Positions 1 through 64,000 of a stretch of 64,000 nucleotides of DNA are shown here, piece by piece. The position numbers were made by a program, and so were the translations under genes. Position 1 is the stretch's first letter. Each line of letters starts with the position of its first letter. Origin of the DNA: Paucibacter sp. DJ2R-2 (GTDB lineage Bacteria > Pseudomonadota > Gammaproteobacteria > Burkholderiales > Burkholderiaceae_C). The stretch is from the NCBI RefSeq assembly GCF_025717675.1, contig NZ_JAJIRT010000009.1, forward strand, positions 62,001 to 126,000, written 5' to 3'. Below the pieces are notes generated by a model. The model saw only the letters and a list, made by a program, of their open reading frames with translations. It searched no databases and was not told the DNA's origin.

Positions 1-973
1 GCAGCAGGAATTCCAGGGCCGCGCCCTCGCCCTGGGCGGCGGCCGCTTCTGGCGCAGCCTCGGGGTGCAGCCAGTGCGCCAGGGCATCGTGCATGGCCTG
101 GGCACTGGGCCAGCGCTGGGCCGGCTCGCGAGCCAGGCCACGCTGGACGATGGCGCGCAAGGCGTCGTCCACCTCGGGGCCCAGGCCCGGCGGCAAATGC
201 AGCTCTTGCTCGCGCAGCCGGCGCACCGAGGCCCAGGGATCGGCATCGTGATTGAGGCGCTGGCCACTGAGCATCTCGGCCAGAAGGATGGCGGCGGCGA
301 ACACATCCATGGCGGGAGACGGCGCTTCGCCACGCGCCGCCTCGGGGGACAGATAGGCGGGCGTGCCGACGATGCGCTGCGGCGCCTGGGCCTGCGCGCC
401 CTTCTCCGGCGCGCTCAGGCGCCCGGCGATGCCGAAGTCCATCACGCGCGGCCGGCCCTTGGCGTCGATCAAGATGTTGCTCGGTTTGAGGTCCCGGTGC
501 ACCACGCCGGCCTGGTGGGCCGCCTGCAGACCGTCGAGCAGGCCCAGGCTCAGCTCGACCGCCACACGGGCCGGCAAGGCGCCGCCACTGTCCACCTGAC
601 GGCGCAAGCGGTCCGCCAAGGAGCCGCCGGCAACATATTCGAACACCAGATAGGCCTGGCCGTCCTGGATGTCGGCCTCAAACACCGGCACGATATTCGG
701 GTGGTGGAGGCGGCTGACGGCGCGCGCCTCGTGCAGCCATTCGTCGACACTGCGGCCGTCGCTGGGCGGGTGCAAGACCTTCAGCGCCACCTCGCGGTCC
801 AGGCGTGGATCATGGGCCAGCCAGACCGTGGCCTGCGCCCCCTCACCCAGGCGCTTGAGCAAATGGAAGCGGCCCAGCTGCGGCACATGCAGATCGCTCA
901 GAGACGCGGGCATGGTGTAGGCACCCGAGTCGCCAGCGTCGGCGGCATCTTCAGCAGGGAGATCGGGCAGCAT
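1..973 (-). CDS. Serine/threonine protein kinase (Hanks type), 3' part outside window
   Basis: The minus-strand frame stays open from an ATG at 973 to the window edge, giving about 324 residues of a Hanks-type Ser/Thr kinase. All catalytic elements are intact: the glycine-rich loop GEGAQATV (about residues 43-50), the VALK lysine (K65), HRDLKPSN (159-166) and DFG (179-181), followed by an activation segment with GTPAYLSPE. It should phosphorylate Ser/Thr on unknown cytoplasmic targets. The C-terminal part, possibly a membrane or sensory module, is not visible. It begins 84 nt after the stop of the pseudokinase-HDOD gene on the same strand, so the two are probably co-transcribed. A shorter start at the ATG at 913 is possible. 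The kinase call is firm from the motifs; its pathway is unknown. Confidence 0.9.
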   Translation of the reverse strand, partial: MLPDLPAEDAADAGDSGAYTMPASLSDLHVPQLGRFHLLKRLGEGAQATVWLAHDPRLDREVALKVLHPPSDGRSVDEWLHEARAVSRLHHPNIVPVFEADIQDGQAYLVFEYVAGGSLADRLRRQVDSGGALPARVAVELSLGLLDGLQAAHQAGVVHRDLKPSNILIDAKGRPRVMDFGIAGRLSAPEKGAQAQAPQRIVGTPAYLSPEAARGEAPSPAMDVFAAAILLAEMLSGQRLNHDADPWASVRRLREQELHLPPGLGPEVDDALRAIVQRGLAREPAQRWPSAQAMHDALAHWLHPEAAPEAAAAQGEGAALEFLL

Positions 974-1057
974 GGCGGGCAATTCGGGGTCCTCAGGCGA
1001 GCAGCGCAGAGACGCGGGTGGGCTATGGAGCGGACTTCATTTGCTGCACCACGGCGT

Positions 1058-2896
1058 TCAAGCACCACCGCCGGCTGCAGGCGGCGCATTGCCACCGGTC
1101 AAGCGCTTGCGCAAGGCTGACGCCCGGGGCCCCTCGCTCAAGGGCGGAGGCTGTTGGGCATCAAAGGTGGCCGGGGGCGGTGTCTCGGGGTTGAGGGCCA
1201 GCTTGATGTCCTGCAGCCCCAAGCCCAGGGCGCGGGCATAACGACGGGTGGCCGCCTCCACGCTGGGCTGGCGGCGCGCCTCGACCTGGGTCAGGGCATC
1301 GACCAGCTCATTGGCCAGGCTGCAGGTCAGACGCAGCAGGTCGGCGTCATTGTTGGGGTGGCGCACGGCCGCTTCAGGCGCCTGGCGACGGATCATGTGG
1401 ACCAGTTCCTCGCCCAGGCTCCAATGCTTGGCCACGGCCGCGCCCAGCGCCTCCAGATCGCAGCCCAGCACGGCATAGGCAGCGGCCTGCTCGCTCATGC
1501 CCTGGGGATGGGGCTGGTCCTCGGTGGGCTCAGGCGGCTGCATCAGCTGGCGGATCTGCTGGGCATCGTCCGGGAAGTGGTATTGCAGCAGCAGGCGGCC
1601 GAGGTTCTGCATCACCGTGATCAGGTAGACCACCTCGCCGTCATAGCCGGCCGGGCGCAGCACCTGGGCGATCTGGCCGGCGCGGTGCACGCGCTTCATC
1701 AGGCTGCGCAGCATGGTGGCCTGCAACTCGCTCAGCGGACCGGGCCAGGGCTTGAGTGCACGCGCCGCCTGCTGCACGCCGTCCAGACCCAGCATGGCGA
1801 TGGCGCGCTGCATATTGAGCACCGTGCCATCGACGGCCGCACCGCTTTGCTTCAAGGAATTGTTGACCCGGCGCAGCAGCTCCAGACTGAGCGCCATGTC
1901 CTGCAGCACCAAGGCCGACAAGGCGCTGGTGTGCTGGCGCTCCATGCTGGAGGACTGGGCGATGCGACTCAGCCCGGGGCTGCTGCTGGGCAGATGGCCG
2001 ATGCGCTGCAGCTTGTCCATCAGCAAGGCGATCGGGCCGCCCTGGTCGCTGGCCGCCGTGGTGCGCCAACCGTCCAGGGCGCGCAAGAGCGTGCGGGCGA
2101 TGTGATAACGCTGGCGGGCCTGGCGGTCGGTGGCGCGGTTGCTGATGGCGCGCAGCGGGTCGGGGATGGGGTGCGGCGTTTCCCAACCCAGGCGCACCAG
2201 TTCGCGGCCCAGCGGCTGCATCTGCTGTACGACGGCCTGCAGATCGCTCTGCTCCAGCACGGGCCGGCCGCTGAGGATTCGATGCAGCAGCAGGCCGACG
2301 CAGAGCACATCCTCGGCCGCCGACTCGCGCACGGCGCGGCGGGTGACGGTGTTGAAGTCCACGGTCGCCGGAAACACCTCCTGCGCCACCTCCAGGCCCA
2401 GCACACGGACCTGGTTGTTGGCGCCGATGATCAGCGTGGCGCATTGGACATCGCGGTGCGCATGCCCGGCCTCATGGGCAAAGGCCAGGCCTTCGAGGTA
2501 TTGGCAGATCCAGTCGGCCGCCTCCACCGGCAGCGGCGCGCTCTGGCGCGCCAGGCGCTCGTCCAGGGTTTCGCCCAGGGCGCGGTCATAGGCCACAAAC
2601 GGCCACTGTTCGACCTGGCCAATTTCAATGGCGTGAGCCAGATTGGGGTGTTGCACGCGCGAGGCGGCCTGGGCCATCTTCTGCCAATGCGCAGTCGCCG
2701 CGGCACTGTTGGGCGCCACCCGTGGCATGCAGAGAAACAGCTCCTGCCCCAGGCGGGCGTCATAGACCACCCACAACATGCTGCGCGCGCTTTTGCTCAA
2801 CAAGGCGCGCAGCTCGAAGCGCCCGAAACGGCGCATGGGCGCGGCCGCCACCGCGGGCTTGTCAGTCGATGAGGAAGAGGCAGAAGCGTCAGACAC
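1058..2896 (-). CDS. Protein kinase-like (degenerate) and HDOD domain fusion protein
   Basis: A 612-residue protein. Residues 25-285 align with the kinase encoded just downstream but are catalytically degenerate. The glycine loop has lost its glycines (LSKSARSM), the VALK lysine is Cys56, HRDLKPSN has become HRDVQCAT (147-154; Asn replaced by Thr) and DFG has become GLE (about 167-169). Residues 290-500 look like an HDOD domain, with a typical ALSLELLRRVNNS stretch followed by a predicted AIAMLGLDGVQQ helix. HDOD domains occur in bacterial signalling proteins and lack the HD phosphohydrolase metal ligands. The start is a GTG without a clear Shine-Dalgarno sequence; the first ATG is at residue 21. 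It probably acts as a pseudokinase scaffold or regulator of the adjacent active kinase; this role is inference. Confidence 0.85.
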   Translation of the reverse strand: MSDASASSSSTDKPAVAAAPMRRFGRFELRALLSKSARSMLWVVYDARLGQELFLCMPRVAPNSAAATAHWQKMAQAASRVQHPNLAHAIEIGQVEQWPFVAYDRALGETLDERLARQSAPLPVEAADWICQYLEGLAFAHEAGHAHRDVQCATLIIGANNQVRVLGLEVAQEVFPATVDFNTVTRRAVRESAAEDVLCVGLLLHRILSGRPVLEQSDLQAVVQQMQPLGRELVRLGWETPHPIPDPLRAISNRATDRQARQRYHIARTLLRALDGWRTTAASDQGGPIALLMDKLQRIGHLPSSSPGLSRIAQSSSMERQHTSALSALVLQDMALSLELLRRVNNSLKQSGAAVDGTVLNMQRAIAMLGLDGVQQAARALKPWPGPLSELQATMLRSLMKRVHRAGQIAQVLRPAGYDGEVVYLITVMQNLGRLLLQYHFPDDAQQIRQLMQPPEPTEDQPHPQGMSEQAAAYAVLGCDLEALGAAVAKHWSLGEELVHMIRRQAPEAAVRHPNNDADLLRLTCSLANELVDALTQVEARRQPSVEAATRRYARALGLGLQDIKLALNPETPPPATFDAQQPPPLSEGPRASALRKRLTGGNAPPAAGGGA

Positions 2897-3011
2897 AGGA
2901 AAGCGGGCCCCAACAGGACATCATGGATCGTTATCGCCCTATTGGACACAAAGCCCGGCACGGCAGTTGCAGCAAGCTGGGTGGGAAAGGCGGCCTATTT
3001 CCCCACCAGGC

Positions 3012-3041
3012 CTCAGCCTTGCAGCTGTGCCCAGACTTTGT
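3012..3041 (-). repeat. Second copy of the hrpA 3' end
   Basis: These 30 bases repeat the last coding bases of hrpA (3097-3126) with one mismatch, 85 bp downstream of the original. The frame and stop are kept, so read on the minus strand it would encode HKVWAQLQG and a stop. It lies in the gap between hrpA and the pseudokinase gene. Confidence 0.9.
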
Positions 3042-3085
3042 GGCTCCGACCTGGCATGCCCTGCGGGCAGATGTCAGTCTCGCCG

Positions 3086-3095
3086 CAAAGTCTGG
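3086..3095 (+). repeat. Inverted copy of the repeat head, hrpA module
   Basis: CAAAGTCTGG here is the exact reverse complement of CCAGACTTTG at 3031-3040 and of the same ten bases inside hrpA (3116-3125). It lies 2 nt past the hrpA stop and 45 nt before the second copy, so it could pair with either flanking copy. Confidence 0.85.
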
Positions 3096-3096
3096 A

Positions 3097-3126
3097 CTCA
3101 GCCCTGCAGCTGTGCCCAGACTTTGT
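3097..3126 (-). repeat. First copy of the repeated hrpA 3' end
   Basis: This is the native 3' end of hrpA, covering the last eight codons, the stop and one further base. It is repeated at 3012-3041 with 29 of 30 bases identical. Confidence 0.9.
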
Positions 3127-6100
3127 CCAGGCGCTTGACGCTGACCGGCTGGGGCGTGCGCAGCTCCTGAGCGAAGAGGCTGACACGCAACTCCTCCAGC
3201 TGCCAGCGGAAATCGGCCAGACGTGCGTCCGCCGTGCCCTTGAGCTCGATGACGCGGCGCAGATAGCGCTGCTCCAGGGGCTTGAGTTCGCTCAGCAACT
3301 TGGCGTCACGGGCCGCATCGGCGCGCAGCTTGTCCAGGCGGGCGGTCACGGCCTTGAGGTAACGCGGCAGGTGCTGCAGCTGTGCCCAGGGCGTGGTACT
3401 GACGAAGTTCTTCGGGCACAGGCGCTGCAGCTGGGCCGTGATGTCCTCGGCCGCCTCCTTGCCAGCGCGCGCGTCCTTGAGTTTTTTCTGCGCCGCATGC
3501 AGCTCCTGCAGCACCACGCCGGTCTGGCGCGCCACTTCCTGGGCGATCAGATTGAGGCGGCTGCGCCCCTCCTCGATGCGGGTTTTGAAGCTGAACTCGT
3601 CCTTGGGCAAAGGTTCGGCCAGGAAGGCCCGGTCCAGGGCCACGCCGATGATCTGGTCGCGCAGCTCTTCGGCCGTGCCCAAGCTCATGAAGAGCACCGA
3701 CATTTTTTGCAGGTCGGGGATGTTCTTCTCCAGGAACTTGAGCGGCTCCTTGAGCTGCAGCGCCACCAGGCGACGCAGGCCCAGGCGATGTTTGGCGGCG
3801 GCTACATCGGGCTCGTCGAAGACCTCGATCTCGACATGCGCGCCACGGTCCAGCAGGGCCGGGAAGCCGATCAGGCTTTGCGCGCCGCGGCTGACTTCCA
3901 TCAGCTCGGGCAGCTCGCCAAACGTCCAAGCCGTGTAGGTCTTGGCGGATTCCTGCACCGGCTTCTTGGCTTGCACCACCTCGGCGCGAATGCCACCTTT
4001 CGCCACTGGCGGCAGCGGCTCGGAAGCAGGCGCAGAAGCTGGCAGCTTGAGCGCCGCCAGTGCCTGGAAAGCCGAGCGTGCCTGGCCACCCAGCTCCGAC
4101 TTCAAAGCCGCCAGATTGCGGCCCTGGCCGAGCTGGCGGCCATGTTCGTCGACGACGCGGAAGTTCATGAACAGATGCGGCTGCAGCTGCTCAAGCTTGA
4201 AGTCATTGCGCTGCACGGCCAGCTGGCTGCGCTCCTTGACCGCCTTGAGCAGCACCTCGACCAAGGCGCCCTGCGCAAAGGGGTTGCTGGCGATGAACTC
4301 GGCAACAAAATCGGGCAGCGGCACCAGGCGCGAGCGCGGGCGCTGGTGCAAGCTCTTGAGCAAGGCGGTGATCTTCTGCGCCAACATGCCGGGAACCAGC
4401 CACTCGCAGCGCTCCTCGCTGACCTGGTTGAGCGCGAAGATGGGCACATTGACAGTGACACCGTCGCGCGCATCGCCGGGCTCGTGCAGATAGCTGACCG
4501 TGCAGTCAACGCCGCCCAGGCGCAGGGTCTTGGGGAAGGCCTCGGTGGTGACGCCGGCCGCCTCGTGGCGCATCAGCTCCTCGCGGCTCAGATGCAAAAG
4601 CTTAGGCTCGGCCTTGCTGGCCTGTCGATACCAGCGCTCCAACGTGGCGCCCGAGCAGACCTCGGCGGGAAGCTGGCTGTCGTAGTAGGCGTAGATCAGC
4701 TCGTCATCGACCAGCACGTCCTGGCGGCGCGACTTGTGCTCCAACTCCTCGACCTTCTTGATCTGGCGCTCGTTGTGGGCCAGAAAAGGCAGGCGCGATT
4801 CCCACTCGCCATTGACCAGGGCCTCGCGGATGAAGATCTCGCGCGCCGCCTTGGCATCGACATTGCCGAAGTTCACGCGCCGGTTGGCGTAGATGACGAT
4901 GCCGTAGAGCGTGGCGCGCTCGAGCGCGATCACCTCGGCCGCCTTTTTCTCCCAATGCGGCTCCAGCAGTTGGGTCTTGATCAAATGGCCGGCAATGCCG
5001 GGCAGCCACTGCGGCTCGATGGCGGCAATGCCGCGGCCGAACAGCCGCGTGGTGTCCACCAGCTCGGCGGCGACGATCCAGCGGCCCGGCTTCTTGCTCA
5101 GGTGAGCGCCGGGATGGCGCCAGAACTTGATGCCACGTGCGCCCAGGTACCAGTCCTCGTCCTCGCTCTTGAGGCCAAGATTGCCCAGCAGGCCGGCCAA
5201 CATGGACAGGTGCAACTGCTCGTAGGTGGCGGGGCTGCCATTGAGGCGCCAGCCCTGCTCGGCCACCACGGTATGGAGCTGGGAGTAAATGTCCTTCCAC
5301 TCGCGCACGCGGCGCGGGCTGATGAAGTTCTCTCGCAGCAGGGCTTCGTAGCGGCGATTGCTGAGCTTGTGCTCGCCGTGCCCGCCCTTGGCCTCCTCGA
5401 TCCATTTCCAGATCTTGAGGTAGCCCAGGAACTCGCTCTTCTCGTCGTCGAACTTCTTGTGCTTCTCGTCGGCCGCCTGTTGCTGCTCCATGGGCCGGTC
5501 GCGCACGTCTTGGCCCGAGAGCGCGCTGGCGATGATCAGCACCTCGTTGAGCGCCTCGCGGTTGCGGGCTTCCAAAATCATGCGGCCGACGCGCGGGTCC
5601 AGCGGCAGCTTGGACAGCTCGCGGCCCAAGGACGTCAGCTCGTTCAAATCATCGACCGCGCCCAACTCCTGCAGCAGCTGGTAACCATCGGCCACGGCCT
5701 TGCGTGGCGGCGGCTCGATGAAGGGGAATTCATCGACCTGTCCCAGGCCCAGCGACTTCATGCGCAGGATCACGCCGGCCAGCGAGCTGCGCAGGATTTC
5801 CGGGTCGGTGAAGCGCGGGCGTTCGTTGAAGTCCTTCTCGTCGTAGAGACGGATGCAGATGCCGTTGCTCACCCGGCCGCAGCGGCCCGCGCGCTGGTTG
5901 GCCGAGCTCTGACTGACCGGCTCGATCTGCAGCTGCTCGACCTTGTTGCGGTAGCTGTAACGCTTGACCCGTGCGGTGCCAGGGTCGATGACGTAGCGGA
6001 TGCCGGGTACCGTCAGCGAGGTTTCGGCCACATTGGTGGCCAGCACGATGCGGCGCTGACCATGAGGCTCGAACACGCGGTCCTGCTCGGCCTGCGACAA

Positions 6101-7129
6101 GCGGGCGAACAGGGGCAGCACCTCGACGCCGGGCGGGTGATGCTTGCGCAAGGCCTCGGCCGCTTCGCGGATCTCGCGCTCGCCGGGCAGGAAGACCAGC
6201 ACATCGCCGCCGCCCTCACGCCAGAGCTCGTCCACCCCGTCGCAGATCGCGTTGTTGAGGTCGTACTCGCGCGACTCTTCAAACGGCCGGTAACGCTGCT
6301 CGACCGGGAAGGTGCGGCCCGAGACCATCAGCACCGGCGCCGGCCCCTTGGCAGACTCGAAATGCTTGGCAAACCGGTCGGCGTCGATGGTGGCCGAGGT
6401 GACGATGACCTTGAGGTCCGGCCGGCGCGGCAGCACCTCGCGCAGATAGCCGAGCAGGAAATCGATGTTCAGCGAGCGCTCATGGGCCTCGTCGATGATG
6501 ATCGTGTCGTAGGCCTTCAGCAGCGGGTCGGTCTGCGTCTCGGCCAGCAAGATGCCGTCCGTCATCAGCTTGACGCTGGCGCCCGGCTGCAGGCGGTCTT
6601 GGAAGCGGACCTTGTAGCCCACGATCTCGCCCAGCGGCGTCTTCAGCTCGTCGGCAATGCGCTTGGCGACGCTGCTGGCGGCAATGCGCCGGGGCTGGGT
6701 GTGGCCGATCAGCTTGCCCGAGTTCGCGCGGCCGCGACCCAGGGCCAAGGCGATCTTGGGCAGTTGGGTGGTCTTGCCCGAGCCGGTCTCGCCGCAAACG
6801 ATGATGACCTGGTTCTCGGCCAAGGCCTGGGCGATGTCATCGCGCCGGCTCGACACCGGCAAAGACTCGGGGAAGGTGATGGGCGGCAGCGGGTTGGCCG
6901 GCGGCAGCGGCCGCTCGTTCTCTGGCCGAGGCGGCCGAGGTGGGCGCGGGGCGCGCGGAGGGCGCGGAGCTTCCGAGGCCTGGGCGGCAGGCGCCGTTTG
7001 GCCCGTCTGCGCGGGCTGAGGTGGACGCGGCGGACGGCCCTGCCCGGCAGCACGGGCTGCGTTGGCTTCGTTGGGGGCGCGGCGGGCGGTGCCCGGCGGA
7101 CGAGGGGGATGGGGGGGCTTGGCGTTCAC
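3098..7129 (-). CDS. hrpA: ATP-dependent RNA helicase HrpA (DEAH box)
   Basis: A DEAH-box RNA helicase of about 1343 residues, close to the roughly 1300 of E. coli HrpA. Visible motifs are Walker A (GETGSGKTTQLPK), DEAHERS, the VTSATID motif III and the motif VI region QRAGRCGR, followed by the HA2/OB-fold region and the long HrpA-specific C-terminal domain. HrpA remodels RNA and ribosomal complexes in the cytoplasm. The N-terminus is an unusual Pro/Arg-rich disordered stretch of about 90 residues. I chose the GTG at 7129 (NAKPPHPP after the initiator). The frame is open to a GTG at 7270, but that would leave only 11 nt to the divergent argA start. The 3' end is duplicated downstream (see the repeats). 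Confidence 0.93.
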   Translation of the reverse strand: MNAKPPHPPRPPGTARRAPNEANAARAAGQGRPPRPPQPAQTGQTAPAAQASEAPRPPRAPRPPRPPRPENERPLPPANPLPPITFPESLPVSSRRDDIAQALAENQVIIVCGETGSGKTTQLPKIALALGRGRANSGKLIGHTQPRRIAASSVAKRIADELKTPLGEIVGYKVRFQDRLQPGASVKLMTDGILLAETQTDPLLKAYDTIIIDEAHERSLNIDFLLGYLREVLPRRPDLKVIVTSATIDADRFAKHFESAKGPAPVLMVSGRTFPVEQRYRPFEESREYDLNNAICDGVDELWREGGGDVLVFLPGEREIREAAEALRKHHPPGVEVLPLFARLSQAEQDRVFEPHGQRRIVLATNVAETSLTVPGIRYVIDPGTARVKRYSYRNKVEQLQIEPVSQSSANQRAGRCGRVSNGICIRLYDEKDFNERPRFTDPEILRSSLAGVILRMKSLGLGQVDEFPFIEPPPRKAVADGYQLLQELGAVDDLNELTSLGRELSKLPLDPRVGRMILEARNREALNEVLIIASALSGQDVRDRPMEQQQAADEKHKKFDDEKSEFLGYLKIWKWIEEAKGGHGEHKLSNRRYEALLRENFISPRRVREWKDIYSQLHTVVAEQGWRLNGSPATYEQLHLSMLAGLLGNLGLKSEDEDWYLGARGIKFWRHPGAHLSKKPGRWIVAAELVDTTRLFGRGIAAIEPQWLPGIAGHLIKTQLLEPHWEKKAAEVIALERATLYGIVIYANRRVNFGNVDAKAAREIFIREALVNGEWESRLPFLAHNERQIKKVEELEHKSRRQDVLVDDELIYAYYDSQLPAEVCSGATLERWYRQASKAEPKLLHLSREELMRHEAAGVTTEAFPKTLRLGGVDCTVSYLHEPGDARDGVTVNVPIFALNQVSEERCEWLVPGMLAQKITALLKSLHQRPRSRLVPLPDFVAEFIASNPFAQGALVEVLLKAVKERSQLAVQRNDFKLEQLQPHLFMNFRVVDEHGRQLGQGRNLAALKSELGGQARSAFQALAALKLPASAPASEPLPPVAKGGIRAEVVQAKKPVQESAKTYTAWTFGELPELMEVSRGAQSLIGFPALLDRGAHVEIEVFDEPDVAAAKHRLGLRRLVALQLKEPLKFLEKNIPDLQKMSVLFMSLGTAEELRDQIIGVALDRAFLAEPLPKDEFSFKTRIEEGRSRLNLIAQEVARQTGVVLQELHAAQKKLKDARAGKEAAEDITAQLQRLCPKNFVSTTPWAQLQHLPRYLKAVTARLDKLRADAARDAKLLSELKPLEQRYLRRVIELKGTADARLADFRWQLEELRVSLFAQELRTPQPVSVKRLDKVWAQLQG

Positions 7130-7281
7130 GAGGCGCGGATTATCGTTGTCCCGCGGCGGCCGGCTCCAAACAAGGGCAGGCGCCTCCGAATCCACGAGCC
7201 TGTTTCTCGCCTGGGCGCCCCACCCCAGTTCAAGCGCAAGCCCCCCAGGGAAGACCCGGAGCTGCGGCACAATCGCGGGCC

Positions 7282-8631
7282 ATGAGCCTTGTCTTTCCCC
7301 ACACCTTCGTTCCCTGGTTTCGCTCCGTCGCGCCCTATATCCATGCCTACCGAGGTGAGACCTTTGTGGTGGGCATGCCCGGTGAACTAGTGGCGGCCGG
7401 CAAGCTCAATGCCTTTGTGCAGGACCTGTCCATCCTGCATGCCATGGGCATCAAAATCGTGCTGGTGCATGGCTTCCGGCCCCAGGTGAACGAGCAGTTG
7501 GCGGCCAAGGGCCAGCAGGCGCAGTACAGCCACGGGGTGCGAGTGACCGATGCGGTGGCCCTGGACTGTGCACAGGAAGCCGCCGGCCAACTGCGTTTCG
7601 AGATCGAAGCGGCCTTTTCGCAGGGCCTGCCCAACACGCCCATGGCCAATGCCACGGTGCGTGTGGTGTCCGGTAACTTTCTGACGGCCCGCCCGGTCGG
7701 CATCGTCGATGGCGTGGATTTCCAGCACAGCGGCTTGGTACGGCGTGTCGATGCAGCGGCCATCCAGCGCGCCATCGACAGCGGCGCCGTGGTGCTGCTC
7801 TCCCCTTTCGGCTTCTCACCCACCGGCGAGGCTTTCAATCTGACCATGGAGGATGTGGCCACCAGTGCCGCCATCGCTCTGCAAGCGGACAAGCTGCTGT
7901 TTGTCTGCGAAGTGGCCGGCGTGCGTGAGGACCCCAACGACCCGGACAGCCCGGTCGATACCGAACTGGCCCTGGCCGATGCCGTGCGCATGTTGGCCCG
8001 GTCGAACAAGCCGACGGCCGGTGCAACACCGCCGATCGACGTCGACTTCTACTTGCAGCACTGCGTCAAAGCCTGCCAGGCCGGCGTGGAGCGCTCGCAC
8101 ATCGTGCCTTTTGCCGTTGACGGCGCCTTGCTGCAAGAGGTCTACACCCATGACGGCATCGGCACCATGGTGGTCGATGAAAAGCTGGAAAGCCTGCGCG
8201 AGGCTGATTCGGATGACATCGGCGGCATCATTGCCCTGATCGAACCGTTCGAGCGCGACGGCACTCTGGTCAAGCGGGACCGGACCGAGATCGAGCGCGA
8301 CATCGAGCTCTACACCGTGATCGAGCATGACGGCGTGATCTTTGGCTGCGCAGCCCTCTACCCCTATGTGGAAGCGCGCACGGCCGAGATGGCGGCGCTG
8401 ACTGTGTCGCCCGATGTGCAAGGCCAGGGCGACGGCGACCGCATCCTCAAACGCATCGAACAGCGCGCCAAGGCGCAAGGTCTGAGCAGCATCTTTGTGC
8501 TGACCACACGCACCATGCACTGGTTCATCAAGCGCGGCTTCCACCCCGTGGACCCGGAGTGGCTGCCCGAAGAACGCAAGCGCAAGTACAACTGGGACCG
8601 CCGCTCCCTGGTTCTGGTCAAAAAGCTCTGA
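7282..8631 (+). CDS. argA: N-acetylglutamate synthase ArgA
   Basis: A 449-residue protein with the classical two-domain ArgA layout. An amino-acid-kinase-like fold (about 1-290, with IKIVLVHGFRPQVN near the start) is followed by a GNAT acetyltransferase domain (about 300-449, with MAALTVSPDVQGQGDGDRIL forming the acetyl-CoA site). It makes N-acetylglutamate from glutamate and acetyl-CoA, the first step of arginine synthesis, and is normally feedback-inhibited by arginine through the kinase-like domain. The start is the ATG at 7282, which matches the usual N-terminus; the frame is open further upstream but that part overlaps the divergent hrpA. No terminator stands out before yggX. Confidence 0.95.
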   Translation: MSLVFPHTFVPWFRSVAPYIHAYRGETFVVGMPGELVAAGKLNAFVQDLSILHAMGIKIVLVHGFRPQVNEQLAAKGQQAQYSHGVRVTDAVALDCAQEAAGQLRFEIEAAFSQGLPNTPMANATVRVVSGNFLTARPVGIVDGVDFQHSGLVRRVDAAAIQRAIDSGAVVLLSPFGFSPTGEAFNLTMEDVATSAAIALQADKLLFVCEVAGVREDPNDPDSPVDTELALADAVRMLARSNKPTAGATPPIDVDFYLQHCVKACQAGVERSHIVPFAVDGALLQEVYTHDGIGTMVVDEKLESLREADSDDIGGIIALIEPFERDGTLVKRDRTEIERDIELYTVIEHDGVIFGCAALYPYVEARTAEMAALTVSPDVQGQGDGDRILKRIEQRAKAQGLSSIFVLTTRTMHWFIKRGFHPVDPEWLPEERKRKYNWDRRSLVLVKKL

Positions 8632-8748
8632 GCTCAGCCTCTCACAAACACAGACAGCCCACCCCGGTATTGCCGGCGCGCTAGAGTCCGCGCCACCCGG
8701 CGCAAACCCGAGCAACGCGCACACACCCGAGAAATGAAGGAATACACC

Positions 8749-9021
8749 ATGGCACGCACCATTCACTGCACCCACCTGAACAAAGAAGGCGAAGGCCTGG
8801 ATTTCGCGCCCTACCCGGGCGAGCTGGGCAAACGCATCTACCAAAACATCAGCAAGGAAGCCTGGGCCCTGTGGATGAAGCACCAGACCATGCTGGTCAA
8901 TGAAAACCGCCTCAATCTGGCCGATCTGCGCGCCCGCCAATACCTGGCCCGCCAAATGGAGCAGTTCTTCTTCGGCGCCGGCGCTGAAGCGGTGGCGGGC
9001 TACGTCCCGCCAACGACCTGA
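8749..9021 (+). CDS. yggX: Probable Fe(2+)-trafficking protein YggX
   Basis: A 90-residue protein of the YggX family, with the usual [19 protein letters not shown] start, [10 protein letters not shown] and ISKEAWA blocks, the single conserved Cys7, and a GYVPP end. YggX proteins help protect Fe-S clusters against oxidative damage and are proposed to traffic iron in the cytoplasm. The ATG at 8749 was chosen over an in-frame ATG 15 nt upstream because it matches the family start and follows an AAGG ribosome-binding sequence. The last 57 bases of the gene reappear 126 bp downstream, and the likely terminator is at 9229-9258, beyond that second copy. Confidence 0.93.
8965..9021 (+). repeat. First copy of the repeated yggX 3' end
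   Basis: The last 57 bases of yggX, encoding [18 protein letters not shown] and the stop. They are repeated at 9091-9147 with 48 of 57 bases identical. Confidence 0.85.
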
Positions 9022-9034
9022 GCGGCCCGAAGGC

Positions 9035-9042
9035 AAGAATTG
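9035..9042 (-). repeat. Inverted copy of the repeat head, yggX module
   Basis: AAGAATTG here is the reverse complement of CAATTCTT at 9088-9095 at the head of the second copy, with exactly 45 nt between them. It can also pair with CAGTTCTT in yggX if one G-U pair is allowed. Confidence 0.75.
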
Positions 9043-9052
9043 CGGGGAGCGC

Positions 9053-9075
9053 TCACCTGCGCGCAGCGCAGGTGA
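9053..9075. repeat. Perfect 10-bp hairpin inside the yggX repeat module
   Basis: TCACCTGCGC (9053-9062) and GCGCAGGTGA (9066-9075) are perfect reverse complements around a 3-nt loop. No T-run follows, so it does not look like an intrinsic terminator. It forms the core of the 45-nt spacer. Confidence 0.85.
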
Positions 9076-9090
9076 TGGGATCACCAACAA

Positions 9091-9147
9091 TTCTTCTTCG
9101 GCGGCAGCGCCAAAGCGGTGGTGCGCTACGTCCCGCCGACGCCTTGA
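9091..9147 (+). pseudogene. Duplicated C-terminal fragment of yggX
   Basis: The gap of about 300 bp between yggX and the iron-binding-protein gene holds this second copy of the yggX 3' end. It would read FFFGGSAKAVVRYVPPTP and stop, so length, frame and stop are kept while 9 of 57 bases differ. There is no start codon with a ribosome-binding site of its own, so it is probably not translated alone. It could be a decayed duplicate or part of a recurrent repeat module. Confidence 0.8.
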
Positions 9148-9228
9148 TCGCAAGCACCAGCTGATGGAGTGATCCTCACCGGGCCATCCGCAAGCAGCCT
9201 CAAGCCGCGCTCCCGATGCAAGCGCAGA

Positions 9229-9258
9229 AACAAGCCCGCAGTGTTCGGGCTTGTTTTT
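9229..9258 (+). terminator. Rho-independent terminator after the yggX region
   Basis: AACAAGCCCG (9229-9238) pairs with CGGGCTTGTT (9246-9255) around a 7-nt loop, followed by T residues. It is the only good terminator downstream of yggX and lies about 80 bp beyond the duplicated 3' end. Confidence 0.85.
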
Positions 9259-9266
9259 CAATCACA

Positions 9267-9285
9267 AACAAGAATCATTCTTGTT
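9267..9285. promoter_or_regulatory. Fur-box-like 9-1-9 palindrome
   Basis: AACAAGAAT-C-ATTCTTGTT is a perfect 19-bp palindrome with the 9-1-9 layout of a Fur box. About ten positions match the classical consensus. It lies 45 bp upstream of the start of a ferric-iron binding-protein gene, where Fur repression is expected. Confidence 0.65.
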
Positions 9286-9329
9286 CAATGTAAACTTCGC
9301 CGCACACACACAGTTTGGAGTTTTCTTTC

Positions 9330-10382
9330 ATGCGAAACCTTGCCTCTTCACTGACCCGCCCGCTTCTGAGCCTGGGGCTGTGCCTGGGACTGGCCAGCAC
9401 GGTCCAAGCGCAAGATCAGGAACTGAACCTTTACTCGGCCCGGCACTACCAAACCGACGAAGCCCTGTACGCCAATTTCACGAAAGCCACCGGTATTCGC
9501 ATCAATCGCGTCGACACCGATGACGCCGGCCTTTTGGCTCGCTTGAAAAGCGAAGGCTCGGCCAGCCCCGCCGATGTGGTTTTGTTGGTGGACGCCGCCC
9601 GCCTGTGGAAAGCTGAAGAAGAGGGTTTGTTTCTGCCGGTGAAATCCAGCCTGCTGAACCAACGCATTCCTGAGCAATTGCGTGCCAAAGAAAGCGAACA
9701 AGGCACAGCTTGGTTTGGCCTTTCGACCCGTGCACGCGTGATCGTTTACAACAAGTTGAGTGTCAAGAAAGAAGACGTCCTCAATTACGAAGACCTCGGT
9801 GCGGCCAAGAACAAAGGCCGTTTGTGCACCCGTTCCGGCTCACATCCTTACAACCTGTCGCTGTTCGGCTCGGTGTATGAGCATTTGGGAGCAGCGGCCA
9901 CCGAACAATGGTTGAAGGGCATGGTGCTCAATATGGCCCGCGAACCCAAGGGCGGTGATACCGATCAAATCAAGGCCGTCGCCAGCGGTGAATGCGCCAT
10001 TGCCATCACCAACACCTACTACCTCGCGCGCATGATGCGCTCCGAGAAACCAGATGATCGCAGCGCTGTGGAAAAGATTGGCGTGGTGTTCCCCAATCAG
10101 CAAAGCTGGGGCACCCACATCAATATTGCCGGCGGAGCTGTGGCGCGCCATGCCAAGAACCGCGCCAATGCCATCAAGTTTCTCGAGTATCTGAGCAGCG
10201 ATGCCGCACAGGCCTACTTCGCCAATGGCAACAATGAATGGCCGGCCGTGGCCTCGGTTCGCCCGGCCAACCCAGCACTCGAGGCCATGGGCCGTTTCAA
10301 GAGTGAAACCATTCCTGTGGCCGTGGTGGGCAGCCACCAGCCGAAGGTGCAACAAATCCTGGATCGGGTTGGCTATAAGTGA
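9330..10382 (+). CDS. Iron(III) ABC transporter periplasmic substrate-binding protein
   Basis: A 350-residue periplasmic binding protein of the FutA/FbpA class. A Sec signal peptide (about residues 1-28, cleavage after VQA) is followed by LNLYSARHYQTDEALY, typical of ferric-iron binding proteins, and by tyrosine-rich segments (ITNTYYLARMM) of the type that ligand Fe(III). It would deliver ferric iron to an inner-membrane permease. No permease or ATPase gene is adjacent, so those must be encoded elsewhere. The ATG at 9330 follows a GGAG sequence; the frame is open to a TTG 15 nt upstream. A Fur-box-like palindrome precedes the gene and a hairpin follows it. Iron specificity is inferred from family resemblance and the operator. 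Confidence 0.88.
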   Translation: MRNLASSLTRPLLSLGLCLGLASTVQAQDQELNLYSARHYQTDEALYANFTKATGIRINRVDTDDAGLLARLKSEGSASPADVVLLVDAARLWKAEEEGLFLPVKSSLLNQRIPEQLRAKESEQGTAWFGLSTRARVIVYNKLSVKKEDVLNYEDLGAAKNKGRLCTRSGSHPYNLSLFGSVYEHLGAAATEQWLKGMVLNMAREPKGGDTDQIKAVASGECAIAITNTYYLARMMRSEKPDDRSAVEKIGVVFPNQQSWGTHINIAGGAVARHAKNRANAIKFLEYLSSDAAQAYFANGNNEWPAVASVRPANPALEAMGRFKSETIPVAVVGSHQPKVQQILDRVGYK

Positions 10383-10388
10383 AGCCCT

Positions 10389-10430
10389 GCGCTGCACCGC
10401 AGCAGATACAGCGCGGCGGTGCAGCGCTTT
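10389..10430 (+). terminator. Hairpin terminator after the iron-binding-protein gene
   Basis: GCGCTGCACCGC (10389-10400) pairs perfectly with GCGGTGCAGCGC (10416-10427), and three T residues follow. The stem is strong but the T-run is short. Confidence 0.7.
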
Positions 10431-10506
10431 ACTATTTAGCCGCGCCAGCTTTGGCAAATAGTAGGCAATACTGCGTAGCAAACCACAGCAGGGTTTCATG
10501 GGGCTT

Positions 10507-10535
10507 GTTTGATTTAGGGCTTGTATGCCTATAAT
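10507..10535 (+). promoter_or_regulatory. Probable sigma70 promoter of the H-NS gene
   Basis: A consensus TATAAT sits at 10530-10535, about 50 bp upstream of the H-NS start codon. The -35 is weak (TTGTTT or a shifted match at about 10507-10513). The surrounding DNA is AT-richer than the rest of the window, which would suit H-NS autoregulation. Confidence 0.55.
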
Positions 10536-10583
10536 GATTCGAACCCTATGGTGGGACTCCAAACCTTGCGAGGATTTGCATCA

Positions 10584-10880
10584 ATGTCATCCCTGAAAGA
10601 CCTCCTGGCCCAACGGGCTGCGCTTGACCAACAAATTTCAGAAACCAAGGAACGCGAGCGCGCCGATGCGATCGCCAAAGTCCGTTCCCTGATGGCTGAT
10701 TTTGGTCTGACCGCTGCTGACTTGAGTACTCGCGCACCGAAGCCGGCGAAAACCTCCAAAGTCGCAGTCAAGTATCGCAACCAAGCGACCGGCGAGACCT
10801 GGAGCGGCCGCGGCCTGCAACCCAAATGGTTGAAGGCGGCGATTACCGCCGGCGCTTCTCTCGCTGATTTCCACGTTTAA
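10584..10880 (+). CDS. H-NS family nucleoid-associated protein
   Basis: A 98-residue H-NS-family protein. The N-terminal half is a predicted coiled coil (LKDLLAQRAALDQQISETKERE) for oligomerisation. The C-terminal half carries the Histone_HNS DNA-binding motif YRNQATGETWSGRGLQPKWL, whose GRG core inserts into the minor groove of AT-rich DNA. Such proteins silence horizontally acquired genes and shape the nucleoid. The ATG at 10584 starts a normal-length protein; an upstream in-frame extension from 10521 would run through the promoter. It is monocistronic, with a TATAAT promoter upstream and an intrinsic terminator downstream. It is of the short Burkholderiales type rather than the longer E. 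coli form. Confidence 0.92.
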   Translation: MSSLKDLLAQRAALDQQISETKERERADAIAKVRSLMADFGLTAADLSTRAPKPAKTSKVAVKYRNQATGETWSGRGLQPKWLKAAITAGASLADFHV

Positions 10881-10935
10881 GAACGATTCCGGCGCCGCGC
10901 AGACATATTTCCTGCCCGGCCCGCTCGCTGTTCAC

Positions 10936-10962
10936 GAAGCCGCCTTTCAATGGCGGCTTTTT
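10936..10962 (+). terminator. Rho-independent terminator of the H-NS gene
   Basis: AAGCCGCC (10937-10944) pairs with GGCGGCTT (10952-10959) around a 7-nt loop, followed by a T-run. I see nothing else in the roughly 200 bp between it and the next gene. Confidence 0.9.
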
Positions 10963-11171
10963 CATGCCCGGACAAACCCTGAGCAACGGTTCAGGTCGAT
11001 GGTTTCCCTCGAGTTGCGCCACCTGTTTGGAGGGGGCCGCGCTGGGGAGTTTCTGAGCCGGGCTGCTAGCATCAGCGCGCAGGTACGGGCCCATCGCAGC
11101 GCCCTGGGCTCCCAACGATCAATTGCTGTTCACCTCCCGCGCCCAGGCCGCCAGCCAGGCGATCGACTGCC

Positions 11172-14100
11172 TTGGACGACACCTCCCCACTCCACACGCC
11201 AAGCTACTTGCGCCGCAGTTCGCTGACCGCGGCGAGCCAGAGCCTGCTCAAGTCGCTGGCGCTCTTGCTGGTCCACCTGCTCTGGGCTTGGTGGGTGATG
11301 CGGCTGACCCCCGCTGCGGGCTCGGGGTCTGGCGCCCTCGTTCACCATGGCGGCTTGCTGTGGGCGCCCGCTGGTCTGGCGCTGGCAGCCCTTCTTTGCT
11401 GGGGCACGCGCCACCTGCCAGTGCTCTGGCTGGGCAATCTGATGCTCGCCCTGCTGCTGGACACCCCACCCCTGCTGGCCCTGGCCCTGGCTTGCAGCCA
11501 GGTGTTCGGCCCCTGGGTCGCCGCGCACTGGCTCAAATCGGTCGGCTTCCAGACGCCGTTGCAGCGCGGCCGAGACATGGTGCAGTTGATCGTCCTGGGC
11601 GGTTTGTGCGGCAGCGGCCTCTCAGCCTTGGGCGCCTGCCTGGCACTGCAAGCTGCCGGGTTGATGCCCGGCCACACTGCCCTGGCCCATCTCTTGCTGA
11701 GCTGGACCGGCCAAGCACTGGGCGCGCTCGGTCTGACGGCACTGCTGATGCGCTTGACCCGATTCAAGCTGGCGGGGATTGCAACTGTTCCAAATAGCTG
11801 GCTGGCACTTCTGCTCAGCGCCAGTTTGGCGGTGGCCTGCCTCGCAGCCACGGCCTTGTTGCTTCAAGAACCGCAACTCGGTGTCGCCAGCCTGAGTTGG
11901 CTGCTGCTAACGCTGGGCTTGTTCAGCGTCCTGGCCCTGCGCGGCCAGGGCAGCCTCGCCGTGGGCACGCTGCCCCTGATTCTGGGCGGCCTGAGCCTGG
12001 CCACCGCTCAGGCTCAAGGGCCACTGGCCCCGCTGAGCAGCATCGAGCAGAGCGCCGCTTTGACGCTTTACGGCTTCACCCTGAGCCTGCTGCCAGGCCT
12101 GCTATTTGCGCAGCGCGCTGAAATGCACGAAGAGCGGCGGCATTGGCAAGGTCTGCTGGCGGCCACCGGCATCGGCTTGGCCGAATGGCGCCTCGGCCAC
12201 GGCCAACGCGGCCTGCGCAAGGTGCAACTCAGCAGCCAGGCCTGCCCGACCTGGGTACGCTACACCGGCGCACAACCCGAACGCGATGCCTGGCCCAGCG
12301 ACTGGCTGGCCGTCGCTCACCCCTTGGACCGTGAACGCTGCCGCCAAGCCATCGAGAGCTTGCTGCCACCCGGCGGGCCTGATGAATTCCTCGAGCCCCT
12401 GCGGCTGAATACGGCGGCCGGCCAATGGCATTGGTACGAACTCAAGGGCAGCGTTCAGCAGCGCGATGCCCAAGGACACAGCTTGCGTCTGCTGACCCTG
12501 CTCAGCGATGTCAACTGGCAGCACCAGGCCGAAGAGCGGCAGCGCATGAGCGTGGCCTTGTTCCAGCATCTGCACGAGGGCCTGGCGGTCACCGACACCG
12601 ACTACCGCGTGCTCGATGCCAACCCCAGCTTCTGCCGCATGCTGGGTTTGCAGCGCGACGACCTGGTCGGACAGCCGGCCCCGCCGCTGACCCTGCCGGT
12701 GCTGCGGACCTCGGGCCTGAACCCCGAGCATCTGCAGCAGCAACTCTTGAGCGAAGGTTTCTGGCAGGCCCGCGTACAGGCAGCCCGAGCCGATGGCAGC
12801 GCCTGCCAGCTGCAGCTGACTGTCTCCAGCATCCCAGAGCCCAACGGACCGCTGCGCTACCGCGTGATCACCATGTCCGACCTGACCCTGGCCTTGCAGC
12901 AGCAAGAGCTGCTCGACCGCCAGGCTCGCTTCGACCCACTGACCGGCCTGCCCAACCAAGATGAATTCATGCGCCTGCTGCGCCAGGGGCTGGACAGCAG
13001 CCAGCGCGAAGGTTTTCGCCTGAGCATCTGCCGCCTGGACCTGGACCAGTTCAAGCACATCAATGCGGAGCTGGGCCCGGAACGGGGCGACAGCCTCTTG
13101 CTGCAAGTGGCGCAGCGCCTGCAGTCCGCCCTGCGCAGCAGCCCGCAATGGTCGGATGTGGTGGCGCGCCTGGGCGGCGACGAATTCGGCCTCTTGCTGC
13201 GCACCGATGGCCCGGAGGAAGCCCAGCAGGCGCTGGAACGTTTGCTCTCGGTGGTGGCACAGCCCTACCAACTCGAGGCCTGCACACCCCAAAGTTTGGT
13301 TGAGCCCACCCCTGTCATCAGCGAACTCAGCGCCAGCATTGGCGCGACCCTGTTCCCGCAAGACGACAGCGATGCCGAAACGCTCATGCGCCATGCCGGT
13401 CACGCGCTCTACCGCGTCAAGCACGGCGGCCGCAAAGGATTCCAGCTCTTCGACACTGCCAAGCGCTTGCGCAATGAGGCCAGCCTGATCGCGCTGGCTC
13501 GTGTCCAGCAGGCGCTCGATGCGGGCGAGTTGCAGCTCCACTTCCAACCCAAGATCGATATGCAGACCGGCCAGGTGCTGGGCATGGAAGCCCTGCTGCG
13601 CTGGCAACACCCGGAGCGCGGCTTGCTCGGCCCCGCGCATTTCCTGCCCTTGATCGAAAGCACGGGCCTGGGTGTGCAGGTCGGCGACTGGGTGATGGAG
13701 CAAGCGCTCAAGCACAGCGAGCAATGGCTGGCCCTGGGCCTGCGCCTGAACATCAGCGTCAACGTGACCGCCCGCCAGTTGCAGATGCCGGACTTTGCGC
13801 AGCGCCTGCTGGAACTGATTCAGCGCCACAGCGAGCCGGTGGCCCGCCACCTGTGCCTGGAGGTGCTGGAGTCCGCCGCCCTGGCCGACATCAGCGCCAC
13901 CCAAGCCCTGATCAAACGCTGCCGCGGCTACGGCGTCAGCTTTGCCCTGGACGACTTCGGCACCGGCTACTCCACCCTGACCTATCTGCAGCGCCTGCCC
14001 GTCGATGCACTCAAGATCGACCGCTCCTTCGTGCAGAACATGTTGATCAACAGCCAGGACAGCGCCTTGGTCGAAGGCGTGATCGGCCTGGCGCGCAACT

Positions 14101-14306
14101 TTGGCTGCACGGTGGTGGCGGAAGGCGTGGAGACCGCGGCCCATGCACGCGCCCTGCTGCGCCTGGGCTGCATCCACGGCCAGGGCAATGGCATCGCCGA
14201 GGCCATGCCGGCCGGTGAGGTCGAGGCCTGGGTGCGGCAGTTTCCGCAATCGGGCTGGATGCAGGCTCTGCGCGCCCGCGAGGCCGGTGGCAGCGGCAGC
14301 TTGTAG
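11172..14306 (+). CDS. Membrane-bound MASE1-PAS-GGDEF-EAL c-di-GMP signalling protein
   Basis: A 1044-residue protein. The first 310 residues form about eight to ten hydrophobic segments resembling a MASE1 sensor. Two PAS-like regions follow (about 325-440 and 455-575; HEGLAVTDTDYRVLDAN is typical). A GGDEF domain contains LGGDEFG (about residue 667) and an EAL domain contains MEALLRW (about 805), DDFGTGYS and KIDRSFV. Both catalytic signatures look intact, so it may both make and degrade cyclic di-GMP. The start is uncertain: TTG at 11172 is the longest choice and lacks a strong ribosome-binding site. Only 9 nt separate it from dnaG, so it probably shares a transcript with dnaG and rpoD. Confidence 0.9.
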   Translation: MDDTSPLHTPSYLRRSSLTAASQSLLKSLALLLVHLLWAWWVMRLTPAAGSGSGALVHHGGLLWAPAGLALAALLCWGTRHLPVLWLGNLMLALLLDTPPLLALALACSQVFGPWVAAHWLKSVGFQTPLQRGRDMVQLIVLGGLCGSGLSALGACLALQAAGLMPGHTALAHLLLSWTGQALGALGLTALLMRLTRFKLAGIATVPNSWLALLLSASLAVACLAATALLLQEPQLGVASLSWLLLTLGLFSVLALRGQGSLAVGTLPLILGGLSLATAQAQGPLAPLSSIEQSAALTLYGFTLSLLPGLLFAQRAEMHEERRHWQGLLAATGIGLAEWRLGHGQRGLRKVQLSSQACPTWVRYTGAQPERDAWPSDWLAVAHPLDRERCRQAIESLLPPGGPDEFLEPLRLNTAAGQWHWYELKGSVQQRDAQGHSLRLLTLLSDVNWQHQAEERQRMSVALFQHLHEGLAVTDTDYRVLDANPSFCRMLGLQRDDLVGQPAPPLTLPVLRTSGLNPEHLQQQLLSEGFWQARVQAARADGSACQLQLTVSSIPEPNGPLRYRVITMSDLTLALQQQELLDRQARFDPLTGLPNQDEFMRLLRQGLDSSQREGFRLSICRLDLDQFKHINAELGPERGDSLLLQVAQRLQSALRSSPQWSDVVARLGGDEFGLLLRTDGPEEAQQALERLLSVVAQPYQLEACTPQSLVEPTPVISELSASIGATLFPQDDSDAETLMRHAGHALYRVKHGGRKGFQLFDTAKRLRNEASLIALARVQQALDAGELQLHFQPKIDMQTGQVLGMEALLRWQHPERGLLGPAHFLPLIESTGLGVQVGDWVMEQALKHSEQWLALGLRLNISVNVTARQLQMPDFAQRLLELIQRHSEPVARHLCLEVLESAALADISATQALIKRCRGYGVSFALDDFGTGYSTLTYLQRLPVDALKIDRSFVQNMLINSQDSALVEGVIGLARNFGCTVVAEGVETAAHARALLRLGCIHGQGNGIAEAMPAGEVEAWVRQFPQSGWMQALRAREAGGSGSL

Positions 14307-14315
14307 ACTCGCCGC

Positions 14316-16349
14316 GTGATTCCTCCCGGCTTTATCCAAGATCTCCTGTCCCGCACCGACATCGTCGAAGTCGTGGGGCGCCATGTCGAGCTGAAAAAAG
14401 CCGGCATCAACCACAAGGGGCTCTGCCCATTTCACGGTGAGAAGTCTCCGAGCTTCATCGTCAGCCCGACCCGCCAGACCTACCACTGCTTCGGCTGCGG
14501 CGTGCACGGCAATGCGGTCGGCTTTCTGATGGAGCACAGCGGCCTGGGTTTTGTCGAGGCTGTGCAGGACCTGGCTCAGCAGGCCGGCATGCAAGTACCG
14601 CAGGACGAACGCTCGGCCGAGGAACGCGAACGCGCCGCCCAGCAAAAGCAGCGCCAGGCCACCTTGACCGATGTGCTGCTGCGCGCCAGCGACCATTACC
14701 GCGGCCAGCTGAAAAAATCGCCTCGGGCCATCGACTACCTGAAGAAGCGCGGACTCACCGGCCAGATCGCGGCCCATTTCGCCCTAGGCTATGCGCCCGA
14801 AGGCTGGCGCGCTTTGGCCAGCGCCTTTCCGGCCTATGACGACCCCTTGTTGGCCGAGGCCGGCATGGTGATTGTTTCGGGCGAAGAAGGCGAAGAACAA
14901 AAGCGCTACGACCGGTTTCGCGACCGCATCATGTTCCCGATCCGCAATGTCCAGGGTGAAACCATTGGCTTCGGTGGCCGGGTGCTGGACAAGGGCGAAC
15001 CCAAGTATCTGAACTCGCCGGAAACCCCGGTCTTCAGCAAGGGCCGCGAACTCTACGGCCTGTACGAGGCGCGCGCCGGCCTGCGCCAACGCGGCTACGC
15101 CCTGGTGGTGGAAGGCTATATGGACGTGGTGGCCCTGGCCCAAAGTGGCTTCAACAATGCCGTGGCCACCTTGGGAACGGCCTGCACGGCCGAGCATGTC
15201 CACAAGCTCTTCCGCTTCACCGAATCTGTGATCTTCAGCTTCGACGGCGACGCCGCCGGCCGCCGCGCTGCCGGCCGAGCACTGGAGGCCGCCCTGCCCC
15301 ACGCCACCGACACGCGCAACGTCAAATTCCTGTTCCTGCCGGCCGAGCATGACCCGGACTCCTATGTGCGCGAGCTCGGCGCCGAGGCCTTCGAACGTTG
15401 CGTGCAGGAGGCGATTCCACTGTCGCGCCAGCTCATGGAGGCCGCGGCCGAAGGCTGCGACCTGGGCAGCGTCGAAGGGCGCGCCCGCATGCTCTCGAAT
15501 GCCCGTCCGCTCTGGCAGGCCCTGCCGCAGGGCCTGATGAAGCGAGCCCTGCTCGGCGAACTGGCGCGCCGCGCCCAGCTGAGCGATCAAGACCTGATGT
15601 CGGCCTGGCAGGTGCAAAGCGAAGGCAGCCCAGGTCGCAGCGGCACCCGTGAGGCCGGCCCACGCCAAGCCGCCCCCCGACGCGCCTTCGATGGCCCCGA
15701 CGATGCGCCCGCCCACTATGACGAGATGGACTTCGCGCCGGCGGGCGGCGACTACGACAGCGCAGCACCACAAGCCCATGCCGGCGAGCCGCGCCCGGAG
15801 CGCAAGCCATGGAAGCCCAAAAAAGAATGGGTGGACGCCAAGGACTGGAAAGGCAAAGGCGGCTGGAAGCGCCGCGAAGGCGGCGAGGACTCGGGGCCCC
15901 AGTTGCCCAGGCGCGCGCCCAGTTCGCCGGTCGACAACGCCCTGCGCATGCTGCTGCTGAACTGTGCCTGGTGGGAGCGCCTGAGCGCCGAAGACCACCA
16001 GCTGCTGCACCAGCTGCCCGGCGTGCACGGCGAGCTGGTAGCCTGGCTGGAGCGCCACCTGGTCCACCACGGAGCCAGTGCCTGGTCGGTGCTGGAGGCG
16101 GCCATGGCTGAGGACGGTGTGCTGGATTCGGCGCGCGGCCTCTTGGTGGACCTGTTCACGGAAGATGAGCCGCACTTCGAGGTCTTCCAGATGGCCATGC
16201 GCCAGCTCTGGATGGCGCAGTTGGGTGCCGAAGCACAGCAATTGGCCATGAGCAACCCGCAGGGAGAGAGCCTGGAGCGATTCAAGCAGTTGCGCGCCCG
16301 TATTCAGAGCTTGCAGAGCACGGCCTTGACGCCCGGGGAAAGCGCCTGA
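14316..16349 (+). CDS. dnaG: DNA primase DnaG
   Basis: A 677-residue DNA primase that makes RNA primers for replication and works with DnaB, also encoded in this window. The N-terminal CHC2 zinc finger has Cys37, His40, Cys58 and Cys61. The TOPRIM core shows VVEGYMDVVAL and the metal-binding FDGDAAGRR. A long low-complexity linker (about 440-535, rich in Pro, Lys, Arg and Gly) precedes the C-terminal DnaB-interacting domain. The start is the GTG at 14316, because the protein then begins IPPGFIQDLLSR, the usual DnaG N-terminus. The order dnaG-rpoD is the conserved macromolecular-synthesis arrangement, but rpsU is absent and a GGDEF-EAL gene occupies its place. Confidence 0.97.
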   Translation: MIPPGFIQDLLSRTDIVEVVGRHVELKKAGINHKGLCPFHGEKSPSFIVSPTRQTYHCFGCGVHGNAVGFLMEHSGLGFVEAVQDLAQQAGMQVPQDERSAEERERAAQQKQRQATLTDVLLRASDHYRGQLKKSPRAIDYLKKRGLTGQIAAHFALGYAPEGWRALASAFPAYDDPLLAEAGMVIVSGEEGEEQKRYDRFRDRIMFPIRNVQGETIGFGGRVLDKGEPKYLNSPETPVFSKGRELYGLYEARAGLRQRGYALVVEGYMDVVALAQSGFNNAVATLGTACTAEHVHKLFRFTESVIFSFDGDAAGRRAAGRALEAALPHATDTRNVKFLFLPAEHDPDSYVRELGAEAFERCVQEAIPLSRQLMEAAAEGCDLGSVEGRARMLSNARPLWQALPQGLMKRALLGELARRAQLSDQDLMSAWQVQSEGSPGRSGTREAGPRQAAPRRAFDGPDDAPAHYDEMDFAPAGGDYDSAAPQAHAGEPRPERKPWKPKKEWVDAKDWKGKGGWKRREGGEDSGPQLPRRAPSSPVDNALRMLLLNCAWWERLSAEDHQLLHQLPGVHGELVAWLERHLVHHGASAWSVLEAAMAEDGVLDSARGLLVDLFTEDEPHFEVFQMAMRQLWMAQLGAEAQQLAMSNPQGESLERFKQLRARIQSLQSTALTPGESA

Positions 16350-16761
16350 TCTGCAATATTTGACGGCAACCGCGAGGCCGCCCTGTCAATATCAGCGATA
16401 ATTCAGGGTTTTCGCGCGCGTCTCAAGAGTGACGGCATGTGCTTCCGGACCCGGCCACCCAGCGACACTGGGCACCCACAGCGGTATCAAGGCCACCTGT
16501 ATCCGCCAAGCCATGCATTGAAAAACGTACACGCTAGCTTGGTCGCGCCACGTTGCTGAAGGAGCCTGAATCGCAGGCACTGACGGCGGCGTCTGAATGC
16601 CACCTGGGTCGAGCTCCGCCTTGAAAAGCGCAGTGACCGCCCCCAGGTGGCTGCTGCATTTGCAAAACGCTGCGGCACACCGAGTTCAGCGAAAAATATT
16701 TTCAGTTTCCAGCTTTCCCTAGCTTTACGGCCCGCCCGCCACCATCCACCCGAGGATCTGC
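16350..16761 (+). promoter_or_regulatory. Long leader upstream of rpoD
   Basis: A 412-bp non-coding stretch. It contains a perfect 10-bp inverted repeat, GCCACCTGGG (16599-16608) with CCCAGGTGGC (16642-16651), and a sigma32-like promoter overlapping its right arm. Imperfect AATATTTGAC/GTCAATAT arms occur at 16356-16394. No convincing ORF, tRNA or known RNA family was recognised. Confidence 0.6.
16620..16648 (+). promoter_or_regulatory. Candidate heat-shock (sigma32) promoter for rpoD
   Basis: CTTGAAA (16620-16626), a 14-nt spacer and CCCCAGGT (16641-16648) closely match the sigma32 consensus CTTGAAA/CCCCATNT. Heat-shock promoters for rpoD are known in E. coli. Here it lies about 110 bp before the start codon. 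Confidence 0.55.
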
Positions 16762-19041
16762 ATGACTGCCAAGAAGACCGCGACCACCGCTCCCGAAGCC
16801 GAAGAGACCAAGAAGCCCGCAGCCAAGGCTGTCCGGGTGGTCAAGGCCGTGAAGGCCGATGCAGCAGCCGCTGACAAGGCCGAAAAGCCCGCCAAGGCCG
16901 TGAAGGCACCCAAGGCGGCAGCGGCCACGGTCGAAGACGAGGACAAGCCCAAGCGCGGTCGCAAGCCCAAGGCAGCCACGGAAACCAAGAAGGCCACCGG
17001 CAAGAAGGCCGCCGAGGTAGAAGAAGAGGACTTCTCCGATCTCGAAGCCGACCTGGAAGGCGAGCCGGAAGCTGAAGCGGAAACCGAAGTCGCTGAGGTC
17101 GCCGAAGACAAGCCCAAGGCCAAGCCCCTGCGCATGAAAGTCTCGCGCGCCAAGGAGCGCGCGCTGATGCGCGAGTTCGGCCTGGAGGAAACGGCACTGA
17201 CGGAAGAAGAAGCCGCCAAGCGCCGCCACGAGCTGAAGACCCTGATCAAGATGGGCAAGACGCGTGGTTTCCTGACTCACCAGGAAATCAACGACCACTT
17301 GCCCGAGAAGCTGGTCAACGAGGAAATCCTCGAGGCCATCATCTCCATGTTGAACGACATGGGCATCGCGGTCTATGAGCAGGCACCGGACGCCGCTACC
17401 CTGCTGATCCAGGGCAGCGCCACCGCCACCTCGACCGAAGAAGAAGCCGAAGAAGCCGCCGAAGCCGCCCTGTCCACTGTGGACTCGGAATTCGGCCGCA
17501 CCACCGACCCGGTGCGCATGTATATGCGCGAAATGGGCACGGTCGAACTGCTGACCCGCGAAGGCGAAATCGAAATCGCCAAGCGCATCGAAGGCGGCCT
17601 GCAGGCCATGATGCTGGCCATCTCGGCCTCGCCCACCACCATCGCCCACATCCTGGACCTGGCCGACAAAATCCGCGCCGGCGAGAAGACCATTTCGGAA
17701 GTGGTGGACGGCTTCGTCGCTGCCGACGAGGCGGACGACTATGTGGCCGAAGAAGACTTCGACGAATTCGACGAAGAAGACGACGACGACGGCAATGGCG
17801 GCTCCAAGGCCCTGACCAAGAAGCTCGAAGAGCTGAAGAATGCCGCCCTCGTCAAGCTCGATTCGCTGGCCGTCAATTTCGACAAGATGCGCAAGTCCTT
17901 CGAGAAGGACGGCTACAAATCAGCCTCCTACAACAAGGCTCAGCAAGCGATCAGCGCCGAGTTGATGACCATCCGCTTCACCGTCAAGACGATTGAGAAG
18001 CTCTGCGATCTGCTGCGCTCGCAAGTGGACGATGTGCGCCGCTACGAGCGCGAGCTGCGCAAGATCGTGGTGGACAAATGCGGCATGCCTCAGGAGTACT
18101 TCATCAAGACTTTCCCACCCAATGCGCTGAACCGCGCCTGGGCCGAGAAGGAAGTGGCCGCCGGCAAGCCTTATTCCAATGTGCTGGCGCGCAATCTGCC
18201 GCCCGTGCAAGAACTGCAGCAAAAGCTGATCGACATCCAGAGCAAGGCCGTCGTGCCGATTGATGACCTCAAGGACATCAACAAGAAGATGAACGAGGGC
18301 GAAAAGGCCTCGCGCGACGCCAAGAAGGAAATGATCGAGGCCAATTTGCGCCTGGTGATTTCCATTGCCAAAAAGTACACCAACCGCGGCCTGCAGTTCC
18401 TGGACCTGATCCAGGAAGGCAATATCGGCCTGATGAAGGCGGTGGACAAGTTCGAATACCGTCGCGGCTACAAGTTCTCGACCTATGCGACCTGGTGGAT
18501 CCGTCAGGCCATCACCCGTTCGATCGCCGATCAGGCCCGCACCATCCGTATTCCGGTGCACATGATCGAAACGATCAACAAGATGAACCGCATCTCGCGC
18601 CAGCATTTGCAGGAATTCGGCTTTGAGCCGGATGCGCCTACCCTGGCCGAGAAGATGGAGATTCCTGAAGACAAGATCCGCAAGATCATGAAGATCGCCA
18701 AAGAGCCGATTTCCATGGAAACGCCGATCGGTGACGATGACGACAGCCACCTGGGCGACTTCATCGAGGACACCAACAACACCGCGCCGATCGAAGCAGC
18801 GATGCAAGCCGGCCTGCGCGATGTGGTGAAGGACATCCTCGACAGCCTGACCCCGCGCGAAGCCAAGGTGCTGCGCATGCGCTTCGGCATCGAAATGAGC
18901 ACGGACCACACGCTGGAAGAAGTGGGCAAGCAGTTCGACGTCACCCGCGAACGCATCCGCCAGATCGAAGCCAAGGCCATCCGCAAGCTCAAGCACCCCA
19001 GCCGCTCGGACAAGCTGCGCACGTATCTGGACAACCTGTAA
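16762..19041 (+). CDS. rpoD: RNA polymerase primary sigma factor RpoD (sigma70)
   Basis: A 759-residue housekeeping sigma factor. Residues 1-115 are a Lys/Ala/Glu-rich disordered extension with an AT-hook-like KRGRKPK. Region 1.1 follows (from about 130), then region 1.2 ([16 protein letters not shown]), a non-conserved acidic insert, regions 2.1-2.4 ([34 protein letters not shown]), region 3, and region 4 with its helix-turn-helix ([17 protein letters not shown]). E. coli RpoD is 613 residues; the extra length is mostly the N-terminal tail, as seen in other betaproteobacteria. The ATG at 16762 follows GAGGA. The last 32 bases are repeated 100 bp downstream, before the terminator at 19164-19190. 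Confidence 0.97.
19010..19041 (+). repeat. First copy of the repeated rpoD 3' end
   Basis: The last 32 bases of rpoD, encoding [10 protein letters not shown] and the stop. They match 19110-19141 at 30 of 32 positions. Confidence 0.9.
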
Positions 19042-19057
19042 GGTTGTTGAGATGCGT

Positions 19058-19075
19058 AGCCCGCTGCGGCGGGCT
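19058..19075. repeat. GC-rich hairpin in the rpoD repeat spacer
   Basis: AGCCCGC (19058-19064) and GCGGGCT (19069-19075) form a perfect stem around TGCG. No T-run follows, so it is unlikely to be an intrinsic terminator. Confidence 0.8.
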
Positions 19076-19090
19076 GCCGCGCAGCGGAAA

Positions 19091-19099
19091 CGCAGCTTG
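19091..19099 (-). repeat. Inverted copy of the repeat head, rpoD module
   Basis: CGCAGCTTG is the reverse complement of CAAGCTGCG, found both in rpoD (19011-19019) and in the second copy (19111-19119). This is the same arrangement as in the hrpA and yggX modules, but with an 11-nt spacer instead of 45. Confidence 0.75.
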
Positions 19100-19109
19100 C
19101 GCCGCAGGC

Positions 19110-19141
19110 ACAAGCTGCGCACATATCTGGACAAGCTGTAA
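19110..19141 (+). pseudogene. Duplicated C-terminal fragment of rpoD
   Basis: A second copy of the rpoD 3' end, 100 bp after the first, reading HKLRTYLDKL and a stop. The two differences are acg/aca (silent) and aac/aag. It is immediately followed by the presumed rpoD terminator. Confidence 0.85.
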
Positions 19142-19160
19142 TCGGGTTGGCCTAAGGAGC

Positions 19161-19190
19161 AAAGGGCTGGAGCAATCCAGCCCTTTTTTT
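19161..19190 (+). terminator. Rho-independent terminator of rpoD
   Basis: GGGCTGGA (19164-19171) and TCCAGCCC (19176-19183) form a stem around GCAA, followed by seven T residues. It lies beyond the duplicated rpoD end, about 120 bp after the stop codon. Confidence 0.95.
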
Positions 19191-19321
19191 GTGGCCGAGC
19201 ACCTGGCGTGCGACGCCGATCTGGCCATCTGGAACGCTGGCGCGTGCTTTCTCCCGAAATGGGCCTGCTCGGGCCCCGGCTACACTGCCAACTACTTCAC
19301 GCTCGCCGCTCTCGCCCTGAC

Positions 19322-20302
19322 ATGACCCACATCCGGGAACGCACTGTTTTGTTTGCCGATCTGCGCGGCAGCACGGCATTGTTCGAGACCTTGGGCAATG
19401 CGGAGGCCTCGGCCCTGGTGACCCAGACGGTGAACCAGATAGCCCGAGCTGTGGACGAGTGCAACGGGCGCCTGATCAAGACCCTGGGCGACGGGCTGAT
19501 GGCCGTGTTCGAGGTGCCGCGTGACGGCGTCAAGTCGGCCATCCGCATGCACGAGCAACTCGAGCGCCTGGTGGCGCGCGGCAAGCAGCAAGGCTCAGCC
19601 GGCCTGCGCGCCCTGCGCATGCAGGTGGCCCTGGCCCGCGGCGAGGTGGTGGAGCTCAATGGCGATTGTTTCGGCGACGCGGTCAATGTGGCAGCACGCC
19701 TGCTCGACCATGCCGGCGACAACGAAACCCTGATCACCGTCGAGGTGCTCAATGGCCTGCCCAGCACCCAGAAGCTGCGCTTTCGAAGCCTGGACCTGAT
19801 CGCCGTGCGCGGCCGCGCCGAGCCCGTGCATGTCCATGTGCTCGACCAGCCCAACCAGGGCGATATGGCAGCCACGCAGTTCGGCGAAGTGGTCCATGCC
19901 GTGGAGCCGGACGGTATCCGCCTGGTTTGGATGGACCTGGACCGGGTCTTCGACATCGACAGCATGCCCATCGTGCTCGGGCGCAGCGTGCAAGCCACCT
20001 ACTGCATCACCGACGCGCGCGTGTCGCGTTCGCATGCCCGTGTCGACTGGCATGGCGGCAGCTTCTCCATCACCGACCTCAGCTACAACGGCACCTTTGT
20101 GCGCTTCGGTCTGGACGGCGAAATCGTCAGCCTCAAGCGCGGCAGCTGTACCCTGCACGGCAGCGGTGCCATCGGCCTGGGCAGCCCGCCGGTCGACGCG
20201 ACCTCACCGACGGTGCGTTTTGAAGTTCTGCATTTCGCCGACACAGAGCCCTTGCAACTCAGTCAAGGACGCAGCAGCGCGAGCCAGTCAGCGATTGACT
20301 AG
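19322..20302 (+). CDS. Class III adenylate/guanylate cyclase with C-terminal FHA domain
   Basis: A 326-residue soluble protein. The N-terminal half is a class III cyclase catalytic domain, with VLFADLRGST (first metal Asp), TLGDGLMAVFE (second metal Asp) and GDAVNVAARL. The C-terminal half is an FHA domain with the LGR, SRSHARV and NGTFV signatures that read phosphothreonine. It should make cAMP or cGMP under control of a Thr-phosphorylated partner, possibly a Hanks kinase such as the one at 1-973; that link is inference. The ATG at 19322 gives a compact catalytic N-terminus; the frame extends 114 nt upstream without family similarity. It lies downstream of the rpoD terminator and 15 nt before hemH, suggesting co-transcription with hemH. 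Confidence 0.88.
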   Translation: MTHIRERTVLFADLRGSTALFETLGNAEASALVTQTVNQIARAVDECNGRLIKTLGDGLMAVFEVPRDGVKSAIRMHEQLERLVARGKQQGSAGLRALRMQVALARGEVVELNGDCFGDAVNVAARLLDHAGDNETLITVEVLNGLPSTQKLRFRSLDLIAVRGRAEPVHVHVLDQPNQGDMAATQFGEVVHAVEPDGIRLVWMDLDRVFDIDSMPIVLGRSVQATYCITDARVSRSHARVDWHGGSFSITDLSYNGTFVRFGLDGEIVSLKRGSCTLHGSGAIGLGSPPVDATSPTVRFEVLHFADTEPLQLSQGRSSASQSAID

Positions 20303-20317
20303 ACCTATCATGCCCGC

Positions 20318-21409
20318 ATGAGCATGAAGCCTGAACCCGCCTACCGCCACGGTACGGCCCCCAAGACCGCCCTCCTCTATTGCAACCTCGGCACACCCGA
20401 GGCGCCCACGGCCGCCGCATTGCGGACCTATCTGGCCCAGTTCCTCAGCGACGCACGCGTGGTTGAGATCCCGCGCCTGATCTGGATGCTCATCTTGCAC
20501 GGCATCATCCTGCGCGTGCGTCCGGCCAAGTCGGCGGCCAAGTACGCCACCGTCTGGATGCCAGAAGGCTCACCGCTCAAGGTCTGGACCGAACGCCAGT
20601 CCAAGCTGCTGCAAGGCCTGCTGGGCGAGCGCGGCCACCGCGTCAGCGTGCGCTATGCCATGCGCTATGGCCAACCTTCCGTCGCCGCGCAACTCGATGC
20701 CCTGCGTGCCGAAGGCGTCACCCGCGTGCTGGTGCTGCCGGCCTACCCGCAGTACTCGGGCGCCACCACCGCCAGCGTGATCGATGATGTGGCGCGCTGG
20801 AGCTTGCAGACCCGCCACCTGCCCGAGCTGCGCTTCATCAACCGCTACCACGACCAGCCACAGCACATCGCCGCCCTGGCGGACAGCGTGCGCCGCCACT
20901 GGGCCGAGCACGGCCGCAGCGACAAGCTGGTGATGAGTTTTCACGGCATGCCAGCGCGCACTCTGGCCCTGGGTGACCCCTACCACTGCGAATGCCTGAA
21001 GACCGGCCGCCTGCTGGCCGAGGCCTTGGGCCTCGCCCGTGAGCAATGGCTGGTGACCTTCCAAAGCCGCTTCGGCAAGGCCAAGTGGCTGGAGCCCTAC
21101 ACCGAACCCAGCTTGATCAAGCTGGCCCAGGAAGGCCTGAAGAGCATCACCCTGATCTGCCCCGGTTTCAGTGCCGACTGCCTGGAAACGCTGGAAGAAA
21201 TCAACCAGGAAGCGCGCGAAGCCTTTCTGCACGCAGGCGGCCAGGCCTTCAGCTATGTGCCCTGCCTGAATGACGACCCAGCTGGCATGCGCGCCCTGGC
21301 CGACCTGGCCGAACAGCATCTGCAAGGCTGGCCCACGCGCGAGCTGGCCGATGCCTCAGCCCAGGCGGCACAGCGCGAACGCGCGCTGGCCCTGGGCGCC
21401 AAGGACTGA
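20318..21409 (+). CDS. hemH: Ferrochelatase
   Basis: A 363-residue ferrochelatase, which inserts Fe(2+) into protoporphyrin IX in the last step of haem synthesis. The core motifs are present: LLYCNLGTPEAPT at the N-terminus, PAYPQYSGATTASV, the catalytic-histidine segment SFHGMPARTL, and the CPGFSADCLETLEEI signature with its conserved glutamate. The start is the ATG at 20318; a second Met two codons later is an alternative. It is 15 nt from the cyclase-FHA gene and converges with tctA 19 nt downstream, with no obvious terminator between. Its length fits the betaproteobacterial family. Confidence 0.96.
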   Translation: MSMKPEPAYRHGTAPKTALLYCNLGTPEAPTAAALRTYLAQFLSDARVVEIPRLIWMLILHGIILRVRPAKSAAKYATVWMPEGSPLKVWTERQSKLLQGLLGERGHRVSVRYAMRYGQPSVAAQLDALRAEGVTRVLVLPAYPQYSGATTASVIDDVARWSLQTRHLPELRFINRYHDQPQHIAALADSVRRHWAEHGRSDKLVMSFHGMPARTLALGDPYHCECLKTGRLLAEALGLAREQWLVTFQSRFGKAKWLEPYTEPSLIKLAQEGLKSITLICPGFSADCLETLEEINQEAREAFLHAGGQAFSYVPCLNDDPAGMRALADLAEQHLQGWPTRELADASAQAAQRERALALGAKD

Positions 21410-21428
21410 TCAGGCGGTTTGTCGAAGA

Positions 21429-22958
21429 TCAGGAGGTGTGCGCAGCATTGCGCTGCGCCGCCAGCCTCACCTCACGCCAGCGCACCACCCGCGGCCACAG
21501 CCGCGGCAACACCAGCACCAGCACCACCAGCGCCAGCAGGCCGGCCGACATCGGCCGCTGCACGAACACGCCCCAGTGGCCCTCGCCGATGGACAGGGCG
21601 TTGCGCATCTGCGCCTCGGCGATCGGACCCAGAATCATGCCCACCACCACCGGCGCGGTCGGGAAGTCAAAGCGGCGCATCACCACGCCCAGCAGGCCGA
21701 TGGCCAGCATGACGACCAGATCGAACGCACTTTGGCGCATGCCGTACACACCCACGGTCGCGAAGATCAGGATGCCCGCGTAGAGCTGCGGCTTGGGGAT
21801 CTTGAGCAGCTTGACCCACAGGCCCACCAAGGGCAGGTTCAGCACCAGCAGCATCACATTGCCGATGTAGAGCGAGGCGATCAGGGCCCAGACCAGGGTG
21901 GACGAGGTCTGAAACAGCTGCGGCCCCGCCTGGATGCCGTAGTTCTGCAGGGCCGAGAGCATGATGGCTGCGGTCACCGAGGTCGGGATGCCCAGGGTCA
22001 GCAGCGGCACCAGAGTGGCGGTCACCGCAGCATTGTTGGCCGCCTCCGGGCCGGCCACGCCTTCAATGGCGCCGGTGGTGCCGAACTCTTCGGGGTGCTT
22101 GCTCAGCTTGCGCTCGGCGGCATAGCTCAGAAAGGTCGGAATCTCCGAGCCACCAGCCGGAATGGTGCCGAAGGGGAAACCGATCACCGTGCCGCGGAGC
22201 CAAGCTGGCCAGGAGCGGCGCCACTCGCTGCCGGTCATGTGCACGCTGCTCATCTTGTTGATCTCTTGGGTGCTGCGGCCCTCGTACAAGGCGTTGTACA
22301 AGGTCTCGCCCACCGCAAACAGGCCCACGGCCACGAGCACCGTCTCGATACCGTCCATGAATTCCGGCACACCGCCGGTGTAGCGCACCTGGCCGGTGAT
22401 CTGGTCCAGGCCGACCAGGCCCATGGCCAGGCCGATGAACAAGGCCGTCATGCCGCGCAGCGTGCTCTTGCCCAGCACCGCACTGACGGTGGTGAAGGCC
22501 AGCAGCATCAGGCAGAAATACTCCGGCGGGCCGAGCGTGACCGCGAACTCGGCCATGACCGGCGCGAACAAAGTCACCAGCACGGTGGCAATCGTGCCGG
22601 CCACGAAGGAGCCGATGGCCGAGGTGGCCAGGGCCGCACCGGCTCGGCCGTTCTTGGCCATCTTGAAGCCTTCCAGCGCGGTCACCATGGTGCCGGTCTC
22701 GCCGGGCGTGTTGAGCAGGATGGAGGTGGTGGAGCCGCCGTACATGGCACCGTAGTAAATGCCGGCGAAGAAGATCATCGAGGCCGTGGGTTCGACCTGG
22801 GAGGTGATGGGCAGCAGCATGGCCACCGTCACCGCCGGCCCCAAGCCCGGCAACACACCGATGCCGGTACCGATCACACAGCCCAGAAAGGCCCAGAGCA
22901 GATTGACCGGTGTGCCGGCCGTCATGAAGCCGCCGAGCAGCTGATTCCAGAGTTCCAT
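21429..22958 (-). CDS. tctA: Tripartite tricarboxylate transporter large permease TctA
   Basis: A 509-residue polytopic inner-membrane protein of the TctA family. Recognisable blocks are [19 protein letters not shown] near the N-terminus and [21 protein letters not shown], a family signature, followed by about ten hydrophobic segments. With TctB and the periplasmic TctC it forms a secondary, ion-driven importer of citrate-like acids. The ATG at 22958 has a GAGGA sequence 8 nt upstream; the GTG one codon earlier is less likely. It is the last gene of the porin-tctC-tctB-tctA cluster, 10 nt after tctB. Confidence 0.95.
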
Positions 22959-22968
22959 CACATCGTCC

Positions 22969-23484
22969 TCAGAGCCAGCCGCTGGCCGTCAAGCCGGGCA
23001 GTTGGATGGCCAGCAATTTGGTGAAGAGCCAGAACACCGGCGCGGCAATCAGCACACCGCTGACGCCGTCGATCACGGTCTGGCGCAGATCGCCGCCGGG
23101 GCGGCCTTCCGACATGCGCAGGCCACGCACCGCCAGGGTGAAGCACAGGGCACAGGCCAGGATGAAGCCGATCACGGTGATCAAGCCGGCATTGGCCAAT
23201 ACCCCAGCCACCACCCAGGCCACCGCCTTCCAGTCACCCCGGGCCGAGCCCGAAGGCGTCTCCATGGCTCGGTAGCCACCGCTGCGCGCCTCCCAGATCA
23301 GCCAGGCTCCGCAAATCATCAGCACCACCGAGACCAGCCAGGGCAAGGCATTGGGGCCCACACCGGCGTAACCCGCGTCGGAGGGGATGAAAGTGGCCCC
23401 GTAAGCCATCAGCGCGCCGATCAGCAGCGCGCCACCGCCGACCAGACTCTGGTGCAGCACGGAGGAAGAAGTTTCGGTCGCCAT
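22969..23484 (-). CDS. tctB: Tripartite tricarboxylate transporter small membrane protein TctB
   Basis: A 171-residue membrane protein with four predicted transmembrane segments, matching the small TctB subunit in size and topology. One example is [19 protein letters not shown] near residue 17. It lies between tctC and tctA, 10 nt before tctA, as in other Tct operons. The ATG at 23484 follows a GAGGGT ribosome-binding sequence; an in-frame upstream start would add 11 residues. TctB sequences are poorly conserved, so the call leans on gene order and topology. Confidence 0.88.
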
Positions 23485-23575
23485 AGGACCCTCGCTAACA
23501 AATGAACTCAGCGCCATCCCGCCAGACTCCCGCCTGGCCGGATGCGCATGCCGCGCCTTGCTGACGCGCCCTCGT

Positions 23576-24535
23576 TCAGATCATTCCGGACTTGACCATC
23601 ACCGCACGCAGCATCGCGAATTCCTGATCCACGAAATCGGCAAAGGCTTTGCCAGTCAGCAGCGCCGGCGTCCAGCCGTTCTTCTCCAGCGCTTCGATCC
23701 AGCTCTTGTTGCGGAACACCAAAGTCATCATGTCGGTCAGCGCCTTGTGTTGCTCTGGGCTGATGCCCGGGGGCGCGTAAACGCCGCGCCAGTTGCCGAT
23801 CTCGACATTGATGCCCAACTCACGCAGCGTCGGCACGTTCAGGCCCTTGAGCCGGGTCGGCGCTGTCACGGCGATGGGGCGCATCTTGCCGCTCTCGATG
23901 TACTGGGCGAATTCGCTGTAGCCACTGCCACCGACGGTGACATTGCCGCCCAGAATGGCGGCCGTGGCCTCGCCGCCGCCACGGAAGGGCACGTAGTTGA
24001 TCTTGGAGGCGTCCACGCCGACGTCACGAGCGATCATGGCCGCAGCCACATGCTCGGTGGAACCACGCGAGCCGCCACCCCACTTGACGCTTCCGGGGTC
24101 CTTCTTCATCTGCTCGACCACGTCCTTCATGGTCTTGAGCGGCGAGTTGGCCGGCAACACGAAGACGTTGTATTCGCTGGTCAGGCGAGCGACCGGCGTG
24201 GCCTGACTCAGGCTGACCGGCGGCTTGCCGGTGATGATGCCGCCCAGCATCACCGCGCCCATGACCATCAGCGCATTGCCATCGCCCTTGCTGGCGTTGA
24301 CGAACTGGGCCAGGCCGATGGCACCTGCCGCGCCGCCTTTGTTCTCGTACTGCACCGAGGCCGCCATGCCAGCGTCCTGCATGGCCTTGCCCAAGGCACG
24401 GCCAGTGGTGTCCCAGCCGCCGCCCGGGTTGGCGGGAATCATCATCTTGATGTTGGCGCTGGCAGAGGCCAAATCCGGCAAGGCGCCGGCGGCAGCCATG
24501 GCGGCCAGGGATTTCAGAAAGGTGTCGCGACGCAT
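23576..24535 (-). CDS. tctC: Tripartite tricarboxylate transporter substrate-binding protein TctC (Bug family)
   Basis: A 319-residue periplasmic solute-binding protein of the Bug/TctC family. The N-terminus MRRDTFLKSLAAMAAAG resembles a twin-arginine signal, with one extra residue between RR and FLK, and precedes an ASA cleavage region. IPANPGGGWDTTGRAL is the family signature near the mature N-terminus. It captures a carboxylate and presents it to TctAB; the exact ligand cannot be read from sequence. A strong AGGAGA sequence precedes the ATG. It lies between the porin gene and tctB. Confidence 0.94.
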   Translation of the reverse strand: MRRDTFLKSLAAMAAAGALPDLASASANIKMMIPANPGGGWDTTGRALGKAMQDAGMAASVQYENKGGAAGAIGLAQFVNASKGDGNALMVMGAVMLGGIITGKPPVSLSQATPVARLTSEYNVFVLPANSPLKTMKDVVEQMKKDPGSVKWGGGSRGSTEHVAAAMIARDVGVDASKINYVPFRGGGEATAAILGGNVTVGGSGYSEFAQYIESGKMRPIAVTAPTRLKGLNVPTLRELGINVEIGNWRGVYAPPGISPEQHKALTDMMTLVFRNKSWIEALEKNGWTPALLTGKAFADFVDQEFAMLRAVMVKSGMI

Positions 24536-24613
24536 GGTGTTTGTCTCCTGTGCTTTGATGTCTTGTTGTCAACCGGCGCCGCCCCAGCTCTGGTCCAGGG
24601 CGGCCCGCAGCGA

Positions 24614-25642
24614 TCAGAACGAGTGGTAAATGCCCAGTTCCGTGCCGGTGGAACTTTGACCGGCCAGCACGGCCGAACCGCCGGGGATCAGGAACTTGCC
24701 CTTCGCGCTGTTCTGCACCCGAGATGCCGTGGCATAGATCGAGCTGCGCTTGGACAGGTTGTTGACATACCCCAGGGCCAGCAGCTTGCCACTGTAGTCG
24801 CTGCCGCTGGCGCTGTCGCGGTTCTTGGAGTGCACATGGCTGAAACGCAGCACATGGGCGCCCTGGGTGTAGCTGCCGCCCAGCACCCAGTTGGTCTGCT
24901 CACGTGTGGTCTGCTTGCTGACGTGGTACAGACCCATCAGCTTGAAGGCGTCGACCGTGTAGCTGGCGCCCAGATTGCTGACCTTGAACTTGGCATTGGC
25001 GGCGGTGTTGCTGGTCTCGGACCAGGCGCCGGCCACATCGAAAGCACCCGCCGCATAGCCCAGACGCCCACCTACATACTTACCGGTGGACCCTTCCCCT
25101 GCGGCCATCATGGCCTGGCCATAAATGCCGCCGAGATTGCCGGGTAGGAAGTAACCGACCGAGTTGTCGGAGCGAACCACGGTCTTGGACGTGCCGGAGG
25201 AGCCGTCAAAGCCATAGACCAGATTGCTGGCAGCGCCGACCCCATTGGTGCCGAAGGCATTGAACCGGCTGATGCTCCAGAAGGTGGGCGTGTAGTCGCG
25301 CCCCAGGCGCACCTCGCCGGCGGCCTTGTCGCTCAAGCTGACCGTGGCACGGCGGCGCCAGTCGCCGCCCGAGCCGACATCCGGGCCGATCGCGCCTTCC
25401 AGATGGAAACTGGCACTGAGGCCATTGCCCAGGTCCTCGGTGCCGCGAAAACCGATGCGGCTGGTCTGCATGCCGTCGATGCTGACCATGGACAGGCTTT
25501 TGCTGCCGTTCTTCAGGCGCTGCACGCCCACGTCCAGCACGCCGAAAATCGTCACATTGCTTTGGGCCGAGGCCAGGCCGGCACTGCTGCCGAGAACGGC
25601 CAGGGCCAGCCATGGGGCCCAAGACTTGCATCCACGTTTCAT
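24614..25642 (-). CDS. Outer-membrane porin (Gram-negative trimeric type)
   Basis: A 342-residue outer-membrane protein with a Sec signal peptide (1-26, ending ASA) and the mature start QSNVTIFGVLDVGVQ, typical of betaproteobacterial 16-stranded porins. Further marks are SRIGFRGTEDLGNG, the plug-strand region RRATVSLSDKAAGEVRLGRDYTP, and the C-terminal IYHSF whose final Phe is the BAM recognition signal. As the first gene of the Tct cluster it probably admits carboxylates to the periplasm. The ATG at 25642 follows GGAGA; an upstream open frame of 40 codons lacks a signal-peptide start. The intergenic region with tctD is 188 bp. Confidence 0.95.
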   Translation of the reverse strand: MKRGCKSWAPWLALAVLGSSAGLASAQSNVTIFGVLDVGVQRLKNGSKSLSMVSIDGMQTSRIGFRGTEDLGNGLSASFHLEGAIGPDVGSGGDWRRRATVSLSDKAAGEVRLGRDYTPTFWSISRFNAFGTNGVGAASNLVYGFDGSSGTSKTVVRSDNSVGYFLPGNLGGIYGQAMMAAGEGSTGKYVGGRLGYAAGAFDVAGAWSETSNTAANAKFKVSNLGASYTVDAFKLMGLYHVSKQTTREQTNWVLGGSYTQGAHVLRFSHVHSKNRDSASGSDYSGKLLALGYVNNLSKRSSIYATASRVQNSAKGKFLIPGGSAVLAGQSSTGTELGIYHSF

Positions 25643-25830
25643 CGTTCTTGTCTCCGGTTCTAGGTTTGAGGTCACAACGCTGCGAGGGCGTTGCGCGCAA
25701 GGCGGGCGGAACCCGGCTGGCACCGACATGGTGCTGGGCCTGGCTGTCAAATGCCTGTCCAAAGCCCTGGGACAAAACCTGAGGCGCCCGAGCCGGCTCG
25801 GGGCCCAGGCGCTCTGCTATCGTCCCCGCC

Positions 25831-26532
25831 ATGAAGCTGTTGGTGATCGAGGACAACCAGGCGATGCAGACCACGCTGCAGCGCTCGTTCGAGCGCCGTG
25901 GCTTTCAGGTCAGCACCTGCGACGACGGCGAGCGTGCGCTCTCGCGCTGGCGGGCCAGCCTGCCCGATGTGGTGCTGCTGGACCTGTCCATGCCGGGGCG
26001 GGACGGCCTCGATGTGCTCAGCGAAGCGCGCGCCGAAGGACTGAACACGCCGGTCATCATCATCACGGCGCGCGGCACCCTGGGCGACCGCATCCTGGGC
26101 CTCAATATCGGCGCCGACGACTACCTGCCCAAACCCTTCGACCTCGATGAACTCGAGGCTCGGGTGCGTGCTTTGGTGCGGCGCCGCGGCAGTGCCGCAG
26201 CACCGGAAGAACAGCGTCTGGCCGCGCCGGCTTTTTGTGGCTTGCGGGCCGACCCCGAGAGTGGGGCGGTCTACCTGCAAGGCCAGGTTCTAGACCTGGC
26301 GCCGCGCGAAGCCGCCTTGCTGCGCGCCCTGCTGGCCAAGCCCGGTCAGGCGGTGGCCAAGGAGCGGCTTTTCGATCTCGTGTTTGCCGATGCCAGCGAG
26401 GCCCTGCCTGATGCCATCGAGGTGGTGGCCTATCGCCTGCGCAAGAAGCTGGCGGCGAGCGGCAGCAGCGCCAAGCTGGCCACATTGCGCGGCCTGGGTT
26501 ACTTGCTGCAGGCCGACGACAGCCATGGCTGA
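25831..26532 (+). CDS. tctD: Two-component response regulator, TctD-like (OmpR family)
   Basis: A 233-residue OmpR/PhoB-type regulator. The receiver has phospho-acceptor Asp51 in LLDLSMPG and the conserved Lys in YLPKPFDLDEL. The C-terminal winged helix shows LAPREAALLRALLAKPG and VEVVAYRLRKKL-like recognition-helix residues. It overlaps the sensor kinase gene by 8 nt and is divergent from the porin-tctCBA operon, which it probably activates in response to tricarboxylates as TctD does in Salmonella. The function is assigned from location; the family is certain. Confidence 0.92.
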   Translation: MKLLVIEDNQAMQTTLQRSFERRGFQVSTCDDGERALSRWRASLPDVVLLDLSMPGRDGLDVLSEARAEGLNTPVIIITARGTLGDRILGLNIGADDYLPKPFDLDELEARVRALVRRRGSAAAPEEQRLAAPAFCGLRADPESGAVYLQGQVLDLAPREAALLRALLAKPGQAVAKERLFDLVFADASEALPDAIEVVAYRLRKKLAASGSSAKLATLRGLGYLLQADDSHG

Positions 26533-27976
26533 GGCCACGACAGAGGCCGCCCGCTGGAGCCGGCTGTCCATGCGCAGCCGCCTGCTGCTGGGCATCCTGC
26601 TGCCGGTCGGTGTGCTGGTGGCGATCAACACCGTGAGCCTCTACCGTGAGGCACTGGGTGCCGTGGACACCGCCTATGACCGCACCCTGCTGGCCTCGGC
26701 CAAAGCGATCGGCGAACTGCTGGGCGTGGCGAGCACACCGCAAGGCCCGCGTCTGCTGGCCAGCGTGCCCTACTCCGCCCTGGAAGCCTTCGAGTCGGGC
26801 AACAGCACACGCCTGTATTTCAAAGTGATCGGTTTCCAGGGCGAGATGGTCTCGGGTTACGACGACCTGCCCGCCTGGCATGGCAAGCTGCCCGACCGCA
26901 GCAAATACGCGGCACTGGTCGATTTCTACGACGACTTCTACCGCGGCGAACCGGTACGCATGGCCGTGCTGCTGCAACCGGTGGCGGGCGAGGCCGGGAT
27001 CGGCCAGGCCACCATCCAGGTGGCCGAAACCCTGGACCTGCGTCACGCCCTGGCTCGCCAGGTGCTGCTGGACACCCTCTGGCGGCAAGCGACCATGCTG
27101 GCAGTGATTGCCGGCGTCGTCTGGCTGGTGGTGCAGCGCTCGACACGGCCGGTGCGCGCCCTCAGCGAGCTGATCGAAGCGCGCGAGGCCGACGACCTGA
27201 GCCCCATTCCTGCGCCGGGCCTGCCCACGGAACTGCAGCCCCTGATCGCCGCGACCAACGAGGCGCTGACGCGCCAGGCCAGGCTGCTGGAGCACCAGAA
27301 GCGTTTTGTCCGCGACGCCTCGCACCAGCTCCGCACACCGCTGGCCGTGCTCAAGGTGCAGGTGCAGTCGGCCCGGCAAGGCGATGTCGAGCCCATGCAG
27401 GCGCTGGCCGAGATCGACACCACGGTGGCACGCGCCACCCAGGTCGCCAACCAGATGCTAGCCCTGGCCAAGGCGGAGCAGATGCGCCAGCAAGGCGCGC
27501 AGTCCGACGCGGCGATGCCGCTGCAGGACTGGTCGGAAGTGACTCGCGCCGTGGCACTGGATCTGGCGCCGCTGATCGTGCAGCAAGGCCTGGACTTCGA
27601 CATCGACACCGAGCCCGCGACCATCGCCAGCCATGAATGGGCCTTGCGCGAGCTGACCCGCAACCTGCTGCACAACGCCATCCTGCACACACCGGCTGGC
27701 GGCAGCCTGCGCATCCAGTTGGCGCTCTTGGGCCGCTGGGCGCGCCTGACCATCGCCGACAGTGGCCCCGGCCTCTCGCCGGCCCAGCAGGCCCGGCTCT
27801 TCCTGCCCTTTGCCAGCGGCGATTCGCAGTCGGGCTCGGGCCTGGGCCTGGCCATCTGCCACGCACTGGTGATGTCGCTGGGCGGGCGTATCGAGCTGTG
27901 CAACCGGGTGGATGGCGAGGCCGGTGGCCACGGCATCGCCGGCCTGGACGCGCTTGTGGACCTGCCGCTGTCCTGA
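26525..27976 (+). CDS. tctE: Two-component sensor histidine kinase, TctE-like
   Basis: A 483-residue sensor kinase. Two transmembrane segments (about 19-38 and 190-204) flank a periplasmic sensor region of about 150 residues, resembling the 2CSK N-terminal domain. HisKA follows with phospho-acceptor His267 in DASHQLRTPL, then the ATPase domain with NLLHNAILHT (N box), DSGPGLS (G1) and GSGLGLAI (G2). The ATG at 26525 overlaps the end of the response regulator gene, indicating translational coupling. With TctD it probably senses the acids imported by TctABC. Confidence 0.92.
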   Translation: MAEATTEAARWSRLSMRSRLLLGILLPVGVLVAINTVSLYREALGAVDTAYDRTLLASAKAIGELLGVASTPQGPRLLASVPYSALEAFESGNSTRLYFKVIGFQGEMVSGYDDLPAWHGKLPDRSKYAALVDFYDDFYRGEPVRMAVLLQPVAGEAGIGQATIQVAETLDLRHALARQVLLDTLWRQATMLAVIAGVVWLVVQRSTRPVRALSELIEAREADDLSPIPAPGLPTELQPLIAATNEALTRQARLLEHQKRFVRDASHQLRTPLAVLKVQVQSARQGDVEPMQALAEIDTTVARATQVANQMLALAKAEQMRQQGAQSDAAMPLQDWSEVTRAVALDLAPLIVQQGLDFDIDTEPATIASHEWALRELTRNLLHNAILHTPAGGSLRIQLALLGRWARLTIADSGPGLSPAQQARLFLPFASGDSQSGSGLGLAICHALVMSLGGRIELCNRVDGEAGGHGIAGLDALVDLPLS

Positions 27977-27991
27977 GCGAAAATCCGGTCC

Positions 27992-28414
<423 letters not shown>

Positions 28415-28420
28415 GACAAT

Positions 28421-28436
28421 CAAGGGTTGACCCTTG
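28421..28436 (+). terminator. Small hairpin after hslR
   Basis: CAAGGG (28421-28426) and CCCTTG (28431-28436) form a 6-bp stem around TTGA. Only a weak T-rich tail follows, so it is a partial terminator at best. Confidence 0.4.
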
Positions 28437-28458
28437 TCATTCCGGCTGAAAAACCCCT

Positions 28459-28487
28459 CTTGAATTCCAGGGCATCACGCCCATCTG
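28459..28487 (+). promoter_or_regulatory. Sigma32 heat-shock promoter of grpE
   Basis: CTTGAA (28459-28464), a 15-nt spacer and CCCATCT (28480-28486) match the sigma32 consensus, and CCCC stands just upstream of the -35 as in strong heat-shock promoters. The grpE start codon is 25 bp downstream. Confidence 0.75.
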
Positions 28488-28511
28488 TCTGCCATTGCTT
28501 CTTTTTGCATC

Positions 28512-29033
28512 ATGACCACAGCGACCCCTACCCCCCAAGAGCCGACTCCCGAGACCCCAGCCACTGAGGTGGGCAGCAACTCCGAGGCCAAACTGGCCGA
28601 AGTGGAAGCGCGCCTGGCCGAGATGTCGGATGCCTATCTGCGCGCCAAGGCCGAGGTGGAAAACATCCGCCGCCGCTCGGAAGAGGAAATGTCCAAGGCA
28701 CGCAAGTTCGCCGTGGAATCTTTTGCCGAATCGATGCTGCCCGTGATGGACAGCATGGAAGCCGCCATCGCCCTGCCCGACGCCAAGGTCGAGACCGTGC
28801 TGGAAGGCGTGCACGCCACCAAGCGACAGCTGGCCGCAGCCCTGGAGCGCAACAAGGTGCTCGAGATCAACCCGGCCGCCGGCACCAAGTTCGATCCGCA
28901 CCAGCACCAGGCCATTTCGGTCGTGCCGGCTGAGCAGGAACCCAACACCGTGGTGATGGTCCTGCAAAAAGGCTATTCCATCGCCGAGCGCGTGCTGCGC
29001 CCGGCCCTGGTGACGGTCACCGCGCCGAAGTAA
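28512..29033 (+). CDS. grpE: Nucleotide exchange factor GrpE
   Basis: A 173-residue GrpE, the ADP-release factor for DnaK and a thermosensor of the chaperone cycle. A disordered Thr/Pro/Glu-rich N-terminus (1-30) leads into the long helix ([27 protein letters not shown]) and the compact beta domain containing [13 protein letters not shown] and [12 protein letters not shown]. It has its own sigma32-type promoter immediately upstream. It is followed 119 bp later by dnaK, with a perfect hairpin between. Confidence 0.96.
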
Positions 29034-29041
29034 AGAAAAGC

Positions 29042-29069
29042 GCATGCCCGGCTTGAAAGCCGGGCATGC
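29042..29069 (+). terminator. Perfect 11-bp hairpin between grpE and dnaK
   Basis: GCATGCCCGGC (29042-29052) pairs with GCCGGGCATGC (29059-29069) around TTGAAA. No T-run follows, so it may attenuate or protect the grpE message rather than stop transcription outright. Confidence 0.6.
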
Positions 29070-29152
29070 AACCACAGCTAAGAAGCATCAGGCAGCCCAG
29101 GCTTCAACGAGGCAGGGCGCCGGCAACGCATCAAATTTTCAGGAGTAAGACC

Positions 29153-31114
<1,962 letters not shown>

Positions 31115-31241
31115 GCAAGACCGTCGACGTGCCGGCCCCTGTTGGGTCCGGCCGTCATCGCCGCCGCGCCGCAGCCACGGAGTATTGATGCTCCCCACGC
31201 TCGACGCGGCGCTGTTGTTTTGAACCGCACGGACCCCGCCC

Positions 31242-32393
31242 ATGGCAAAGCGTGACTATTACGAAATCCTCGGCCTCGCCAAGAGCGCCACCGAGGACGA
31301 GATCAAAAAGGCCTACCGCAAGCTGGCCATGAAGTACCACCCCGACCGCAACCAGGGCGACGGTGCAAAGAAGGCCGAGGAACAGTTCAAGGAGGTCAAG
31401 GAGGCCTACGAGATGCTGTCCGACGCGCAGAAGCGCGCGGCCTATGACCAATACGGTCACGCCGGCGTGGACCCCAATATGGGCGGTCGCGGTGGCCCGG
31501 GCGCGGAAGGTTTCGGCGGCTTTGCCGAGGCGTTTGGCGACATCTTCGGCGACATCTTCAATGGCGGCGGCGCCGGTGGTGCCGGCCGACGCGGCGGTGG
31601 CCAGCAGGTCTATCGCGGCAGCGATCTGTCCTATGCGATGGAGATCACGCTGGAGGAAGCGGCGCGCGGCAAGGAATCGCAGATCCGCATTCCGAGCTGG
31701 GAAGGCTGCGAAACCTGCAGCGGCACCGGCGCCAAGCCCGGCACCAGCGCCAAGAGCTGCGGCTCCTGCAATGGCTCGGGCACGGTCCATATGCGCCAGG
31801 GCTTCTTCTCGGTGCAGCAGACCTGCCCGCATTGCCACGGCACCGGCAAGATCATTCCGGACCCCTGCACCGCCTGCAACGGCCAAGGCAAGGTCAAGAA
31901 AAGCAAAACCCTGGAAGTCAAGATTCCGGCCGGCATCAACGAAGGCATGCGCATCCGCTCGGCCGGCAATGGCGAGCCCGGTGTCAACGGCGGCCCCTCG
32001 GGCGACCTCTACATCGAGATTCGCATCAAGCAGCACGAGATCTTCGAGCGCGACGGTGACGACCTGCACTGCACCATGCCGGTGGGCCTGACCACGGCCA
32101 CCTTGGGCGGCAGCATCGAGGTGCCGACATTGGGCGGCAAGGCCGAGATCGAACTGCCCGAAGGCACCCAACACGGCAAGACCTTCCGCCTGCGCGGCAA
32201 GGGCATCAAGGGCGTGCGCTCGAGCTACCCCGGCGACCTCTATTGCCACATCAGCGTGGAAACCCCGGTCAAGCTGACCGAGCATCAGCGCAAGCTGATG
32301 AAGGAACTGGACAAGAGTTTCCGCGATGGCGGCGAGCGTCACTCGCCCAATGCCAAGAGCTGGACCGACCGCGTCAAGGACATCTTCAAGTGA
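31242..32393 (+). CDS. dnaJ: Chaperone protein DnaJ (Hsp40)
   Basis: A 383-residue type I Hsp40. The J domain (1-70) contains the HPD tripeptide in KYHPDRN, which stimulates the DnaK ATPase. A Gly/Phe-rich linker follows ([14 protein letters not shown]), then four CxxCxGxG zinc repeats ([32 protein letters not shown]) and the C-terminal substrate-binding domains. It delivers clients to DnaK. A strong intrinsic terminator downstream closes the grpE-dnaK-dnaJ group. Confidence 0.98.
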
Positions 32394-32400
32394 GGCTTGA

Positions 32401-32420
32401 AGGCTCGGCGAGCCGAGCCT
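32401..32420. repeat. Perfect hairpin just after dnaJ
   Basis: AGGCTCGG (32401-32408) and CCGAGCCT (32413-32420) form a perfect stem around CGAG, 7 nt after the dnaJ stop. There is no T-run; it stands in front of the real terminator. Confidence 0.7.
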
Positions 32421-32434
32421 GACCCGCCATGACG

Positions 32435-32468
32435 GCGCCCTCGCTCCTCGGAGCCCGGGCGCTTTTTT
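32435..32468 (+). terminator. Rho-independent terminator of dnaJ
   Basis: GCGCCC (32435-32440) pairs with GGGCGC (32457-32462), with an inner stem-loop between, and six T residues follow. Confidence 0.85.
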
Positions 32469-32654
32469 ACGCCCTCGTGCGGCCACACCCCGAGATCTGG
32501 CGGGCAATCACCTCCTTGTTGTCTTGTTCAGCAGGCTCAAGTCCAAGCGCCATGCAGCCGATACTTGCTAAGTGATACCCCATCAGCCCATCGAATCATC
32601 GCGCGCCCCAGGCAGGCCAGGCCCTGGGCCCGGCCGCGTACGCAAGGAGACAGC

Positions 32655-34274
32655 ATGGCCCTGATGGACCGCGAGATCCAGAACGCCAGCGCGCTGATCA
32701 TCGACAGCAACTCGACCTCGCGCAGCCTGCTTTCGGCCCAACTGCGCGACCTCGGCGTTCAGCAGGTGCGCCAGGCCTCGCGAGTCAGTGATGCGCGGGT
32801 GATCCTGGAGCACAAGACCTACGACATCGTCCTGTGCGACTACCACTTCGATGGCACCGATATGTCCGGCCAGGACCTGCTCGATGAATTGCGCCGTGAG
32901 CATCTGCTGCCCTACTCCACTGTCTTCGTCATGGTCACCGGCGAGGCCTCCTACGCCAAGGTGGCTGAAGCCGCCGAGGCCGCTCTTGACGCCTACCTGA
33001 TCAAACCCTACACCAGCGCCTCGCTGGCCGACCGCTTGGCCCACGCGCGCCACCGCAAGCGCGTGCTCAAGGACATCTTCGAAGCGATCGAGAAGCAGGA
33101 GTTCGAAGCCGCGGCTGCACACTGCCTCAAACGCTTCAACGCGCGCGCCGAGTTCTGGCTCTACGCCGCTCGAATCGGCGCCGAGCTGCTCCTGCGTCTC
33201 AACCGCCACGAAGACGCGCACAAGCTGTACGACGCCATCATCGAAGCCAAGACCGTGCCTTGGGCGCGCCTGGGCGTGGCACGTTCCGAGCTGGCATCCG
33301 GCAATCTGGTCGCCGCTCGGCGCACGCTGGAAACCCTGATCGGCGACATCCCCGACCATGCCGACTCCTACGACGTCATGGGGCGCGTGCAGATGGAGCA
33401 AGGCGAGCTCAACGCGGCGCTGGAAACCTACCGCACGGCCGCCAAGCTGACCCCGGGATGCCTCTTGCGCCAGCAACGCTGCGGCAGCCTCGCTTTCTAT
33501 GCCGGCCAACGCGACGATGCCCTGAAGATGCTGGAACGCACCATGGCCCAGGGCCTGCGTTCCAAGCTGTTTGACATGTTGACCCTGGTGCTGATCGGCC
33601 TGATGCGCTTCGACACCAAGGACAGCAAGGGGCTCAAGTATTCACATGACGCCATGGTCCAGGAGTTGGAGCGGCGCCCGCAGTCCAAGCGTCTGCAGCG
33701 TTTCGAGGCCGTGTTCCGCGGCCTGCGCTTTCTCTCCGAACACAAGGTAGGCAATGCCCTGGAACTGGCGCGCCAGCTGAGCCAGGAAGCCGATGCCGAG
33801 GACTTCGACCTGGAGGCCGGCAGCCTGCTGGTCGGCATCTGGATTCGTCTGTCCAAGCTGGCCATCCAACTCGATGAGATGGGACCCATCATCTCCAAGC
33901 TGGGCCTGCGCTTTTGCACCTCCAAGGCCAGCTCGGAATTGCTGGTCTCGGTGAGCGAGGACAACGAGACCGTGGCCAATGAGTTCCGCAGCTGCCACAC
34001 CCGCATCTTTGGCGTGGCGGAAACCGCGATGCGGCATTCCATGCGCGGATCGGCCCGAACCGGCGTGGAGCTGCTGATCCAGCAAGGCGAGGCGACCCGC
34101 AACTCCAAGCTGATCGACATGGCCAGCCTGGTGCTCAAGCGCCACGCGGAAAAAATTGACGATGCCGATCAACTCGCCGAGCAGATACGCGTGCTGCAGG
34201 AACGCTATGTGATTCCGATAGCCAGCCTGAACAACCGCAACCGCGCCGCGGGCGGTCTGGCCCTGCGCACTTGA
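32655..34274 (+). CDS. Response regulator with C-terminal TPR-like region
   Basis: A 539-residue protein. Residues 10-130 form a CheY-like receiver with probable phospho-acceptor Asp62 in IVLCDYHFDG and the conserved Lys in AYLIKPYT. The rest is alpha-helical with tetratricopeptide-like repeats (around WARLGVARSELASGNLVAARRTLE and DVMGRVQMEQGELNAALETY), which usually mediate protein contacts. There is no DNA-binding or enzymatic output domain, so it probably signals by protein-protein interaction. No sensor kinase is adjacent. The ATG at 32655 follows AAGGAGA; an upstream extension of 30 codons is unlikely. A weak sigma28-like promoter lies at 32537-32564. Confidence 0.85.
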   Translation: MALMDREIQNASALIIDSNSTSRSLLSAQLRDLGVQQVRQASRVSDARVILEHKTYDIVLCDYHFDGTDMSGQDLLDELRREHLLPYSTVFVMVTGEASYAKVAEAAEAALDAYLIKPYTSASLADRLAHARHRKRVLKDIFEAIEKQEFEAAAAHCLKRFNARAEFWLYAARIGAELLLRLNRHEDAHKLYDAIIEAKTVPWARLGVARSELASGNLVAARRTLETLIGDIPDHADSYDVMGRVQMEQGELNAALETYRTAAKLTPGCLLRQQRCGSLAFYAGQRDDALKMLERTMAQGLRSKLFDMLTLVLIGLMRFDTKDSKGLKYSHDAMVQELERRPQSKRLQRFEAVFRGLRFLSEHKVGNALELARQLSQEADAEDFDLEAGSLLVGIWIRLSKLAIQLDEMGPIISKLGLRFCTSKASSELLVSVSEDNETVANEFRSCHTRIFGVAETAMRHSMRGSARTGVELLIQQGEATRNSKLIDMASLVLKRHAEKIDDADQLAEQIRVLQERYVIPIASLNNRNRAAGGLALRT

Positions 34275-34278
34275 CTAA

Positions 34279-34296
34279 CTGAGCCGCCAGGCTCAG
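34279..34296. terminator. Hairpin shared by two converging genes
   Basis: CTGAGCC (34279-34285) and GGCTCAG (34290-34296) form a 7-bp stem around GCCA, between the response-regulator stop and the radical SAM stop, and overlap the latter. No T-run, so it may act mainly as a 3'-end stabiliser. Confidence 0.5.
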
Positions 34297-35447
34297 AACA
34301 GACTGCCTTGCTCGGGCTCGGTTGTGCTGCCGTCCGCCGCGGCACGGCCGGCTGGCCGGCAAAAGAGCGACAGATCGAGCGGCTGGCGTTCTCTCGACAA
34401 ACCCAGACGCGCACAGGCCTTGTGCAAGCGCTGGGACAAGAGTTCGGCCCAGATACCCTCACCGCGCATGCGGCTGCCAAAGCGGGCGTCGTTGTCATTG
34501 CCGCCGCGCATCTCGCGCACCCGGGCCATGATGCGCGCGGCCCGCTCGGGCACATGGCGCTGCAGCCAGTCCTGGAACAGCGGGTTGACCTCCCAAGGCA
34601 GGCGCAGCGGGATGCAGAAAGCCGAGCGCGCGCCGGCCTCGGCGGCAGCCTCCAAGATGCGCTCCAGCTCAGGCTCATTCAAAAAAGGGATCAACGGCGA
34701 CACGCTGACCCCGACCGGCACGCCTGCCGAAGCCAGGCTCTTGAGGGTGCGCAAGCGCCGCTGCGGCGAGGCCGCACGGGGCTCCAGGATGCGGGCCAGC
34801 GCCGGGTCCAGCGTGGTGATCGAGATGTAGCAAGACACCAAGCGCTGCTCGGCCATGGGCTGCAGCAGGTCCAGATCCCGCTCGATGCCCGAAGACTTGG
34901 TGAGCACCGAGAAGGGGTGGCGGTGCTCCTGCAGGACCTCAATCAAAGCCCGCGTCAAACCGAGCGTGCGCTCCACCGGTTGGTAGGCATCCGTGGCGGT
35001 GCCGAGGCAGGTCAGGCGTGGCACATAGGTCGGCTTGTCAAAGGCGGCCCGCAGTCGCTCGGCCGCATTGACCTTGGCAATGATGCGGGTCTCGAAGTCC
35101 AACCCCGGCGAGAGGTTCAGGTAGCTGTGCGTCGGCCTCGCGAAGCAGTAGATGCAGCCATGCTCACAGCCCCGGTAGGGGTTGATGGACTGGTCAAAGG
35201 GAATGTCCGGCGATTGGTTGCTGGACAGGATGCGCTGGGCGCATTCCTCGATGATCTGCGTGGCCGGCGGCAAGGCCTCAGGGTCGAACGATTGCGCCAA
35301 GGAACCCCAGCCGTCATCGAACTGTTCGCGCTGCTCGCCCTGAAAGCGATGGGCCATTGCCCAAGCGCTGCCCCGACCTTTCAGGGTGTCCGCGGCAATG
35401 TAGAGCGCTTGCGCCGCCTGAATGGGTGGGTTTGACCTGGATTTCAT
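34293..35447 (-). CDS. PA0069-family radical SAM protein
   Basis: A 384-residue radical SAM enzyme. The 4Fe-4S cysteines are Cys94, Cys98 and Cys101 in CEHGCIYCFARP, and the sequence PYRGCEHGCIYC is typical of the PA0069/SplB-related family. The substrate is unknown. A LexA box overlaps the start codon. PA0069 belongs to the LexA regulon of Pseudomonas aeruginosa, so a DNA-damage role fits. The ATG at 35447 gives the usual N-terminus. The gene converges with the response regulator-TPR gene. Confidence 0.9.
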   Translation of the reverse strand: MKSRSNPPIQAAQALYIAADTLKGRGSAWAMAHRFQGEQREQFDDGWGSLAQSFDPEALPPATQIIEECAQRILSSNQSPDIPFDQSINPYRGCEHGCIYCFARPTHSYLNLSPGLDFETRIIAKVNAAERLRAAFDKPTYVPRLTCLGTATDAYQPVERTLGLTRALIEVLQEHRHPFSVLTKSSGIERDLDLLQPMAEQRLVSCYISITTLDPALARILEPRAASPQRRLRTLKSLASAGVPVGVSVSPLIPFLNEPELERILEAAAEAGARSAFCIPLRLPWEVNPLFQDWLQRHVPERAARIMARVREMRGGNDNDARFGSRMRGEGIWAELLSQRLHKACARLGLSRERQPLDLSLFCRPAGRAAADGSTTEPEQGSLF

Positions 35448-35467
35448 ACTGTTTGTTTATACAGTAT
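35446..35467. promoter_or_regulatory. LexA (SOS) box
   Basis: ATACTGT (35446-35452), eight bases, then ACAGTAT (35461-35467): the CTGT-N8-ACAG core is perfect and the palindrome extends three bases further on each side. It overlaps the start codon of the radical SAM gene, so LexA binding would block it directly. Confidence 0.9.
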
Positions 35468-35533
35468 TCCAGGTTGACCCAGCACAAATAAACAGCCGCC
35501 GTTCAAGCAGCTGCGGACCGCACTCGCTCCGAA

Positions 35534-37564
35534 CTACAGCACGCCTGCTTCGACCAGGAAGCGCGAAGGCGAATCAGTCTTGTAGGACAGGGTCAGGCGC
35601 TGGCGCGCACGCGTCATCGCGACGTACAGCAGATTGCGGTTTTCCGCGGCGCTGACATCGCCGACGAACTCGCCGCGCGAGAGATACGGGATCAGCACAT
35701 GGTCGAACTCCAGGCCTTTGGCGGACTCGATGCTGGACAGAGTCACGCGGGTGTTCAGGCGCATGCGTGCTTGGATCTGATCCTGCAGATGAAGCACCCG
35801 GAAGGCCTCGGCCAGACCTTCGCCTTCGGCCACGATGGACTGAAGCAGTTGGTTGATGTTGTCCCGCACCTGCTGCACATCCTCTTTGCGCACCAGCACC
35901 GAACGCGCAAGGCCCTCGGGCTCCAGAGCGAGTCCGAAGCTGTTTCCGAAGTGCTGCAAGTCACCGGACTCCATCACCGCCATGGCCGCGCGCAGACGCT
36001 TCAAGGCGCGAGGCGAGGCATTGCGCAAGACCTGACCCTCGATGAAATCGTGCATGCCCTGCGGATGCTCCGTGGCCTCGGCAATGGCCTGACGCTGGGC
36101 GGTGACAGCGTCCACTTGTCGCAGCTCGCTGCTCTCGATCAAGGCGCCGGCGAACAACATCAGCGCGGCCAGGGTCTGCTCGCGCAGCGGCTTGCTCGCG
36201 AAGCCGCTGAAATCTCCGCTGCAGTAGGCGTACAGGCCGCGCACCAGCAAAACCTCGGGCCGGCGCAAAAAGGGCGCGAAGCCATCGACCCGGTAGTCCA
36301 CCCCGAGCTTGAGCAACTCGCGCTCGATCAGGATGGACTGAGCCGGCCGCCGCAAGAGGATGCGCAAATCCTTTCGCTGCGTCTGGGCCATGTGCTCACG
36401 CGCCAGCCGAGCCACCATCTGCGCCATCACGCGCGGGGATTCGCAAGGCAGTGGCTCCACCTCGGTCGTGCAGTGCAAGGCGGCGGCATAGGGCTTGTTG
36501 TGCGCGAGGCGCCCGACCATCTGGGCCAGCTCCGAGCCGAAGCGGTGGCTAGCCGTCAGCGGCAAACGCAGCGGCTTGCCAATTTCCTGGACGAAGCAGT
36601 CATGCATGAAGGCCGCATCGGCGCCGGCCTGGGAGTGAATCACCTGGTCACGGTCGCCCACGCCGACAAAGGCCGCGCGCCGGTTGGCATCGAGCAAGCC
36701 CTTGAGCACGGTGAACATGGCACGGTTGGTGTCATGCATCTCGTCAACGACGATCAGCGCCAAACCCAGCGCCAGGGGCGAACCTTCGGGGGGAAGTTCT
36801 TCCATCAGCAGGGCGCGGGCCAGGTCGTAACAGGCGTCGCCCTCGAAGCGGAACTCAGGTCGGTCCGGATGGCCGCCTCGGCGAATGAACTCATAGGCCG
36901 AGCGCACCCGCAGGCTCAGGTAATCGAAACCCAGCTCCTCCGCCAATGCCGGGCTCATGGCCTCGTCAGCGGCCTGCAGCTCGATCAGCATCCGCCCTTT
37001 CAGCACCGCGAAAGTTCGCAGCAGTCCTTCGGCCAGAGCGGCAGGCGAACCGTCGACGCAAAGCTCATCGGGATGACGCTCACCCGGCAGGGTTTGCGCC
37101 CGCTCGATCGCCCGCAGCAGATAGGGCTTGACCTGCTCCAGGCGCTGCAGTGCCAGCGACCTGCCGCCTTCGAGGTCCTCCAGCATGGCCGTGCTGAACG
37201 ATTCGAAGGTTTGGACTCGGATCGCATCCACCTGCTCGGCAGCCAGGCCGACCCAGCGCAGTTGCGTTCGCAAGGCCTGTACGGCCGGCTCGGTGTAGGT
37301 CAGCGCCAGAATCATGGCGGGGTCGGCGCCCCGCTGCAGCGCCTGCGCGATGCGCAGCGCCAGCGTGGTGGTTTTGGCGGCGCCTGCGTTGGCCTCGATC
37401 AGGACATGACGCGCCCGCGCCGCCTGTATGCGCTGCTGCTCCAACGTGGGCTCGAAACGCTGCGGCACATAGAGCAGATCCGGCAGGCTGGAAGGCTCGG
37501 TCACTGCGGGCGGCGCTGCCGCGGCGCCGCCGTCCTCAGTACTCGTCACCGACCGGGCTGACAT
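35534..37564 (-). CDS. UvrD/Rep-like superfamily 1 DNA helicase
   Basis: A 676-residue superfamily 1A helicase-like protein. The Walker A motif is ANAGAAKTTT, preceded by a Q-motif-like LEQQRIQAA. The Walker B motif is VVDEMHDTN, and motifs IV-VI include SIESAKGLEFDHVLIP and VAMTRARQRLTL. It probably unwinds or translocates on DNA during repair or replication restart. The Walker A loop lacks one glycine of the usual GxGKT (GAAKT). The ATG at 37564 overlaps the end of dnaB by 29 nt in another frame; a GTG at 37549 is an alternative. It is transcribed with dnaB and may assist the replisome; this is inference. Confidence 0.85.
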   Translation of the reverse strand: MSARSVTSTEDGGAAAAPPAVTEPSSLPDLLYVPQRFEPTLEQQRIQAARARHVLIEANAGAAKTTTLALRIAQALQRGADPAMILALTYTEPAVQALRTQLRWVGLAAEQVDAIRVQTFESFSTAMLEDLEGGRSLALQRLEQVKPYLLRAIERAQTLPGERHPDELCVDGSPAALAEGLLRTFAVLKGRMLIELQAADEAMSPALAEELGFDYLSLRVRSAYEFIRRGGHPDRPEFRFEGDACYDLARALLMEELPPEGSPLALGLALIVVDEMHDTNRAMFTVLKGLLDANRRAAFVGVGDRDQVIHSQAGADAAFMHDCFVQEIGKPLRLPLTASHRFGSELAQMVGRLAHNKPYAAALHCTTEVEPLPCESPRVMAQMVARLAREHMAQTQRKDLRILLRRPAQSILIERELLKLGVDYRVDGFAPFLRRPEVLLVRGLYAYCSGDFSGFASKPLREQTLAALMLFAGALIESSELRQVDAVTAQRQAIAEATEHPQGMHDFIEGQVLRNASPRALKRLRAAMAVMESGDLQHFGNSFGLALEPEGLARSVLVRKEDVQQVRDNINQLLQSIVAEGEGLAEAFRVLHLQDQIQARMRLNTRVTLSSIESAKGLEFDHVLIPYLSRGEFVGDVSAAENRNLLYVAMTRARQRLTLSYKTDSPSRFLVEAGVL

Positions 37565-39002
37565 AGTCCGGAGCCAGATTCTCGAACTTGGTGTGCATGC
37601 GCTGGAAGGCCAGCTTGATCGTGCCCACCGGGCCATTCCGCTGCTTGGCGATGATGATCTCGGCCACGCCCGGCTCCTTGCACTCTTCCTTGGTGTAGTA
37701 CTCGTCGCGGTAGATGAACATGATGATGTCGGCATCCTGCTCGATGGCGCCCGATTCGCGCAGGTCGGACATCATGGGCCGCTTGTCGGGCCGCTGCTCC
37801 ACAGAGCGGTTCAGCTGCGAGAGCGCGATCACCGGGCACTTCAGCTCCTTGGCCAAGGCTTTCAGGCCGCGCGAGATTTCGCCGATGACCGTGGCGCGGT
37901 TTTCCTCGTTGCCGCCGCCGTTGCCGCTCATCAGCTGCAGGTAGTCGATGATGATGAGGCCGAGCTGACCGCTGATGCGGGCCTGGCGGCGCGCGCGGGC
38001 ACGCACCTCCGAGGGGCTCAGGCCTGGGCTTTCGTCGATGTAAATGGCTGCCTTGCCGAGCTTGTCCACCGCTTCCGAGAGGCGGCCCCATTCATCGTCA
38101 GCCAAGCGGCCCAGGCGCAAGCGGCTCTGGTCGATGCGGCCCACCGATCCGACCATACGCAGCGCCAGCTGAGCCGCGCCCATTTCCATGGAGTAGATGA
38201 CGACGGGCAGGCCTTCGTTGATGGCGACGTTCTCGCCGATATTGACCACGAAGGCGGTCTTGCCCATGGAGGGACGCGCGGCCAGGATGATCAGGTCACC
38301 GGGCTGCAGGCCGGCGGTCTGCTTGTCGAGGTCGAAGAAACCGGTGCGCACGCCGGTCACGTCCTCGGCGCCGTTCTCGGCGAGCTCGTTGACGCGATCA
38401 ATCAGCGCCACCACCAGGTTGTCCATGCTCTGGAAGCCCTGGCTGCTGCGGTTGCCTTCCTCGTTGATGCGGAAGATCTTGCCTTCGGCTTCGTCGACGA
38501 TTTCCTTGACGGCCCGGCCTTGCGGGTTCATGGCCGCGCTGGCGATCTCGTCGCTGGCGGTGACCAGCTTGCGCAAGACGGCGCGCTCACGCACGATCTC
38601 CGCATAACGGCGCAGATTGGCGGCACTCGGCACACTCTGCGCCAGAGCATTCAGATAGGCCAGGCCACCGCACTCCTCGGCCTTGCCGAGCGAGGTCAGT
38701 TCCTCGAACACCGTGACCACGTCAGCCGGCTTGGCTGCGTTGATCAGCTTGCCCAGGGACAGGTAGATCTGCTTGTGCTCGAAGCGGTAGAAATCCGACT
38801 CGGTGAGCAGATCACCCGCCCGATCCCAGGCGCTGTTGTCGATCAACAGTCCACCCAGCACGCTTTGTTCGGCCTCGATGGAATGCGGCGGCACACGCAG
38901 GCGGGCCACTTCTTCATCGCGGCGATCGGCACCGCCGACGCTGAAAGAGCTCGAAGAGCCTGAAGAGTTGGGCAAGGGCGTGGGTGAAAAGGTCGCGCTC
39001 AT
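37536..39002 (-). CDS. dnaB: Replicative DNA helicase DnaB
   Basis: A 488-residue hexameric replicative helicase. The N-terminal primase-binding domain (about 35-150, starting RVPPHSIEAEQSVLGGLL) is followed by the RecA-like motor with Walker A ARPSMGKTA (241-250), LGLIIIDYLQLMSG (Walker B) and the LSQLNRSVEQRPDKRP loop. The first 30 residues are a Ser-rich disordered tail. It unwinds the fork and recruits DnaG. Two DnaA-box-like 9-mers lie about 120 bp upstream. The order L9-DnaB is common in Gram-negative bacteria. Confidence 0.97.
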   Translation of the reverse strand: MSATFSPTPLPNSSGSSSSFSVGGADRRDEEVARLRVPPHSIEAEQSVLGGLLIDNSAWDRAGDLLTESDFYRFEHKQIYLSLGKLINAAKPADVVTVFEELTSLGKAEECGGLAYLNALAQSVPSAANLRRYAEIVRERAVLRKLVTASDEIASAAMNPQGRAVKEIVDEAEGKIFRINEEGNRSSQGFQSMDNLVVALIDRVNELAENGAEDVTGVRTGFFDLDKQTAGLQPGDLIILAARPSMGKTAFVVNIGENVAINEGLPVVIYSMEMGAAQLALRMVGSVGRIDQSRLRLGRLADDEWGRLSEAVDKLGKAAIYIDESPGLSPSEVRARARRQARISGQLGLIIIDYLQLMSGNGGGNEENRATVIGEISRGLKALAKELKCPVIALSQLNRSVEQRPDKRPMMSDLRESGAIEQDADIIMFIYRDEYYTKEECKEPGVAEIIIAKQRNGPVGTIKLAFQRMHTKFENLAPDYVSPVGDEY

Positions 39003-39120
39003 GGCTGAAGGGGTCGCTGGTCGTACGGGATGGCGGGCTGCAAAGGGCTGAAAGCTGTGAACTGGAAACTAGGACCTGGAAACTGGGTACTTCGGGGCCA
39101 GACCCTCCACCAGCCTGCAT

Positions 39121-39141
39121 TGTGGACAAGCCTGTGGATAG
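39121..39141. promoter_or_regulatory. Pair of DnaA-box-like sequences upstream of dnaB
   Basis: TGTGGACAA (39121-39129) and TGTGGATAG (39133-39141) are the reverse complements of TTGTCCACA and CTATCCACA, each one mismatch from the DnaA box TTATCCACA, in the same orientation and 12 bp apart. DnaA control of dnaB is possible but unproven. Confidence 0.45.
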
Positions 39142-39180
39142 CCTGGGGGCAGCGCTGTATAAACCGCTGCCCGGAAACGC

Positions 39181-39214
39181 AAAAAGCCGACACTGCGGAC
39201 AGCATCGGCTTTTT
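39181..39214 (-). terminator. Terminator of the rpsF-rplI operon
   Basis: AAAAAGCCGA (39181-39190) and TCGGCTTTTT (39205-39214) form a perfect 10-bp stem around a 14-nt loop, with T-runs on either strand. On the minus strand it follows rplI by about 40 nt. Confidence 0.9.
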
Positions 39215-39250
39215 GACTGTCTGACCACTGACGGTCAGTGACGCCTGAGT

Positions 39251-39703
39251 TTACTCGGCGTCGCGCACCACTTGCACGCTGATTTCCACGACCACATCGG
39301 TGTGGGCAGCGACGCTGACGGTGAACTCACCCACGGCCTTCAGAGGACCGTTGGGCATGCGCACCTGAGCCTTGGCGATAGTGAAACCCAGCTTCACCAG
39401 GCCATCGGCCACGTCGGCGTTGGTGACCGAACCGAACAGACGGCCGTCCACGCCAGCCTTTTGGCTGATGCGAACGGTCTTGCCGGCCAGGGCTTCGCCC
39501 ACGGCTTGTGCAGCGGCCAGCTTTTCAGCAGCGGCCTTTTCCAGTTCGGCGCGCTTGGCTTCGAACTCGGCGATCGCGGTAGCCGTGGCACGACGTGCCT
39601 GGCGTGTCGGGATCAGGAAGTTGCGTGCGTAGCCGTCCTTGACCTTGACGACGTCGCCCAGGTTGCCGAGGTTCGCGACCTTTTCAAGCAGAATGATTTG
39701 CAT
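39251..39703 (-). CDS. rplI: 50S ribosomal protein L9
   Basis: A 150-residue L9 with the typical N-terminus [21 protein letters not shown], the [15 protein letters not shown] motif, the long connecting helix rich in Ala and Glu, and the C-terminal rRNA-binding domain ([16 protein letters not shown]). L9 binds 23S rRNA and supports reading-frame maintenance. It is the last gene of the rpsF-priB-rpsR-rplI operon, 13 nt after rpsR. Its stop codon lies in the loop of an inverted repeat (39240-39262). Confidence 0.98.
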
Positions 39704-39716
39704 GTTGGGTTACTCC

Positions 39717-40007
39717 TCAGACCTTGTGCTGGTCGCTGTAAGGCAGCATGGCCAGGAAACGAGCGCGCTTGATGGCGACCGTCAACTGACGCTGGAAGAA
39801 TGCGCGGGTGCCCGTCAGGCGAGCCGGCGTGATCTTGCCGTTTTCGCCGATGAAATCGCGCAGGGTGTCGATGTCCTTGTAATCGATCTGCTCAACACCG
39901 GTGACGGTGAAGCGGCAGAAACGCTTACGACGGAACAGCAGAGATTGGGTGTTGCGCTTGGGCTTCTTGTCTTTGGAGAAGCGACCCTTGCCACGTGGTG
40001 GTGCCAT
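39717..40007 (-). CDS. rpsR: 30S ribosomal protein S18
   Basis: A 96-residue S18. It has a basic N-terminal extension ([16 protein letters not shown]), then the conserved core [20 protein letters not shown] and [20 protein letters not shown]18 pairs with S6 on the 30S platform; S6 is encoded upstream in the same operon. The ATG at 40007 follows an AAAGAGG sequence. It lies between priB and rplI, the normal order. Confidence 0.98.
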
Positions 40008-40051
40008 CGTATGACCTCTTTAATTTAATCCGGATTCGAACAATTCGGTGT

Positions 40052-40339
40052 TCAGTTGGGTGTCAGAGCGGTGAGGTGGAAGATCGTTCCACGGCCGTTC
40101 TTTTGAGCGCTGAGGAAGCCTGTGAACAGTGCATTTCCTCCCACTCCCAGCGACTGCAGACGTTTGCCGATTTCACCAATCGCGACCGCCTTGATTTCCA
40201 TGGAAACCTTGCGGGGCTTGCCGGCTTCCTGCACCTGGGATTCATGCTTGAGCATGCAGTCCAGGGCCATCAATCCGGCCGGTGTGTATCTGACAAGTCC
40301 CAGCTCCAGCAGCTGTGCTTGCAAAACCAGTTGGTTCAA
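40052..40339 (-). CDS. priB: Primosomal replication protein PriB
   Basis: A 95-residue single-domain OB-fold protein similar to betaproteobacterial PriB. MNQLVLQAQLLE is followed by RYTPAGLMALDCMLKHESQ and AGKPRKVSMEIKAVAIG. PriB binds single-stranded DNA and helps PriA reload DnaB at stalled forks. The position between rpsF and rpsR is diagnostic. The start appears to be a TTG that overlaps the stop of a small upstream reading frame (TTGA), suggesting translational coupling. No ATG or GTG in this frame gives a better N-terminus. Confidence 0.9.
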   Translation of the reverse strand: MNQLVLQAQLLELGLVRYTPAGLMALDCMLKHESQVQEAGKPRKVSMEIKAVAIGEIGKRLQSLGVGGNALFTGFLSAQKNGRGTIFHLTALTPN

Positions 40340-40401
40340 AGTGAAGAACGCTTGCCGGTCTTGGTTTGCACGCTGGTGGCCAGTGCGCTGGCAACCTTCA
40401 T
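40336..40401 (-). CDS. Possible 21-codon upstream reading frame coupled to priB
   Basis: Between rpsF and priB an ATG at 40401 opens MKVASALATSVQTKTGKRSSL, whose TGA overlaps the priB TTG start in a TTGA quartet. It is basic at its C-terminus. It has no strong Shine-Dalgarno sequence and I recognise no family. It may be a leader that couples priB to upstream translation, or chance. Confidence 0.35.
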   Translation of the reverse strand: MKVASALATSVQTKTGKRSSL

Positions 40402-40421
40402 GAACACGGAGCTAAGCCTGA

Positions 40422-40784
40422 TCAGGCCGTTGCGACTTGAGGCGCCTTGCGAGCGTCTTCGCGTTCCACGGTCTTCATCATCACCGAAGGCGTGGTCTCA
40501 GCCTTGGGCTTCACCACGGTCAGGTGGCGCAGCACGGCGTCGTTGAAACGGAAGCCGGTCTCGAGTTCAGCCAGGGTTTCCTTGCTGCATTCGATGTTGA
40601 CGCACAGGTAGTGAGCCTTGGCCAGCTTCTGGATCAGGTAAGCCATCTGACGACGGCCCCAGTCTTCAATGCGGTGCACAGCGCCGCCATTGCTGGTGAT
40701 CAGGGTCTTGTAGCGCTCCAGCATGGCCGGAACTTGTTCGCTTTGATCCGGATGGATCAGCAGAACGATTTCATAGTGACGCAT
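40422..40784 (-). CDS. rpsF: 30S ribosomal protein S6
   Basis: A 120-residue S6, starting [21 protein letters not shown] and containing the [21 protein letters not shown] core and the [12 protein letters not shown] strand, with a short tail. S6 binds S18 and 16S rRNA in the platform. The ATG at 40784 follows AAGGAG; a longer open frame upstream is not supported. It is the first gene of the operon. In many bacteria the S6:S18 complex represses its own leader; no such motif was clearly seen here. Confidence 0.98.
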
Positions 40785-40964
40785 AAATACTCCTTGTGGA
40801 TTCCAGACTCGCCCGACGGTCGGTTGACCCTCTCGGTTCGCCTGAGGAAGCCGCGCCACAGCGTCAATTCACGTGGTCACGGCAAGGGGGAACTCGCGAT
40901 TCTAGCGCAACTTGGTGGTTTGCGCCAGCTTTTGCCTCGGGAAGTTGCTTGAGAAGCTGGCGAC

Positions 40965-43106
40965 CTAGGGCACGCCTACACCACCAGGCGCGGGGCTGCG
41001 CTGCGGCGGACTGCGCAGGCGATCGACCAACTGCGCTTGCTCCGCCGCCGGCCGCGGGGTGAAGCAGCTGACCAGCGCAATGGCCAGGAAACCGGCGGGT
41101 ACCCCGAAGACACCGGCCGAAACCGGCGCGATGCCCCACAACAGCTCCGCCGGCCCCGGCACTCCCAGGGCGAGGCGCAAACTCGGGCTCGCCACCACCA
41201 TGTAATAGAGCGTGACCGCCAGACCGGTCAGCATGCCGGCCACAGCCCCCCAGCCGTTGGCGCGCCGCCAGAAGATGCCCAGCACCAGGGCCGGAAAAAA
41301 GGTCGCCCCGGCAATCGAAAACGCCGAGGTGACGAGCAAGAGGATGTCGGCCGGCCTTTGTGCCGCCACTGCAGCGGCAGCCAGCGCTGTAGCCAGAAGC
41401 AAAGCCTTGGACAAGGTGACGCGCCGCGTCATTGAAGCATTCGGGTTGAACAGGCGGAAATAGACATCGTTCGACAGGGCCGCCGAAATGGTCAGCAGCA
41501 AGCCGTCGGCCGTAGACAGCGCGGCCGCGAGGCCGCCCGCGGCCACCAGCGCCGAGATCACGAAAGGCAAGCCCGCGAGCTCGGGCGCCACCAGCAACAC
41601 GATGTCGCCGCTGAGGCGCAGCTCACCCAGCTGCAAGAGCCCATCACCATTGACATCGCTGACCGACAGCAAACCGGGGTCAAGGCGAGTCCACTGCATG
41701 ATCCAGGTCGGCAGCTGGTCAAAGGCGGTACCCACCAACTGCGTGAAAATCTCGTACTTGACCATGACCGCCAAGGCTGGCGCCGTGAAGTAGAGCAAGG
41801 AGATAAAAAACAAGGACCACGCCACCGACTGGCGCGCCTCTCCCACAGTGGGCGTGGTGTAGTAGCGAGTCAGCAGGTGCGGCAGGCCCGCAGTCCCCAC
41901 CATCAAGCAGAACACCAGGGCCAGAAAGTTGCGCCGAGACTCATCGAACTTGAGGCGATCGGCGGCATCACCCTCGGGATCGCCGGCAAAGGCCAACGCA
42001 TGGGGCGGCATGCCCGCCAGGGGCTGGGCCAGGGCGGTATTGCTGGCGCGACCGCGCTGCCATTGCTCGCTGGCTTCGGTCGGTGTGCGCGGCAAGGCCG
42101 CCTGGCTCTTTTCGGCGGCCTGGATGGCGGCCAGAGAGGCGTCCTGCGCCTTCAACAACGCGACTTGCCGAGCGGCCTCCGCCCGGTCCGCGGCCAAGGC
42201 TTGGGGCACGTCGCTGAGCTTGCGTTCGAAGCTGGCGGCGCGCTCGATGAAGACCGCCCTGACCTGCAACTCGGCCGGGTCCTGATTCAATCGTTGTTCG
42301 GTGGCCGTGATCTGTTGCAGCTGATGGCCATAGACCCACTGCGGCCAGGGCACGCCGGTCTGCTTCAGGCACATCCAGATCACCGGCACCAGATACGCAA
42401 TCAGCAGCACGATGTACTGCGCCACCTGCGTCCAGGTGACTGCGCGCATGCCACCCAGGAAGGAGCACAACAGGACGCCCCCCAGGCCGAGAAACACGCC
42501 GATCTCGAAACTGAAACCCGTCAAGCGAGCGGTGATCAGGCCGACCCCGTAAATCTGGGCAACGACGTAGATGAATGACACCAGCGTGGCCGCCAAAGCT
42601 CCCAACAGGCGCGGCGCCATGCCGCCGTAGCGAGCACCGAGGAAGTCTGGGATGGTGTATTGGCCGAACTGGCGCAGATAGGGCGCCAGACACAAGGCCA
42701 CCAGGCAGAAGCCCCCCGTCCAACCCAGCACATAGGCCAGACCCCCATAGCCGCTCAGGTACAGAGTGCCCGCCAAGCCAATAAAGGAGGCTGCGCTCAT
42801 CCAATCGGCGCCGGCGGCCATGCCATTGAAAATGGCAGGCACGCGCCGCCCGGCGACGTAGTACTCGTCGGCGTCGGTCGTGCGGCTGAACAGGCCGATG
42901 CAGGCATAGACACCCACGGTCGCCGCGAGAAAGCTGATGCCAATCGCGTTCTTCGACAAGCCCAGTTGCTCCAGCAGGGCCAGCCCCAACAGGAACAGCA
43001 CAAAGCCCAGGGTAAAGCCCAGATAGATGCGCTTCAGGCGCGCGGCCAAAGGCTGCTGAGCCTTGGCGCCGCCAGGAGGGTGAGATCGAACAAGGGCCAC
43101 GGACAA
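40965..43106 (-). CDS. Sodium/solute symporter, VC_2705-like subfamily
   Basis: A symporter of about 713 residues in the SSS family, with about 13 transmembrane segments. The family region DADEYYVAGRRVPAIFNGMAAGADWMSAASFIG is clear. Compared with typical SSS proteins of about 550 residues it carries a helical insert (about 255-390, rich in Ala, Glu and Gln) and a loop with an EF-hand-like DVNGDGLLQLGE (about 480). This resembles the VC_2705 subfamily, whose members probably take up acetate or similar solutes with Na+. The start is uncertain: the frame opens at a TTG (43106) with a GTG at 43100, and neither has a good ribosome-binding site. It stands alone between the S6 operon and ppsA. Confidence 0.88.
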   Translation of the reverse strand: MSVALVRSHPPGGAKAQQPLAARLKRIYLGFTLGFVLFLLGLALLEQLGLSKNAIGISFLAATVGVYACIGLFSRTTDADEYYVAGRRVPAIFNGMAAGADWMSAASFIGLAGTLYLSGYGGLAYVLGWTGGFCLVALCLAPYLRQFGQYTIPDFLGARYGGMAPRLLGALAATLVSFIYVVAQIYGVGLITARLTGFSFEIGVFLGLGGVLLCSFLGGMRAVTWTQVAQYIVLLIAYLVPVIWMCLKQTGVPWPQWVYGHQLQQITATEQRLNQDPAELQVRAVFIERAASFERKLSDVPQALAADRAEAARQVALLKAQDASLAAIQAAEKSQAALPRTPTEASEQWQRGRASNTALAQPLAGMPPHALAFAGDPEGDAADRLKFDESRRNFLALVFCLMVGTAGLPHLLTRYYTTPTVGEARQSVAWSLFFISLLYFTAPALAVMVKYEIFTQLVGTAFDQLPTWIMQWTRLDPGLLSVSDVNGDGLLQLGELRLSGDIVLLVAPELAGLPFVISALVAAGGLAAALSTADGLLLTISAALSNDVYFRLFNPNASMTRRVTLSKALLLATALAAAAVAAQRPADILLLVTSAFSIAGATFFPALVLGIFWRRANGWGAVAGMLTGLAVTLYYMVVASPSLRLALGVPGPAELLWGIAPVSAGVFGVPAGFLAIALVSCFTPRPAAEQAQLVDRLRSPPQRSPAPGGVGVP

Positions 43107-43230
43107 ATAGGGGTCAGGTCTGCAACAGGGGAAAACTCAGGCCACATCATGCGAGCCAGCAGGGGCGACTGTCGATACCGGAAACCCGGCCCCGCAGCGC
43201 GACCGACATGCTGCCCGGCGCCACGCAAGA

Positions 43231-43257
43231 AAAAAGGCCCGCACGAGGCGGGCCTTT
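43231..43257 (-). terminator. Rho-independent terminator of ppsA
   Basis: AAAGGCCCGC (43233-43242) pairs with GCGGGCCTTT (43248-43257) around ACGAG. On the minus strand a run of T residues follows, about 22 nt after the ppsA stop. Confidence 0.92.
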
Positions 43258-43279
43258 CAAGAACAGGGTTCAGCTCAGC

Positions 43280-45688
43280 TCAACGCTTGGCCAGACGCTG
43301 CCAGGTCTCGATCACGGTGTCCGGATTCAAGGAAATGGAAACAATGCCCTCGCTGGCCAGCCAGTCGGCGAAGTCCGGGTGGTCGCTGGGCCCTTGGCCG
43401 CAGATGCCGATGTACTTACCGGTGGCGCGGCAGGCGGTGATGGCGCGCGAGATCATGGCCTTGACGGCAGGATCGCGCTCGTCGAAGTCACCGGCCAGTT
43501 GCTCCAGGCCGGAGTCGCGGTCCAGGCCCAGGGTCAGCTGGGTCAGGTCGTTGGAGCCGATCGACATGCCGTCGAAATGCTCCAGGAACTGCTCAGCCAG
43601 GATGGCGTTGCTGGGCACCTCGCACATCATGATGACGCGCAGGCCGTCCGTGCCGCCATCAGCGGCACGCTTGAGGCCGCGCTCGGCCAGCATGCCGACC
43701 ACGCGTTCGGCCTGGCGCACCGTGCGCACGAAGGGCACCATGATCTCGATATTGCTCAGGCCCATATCGCTGCGGGCGCGCTTGAGCGCCTCGCACTCCA
43801 TGGCGAAGGCATCGGAGAACTCGCCGCTGATGTAGCGCGAAGCGCCGCGGAAGCCCAGCATCGGGTTCTCTTCATCGGGCTCGTAGCGCGAACCGCCGAT
43901 CAACTTGCGGTACTCATTGCTCTTGAAGTCCGACAAGCGCACGATCACCGGGCGCGGGTAGAACGCAGCCGCAATGGTGGCGATGCCTTCGACCAGCTTG
44001 TCGACGTAGAAAGCGCGCGGCGAGGCGTGGCCGCGGGCCACCGACTCGACCGCCTTCTTCAAGTCAGCATCGATATTCGGATAGTCCAGGATGGCCTTGG
44101 GGTGGACGCCGATATTGTTGTTGATGATGAATTCCAGGCGGGCCAGGCCGACACCTGCGCTGGGCATCTGGGCAAAGTTGAAGGCCAGCTGCGGATTGCC
44201 AACGTTCATCATGATCTTGATCGGGCAGTACGGCAGTTCACCCCGATGGACTTCGCTGACTTCCGTTTCCAGCAGGCCGTCATAGATATAGCCGGTGTCA
44301 CCTTCCGAGCAGGCCACGGTCACCAGTTGACCATCCTTCAGCGTCTCGGTCGCGTCACCGCAACCGACCACAGCCGGAATGCCCAGCTCACGCGCGATGA
44401 TGGCAGCGTGGCAGGTACGACCACCGCGGTTGGTGACGATGGCGGCGGCGCGCTTCATCACCGGCTCCCAGTTCGGGTCGGTCATGTCGGTGACCAGCAC
44501 ATCTCCAGGCTGGACACGTTCCATTTCGCTGATGTTGTGCACCAGACGCACCGGGCCGGTGCCGATCTTCTGACCGATCGCGCGGCCTTCGGCCAGCACG
44601 GCGCTGTGGCCCTTGAGCTTGTAGCTGTGCTCGACCTGGCCTTCGGCCTGGCTTTTCACGGTCTCGGGGCGTGCCTGCAGGATGTAAAGCTGGCCATCGA
44701 CACCGTCGCGGCCCCACTCGATGTCCATGGGGCGCTGGTAATGCTGCTCGATGATGAGCGCGTACTTGGCCAGCTCGATCACTTCCGCATCGTTGAGCGA
44801 ATAGCGGTTGCGCGCTTCCGGCAGGGTGTCCACGGTCTTGACCAACTTACCCGAGGCGGCCCGCTCTTCCGGCGAGGAGAACTCCATTCGGATCAGCTTG
44901 GATCCGAGGTTACGTCGGATGATGGGGAGTTTGCCTCGGGCCAAGGCCGGCTTGTGCACATAGAACTCGTCGGGGTTGACGGCGCCCTGCACCACGGTCT
45001 CTCCGAGGCCGTAACTGGAGGTGATGAAGACCACATCCTTGAAGCCAGACTCGGTGTCGATGGTGAACATGACGCCGGCCGAACCGAGGTCGGAGCGCAC
45101 CATGCGCTGCACACCGGCTGACAAGGCCACGTCGGCGTGGGCGAAGCCCTTGTGAACGCGGTAGCTGATGGCGCGGTCGTTGTAGAGGGAGGCGAACACC
45201 TCCTTCATCTTGTGCAAGACCTCTTCGATGCCCACCACGTTCAGGAAGGTCTCCTGCTGGCCGGCGAAAGAGGCGTCGGGCAGGTCTTCTGCCGTGGCCG
45301 AGGAACGCACGGCAAAGGACACGCCGGGGTTGTCGGCGGTCAGCTGCGCAAACGAGGTGCGGATCTCTGCTTCCAGGTCGGCCGGAAAGGGCTGCGCCTC
45401 CAACCAGCCGCGAATCTCAGCACCGGCCTCGGCCAGCGCGCGCACATCGTCGGTGTTCAGGGTCGCCAGGCGCGCCTCGATGCGCTTGTCCAGGCCTTCG
45501 TGCTTGAGGAACTCACGGAAGGCGTGCGCGGTGGTGGCAAAGCCGCCAGGCACGCGAACGCCCGAATGGGCCAGTTCCGAAATCATCTCGCCGAGGCTGG
45601 CGTTCTTACCGCCAACGACCTCGACGTCGCTCATCCTCAGATTCTCAAAGGGGACGACCAGGGCGGTCGGCTCATAGCGTGCAGACAT
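43280..45688 (-). CDS. ppsA: Phosphoenolpyruvate synthase
   Basis: An 802-residue PEP synthase, which converts pyruvate and ATP to PEP, AMP and phosphate for gluconeogenesis. The N-terminal ATP-binding domain has [12 protein letters not shown] and [21 protein letters not shown]. The swivelling domain holds the catalytic His in [18 protein letters not shown], and the C-terminal PEP-binding domain has [17 protein letters not shown] and the [10 protein letters not shown] cysteine. The ATG at 45688 is the normal start. Its ribosome-binding site can be hidden in a hairpin (45695-45721). The divergent neighbour ppsR encodes its regulatory kinase/pyrophosphorylase. Confidence 0.97.
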
Positions 45689-45694
45689 GGGAAA

Positions 45695-45721
45695 ACTCCG
45701 TGATGTTGAAAATTCCGGAGT
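45695..45721 (-). promoter_or_regulatory. Hairpin masking the ppsA ribosome-binding site
   Basis: On the minus strand ACTCCG (45721-45716) can pair with CGGAGT (45700-45695) around a 15-nt loop. The CGGAG arm is the Shine-Dalgarno sequence, six nt before the ATG. Pairing would block initiation. Confidence 0.55.
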
Positions 45722-45896
45722 CCCGCCGGGGCGCCCGCAGCGCCCCCCATGAATTGCAGCCACGCGGCATCCCGGCCGATTCTTTGTGATTCTGTTTGTG
45801 AGACGGGGATGGTCATGGCGCGAAGGCAGGACATTTCGCGCGATTCTACGGGCAGGCCCGACTTATGATGAAGAAAGACTCTAGAGCATTCCGACC

Positions 45897-46718
45897 ATGC
45901 CCAATCGCACCGTGTACTTTGTCTCGGACGGCACCGGCATCACCGCCGAGACCTTTGGCAACTCCATCCTGGCCCAGTTTCCTGGCAAGCCGCGCCATGT
46001 GCGCCGGCCCTTTGTGGACACGGCCGAGAAGGCCCACCAGGTGGTGCACGAGATCAACCAGACCAGCGAGCAAGAAGGCCGGCGCGCCATCGTCTTCGCC
46101 ACCCTGGTCAACCGCGAGGTGCTGCAGGTCGTGCGCGAGCATTGCAAGGCCCGGGTGCTGGACATGTTCAACACCTTCATCGAACCGCTGGAAGAAGAGT
46201 TCCAGGTCAAGAGCAACCACCGGGTCGGCCGCTTCTCGGATGTGGCACGCAGCCAGGAGTACCACGACCGCATCGAGGCCATCAACTTCTCGCTGGCCCA
46301 CGACGACGGGCAGTCGGCCAAGAACCTGGAGTCGGCCGATGTCATCCTGGTCGGCGTGTCGCGCAGCGGCAAGACACCGACTTCGCTCTACCTGGCCATG
46401 CAGCATGGCATCAAGGCCGCGAACTATCCGCTGATCCCGGAAGACTTCGAGCGAAGCAAGATCCCGTCCATGCTGGAGCCGCACAAGCGCAAATGCTTCG
46501 GTCTGACCATCGACCCTGAGCGCCTCTCGCAGATTCGCAACGAGCGCCGCCCGGGCAGCAAGTATGCCGACCTGATGAACTGCCGCTACGAGGTCAATGA
46601 GGCCGAAGCCATGATGAAGCGCAATGGCATCGCCTGGCTGTCATCGACCCACAAGTCGATCGAGGAAATCGCCACCACCATCCTGCGCGACATCCGGCCG
46701 GATCGACTGATCTACTAG
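45897..46718 (+). CDS. ppsR: PEP synthase regulatory protein (bifunctional kinase/pyrophosphorylase)
   Basis: A 273-residue DUF299/PSRP protein that inactivates PEP synthase by ADP-dependent phosphorylation of a threonine and reactivates it by phosphorolysis. The conserved start RTVYFVSDGTGITAETFGNS, the P-loop GVSRSGKTPTSLYLA, and the C-terminal block (RYEVNEAEAMM, followed by IAWLSSTHKSIEEI) are all present. Divergence from ppsA is the typical arrangement in Burkholderiales and supports the target assignment. Its stop codon overlaps that of the converging RNA methyltransferase gene within a CTAG palindrome. Confidence 0.96.
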   Translation: MPNRTVYFVSDGTGITAETFGNSILAQFPGKPRHVRRPFVDTAEKAHQVVHEINQTSEQEGRRAIVFATLVNREVLQVVREHCKARVLDMFNTFIEPLEEEFQVKSNHRVGRFSDVARSQEYHDRIEAINFSLAHDDGQSAKNLESADVILVGVSRSGKTPTSLYLAMQHGIKAANYPLIPEDFERSKIPSMLEPHKRKCFGLTIDPERLSQIRNERRPGSKYADLMNCRYEVNEAEAMMKRNGIAWLSSTHKSIEEIATTILRDIRPDRLIY

Positions 46719-47503
46719 CCCTGCGCCACCAAGCGCTGGCGCGCCGACTCGTACAGGCAGATGGACGCTGCACTGCCGACATTCAGCGATTCTTCCCCAC
46801 CAGGCTGAGGAATGCCGACCGTCAGGCTGCAGCGAGCCATCAGCTCCGCCTGAACGCCCTGCCCTTCATGGCCCATGACCCAGGCGCAGGGGCTGGGCAG
46901 CTGGATCTGGTGCAGTTGCGCTTCGGCATAAGAGCTGGTGGCCACCAGCGGCAGCTTCAAGGCGGCCAGGTCTTCGGGCGCCAGGCCCTCGATCAGACGC
47001 AGACCGAAATGCGCGCCCATGCCGGCGCGCAAGACTTTGGGTGACCACAGAGCCGCCGTGCCCTTGAGCGCCAAGACCTGGCGAAAACCCATGGCCGCCG
47101 CGCTGCGCAAGATCGTGCCGACATTGCCGGCGTCTTGCAGGCGGTCCAGCACCACGGTGTCCGCCTCGGGGGCCAGGTCTTGCCCGGCGTCCAAGGGCAC
47201 TTCAAAGCCGATCTGCGCCGGTGACTCCAGGCCGCTGATCTGCTTGAACAAGGCCAGGGGTACGACCAACTGGCGCGGTGCCGCGTCACCCAGGGCGCGC
47301 AACACCGGGTCCGCCGCGGCCGCCTCGGTCAGCACTGCCTGCAGCACCGGATGGCCACGTTGCAAGCAGGCGCGTACCAGATGGTCGCCCTCCAGCCAGA
47401 CGCTGCCCAGCTTGCGATAGGCGCTGCCGTCCTGGCTGAGTTTGCGCAGGCGTTGCAAGGCGGGGTTGTCCCGCGAGGTGATGTGAAGAATCTGACTGCT
47501 CAT
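46715..47503 (-). CDS. SpoU/TrmH-family RNA methyltransferase
   Basis: A 262-residue SPOUT methyltransferase. The N-terminal substrate-binding domain is followed by the trefoil-knot catalytic domain, with [20 protein letters not shown] (motif 1), [10 protein letters not shown] (motif 2) and [22 protein letters not shown] (motif 3). It probably 2'-O-methylates rRNA or tRNA; the site cannot be read from sequence. Its ATG overlaps the rnhB stop (ATGA), so it is co-translated at the end of the lpxB-rnhB stretch. Confidence 0.92.
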
Positions 47504-48138
47504 GCGCTCTCGATGATCTGGCGCACCGGGCCGAAGCTGCGTCGGTGCCAGGCGCTTACACCGTGGCTGCGCAGAGCCGCCAGGTGCTCGGCCGTGGGGT
47601 AGCCCTTGTGGCCGGCAAAACCGTATTCAGGGTGCAGTTCGTGCATGGCCATGCATTGGCGGTCACGCGCCACCTTGGCCAAGATGGAGGCCGCCGAGAT
47701 CGCCTGCACCTTGGCGTCGCCCTTGACGATGGCCTCGGCCGGAATCTTGAGCACGGGCAAGCGGTTGCCATCGACCAGCACCTTGGCAGGCTTCAGGCGC
47801 AGGCCCTCGACCGCGCGCTTCATGGCCAGCATGGTGGCCTGCAGAATATTCAGGCGGTCGATTTCTTCGACGCTCGCTTCGGCGATGCAGCAGCACAAGG
47901 CTTTGGCACGGATTTCGTCGAACAGGCGCTCGCGCTTCTTTTCGGTCAGAACCTTGGAGTCGGCCAGGCCCAGGATCGGGTTGGCATCATCGAGGATGAC
48001 GGCAGCGGCCAGCACCGGGCCAGCCAGGGGCCCGCGGCCAGCTTCGTCGACGCCGGCCAGCAAGCCGATGCCATCCCAGCTCAAGCCCAATTGCTGAGGC
48101 TCACGGGAATCAGCAGCCGAGGACTTGCGCGATCGCAT
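47500..48138 (-). CDS. rnhB: Ribonuclease HII
   Basis: A 212-residue RNase HII that removes RNA from RNA-DNA hybrids, including single ribonucleotides. The catalytic [14 protein letters not shown] motif (first two acidic residues) is followed by [19 protein letters not shown] and the [21 protein letters not shown] block with the later catalytic Asp. The ATG at 48138 overlaps the end of lpxB by 29 nt; the frame is open further upstream within lpxB but without homology. The first 26 residues are a poorly conserved basic tail. Confidence 0.95.
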
Positions 48139-49255
48139 CGCAGGCCTTTTGCGCGGTATTGCAGCGCAGCAGCTCATGTTGTTGCTGAAACACTGCCCGC
48201 GCCCGCTCGCAGCGCGGCGCGTCGTCCAGCCAGGCCAAGCCTTCATGCGCCAGCGCCTCGGGCGTGCACTGATCCTGGATCAGCTCGGGCACGATGAACT
48301 CACGCGCCAGCACATTGGGCAGGCCCACCCAAGGTTGGTAGTTCTTGCCCTTCATGCGCCACCAGTTGAGCGCGTGCATGCGATAGGCGATCACCATGGG
48401 CCGCTTGAACAGCGCCGCCTCCAGCGTGGCCGTGCCGCTGGCCACCAGGGTGATGTCGCAGGCGGCCAGGGCCTCGTGCGAACGACCATCCAGCAGATCA
48501 AGCTTCAAGCCCGACGCGTGCCGAGCCACCAGCGGATCAATCAGCGAGCGCAAGCCCGGCGCCACCGGCATCACAAAGCGCAGCTCGGGCCGCGCGCGTT
48601 GCATCAGGACGGCGGCGCGCAGCAAGGGCTCGGCGATATAGCGGATCTCGCTGCGGCGGCTGCCGGGCAACAAGGCGACGACGGTGTCAGCATCGCCTAA
48701 CTTCAGAGCCGAGCGGGCCTGCGTTTGCGGTGGCTGCAGCGGAATCGCATCGGCCAAGGGGTGGCCCACATAGCTGGCGCCGATGCCGTGGGCCTGCAAA
48801 AGCTCAGGCTCAAAAGGGAACAAGCACAGCACATGGTCGGCCGAACGCTTGATCTTCTCGACCCGCTCGGCGCGCCAGGCCCAGATCGAGGGGCAGACGA
48901 AATGCACCGTCTTCACGCCCGCTTCGCGCAGGCGCTGCTCCAGGCCGAAATTGAAATCGGGCGCGTCCACGCCGATGAAGGCGGCCGGCGGCTGGGCCAG
49001 CAGGCGGTCGCCCAACTGGCGGCGGATGGCCAGCAGCTCGCGGATATTGAGCAAGGCATCGACATAGCCAAACACCGAGAGCTTGCTCGATGGCCACCAG
49101 GCTTCGAAGCCCCGGGCGGCCATGCGCGGGCCGCCAATGCCCTGGGTCTTGAGCTCGGGCCAACGCGCTTGCAGGCCCTGGATCAGCAAACTGGCGAGCA
49201 GGTCTCCGGAAGCCTCGCCGGCCACCAAGGCTAGGCTCAGCGAAGGCTCAGCCAT
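48110..49255 (-). CDS. lpxB: Lipid-A-disaccharide synthase
   Basis: A 381-residue GT19 glycosyltransferase that joins UDP-2,3-diacylglucosamine and lipid X into lipid A disaccharide at the inner face of the inner membrane. Signature segments are [15 protein letters not shown] at the N-terminus, [22 protein letters not shown] and [10 protein letters not shown]. It lies 4 nt after lpxA in the classical lpxD-fabZ-lpxA-lpxB order. Confidence 0.97.
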
Positions 49256-49259
49256 GGGA

Positions 49260-50054
49260 TCAGCGCACCAGACCGCGCTTGGCGCTGGCGATGAAGTCCA
49301 GCATCAGCTGCACATCAGCCTGAGAGTCCTCGCCCTGCTCGCCCCGCAGCACAGCGATCTGCTCGACCGACTGCTCCAGCGTCAGGCCGCTGCGGAAGAT
49401 CAGCTTGTGCAGCTGACGGATCACGGCGATGCGCTCGTTGCTGAAGCCGCGGCGGCGCAGGCCCGTCAGGTTGACGGCGCGCACAGCCAGCGGATTGCCA
49501 TCCACGGTCATGAAAGGCGCGACATCCTGCGACACATGGCCCTGGAAACCGATCATGGCGTGGGCGCCGATCTTGACGAACTGGTGCACGCCGGTCAGGC
49601 CGCCAATCACCGCCCAGTCACCCACATGCACATGGCCGGCCAGCGTGGCGTTGTTGGCCAGCACGCAGTGACTGCCCAGCTGCACGTCATGGGCCAGATG
49701 CACATAGGCCATGATCCAGTTGTCGGACCCGACCCGGGTGATGCCCTCTTCCTTGAGCGTGCCGGTGTTGAGCGTGCAGAATTCGCGCACGGTGTTGCGG
49801 TCGCCGATCACGAGTTCGGTCAGCTCGCCGCCGTGGCTCATATCCTGCGGCATCGCGCCGATGGAGCTGAACTGGTAGAACTGGTTGTCGCCACCGATGG
49901 TGGTGCGGCCTTCGATCACACAGTGCGGGCCGATGCGGGTGCCCGCACCGATCTTCACCTGCGGGCCGATCAGGGTGTAGGCACCGACCGTGACCGAACT
50001 GTCCAGCTCGGCAGCGGGGTCGATGATGGCCGTCGGGTGAATCCTGCTCGTCAT
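49260..50054 (-). CDS. lpxA: UDP-N-acetylglucosamine acyltransferase
   Basis: A 264-residue left-handed beta-helix acyltransferase that starts lipid A synthesis by O-acylating UDP-GlcNAc with an acyl-ACP. Hexapeptide repeats run from [20 protein letters not shown] onwards. The catalytic His lies in [13 protein letters not shown], and [15 protein letters not shown] is a further conserved turn. The C-terminal helical part ([19 protein letters not shown]) is complete. It lies 13 nt after fabZ. Confidence 0.97.
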
Positions 50055-50067
50055 GTCGCGCAGTGCC

Positions 50068-50511
50068 TCAGGCTTCGATACGGCGCATGGTGCAGATCAG
50101 CTGCGCCTCGCAAGCCAGCTCAGCGCCCACCATGACCTTGCCGCTGAATTTGTAGATGCCGGCCTTGGCGCGGTCCAGAGTCACATCCAGCAGCAGCTGG
50201 TCACCGGGCTCGACCACACGCTTGAAGCGGGCGTTGTCGATGCCAGCAAAGTACACCACCGTGTTCTCATCGAGCACGGTGCCATTGCTGTCCAGAGCCA
50301 GCAAGGTGGCGGCCTGAGCCATGGCTTCGAGCATCAGCACACCCGGCATGACGGGGCGGTGCGGGAAATGGCCGACGAAATAGGGCTCGTTGATGCTGAC
50401 GTTCTTGATCGCCTGGATGCGCTTGCCCTTCTCGATCTCGATCACGCGGTCCACCAGCAGCAGCGGGTAGCGATGCGGGAGCTTCTTGAGAATTTCGTGG
50501 ATGTCCATCAT
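50068..50511 (-). CDS. fabZ: 3-hydroxyacyl-[acyl-carrier-protein] dehydratase FabZ
   Basis: A 147-residue hot-dog-fold dehydratase of fatty acid elongation. It has the [18 protein letters not shown] start, the catalytic His in [22 protein letters not shown] and the matching Glu in the same helix. The start is a tandem ATGATG; the first overlaps the lpxD stop codon and the second would remove one Met. AGAAGAA upstream serves as ribosome-binding site. It supplies the hydroxyacyl pool shared with LpxA and LpxD. Confidence 0.97.
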
Positions 50512-51539
50512 GTTGAATTCTTCTTCTCTAGTGCGCGGATACGGTCGCGCAAGGTATGCAATTGACGCAGTGTGGCCGCGTTCTTTTCCCAGCTGGCATT
50601 GTCGTCGAAGGGGAAGACGCCGCTGTACTGGCCCGGCTGCTTGATGCTGCGGCTGACCACGGTGGCAGCCGAAACATGGACTTGGTCCACCAAGCTCAGA
50701 TGCCCCAGGATGATGGCGCCACCACCGACCGTGCAATGGGCGCCGATGCGCGCGCTGCCCGCCACACCGGCACAGCCGGCCATGGCCGTGTGTGCGCCGA
50801 CATGGACGTTGTGACCGATCTGGATCAGGTTGTCGAGCTTGACGCCGTCTTCCAGCACGGTGTCCTCGAGCGCGCCGCGGTCGATGCAGGTGTTGGCGCC
50901 GATCTCCACATCGTTGCCAATGCGCACCGCGCCCAGCTGCTCGATCTTTTCCCAGCGCCCTTGCGTCGGTGCGAACCCGAAACCGTCAGCGCCGATGACC
51001 ACGCCCGCATGCACGATACAGCGCTCACCGATCTGGCAATCAAAGCCCAAGGTCACCCGGGCGGCCAGGCGGCTGCCGGAGCCCACGCGGGCATTGCGCT
51101 CGACCACGCAGTGCGGGCCGATCTGGGCGCCATCGCCGATTTGCGCGCCGGCCTCGATCACCGCCAGAGCACCGATGCTGACATCCGCGCCAATCAGCGC
51201 ACTCGCGTCAATCACGGCACTGGGATGGATGCCTGCCGCAGCGCGCGGGCGCACGCGCGCCGCCCACCATTGGGTGAGCCGCGCGAAATAGAGGTAAGGA
51301 TCGGGCGTGACGATGGCGGCGCCGCGAGCAGCGGCGGCCTCGGCAAAGGCCGGAGCCACGATCACGCAGGCCGCTGAGCTGCTGGCCAGCTGCGCCTGGT
51401 AGCGAGGATTGGACAGAAAGCTCAGCGTGCCCGCATCGGCCGCTTCCAGCGGGCCGATGCGCGTGATCTGCGTTTCGGACGCACCATGAAGATCGCCGCC
51501 CAAGGCGGCGATCACATCAGCCAGTGAGACTGCGCCCAC
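50508..51539 (-). CDS. lpxD: UDP-3-O-acylglucosamine N-acyltransferase
   Basis: A 343-residue hexapeptide-repeat acyltransferase, third step of lipid A synthesis. The N-terminal uridine-binding domain ([21 protein letters not shown], then FLSNPRY) precedes the beta-helix ([20 protein letters not shown]), the catalytic His region [17 protein letters not shown], and a C-terminal helix. The start is the GTG at 51539, three bases after the skp stop; no ATG fits. AGAAG lies 6-10 nt upstream. Confidence 0.96.
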
Positions 51540-51542
51540 TGA

Positions 51543-52052
51543 TTACTTCTGGGCGTTGAGCGCGTCGATCACCTTCTTGGTGATGTCCACGCGGGCGCTG
51601 AAGTGGATGGCATCTTGCAGGATCAGGTCGTACTTTTCAGCATCGAAGATCTGCTTGATGACCTTGTTGGCGCGGTCGACGACAGCTTGCAGCTCTTCGT
51701 TCTTGCGCTGCGTCAGGTCTTCCTGCCACTCGCGGCGCTTGCGCTGCAAGTCGCGGTCCAGCTCGACCAAGTCACGCTGGCGACGGTTGCGCTCGGCTTC
51801 CGACAAGGTCGGCGCTTCCTTTTCCAGCTTCTCAGCCGAATTGCGCAGCTTGGACTCAATGTCCTTGAGCTCTTTCTCTCGCTTGCCGAATTCGATTTCC
51901 AGCTTCTGGGTCGCAGCCTTGCCGACATTGGCTTCGCGCAACACGCGATCGCTGTTGACATAGCCAATCTTCAAGTCCTGCGCCTGCACGCCCAGCGTCG
52001 ACACAGACATCATGGCAGCCAAAGCCACCGCCTTAAAAAGCTTGCTCTTCAT
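51543..52052 (-). CDS. skp: OmpH/Skp family periplasmic chaperone
   Basis: A 169-residue periplasmic chaperone. A signal peptide (1-24, VQA-Q) is followed by LKIGYVNSDRVLREA and long charged helices forming the coiled-coil tentacles, ending in the hydrophobic trimer strand (YDLILQDAIHFSARVDIT). Skp escorts unfolded outer-membrane proteins to the BAM complex, whose BamA gene is directly upstream. The ATG overlaps the bamA stop (ATGA). Confidence 0.94.
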   Translation of the reverse strand: MKSKLFKAVALAAMMSVSTLGVQAQDLKIGYVNSDRVLREANVGKAATQKLEIEFGKREKELKDIESKLRNSAEKLEKEAPTLSEAERNRRQRDLVELDRDLQRKRREWQEDLTQRKNEELQAVVDRANKVIKQIFDAEKYDLILQDAIHFSARVDITKKVIDALNAQK

Positions 52053-54379
52053 CAGAATGCAGTCCCGATCTGGAATTGGAATTTTTCGATTCTATCTGTT
52101 GGATGTTTGCGCAAGGGCACGCCATAGCTCAGACGCAGCGGACCCATGGGTGAGACCCAACTCAAGCCGAAACCTGCCGAAGCCCTCAACATGGAGGTGC
52201 CGTTCTTCAAGGTATCGAAATTGATCTTTTCATGCTCTGCCCAGACGTTGCCGGCATCGACGAAACCGAACAGGCGGAAGGTCTTGTCATTGCCGCTGCC
52301 CGGAACCGGCAGATAGAGCTCAGCATTGACGTTGACGCGACGATTGCCGCCCGAGTAGGAGCCGGTCACATCAACCGGACCCAAAGAGCCCGCTTCGAAC
52401 ACGCGCACCGAACCGAGGCCGCCGGCGTAGAAATTCTTGAAGATCGGATATGGCCGGCCGCCAATGCCAGCGCCCCAACCGAGTTCACTGTTCAAGCCCA
52501 GAGTGATCTTGTTGGTGATGGGGATGTACTGCTGGTACTGAAGATTGGCACGGACATAGCGCGCATCACCAGCCGGGCTCATTTCCAGGTTGATGCGCTG
52601 GTACTTGCCAAACATGGGCGAGATGATGCTGTCGCGGCTGTCGCGCTGCCAGCCAATGGTCAGCGGCAAGGACAGGCTGTTGTTACCAAAAGCGCGACCG
52701 TAGAGCAGATAGCTCAAAGGCAGGCCCTGGTTGGTGGTCATCTTGGTGCGCTCGTAGCCGACCCCGAAGAACACCGTGTCCTGTTCCGAGAACGGCACGC
52801 CAAAACGGATCGAACCGCCATGCGTGACCATCTCAAACTGCTCGCCCAGGTTATTGAGCGGCTTCTGCGTGCGGTAGAAGACATCGAGCGCGCGCGAGAC
52901 ACCGTCGACCGTGAAATACGGATCCACCGTGGACAGCACCAGAGCGCGGCCGACCGAAGAGGTGTTCACTTCCACGCCCAGGTAATTGCCCGAGCCGAAC
53001 ACGTTTTCCTGCTTGATCGCACCTGTGAAGGACAGCTTCTGCTGGCTGGAGTAACCGGCACCGACCTGAATATTGCCGGTCGGCCGTTCTTCCACTGTCA
53101 AGATCACATCGACCTGATCCTGGGCACCGGCGACCTCGTTGGTGTCGATGGTCACTTCCTTGAAGTAGCCGAGGCGCTCAACGCGGTCACGCGAGGCCTT
53201 GATACGACGACCGTCGTACCAGGCCGATTCGAACTGCCGGAACTCGCGTCGAATCACTTCGTCCCGGGTGCGGTTGTTGCCTGCAATCAGCACGCGGCGC
53301 ACATAGACACGACGAGCCGGCTCGGCCACGAAGGTCACCACCACTTGGCCGGTGGCCCGATCGATTTCAGGGCGGCTGTCGACACGCGCGAAGGCGTAGC
53401 CGAAGCTGCCATACAAATCGGTGAAGGCACGGGTAGTCTGGGCCACGGCCTCGCCCTGATAGGGCTGGCCAGGGCGCAACAGCACCATGCGGCGGAAATC
53501 TTCCTCGCGCCCGAGGAACTCGCCCTCCAACTTGACGGCGGTCACGGTGTAGGGCTGGCCTTCATTGACCGTGACGGCAATACTGATGCTCTGCTTGTCC
53601 GGCGAGATCGTCACCTGGGTCGAGGTGACGGCGAACTCCAGATAGCCGCGGTTCATGTAGTAGGAGCGCAGCGTCTCCAGATCGGCATTGAGCTTGGTGC
53701 GGGAATAGCGGTCGGTCTTGGTGTACCAAGTCAACCAGCCGCTGCTGGTCTGCTCCAGCAGACCCAGCAAGGTGCTCTCGGAAAACACCTTGCTGCCCAG
53801 GATGCGCACTTCGCCAATCTTGGCCGGCTCGCCCTCGCTCACGGTGAAGCTGACGTTGACGCGGTTGCGCTCCAGCGGCGTGATGGTGGTGGTGACCTCG
53901 GCACCGTAGAGGCTGCGCGTCAGGTACTGGCGCTTGAGCTCCTGCTCGGCGCGGTCGGCCAAGGCGCGGTCAAAGGGCTTACCCTCACCGATGCCCACGT
54001 CCTTCAAGGACTTGCTGAGCGCTTCGGTGTCGAATTCCTTCAAGCCGATGAAGCTCACATTGGCAATGATGGGCCGCTCTTCAATCATGATGACAACATC
54101 GTTGCCGTCAATATTGATGCGCACATCCTTGAACAGGCCGGTCGCGAACAGGGCGCGCAGTGCGGCCGCGCCCTTGTCGTCGTTGTAGCTGTCGCCGACG
54201 CGGAAGGGCAAGGAGGCAAAGACGGTGCCGGGGTCGGTACGCTTCAGACCCTCGACGCGAATATCCTTGAGAACAAAGGGATCCACCGCCCAGGCGGCGC
54301 CTGACTGCAGTGTGGCCGCAAGGGCCAAGGTCAGGATGGAGGGGCGCAGGGGCGCTCCCGTTCTAAAGAATGAGGACAT
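52052..54379 (-). CDS. bamA: Outer membrane protein assembly factor BamA
   Basis: A 775-residue Omp85 protein with a signal peptide (1-31, ending AWA), five POTRA domains (from FVLKDIRVEGLKRTDPGTVF to about 430) and a 16-strand barrel. The lid/loop 6 motif VRVFEAGSLGPVD is a variant of VRGF-based sequences, and the last residue is Phe. It inserts beta-barrel proteins into the outer membrane. The start is the ATG at 54379; rseP is 10 nt upstream. In the barrel the usual VRGF reads VRVF, worth checking in homologues. Confidence 0.97.
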   Translation of the reverse strand: MSSFFRTGAPLRPSILTLALAATLQSGAAWAVDPFVLKDIRVEGLKRTDPGTVFASLPFRVGDSYNDDKGAAALRALFATGLFKDVRINIDGNDVVIMIEERPIIANVSFIGLKEFDTEALSKSLKDVGIGEGKPFDRALADRAEQELKRQYLTRSLYGAEVTTTITPLERNRVNVSFTVSEGEPAKIGEVRILGSKVFSESTLLGLLEQTSSGWLTWYTKTDRYSRTKLNADLETLRSYYMNRGYLEFAVTSTQVTISPDKQSISIAVTVNEGQPYTVTAVKLEGEFLGREEDFRRMVLLRPGQPYQGEAVAQTTRAFTDLYGSFGYAFARVDSRPEIDRATGQVVVTFVAEPARRVYVRRVLIAGNNRTRDEVIRREFRQFESAWYDGRRIKASRDRVERLGYFKEVTIDTNEVAGAQDQVDVILTVEERPTGNIQVGAGYSSQQKLSFTGAIKQENVFGSGNYLGVEVNTSSVGRALVLSTVDPYFTVDGVSRALDVFYRTQKPLNNLGEQFEMVTHGGSIRFGVPFSEQDTVFFGVGYERTKMTTNQGLPLSYLLYGRAFGNNSLSLPLTIGWQRDSRDSIISPMFGKYQRINLEMSPAGDARYVRANLQYQQYIPITNKITLGLNSELGWGAGIGGRPYPIFKNFYAGGLGSVRVFEAGSLGPVDVTGSYSGGNRRVNVNAELYLPVPGSGNDKTFRLFGFVDAGNVWAEHEKINFDTLKNGTSMLRASAGFGLSWVSPMGPLRLSYGVPLRKHPTDRIEKFQFQIGTAF

Positions 54380-54389
54380 GCAAGTAGAG

Positions 54390-55757
54390 TCAATGCAGGC
54401 CCGTCAAGCGGGCCACGTCGTTGGAAAGGGCCAAAGCCATCATCAGCATCAGGATCAGCGCGCCCGCGCGCTGCAGTTGCGTTTGCCACCACTCCGAGAC
54501 GGGGCGGCCGCTCAAACCCTCGAAAAGATAATACATCAGGTGTCCACCATCGAGCATCGGCAGCGGCAGCAGGTTCAGCACACCCAGACTGACGCTGACC
54601 AGAGCCAGAAAGCCCAGATACTGCGCCAGACCCGACCGCGCTGACTGACCCGCGTAGTCCGCAATCGTCAGCGGGCCACTGAGGTTCTTCAGCGAAGCCT
54701 CGCCGACCAGCATACGGCCGAACATCTTGAGGGTCATCCATGAGACGTCCCAGGTGCGTTCGGCGCCCCGCAGCAGCCCATCCCACGGGCCGTAACGGAC
54801 CATCACCATGGCAGGCTGCCCGCCGACCATGGCTTCGATGCGGCCAAACTTGCGGCCGTTCTCGGCCACCACTTTGGGCTGAACCTCTAACTCGACCAAC
54901 TGATCGCCGCGTGCGACTTGCCAGCGCATCGTCGTGGCCGGCTCTTGCGCGCCGGCCAAGCGGATACGTTCACGCAACTTGGCGGCATCGGGGACGACAA
55001 CACCATCGACCTGGCGCACCAGGTCACCCACTTGCAGGCCAGCCTGGGCACCCGCACCGCCGGGAGTCAATGGACCCAGCACCGGCTCGCTGTAGGCCGG
55101 ACCCAAGCCGAGCTTGGTGATCACTTGCGCATCGATCTCATGAGCTCCCAGGCTCTCAGTGTCGAGTTGCACGCTGCGCCGGCCATGCCCTTGGGCGTCG
55201 CTGAGCTCCAGATGCAGCTTGCGACCCTGCTCCACCGCCTCGGTCAAGCGCCAGCGCAGATCGGACAAAGAATGCACGTCCTGCCATTGCTGACCATCCA
55301 GCGACACCGCCTGCACCCAATCCCCGGCGCGCAAACCAGCGCGCTCGGCCAGGGACTCTCGGGCCGGCGAACCGAGCACGGCCTTGGGCTCCTCTTGCCC
55401 GACCCAGTTGACGCCAGCAAATAGCAGAATGGCCAGCAGGAGATTGGCCACCGGGCCGGCAGCCACGACGGCGACACGCTGGCGCAGCGGTCGGTTGTTG
55501 AAGGCCTGCTCGCGCAAGCCTGCGGGCACGGGGCCCTCACGCTCATCGAGCATGCGCACATAGCCACCCAGGGGCAAGGCGCAGAGCGTGAACTCGGTGT
55601 GCTCCGGGCTGCGTTGGTGGCGCCAGATCACGCGGCCAAAGCCAACCGAAAAGCGCAAGACCTTGACGCCACAGGCGCGCGCCACGCGGTAATGCCCGTA
55701 CTCGTGCACGATGACCAGCACCGCCAGAGTCAGGATGAAGGCCAGAACGGTGCTCAT
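54390..55757 (-). CDS. rseP: RIP metalloprotease RseP (site-2 protease)
   Basis: A 455-residue intramembrane zinc protease. The first transmembrane segment contains HEYGH (HExxH), two PDZ domains lie in the periplasmic middle ([20 protein letters not shown] and [20 protein letters not shown]), and the C-terminal [12 protein letters not shown] motif carries the third zinc ligand. It cleaves anti-sigma factors and signal-peptide remnants in envelope stress. Its ATG overlaps the dxr stop and bamA follows. Confidence 0.96.
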
Positions 55758-56953
55758 GCGCCCAGCTCCGCAATCAGAACCAGGGCCTGGCGGCGTGCGC
55801 GCTGATCCAGGCTCAGCAAGCCTTCCACGCTATGGCACTCACCGGCCTGTGGCAGTGTGCTTTCCAGACTTTGCGCGTTGACGCGGTGGATGTGGTCGAA
55901 ACGCAGGCGACCATCGAGGAAAGCGGCAACAGCCTCCTCATTGGCCGCATTGAGCACCGCCGTCGAGCCCTCGGCCGCACGCAGCGCCTGCCAGGACAGA
56001 TAGAGGCCCGGGAAACGTCGTTCATCGGCTTCCTCGAAGCTCAGAGACGGCTGGGTCAGCAGATCAAGCCGGCTGGCGCCTGCCTCGATGCGTTCGGGGA
56101 ATGACAGACCATAGGCGATGGGCACACGCATATCCGGCGTACCCAGCTGGGCCAGCACCGAGTTGTCTCGACAGACCACCATCGAGTGAATGATGCTCTG
56201 TGGATGGATCAGCACCTTGATCTGCTCGGGCTTGAGCGCGAACAACCAGCGCGCTTCAATCACCTCGAGCGCCTTGTTCATCATGGTGGCCGAGTCGACC
56301 GAGATCTTGCGGCCCATCACCCAGTTCGGGTGCGCCACGGCCTGGGCCGGGGTCACCTCATGCAGGGTGGCCGGGTCGCGCTGGCGGAAGGGGCCGCCCG
56401 AGGCTGTGAGAACGATGTGATCGATGCGCTGCGCCCAAGTGCTGCGGTCCTCGGGCAGGCATTGGAAGATCGCAGAATGCTCGCTGTCGATGGGCAGCAA
56501 GGTAGCCCCGCCCTGCTCCACCGCCTGCATGAACAAGGCGCCACCGACGACGATGGCCTCCTTGTTGGCCAGCAGCAGGCGCTTGCCCGCTTGGGCTGCT
56601 GCCAGGCAAGGCGCCAGGCCCGCGGCGCCGACGATGGCAGCCATGACCATGTCCACGTCCGGATGCGCCGCCACAGCGGACAGTGCTTCAGGTCCGTCTA
56701 GGACTTCGGTGCGGCTGCCCTGCTCGCGCAGCAAGCCGCGCAGCTGGGCGGCCAGGGTGGCATCGGGAAGCACTGCAAAACGCGGCTGCCATTGCAAGCA
56801 CTGAGCCAACAAGGCGTCGACCCGGCTCATGGCACTCAAGGCAAAGACTTCAAAACGCTCGGGATGCCGGGCCAGCACGTCCAGGGTGTTGACGCCGATG
56901 GAACCGGTGGAGCCAAGCACGCAGATGCGCTGCGGACGGGAATGAAGACTCAT
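55754..56953 (-). CDS. dxr: 1-deoxy-D-xylulose 5-phosphate reductoisomerase
   Basis: A 399-residue enzyme of the non-mevalonate isoprenoid pathway, making MEP from DXP with NADPH. Its N-terminal [18 protein letters not shown] is the nucleotide-binding motif; [26 protein letters not shown] and [19 protein letters not shown] hold the metal and substrate ligands. It feeds UppS, encoded two genes upstream in the same transcript. The ATG overlaps the cdsA stop. Confidence 0.97.
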
Positions 56954-57804
56954 GGGAGAGAGGAACTCAGGGAACTCAGCGCCAGAGCCAGAGGGAATAC
57001 CGGCAGCAAGGCATCGACGCGATCGAGCACACCGCCATGGCCGGGCAGCAACTGACTGCTGTCCTTGGCGCCGACCGCACGTTTGATCAAGGATTCGAAC
57101 AGATCACCGACCACGCTCATGCTGGCCAGGAAAACCAGGGCCAGCAAGCCCGTGAACAGGCCTTGCCCTTGCAGCAGGCGCTGGTAGAGGCTGGCGGAAT
57201 CGACCGCGAACTGGCGGTCGATCACAAAGGTCCAGAACAGACCCAGGGCCAACACACCAACCATGCCGGTCCAGACCCCTTCCCAGCTCTTGCCGGGGCT
57301 GATGGTGACGGCCAGCTTGCGGCGGCCGAAGGTACGACCACCAAAGTAGGCGGCGACATCGGCCATCCAGACCAGGCAGAAAATGGAGAGCAGGAAGTTG
57401 ATGCCGGTGGCCTTGGCCTCCAGCATGGCACCCCAGGCAGCCCAGAGCGCAAGAGCACCGAGCAGCAAACGCAAGGCCTTGGAGGCCTGCGGCCAAGCCG
57501 CCGGGCCACCGCGCAAGGCATAGGCCCCGCCCAGCACCCAGATCAGGCCCGCCAGCCACCAGCACCAGGCCGGCCGCGGCGCCAGGCCAAACAACCAGAG
57601 CGTGCCTGCACAAGCAGCCGCCAGGGCGGCGCCGAATGCGAGAGCCGGCAGGCCACCGGCGGCATTGAGCCTGCACCACTCCCAGCCGGCCGCGCCAATC
57701 ATCAGCAAGGTCAGCAAGGCAAAAGGCCAGGGCGAGGCGGCGAACAGAGCGGGCAACAAGACGGCCAGCAAGGCCAAGGCCGTGATGATGCGGGCTTTGA
57801 GCAT
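56950..57804 (-). CDS. cdsA: Phosphatidate cytidylyltransferase
   Basis: A 284-residue polytopic membrane enzyme making CDP-diacylglycerol from phosphatidate and CTP. The N-terminus [21 protein letters not shown] is typical, about eight transmembrane segments follow, and the C-terminal signature ([21 protein letters not shown]) is intact. The ATG at 57804 fits homologues; a TTG three codons upstream would overlap the uppS stop. It supplies all phospholipid synthesis. Confidence 0.95.
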
Positions 57805-57809
57805 GGGGT

Positions 57810-58556
57810 TCAAACGCCAGCCAGGGCCGGCGCCTCTTTGACGCCGCCGAAGCGGCGGTCGCGTTCACGGAAGGACTCGATGGCCGCGTCCAGCTGCGCC
57901 TCACCGAACTCGGGCCAGAGGCAGTCAGAGAACACGAATTCCGTGTAAGCGACCTGCCAGAGCAGGAAATTGCTGATGCGCACTTCGCCGCCGGTGCGGA
58001 TGAAGAGATCCGGGTCCGGCGCATAGCTCATGGCCATGAACTCGGACAGGCGCGCCTCGGTCAGCTCGGCCGGCGGCACGCCCGCCTCCATGGCCGATTT
58101 GCAGGCCTGCACCACATCCCAGCGGCCGCCGTAGTTGAAGGCCACCGACAGAGTCAGCTTGCTGTTGTGCGCCGTGGCCGACTCGGCCTCGTTCCAGGCA
58201 TTGCGCAGCTTGGGCGAGACCGCCTCGCGATCACCGACGATGCGGATGCGCACCCCCATGGAGCCCATGCGGGCCAGGTAGCGCGACACCGCGGCCAGCA
58301 CCAGACCCATCAGGCCTGACACCTCATCGCTGGGGCGCTTCCAGTTCTCCGAGGAGAAGGCGAACACCGTCAGATACTCGATCTCCCGGTCGATACAGGC
58401 CTGGACCACCTTGACCAAGGCATCGACGCCTTGCTTGTGGCCAAAGAAGCGCGGCAGAAAGCGCTTCTTGGCCCAGCGACCATTGCCATCCATCACGATG
58501 GCCACATGACGGGGCACCGCCATCTTCTCGCTCGTCACTGCGTCTGTTCCGCTCAA
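57810..58556 (-). CDS. uppS: Undecaprenyl diphosphate synthase (cis-prenyltransferase)
   Basis: A cis-prenyltransferase of up to 248 residues that makes the C55 lipid carrier for peptidoglycan and lipopolysaccharide. Motifs are [16 protein letters not shown] (catalytic Asp), [15 protein letters not shown], and the C-terminal [19 protein letters not shown]. The start is uncertain: TTG at 58556 overlaps the frr stop (TTGA), GTG at 58538 and ATG at 58523 are in frame and also leave the conserved core intact. Confidence 0.95.
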
Positions 58557-59113
58557 ACCGCCAGAATTTCGGCTTCTTTGCCGGCAACCAGGCGGTCGAT
58601 CTCGGCGATCGTGCGATCGGTGAGCTTTTGCGCATCGTCGAGGCTGCGGCGCTCGTCATCTTCGCTGATCAGCTTGTCCTTGGTCAGCTTCTTGGCCTGC
58701 TCATTGGCTTCGCGGCGCAGATTGCGCACAGCGATCTTGGCGTCTTCACCGGCATTGCGCACCACCTTGGTCAGGTCGCGACGGCGCTCTTCGTTGAGCG
58801 GCGGCATCGGCACACGGATCAACTCGCCTTGCGAGGCCGGATTCAGGCCGAGATCAGACTCACGGATGGCCTTCTCGATCTTGGCGCCCATGCCTTTTTC
58901 CCAGGGCTGAACGCTGATGGTGCGCGCATCCAGCAAGGTCACATTGGCCACCTGGGAGATCGGCACCATGGAGCCGTAGTAGTCAACGCTGACCTGGTCG
59001 AGGATGCCAGGGTGGGCACGACCGGTGCGGATCTTGTGCAACTCGCCCTTCAGTGCCTCGACCGACTTGCCCATCTTGGTTTCGGCGTTCTGCTTGATGT
59101 CTGCAATGCTCAT
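58553..59113 (-). CDS. frr: Ribosome recycling factor
   Basis: A 186-residue ribosome recycling factor that splits post-termination ribosomes with EF-G. The sequence shows the usual [22 protein letters not shown] start, [15 protein letters not shown] and the hinge-flanking [16 protein letters not shown]. The ATG at 59113 gives the standard N-terminus; 20 upstream in-frame codons are not homologous. It lies 28 nt after pyrH, the universal order rpsB-tsf-pyrH-frr. Confidence 0.98.
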
Positions 59114-59141
59114 GATTCTTGACCTTGAAAACCTTTGTTTC

Positions 59142-59852
59142 TCAAACGTGCACCAAAGTGCCTTCGTCTTCACCCATCACCACGCGCTTGAGAGCGCCCG
59201 CCTTCAAGATGCTGAACACGCGGATCGGCAGCTTCTGGTCGCGGCACAACGCGAAGGCGGTGGCGTCCAGCACTTGCAGATTCTGGGTGATGGCCTCATC
59301 GAAGCTGATGCGCGAGTAGCGGGTGGCGTTCGGGTCCTTCTTAGGGTCGGCGGTGTAGACACCGTCCACCTTGGTGGCCTTGAGCACGATCTCGGCGCCG
59401 ATCTCAGCACCGCGCAGCGCCGCGGCCGTGTCGGTGGTGAAGAAAGGGTTGCCCGTGCCGGCCGCGAACACCACGACCTTGCCTTCTTCCAGATACTGCA
59501 GCGCCTTCGGGCGCACATAGGGCTCCACCACCTGCTCGATGCCGATGGCCGACATCACGCGAGCGACGATGCCCTCCTGGCGCATGGTGTCAGCCAAGGC
59601 CAGGGAATTCATCACCGTGGCCAGCATGCCCATGTAATCGGCCGTGGCGCGGTCCATGCCGACCGAGCCACCCGCGACGCCGCGGAAGATATTGCCGCCG
59701 CCGATCACCACCGCCACTTCAACACCGAGCTCGGTGACCTCACGGATTTCTTGCACCATGCGCACGATGGTCGCGCGGTTGATGCCGAAAGCGTCGTCGC
59801 CCATCAGGGCTTCACCGGAAAGTTTGAGCAGGATGCGTTTGTGCGCGGGCAT
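59142..59852 (-). CDS. pyrH: UMP kinase (uridylate kinase)
   Basis: A 236-residue bacterial UMP kinase of the amino-acid-kinase fold, phosphorylating UMP to UDP. Motifs are [26 protein letters not shown], the [15 protein letters not shown] uridylate-binding region and [14 protein letters not shown]. The ATG at 59852 follows a GAGG sequence; longer in-frame starts run into the gap after tsf. It is normally activated by GTP and inhibited by UTP. Confidence 0.98.
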
Positions 59853-59981
59853 GAGGACCTCTTGATGGCTGCTGTTGCTGGAAATGGGAGTGTCTGGCTT
59901 GTGCCGCGTCAGCGGCGTGCCGTTTGAGCACCTGCGGCAACCCAGGGGATAGGAGCTGCCGACTTCAACGGGCACAAGTGT

Positions 59982-60004
59982 AAAGGGCGCCAGAGGCGCC
60001 CTTT
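59982..60004 (-). terminator. Hairpin after tsf
   Basis: AAAGGGCGCC (59982-59991) and GGCGCCCTTT (59995-60004) form a 10-bp stem around AGA, 14 nt after the tsf stop on the minus strand. The T-run is short, so it may be a partial terminator before pyrH. Confidence 0.7.
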
Positions 60005-60018
60005 GTTTGCTTCAGGGC

Positions 60019-60915
60019 TTATTGACCCTTGGCGGCGGCCACTTGCGCGGCCACTTCGGCGGCGAAGTCGTCCACCTTCTTCTCGATGCCTTCACCCACC
60101 ACGTACAGGGTGAAGCTCTTCACCGTGGTGGCCTTGTCCTTCAGCATGGCGGCGACGGTTTGCTTGCCGTCAGCGGCTTTCACGAAGACTTGGTCCAGCA
60201 GCGAGACTTCCTTCAGGTACTTCTGCACGGCGCCGTCCACCATCTTGGCGACGATATCGGCCGGCTTGCCGGACTCGGCAGCCTTCTCGGCAGCGATCTT
60301 GCGCTCCTTCTCGACCAGATCAGCCGACACTTCGGCTGCCGACAGAGCGGCCGGCTTCATGGCAGCCACGTGCATGGCGACGTCCTTGGCGGCGACTTCA
60401 TTGCCGTCGAACTCGACCATCACGCCGATGCGGGTGCCGTGCAGGTAGGAAGCCAGCTGGGCGCCCGAGTTGTACAGCTTGATGCGACGCAGGGTCATGT
60501 TCTCGCCGATCTTGCCGATCAGGCCGCGGCGCACATCTTCCACGGTCGGGCCGAAGCCTTCTTGCGACAGCGGCAAGCCAGCCAGGGCTTCCACTTCGGA
60601 CACGGCATTGGCAGCAGCCACTTGGGCGCAGGCATTGGCGAAGGCCAGGAATGCGTCGTTCTTGGTGACGAAGTCAGTTTCGCAGTTCACTTCCAGCAGC
60701 GCGCCGGTCGTGCCCACCACGGCCGAGGCGACCACGCCTTCAGCGGTGACGCGCGAAGCGGCCTTGCCGGCCTTGTTGCCCAGCTTGACGCGCAGGATTT
60801 CCTCAGCACGGGCCAGATCGCCCTCGGCTTCGGTCAGCGCCTTCTTGCATTCCATCATCGGGGCATCAGTGCGAGCGCGCAGCTCAGCGACCATGCTTGC
60901 GGTAATTGCAGCCAT
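60019..60915 (-). CDS. tsf: Elongation factor Ts
   Basis: A 298-residue EF-Ts, the GDP-release factor for EF-Tu. The N-terminal UBA-like domain ([24 protein letters not shown]) holds the [12 protein letters not shown] signature, followed by core subdomains with [12 protein letters not shown]. It lies 122 bp after rpsB with a terminator-like hairpin between, as in many bacteria where part of the transcript stops after rpsB. Confidence 0.98.
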
Positions 60916-60984
60916 TTGAATCTCCGTTACTCAATGGACTCGCCCGGTTTTGAATCAGGCGAACACTTCAATTTGCTTTGAAAA

Positions 60985-61008
60985 AAAGGGGCTGAACACA
61001 GCCCCTTT
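60985..61008 (-). terminator. Rho-independent terminator after rpsB
   Basis: AAAGGGGCTG (60985-60994) pairs with CAGCCCCTTT (60999-61008) around AACA. On the minus strand it is followed by a run of T residues, 29 nt after the rpsB stop. It probably lets only part of transcription continue into tsf. Confidence 0.85.
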
Positions 61009-61037
61009 GCGTCGGCGTCAGCCTGGCAGCTTGAAAC

Positions 61038-61784
61038 TCAAGCGCCTTCGCTGACTTCCACGAACTCGTCGCCAGCCGGGGCAGCGGCTTGCACGACTTC
61101 GTTGCCAGCGTTGGCACGGCCTTCGATCACGGCGTCAGCGACGGCGCGAGCGTACAGGGCCACGGCCTTGGCCGAGTCATCGTTGCCGGGGATCACGTAG
61201 TCGATGCCGATGGGCGAGTGGTTGGTGTCAACCACGCCGATCACGGGGATGCCCAGCTTCTTGGCTTCCAGCACGGCAATCTTGTGGAAACCCACGTCGA
61301 TCACGAAGATGGCGTCCGGCAGACCGTTCATGTCCTGGATGCCGCCGATGTTCTTTTCCAGCTTGGCCAGATCACGTTGGAACATCAAAGCTTCCTTCTT
61401 GATCGCGGGCTGGGTGCCGGCGTCAACTTGGGCTTGCATGTCCTTCAGGTTCTTCAGCGAAGTCTTGACCGTCTTGAAGTTGGTCATCATGCCGCCCAAC
61501 CAACGCTGGTCGACGTAAGGCACGCCGGCGCGCTGAGCTTCCATGGCCACCACTTCACGGGCTTGGCGCTTGGTGCCGATCATCATGATCGTGCCGCGCT
61601 TGGCCGACAGTTGGCGAATGAACTTCAAAGCCTCTTCGAACGCGGGCAGCGTCTTCTCGAGGTTGATGATGTGGATCTTGTTGCGGTGGCCGTAGATATA
61701 CGGGGCCATCTTGGGGTGCCAGAAGCGGGTTTGGTGACCAAAGTGGACGCCGGCTTCCAGCATTTCGCGCATCGTAACGGACAT
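61038..61784 (-). CDS. rpsB: 30S ribosomal protein S2
   Basis: A 248-residue S2 with the conserved start [26 protein letters not shown]-type [27 protein letters not shown]-like [12 protein letters not shown] and [14 protein letters not shown]. It binds near the 30S neck. It is the first gene of the rpsB-tsf-pyrH-frr run and is divergent from the amidase gene. A TATACT (61981-61986, minus strand) about 200 bp upstream could be its promoter -10. No S2-binding leader motif was recognised. Confidence 0.98.
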
Positions 61785-61994
61785 GTTTTTAACTCCGAAG
61801 GTTGTGTCTAAAATCCGGCCCGAATTGCTCTGCTTTGTGGCCCCAGCCCTGCATCAAAACAGGGCCTGGCCTCTTGCAACAACTTGCAGCAGCAACACCT
61901 CTCAGTGGCCGGTTTGCGATTGATTCACCAGCACCAACCCCCTGCAACAATTGCAAAGGGGCGTCCGGCAAAACCCAAAGAGTATACACGACCT

Positions 61995-63380
61995 ATGCCC
62001 CACGACCTGAGCAGCGCCTTGACCGCACTGCATGAAGGCCGCCTCCATGCCCTGGATGCCCTACGCACCAGCGAGCAAGCCGCCCACTCCGACGCCTGCC
62101 GTCACGCCTTCATCGGCGACTCCCTCGCCGCCATGGCGCCGAGCGCCGAGGCCGCTGCGTGCGCCAGCGACGCCGCAGCACAAGCCGGTGCACCTCGCCC
62201 CCTGCTGGGCGGCCTGTCCATCAGCATCAAAGACCTGTTCGACAGCGCCGGCTGCACCACGAGCGCTGGCTCCCGCTTGCTGCAAGGCCAGCCGACGGCC
62301 AGCAAGGACAGCCCCGCCGTCGCCCGACTGCGCCGAGCCGGCGCCGCCCTGCTGGGGCGCAGCAATATGAGCGAGTTCGCTTTCTCGGGGGTCGGCATCA
62401 ACCCCCACCACGACACACCCGCCAATCCGGCCACTCACGCGATCGACGGACTGCAGCGCATTCCGGGCGGCTCCACTTCGGGCGGTGCGGTATCGGTGGC
62501 CAGCGGCGCGGCCTGGGCTGCACTGGGCTCGGACACCGGCGGCTCGATTCGAATTCCCGCCGCACTGCAAGGCCTGGTCGGATTCAAGAACACCGCCCGC
62601 CTGACGCCGACCGAAGGCTGCATTCCGCTCTCAACCACGCTGGACACGGCCTGCGCGATCACGCGGTCGGTCCGCGACGCAGTGCTGCTGCACGAAGTGC
62701 TGGCAGCGCGCGAGGTCCGGCTGAAACCCCGCCCCTTGCGCGCCACCCGGCTGGCCGTGATCCAAGAGCTGTTCCTCGATGGCATGGACAGCACCGTCAG
62801 CACCGCCTTCGAGGCCAGCCTGCGCCGCCTGCGCGAGCAAGGTGCGCAGATCGAGGAGATCCAACTGCCCGCCCTGCAAGACCTGCCCCCGCTGCAAGCG
62901 CAAGGCGGCTTTGCTGCAGCTGAAAGCTGGGCTTGGCACCGCCCACTGATGGCCCAGCATGGCGATACGTCCTACGACCCGCGCGTGGCCGCCCGCATCC
63001 GCCGCGGCGCGGCGATCAGCGCGGCCGACTACATCGACCTGATCCACACCCGCCGGTGCTGGATTGCCACCATGGAGGCGCAGCTGCAAGGCTTTGATGC
63101 CGTGCTCAGCCCCACCGTGCCGGTGGTCGCGCCATTGCTGCAGCCCCTGCTACTCAGCGACGAAGCCTTCTTCGCTGCTAACGCCTTTTTGCTGCGCAAT
63201 CCTTCGGTGGTCAATCTGCTCGACGGCTGCGCCTTGTCCCTGCCCTGCCATGCACCCGACCAGCTGCCGGTTGGCCTGATGCTCTGGGCCCCGGCCTTGC
63301 AGGACGACGTACTGCTGAGCCTGGGCCTGCAGGTCGAACTGGCCCTGCGTTCAGCACACACTCACGGCGAGGAGCACTGA
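61995..63380 (+). CDS. Amidase signature family hydrolase
   Basis: A 461-residue amidase-signature enzyme. The Ser-cisSer-Lys triad is visible: Lys79 in SISIKDLFD, the Ser pair in GGSTSGG (158-164) and nucleophile Ser184 in GSDTGGSIRIPA. It hydrolyses a C-N amide bond of an unknown small substrate; the GatA-like core alone does not imply a tRNA role, and no gatB or gatC is nearby. The ATG at 61995 starts a family-like N-terminus; a longer frame from 61884 lies in the rpsB promoter region. It is followed by 1 nt and a DadA-like oxidase, suggesting an amide or amino acid catabolic pair. Confidence 0.9.
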   Translation: MPHDLSSALTALHEGRLHALDALRTSEQAAHSDACRHAFIGDSLAAMAPSAEAAACASDAAAQAGAPRPLLGGLSISIKDLFDSAGCTTSAGSRLLQGQPTASKDSPAVARLRRAGAALLGRSNMSEFAFSGVGINPHHDTPANPATHAIDGLQRIPGGSTSGGAVSVASGAAWAALGSDTGGSIRIPAALQGLVGFKNTARLTPTEGCIPLSTTLDTACAITRSVRDAVLLHEVLAAREVRLKPRPLRATRLAVIQELFLDGMDSTVSTAFEASLRRLREQGAQIEEIQLPALQDLPPLQAQGGFAAAESWAWHRPLMAQHGDTSYDPRVAARIRRGAAISAADYIDLIHTRRCWIATMEAQLQGFDAVLSPTVPVVAPLLQPLLLSDEAFFAANAFLLRNPSVVNLLDGCALSLPCHAPDQLPVGLMLWAPALQDDVLLSLGLQVELALRSAHTHGEEH

Positions 63381-63381
63381 G

Positions 63382-64000
63382 ATGCGCATCGCCATCATTG
63401 GCGCCGGCGTGGCCGGCGTCTGCAGCGCCTACGAGCTAGCCGCGGCCGGCCACCAGGTCACCGTGTTTGAACGCCGAGGCAGCGTGGCCGCCGAAGGCAG
63501 CTTCGCCACCGGCGGACATATCGCGCCCGCTCTGGCCCTGCCCTGGCTCGCGCCTAGCTTCCCGCGCCCCGGTGCCGGCCCGCTGGGCTGGCAATGGCAA
63601 CGCTGGCGCAGCCAGCGCAAGCCGGCCATGCAGGAGGCGCAGGACCGCGTCTTGCACTTGGCACGTTTCAGCCATGAACGCCTGCAGCAACTGCGCCGCC
63701 ACCTGCAGCTGGACCATGAGCGGGCCGAAGGGCAACTAGTGCTGCTGCGCCAGGACAAGGACCAGAAGGCCATCCAGTTCGGGCTGGAGCGCCTGCAGCG
63801 ACTGGACATGCCCTATCGCTTACTCGATGCCGCGCAGTGCCTGGCCGTGGAGCCAGGCCTCAACCCCGAGATCGCTCTGCACGGCGGCATCCAGCTAGGC
63901 CTGGGCGAGGTCGGCAACACCCGACAGTTCTGCCACCTGCTGCGCAGCGAAGCGCAGCGCCTGGGCGCTCGCTTCCGCTTTCACACCACGGTGCGCCGCC
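63382..64000 (+). CDS. FAD-dependent D-amino acid dehydrogenase-like protein, 3' part outside window
   Basis: The open frame runs from an ATG one base after the amidase stop to the window edge (206 codons). It begins RIAIIGAGVAGVCSAYELAAAGHQVTVFERR, a Rossmann GxGxxG FAD-binding start, followed by SFATGGHIAPALALPW, which resembles DadA (D-amino acid dehydrogenase). It would oxidise an amino acid to a keto acid and ammonia, passing electrons to the respiratory chain. The substrate is not certain because the C-terminal domain is missing. Confidence 0.88.
   Translation, partial: MRIAIIGAGVAGVCSAYELAAAGHQVTVFERRGSVAAEGSFATGGHIAPALALPWLAPSFPRPGAGPLGWQWQRWRSQRKPAMQEAQDRVLHLARFSHERLQQLRRHLQLDHERAEGQLVLLRQDKDQKAIQFGLERLQRLDMPYRLLDAAQCLAVEPGLNPEIALHGGIQLGLGEVGNTRQFCHLLRSEAQRLGARFRFHTTVRR

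Follow-up and report, generated by a model that had tools for sequence, protein, structure and literature searches.

Gene-end repeats with inverted heads at hrpA, yggX, rpoD, ssb and tRNA genes in Paucibacter sp. DJ2R-2 and its relatives: candidate gene-less cassettes

Results

In the present study, a common layout was observed at the 3' ends of three unrelated genes, hrpA, yggX and rpoD, in a window of 64,000 nucleotides from Paucibacter sp. DJ2R-2 (NZ_JAJIRT010000009.1, positions 62,001 to 126,000). The last coding bases and the stop codon are repeated shortly downstream, and the spacer between the copies holds an inverted copy of the head of one of them. The same layout recurs at ssb and at two tRNA genes of relatives, and at rpoD the coding end and the sequence behind it form a conserved fold. 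We tentatively explain these modules as structured gene-end cassettes that hold no gene of their own, lie ahead of the resident gene end and are stacked, lost and exchanged by recombination.

The repeat values of the initial annotation were reproduced upon re-measurement, with 29/30 identities at hrpA (period 85), 48/57 at yggX (126) and 30/32 at rpoD (100), and the inverted heads were recovered in the respective spacers, 45, 45 and 11 nt ahead of copy 2 by hand count. When each spacer was shuffled 20,000 times at the mononucleotide level, inverted matches of equal length arose 9 (hrpA), 139 (yggX) and 45 (rpoD) times. Two details of that annotation had to be corrected: the inverted head fits copy 2 (CAATTCTT) and not copy 1 (CAGTTCTT) at yggX, and the rule that heads start with CAA fails at ssb, where the head is GACGA. 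No other local direct repeat of the window at periods of 20-260 scores as high as the three modules, which reach 30, 27 and 26, the next one being at 15. In 384 kb, 307 gene ends passed a GC3 filter; the three modules scored 26.5-35 and every other end 9 or less, in a scan whose random-draw control was imperfect, as 17 of 1,535 draws fell on the gene itself and one score of 27 was untraced.

On the minus strand, hrpA (3098..7270; NCBIfam TIGR01967 above cut-off) carries its module at the 3' end. Copy 1, the real coding end with the stop, lies at 3097..3126, directly followed by the inverted head CCAGACTTTG at 3086..3095, by a predicted spacer hairpin with the core TGCCC-GCA-GGGCA at 3042..3085, and by copy 2 at 3012..3041. 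The remaining features are on the plus strand. The gene yggX, encoding an oxidative damage protection protein, spans 8749..9021 (NF003817 above cut-off, searched from codon 2); copy 1 with the stop (8962..9021) agrees with copy 2 with its stop (9088..9147) at 50/60 positions when the frame is extended, and between them lie the inverted head AAGAATTG (9035..9042) and a predicted hairpin, TCACCTGCGC-GCA-GCGCAGGTGA (9043..9087), similar to hairpins in relatives. In rpoD (16762..19041; NF004208 above cut-off), copy 1 at 19010..19041 comprises the head CAAGCTGCG, which is the 5' arm of P1, the 5' arm of P2 and the stop. The 3' arm of P2, an inverted copy of the last codons, follows directly at 19042..19055, and then come the P3/P4 hairpin region (19056..19090), the 3' arm of P1, which is the inverted head CGCAGCTTG (19091..19099), the linker hairpin P5, CGCC-GCA-GGC-A, kept between genera (19100..19110), and copy 2 (19110..19141). 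A terminator-like hairpin lies behind copy 2 at 19161..19186 (one found, shuffle mean 0.5), so that the module is probably within the rpoD 3' UTR.

A fourth module of the same layout lies at ssb, within the 1.48 Mb of this genome that was sampled. By score alone, ORF ends are not enriched in this sample: 9 of 8,825 ORF ends reached 20 or more, 5 of these rows being the four true cases with ssb counted twice, vs 7 of 2,449 ORF-internal positions, which mostly belong to repeat-protein genes. The true cases are recognised by a copy placed outside the gene. Repeats were also observed at the 3' ends of tRNA-Leu in G004 (55/56, period 149) and tRNA-Gly in G007 (58/68, period 195), and in both an inverted copy of the gene end encloses a terminator hairpin. 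At tRNA-Leu, an inverted match as long occurred in 162 of 20,000 shuffles, a figure valid for this gene only, as the inverted copy at tRNA-Gly lies inside the stretch taken as the repeat. Of 18 genus genomes, 8 gave matches to a query of tRNA-Leu with its spacer over at least 230 of its 301 bases, as judged by match length alone. The screen covered 22 tRNAs in the window genome (G000), 8 in G007, 5 in G004 and 27 in relatives; other high scores were whole tandem tRNA genes and were rejected. A repeat was also seen at the 5' side of tRNA-Ser in the 400-kb samples of G007 and G004. Those samples, 400 kb from each genome, yielded no further protein-gene module, and in 80 scanned loci of relatives modules were found at yggX and rpoD only. 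In the 1.48-Mb sample, L191, L192, L205, L180 and L177 were judged by eye to be protein repeats.

The modules are distributed patchily when the same loci are compared in relatives. At rpoD, 8 of 17 readable genus genomes carry the full module, 3 its left half and 6 none; a yggX module or remnant was seen in 9/17, an hrpA module in 2/18 and an ssb module in 2/17. Across the family, rpoD units occur in 13 genera, and another genus has a minimal form. Modules at the same gene are related between species, which together with the additional cases speaks against unrelated duplications. Behind copy 2 comes the downstream sequence of module-free relatives, both at rpoD (G000 with G002; G010 with G001 and G008) and at ssb (G007 with G011); the genomes that lack a module may be losses, so the polarity of insertion falls short of proof. 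Mixed rpoD arrays occur in G013 (types I, II, I) and G114 (II, I, decayed II). At hrpA, the spacers of G011 and the window are identical at 55/57 positions, with 90.5% identity in the gene body, and copy 1 reads DKVWAQLQG in G000 and G011, as in G009 and G013, vs EKVW in the 14 other genomes. Copy 2 of G011 scores 18 with its sister G006 and 16 with G013 and G000, and copy 2 of G000 is in no way G006-like. The readings of copy 1 are suggestive of a foreign origin at hrpA, a case made thin by the copy 2 comparisons; at yggX, a foreign origin of copy 1 was not seen.

Codon differences between the downstream copies and the real gene end were largely synonymous in several genomes, with synonymous:nonsynonymous counts of 5:0 (G010), 7:0 (G013), 5:0 (G208) and 6:1 (G114), and of 3:0 and 2:0 for the ssb copies. 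Since several copies behind a stop codon differ synonymously only, we infer that they were once coding. Across non-yggX pairs with at least 20/30 identities, the total was 44:22, and the rpoD copies of G006 (3:3), G007 (2:8), G033 (2:7), G292 (1:6) and G114 copy 3 (0:3) are decayed. Most yggX copies look neutrally decayed (3:6, 3:11, 2:13, 4:4, 4:4, 1:18 and 1:12; 3:1 in G011). Exact copies in G003, G004, G013, R. violae and ssb copy 3 are compatible with plain tandem duplication.

The rpoD unit folds as a cloverleaf, in which P1 joins the head and the inverted head, P2 joins the last codons and stop with about 14 nt after the stop, and P3, P4 and the linker hairpin, which ends with an unpaired A, complete the structure; the first 14 nt past the stop are thus also an inverted gene end, followed by two hairpins. 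Across 17 rpoD units, 93.1% of cells were paired, vs 84.5% after shuffling (0/500) and at most 40.8% after sliding; the covariation was 0.318 vs 0.172, with one of five measures (further pair types) not elevated. In these 17 units, pairs are kept through two-sided changes beyond the controls, which is the mark of a conserved structured RNA. The mean fold z was -5.96, and the sense strand was more stable in 14 of 19. The fold is conserved; it is possibly conserved as RNA, a preference over DNA drawn from the tolerance of G-U cells only (26 vs 12 A-C by hand count, with the G-U cells not independent, 8 of them at one pair). In 12 of 19 rpoD units, pairing of the inverted head is better with the upstream head of the same unit than with copy 2; it is worse in 1 and equal in 6, although one of the 12 is an unfair comparison involving a truncated head. 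A covariance model of rpoD, as had been suggested, recovered units in genomes outside the building set: at E 0.05, 21 of 200 genomes matched, of which 13 were read as full, 1 as minimal (G175) and 2 as partial (G044, G214), and 5 were not modules, being 3 rpoD ends without a module and 2 loci other than rpoD. Upon refolding of 8 module genomes, the cloverleaf was obtained in G083, G082, G169, G145 and G171; G050, with a unit identical to that of R. violae, gave no P2, G159 a different P1 and G175 no parsed fold.

In searches for dispersed copies, the hrpA module gave one match in its own genome, the ssb spacer was found nowhere but at ssb, and the exact rpoD linker was found at rpoD only in 18 genus genomes; the many dispersed copies of REP/RAYT elements were not seen in the hrpA search of this genome or in the exact linker search of the genus. 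With up to one mismatch, the linker occurred in 10 of 18 genus genomes and at least 114 of 299 family genomes. Among 10 of the genus loci taken, both of the two with context were coding by eye, and these loci were rejected; of 24 loci checked from the family scan (4 scan loci and 20 further stretches), most were chance matches, largely coding by eye (e.g. L330 of G211 and L342 of G215). In Rfam 15, no family was over threshold; P36 reached 30.5 of 36 bits at rpoD of G000, where its match (19057-19118) overlaps the P3/P4 region, and up to E 0.1 it gave no match at 7 other module loci.

Discussion

Herein, we propose that each cassette would consist of the last 20-60 nt of a gene, with its stop or terminator, and a spacer made up in part of that end in inverted form, with extra hairpins inserted. 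The gene would read into the end of the cassette, and the older end would remain downstream as copy 2, a layout that is observed directly. Other lineages might supply at least some of the new cassettes, and ordinary homologous recombination would be the simplest entry, the gene body and the duplicated end acting as the left and right arm, respectively. Cassettes would stack via tandem duplication and leave via recombination between copies, whereby the real gene-end allele changes. Exchange, stacking and loss are suggested by the synonymous-only copies, the mixed arrays and the empty sites. For the first cassette at each gene, hairpin-templated copying is our guess.

A serious rival, to which we grant a smaller but real chance, is that the modules arise and are maintained by mutation, with neither selection nor transfer. 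Gene-end palindromes would provoke template switching: after folding back on itself, the nascent strand would copy the head in the reverse direction, return to the original template and copy the gene end a second time. Further switching would keep the arms complementary and the copies similar. This would account for a layout of copy, inverted copy and copy that is common to protein and tRNA genes, for the exact tandem units and the homogenised yggX copies of G011 (56/60), for the inverted head of yggX in G004, which fits an altered copy 2, and for the likeness of the rpoD linker to the gene sequence immediately 5' of the head (a 41-nt repeat, 88%). The register of P2 varies between lineages at near-perfect complementarity, as re-templating would give, which argues against the cassette reading. 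However, template switching leaves unexplained why copies behind a stop differ synonymously only and why the linker is almost invariant across genera beside variable stems, and it does not predict the excess of G-U over A-C. Rather improbable is a site-specific integrative element or its scar, the spacer being the element or a remnant and the gene end the attachment site of an integrase or homing nuclease acting in trans. The layout is that of e14 at icd and of mitochondrial C-terminal swaps, the rpoD linker is constant, and tRNA 3' ends, which are classic attachment sites, are affected too. Nevertheless, the spacer differs gene by gene, and no second copy was found 331-4000 bp downstream of 223 gene ends (best 21/30, shuffled control up to 20), a search of protein genes only in which some genomes are in both sets and many loci reach about 1.5 kb only. 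No integrase or homing-endonuclease gene lies within the module, the window spacers measuring 56, 66 and 69 nt, with no larger versions at the 223 gene ends, and the integron attC core motifs RYYYAAC and GTTRRRY are in none of the three window spacers.

A selected 3' UTR switch, in which ribosomes at the stop would decide whether the inverted head pairs with copy 1 or copy 2, seems highly improbable. Both of these mutually exclusive pairings, raised in the initial annotation, can form in the three window modules, and the rpoD module precedes a terminator-like hairpin; this is nonetheless the weakest of the suggested candidates, as the rpoD inverted head follows its own upstream head, the cloverleaf persists where copy 2 is decayed or missing (G007, G033, G292, G169), and tRNA genes involve neither ribosomes nor stops. 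Pairing at tRNA genes would, moreover, compete with the tRNA fold, which argues against an RNA role there. It is very unlikely that ordinary, unrelated duplications came to be alike by chance: high repeat scores are as common within ORFs as at their ends, but the layout is common to six genes and rpoD covaries across genera. The proposal of one process rather than three chance duplications is thus supported by ssb, tRNA-Leu, tRNA-Gly and the relatives, and the three mechanisms offered with it all survive in part; the small mobile palindrome stays a candidate except in dispersed form, given the single genome match of the hrpA module and the locus-bound rpoD and ssb spacers.

Several known systems resemble the proposed cassettes. 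The E. coli icd gene is an integration site of phage 21 as well as of e14. According to the reports on e14, the element brings a new 3' coding end to icd, leaves the 165-bp native end on its far side, and exchanges 12 nt with 2 conservative amino-acid changes (PMC11148124, PMC6379469). The cassettes are alike in layout and in the native flank behind copy 2, and a new 3' end in front may have displaced the native one, as the synonymous-only copies at rpoD and ssb would suggest; unlike e14, a whole prophage, the insert is tens of nt long, too short for a gene, strongly palindromic and stackable. In fungal mitochondria (Allomyces atp6; Glomus atp6, atp9, cox2 and nad3), a foreign C-terminal end in front likewise displaces the native one, and the inserts carry a homing-endonuclease ORF (PMC3630166). 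No such ORF was seen here, and those swaps are described there with no fold covarying with the coding end. Rfam candidate structured RNAs share a conserved fold with compensatory changes, whereas here one stem half is protein-coding, stop included. Short GC-rich hairpins adjoining gene ends recall REP/RAYT and other repetitive hairpin elements, and GTAG precedes one rpoD hairpin, which we take to be a REP-type motif; unlike those elements, dispersed copies were not found. No comparable gene-end system appeared in the literature searched, which lay outside most subscription papers.

It is conceivable, if doubtful, that these modules represent a new class of gene-less cassettes at protein and tRNA genes: cruciforms or cloverleaves whose 5' halves are the last bases of the gene, which would spread between species via their own gene end and push the old end downstream, with the end codons of rpoD tied to spacer pairing and the arrays serving as an archive of past alleles. 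If the cassette reading is true, the 3' ends of core genes, including the main sigma factor and tRNAs, would be exchanged as small gene-less units, and alleles swapped by this route would leave a legible trace downstream of the gene. The terminal codons and the stop codon would be tied into a conserved fold with the following sequence, which may bear on termination, mRNA decay and the level of rpoD. Should the mutational rival be true, these loci would instead document, in nature, recurrent template switching at palindromes. In either case, gene-end repeats such as those behind a small number of housekeeping and tRNA genes in these Roseateles-like bacteria can lead annotation and phylogeny astray.

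Results

The repeated gene ends that the initial annotation reported for hrpA, yggX and rpoD in Paucibacter sp. DJ2R-2 (genome G000; G denotes genomes of the genus or family and L stretches taken from them) are present in the window sequence, the gene identities were borne out, and within the 64 kb window they outscore every other local direct repeat. The inverted copies of the repeat heads also held up, with a match of equal length in 9 (hrpA), 139 (yggX) and 45 (rpoD) of 20,000 shuffled spacers. In 1,484,057 bases of the 5.8 Mb, 47-contig genome (26%, window included), ssb was added to yggX, rpoD and hrpA. ORF ends were not enriched by score alone, because repeat-protein genes reach equal scores: a repeat score of at least 20 was observed at 9 of 8,825 ends (ORFs of at least 80 codons, spurious ones counted) versus 7 of 2,449 positions inside ORFs. 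The end of ssb occurs in three copies, in the order GACGATATGGATGACGACATCCCTTTCTGA, TCGTC (inverted head), the mini-hairpin CCTGCGG, AA and the copy repeated. In all four modules the gene end with its stop is followed by an inverted head, a GC-rich hairpin and one or two A, after which the stop-bearing gene end recurs. Of these modules, three fall inside 16 kb (window 3012-19141). Contigs C1 and C6 of this genome start with exact 77-nt tandem copies (L010 1-77, period 71; L017 1-77, period 98), probably an assembly edge effect.

Among 18 genus genomes (all readable at hrpA, 17 at each other gene), the full rpoD module was observed in 8 of 17 (G000, G003, G004, G006, G007, G010, G013 and G014; the downstream copy, copy 2, is unrecognisable in G007) and the left half alone in three (G005, G009, G011), and the module was absent from six (G001, G002, G008, G012, G016, G017). 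A yggX module or remnant was observed in 9 of 17 (G000, G003, G004, G006, G008, G010, G011, G015, G017), and the hrpA and ssb modules were confined to G000 with G011 and G000 with G007, respectively; a pattern search recovered the ssb module in 2 of 299 family genomes. Across 80 YggX-flank loci (1.24 Mb, 7,006 ORF ends), the only gene-end duplications were those of yggX and rpoD in near relatives. A Paucibacter toxinivorans MAG (G017; L145, L112, L242) carries a MITE-like element of ~190 bp (inverted ends GGATGCTCTGCATAA / TTATGCAGAGCATCC) within its yggX module and downstream of rpoD, with a similar one behind ssb, and in G016 (L111) a CGAGCTCTGACCCCAACTG-type repeat array takes the place of the module behind the rpoD 3' region.

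Outside the genus, the 17-nt linker TTGCGCCGCAGGCACAA was observed at rpoD ends in G022, G033, G219 and G292; G114 and G208 have it with a single mismatch. With an E cut-off of 0.05, an rpoD covariance model matched 21 genomes out of 200 in the family; inspection of the matches revealed full units in 12 genera (13 genomes), or 13 genera once g107 is counted, and a minimal module in G175. This module (L378), with gene end, inverted head, 11-nt linker and gene-end copy and without hairpins P3 and P4, is possibly the simplest form. Refolding of genomes outside the model set gave a cloverleaf in G083, G082, G169, G145 and G171, and one that was not clean in G159, where two identical units stand in tandem. 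Tandem units are also present in G219 and additional copies in G145 and G082, and a longer linker hairpin (P5) with a GCA loop in G083 and G171 resembles hrpA and yggX.

In RNAfold predictions for 19 parsed rpoD units (mean z -5.96; sense more stable than antisense in 14), stem P1 (head with inverted head) encloses P2 (last codons with bases after the stop), P3 and P4 in most units, with P2 lacking in R. violae. After two near-identical units were left out before alignment, 93.1% of P1, P2 and P5 cells were paired in the remaining 17 versus 84.5% in shuffles, and covariation was 0.318 versus 0.172 (0 of 500 shuffles as high for either); slid-structure controls stayed at or below 40.8% and 0.079. 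Changes on both sides of a pair affected 37 cells versus 14 when shuffled, and further pair types were not raised (16 versus 17.4). There were 26 G-U cells, eight of them at a single pair, versus 12 A-C/C-A cells (looser count, 8:5 in P1 and 19:7 in P2). In 12 of 19 units P1 pairing favoured its own head over that of the next copy (the comparison being unfair for G219); six units showed no difference and one the reverse. For 18 distinct units, matched and swapped arms gave -12.2 versus -7.0 kcal/mol in P1 and -16.2 versus -11.5 in P2, and none of 10,000 permutations equalled the matched arms. Because related sequences are non-independent, these predicted-fold statistics are strong indications and not probabilities.

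The 3' end and terminator of tRNA-Leu in G004 (L302 7078-7282; 55/56 nt identical, period 149 bp) and of tRNA-Gly in G007 (L279, about 7180-7480, minus strand; 58/68, period 195 bp) are likewise duplicated with an inverted copy. In predicted folds, this copy pairs with the gene end, the terminator hairpin lies inside and more hairpins lie alongside, following the plan of the rpoD unit; a reading as ordinary terminator or tRNA duplication was rejected. According to match tables, with sequences read only in G004 and G007, the tRNA-Leu query with spacer matched over at least 230 of 301 bases in 8 of 18 genus genomes (G001, G004 at two places, G006, G007, G010, G011, G013, G016); in G000 the match is confined to the tRNA part, and the module was absent at the one locus inspected there. 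Long tRNA-Gly matches among the genus genomes were limited to G007 and G004. G007 also has a repeat at the 5' side of tRNA-Ser (L274 7456-7695): a 46-nt piece recurs 140 bp upstream, and the hairpins lying in between include one with a GCA loop. The duplication process may thus extend past 3' ends. Other local repeats are a palindromic one in G004 (L290 1485-1602; 47 nt, period 71) and one in G007 (L272 9450-9638; 42 nt, period 147).

Discussion

Copy 2 continues into the native flank of module-free relatives in several pairs (rpoD, G000 with G002 and G010 with G001 and G008; ssb, G007 with G011). The first hrpA copy reads DKVWAQLQG in G000 and G011, near G009 (DKVWAQLQG) and G013 (DKVWAQMQG), and the end is EKVW in the other 14 of 18 genomes. 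Copy 2 of G011 is nearest to its sister G006 by a narrow margin (18 versus 16), and that of G000 is not G006-like; between G000 and G011 the spacer matches at 55/57 and the gene body at 90.5%. Downstream copies of rpoD in G010, G013 and G208 and of ssb differ only synonymously. These copies were probably coding when they diverged, judging from the substitutions, since translation of its own cannot hold a copy synonymous after a stop, and the mixed rpoD arrays of G013 (I, II, I) and G114 (II, I, decayed II) fit this reading. Synonymous to nonsynonymous ratios at other rpoD copies were 6:1 in G114 (copy 3, 0:3), 3:1 in G014, 4:2 in G003, 1:1 in G000, 1:2 in G004, 3:3 in G006, 2:2 in G022, 2:8 in G007, 2:7 in G033 and 1:6 in G292; the G000 hrpA copies gave 1:1, and nonsynonymous differences prevail in yggX except in G011 (3:1).

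Herein, we tentatively propose, at somewhat less than an even chance for the explanation as a whole, that the modules are structured gene-end cassettes placed before the resident end. Foreign gene ends would enter, spread through homologous recombination with the gene body and the duplicated end as arms, and be lost by recombination between copies, which the mixed end caagttgcggacctatttggacaacctgtaa of G002 fits. The first modules may well have arisen by template switching at palindromes, which accounts better than transfer for the inverted copies and for the shifts in P2 register. Three findings, namely the slim margin at hrpA, the resemblance of the rpoD linker to the gene and the existence of tRNA modules, temper the cassette proposal and raise the odds of both this mutational origin and a site-specific element or its scar. 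Prophage e14 at icd (PMC11148124, PMC6379469) and mitochondrial C-terminal swaps (PMC3630166) have a layout like that of the modules, but their inserts are large and gene-bearing, whereas no such insert was found in the three window spacers, nor a second gene-end copy 331-4000 bp downstream of 223 protein-gene ends, for many of which about 1.5 kb was covered.

A putative function is suggested by the site of the rpoD module ahead of a terminator-like hairpin and by the covariation at rpoD, and the tRNA modules weaken the case for a translation-linked or mRNA-only role.
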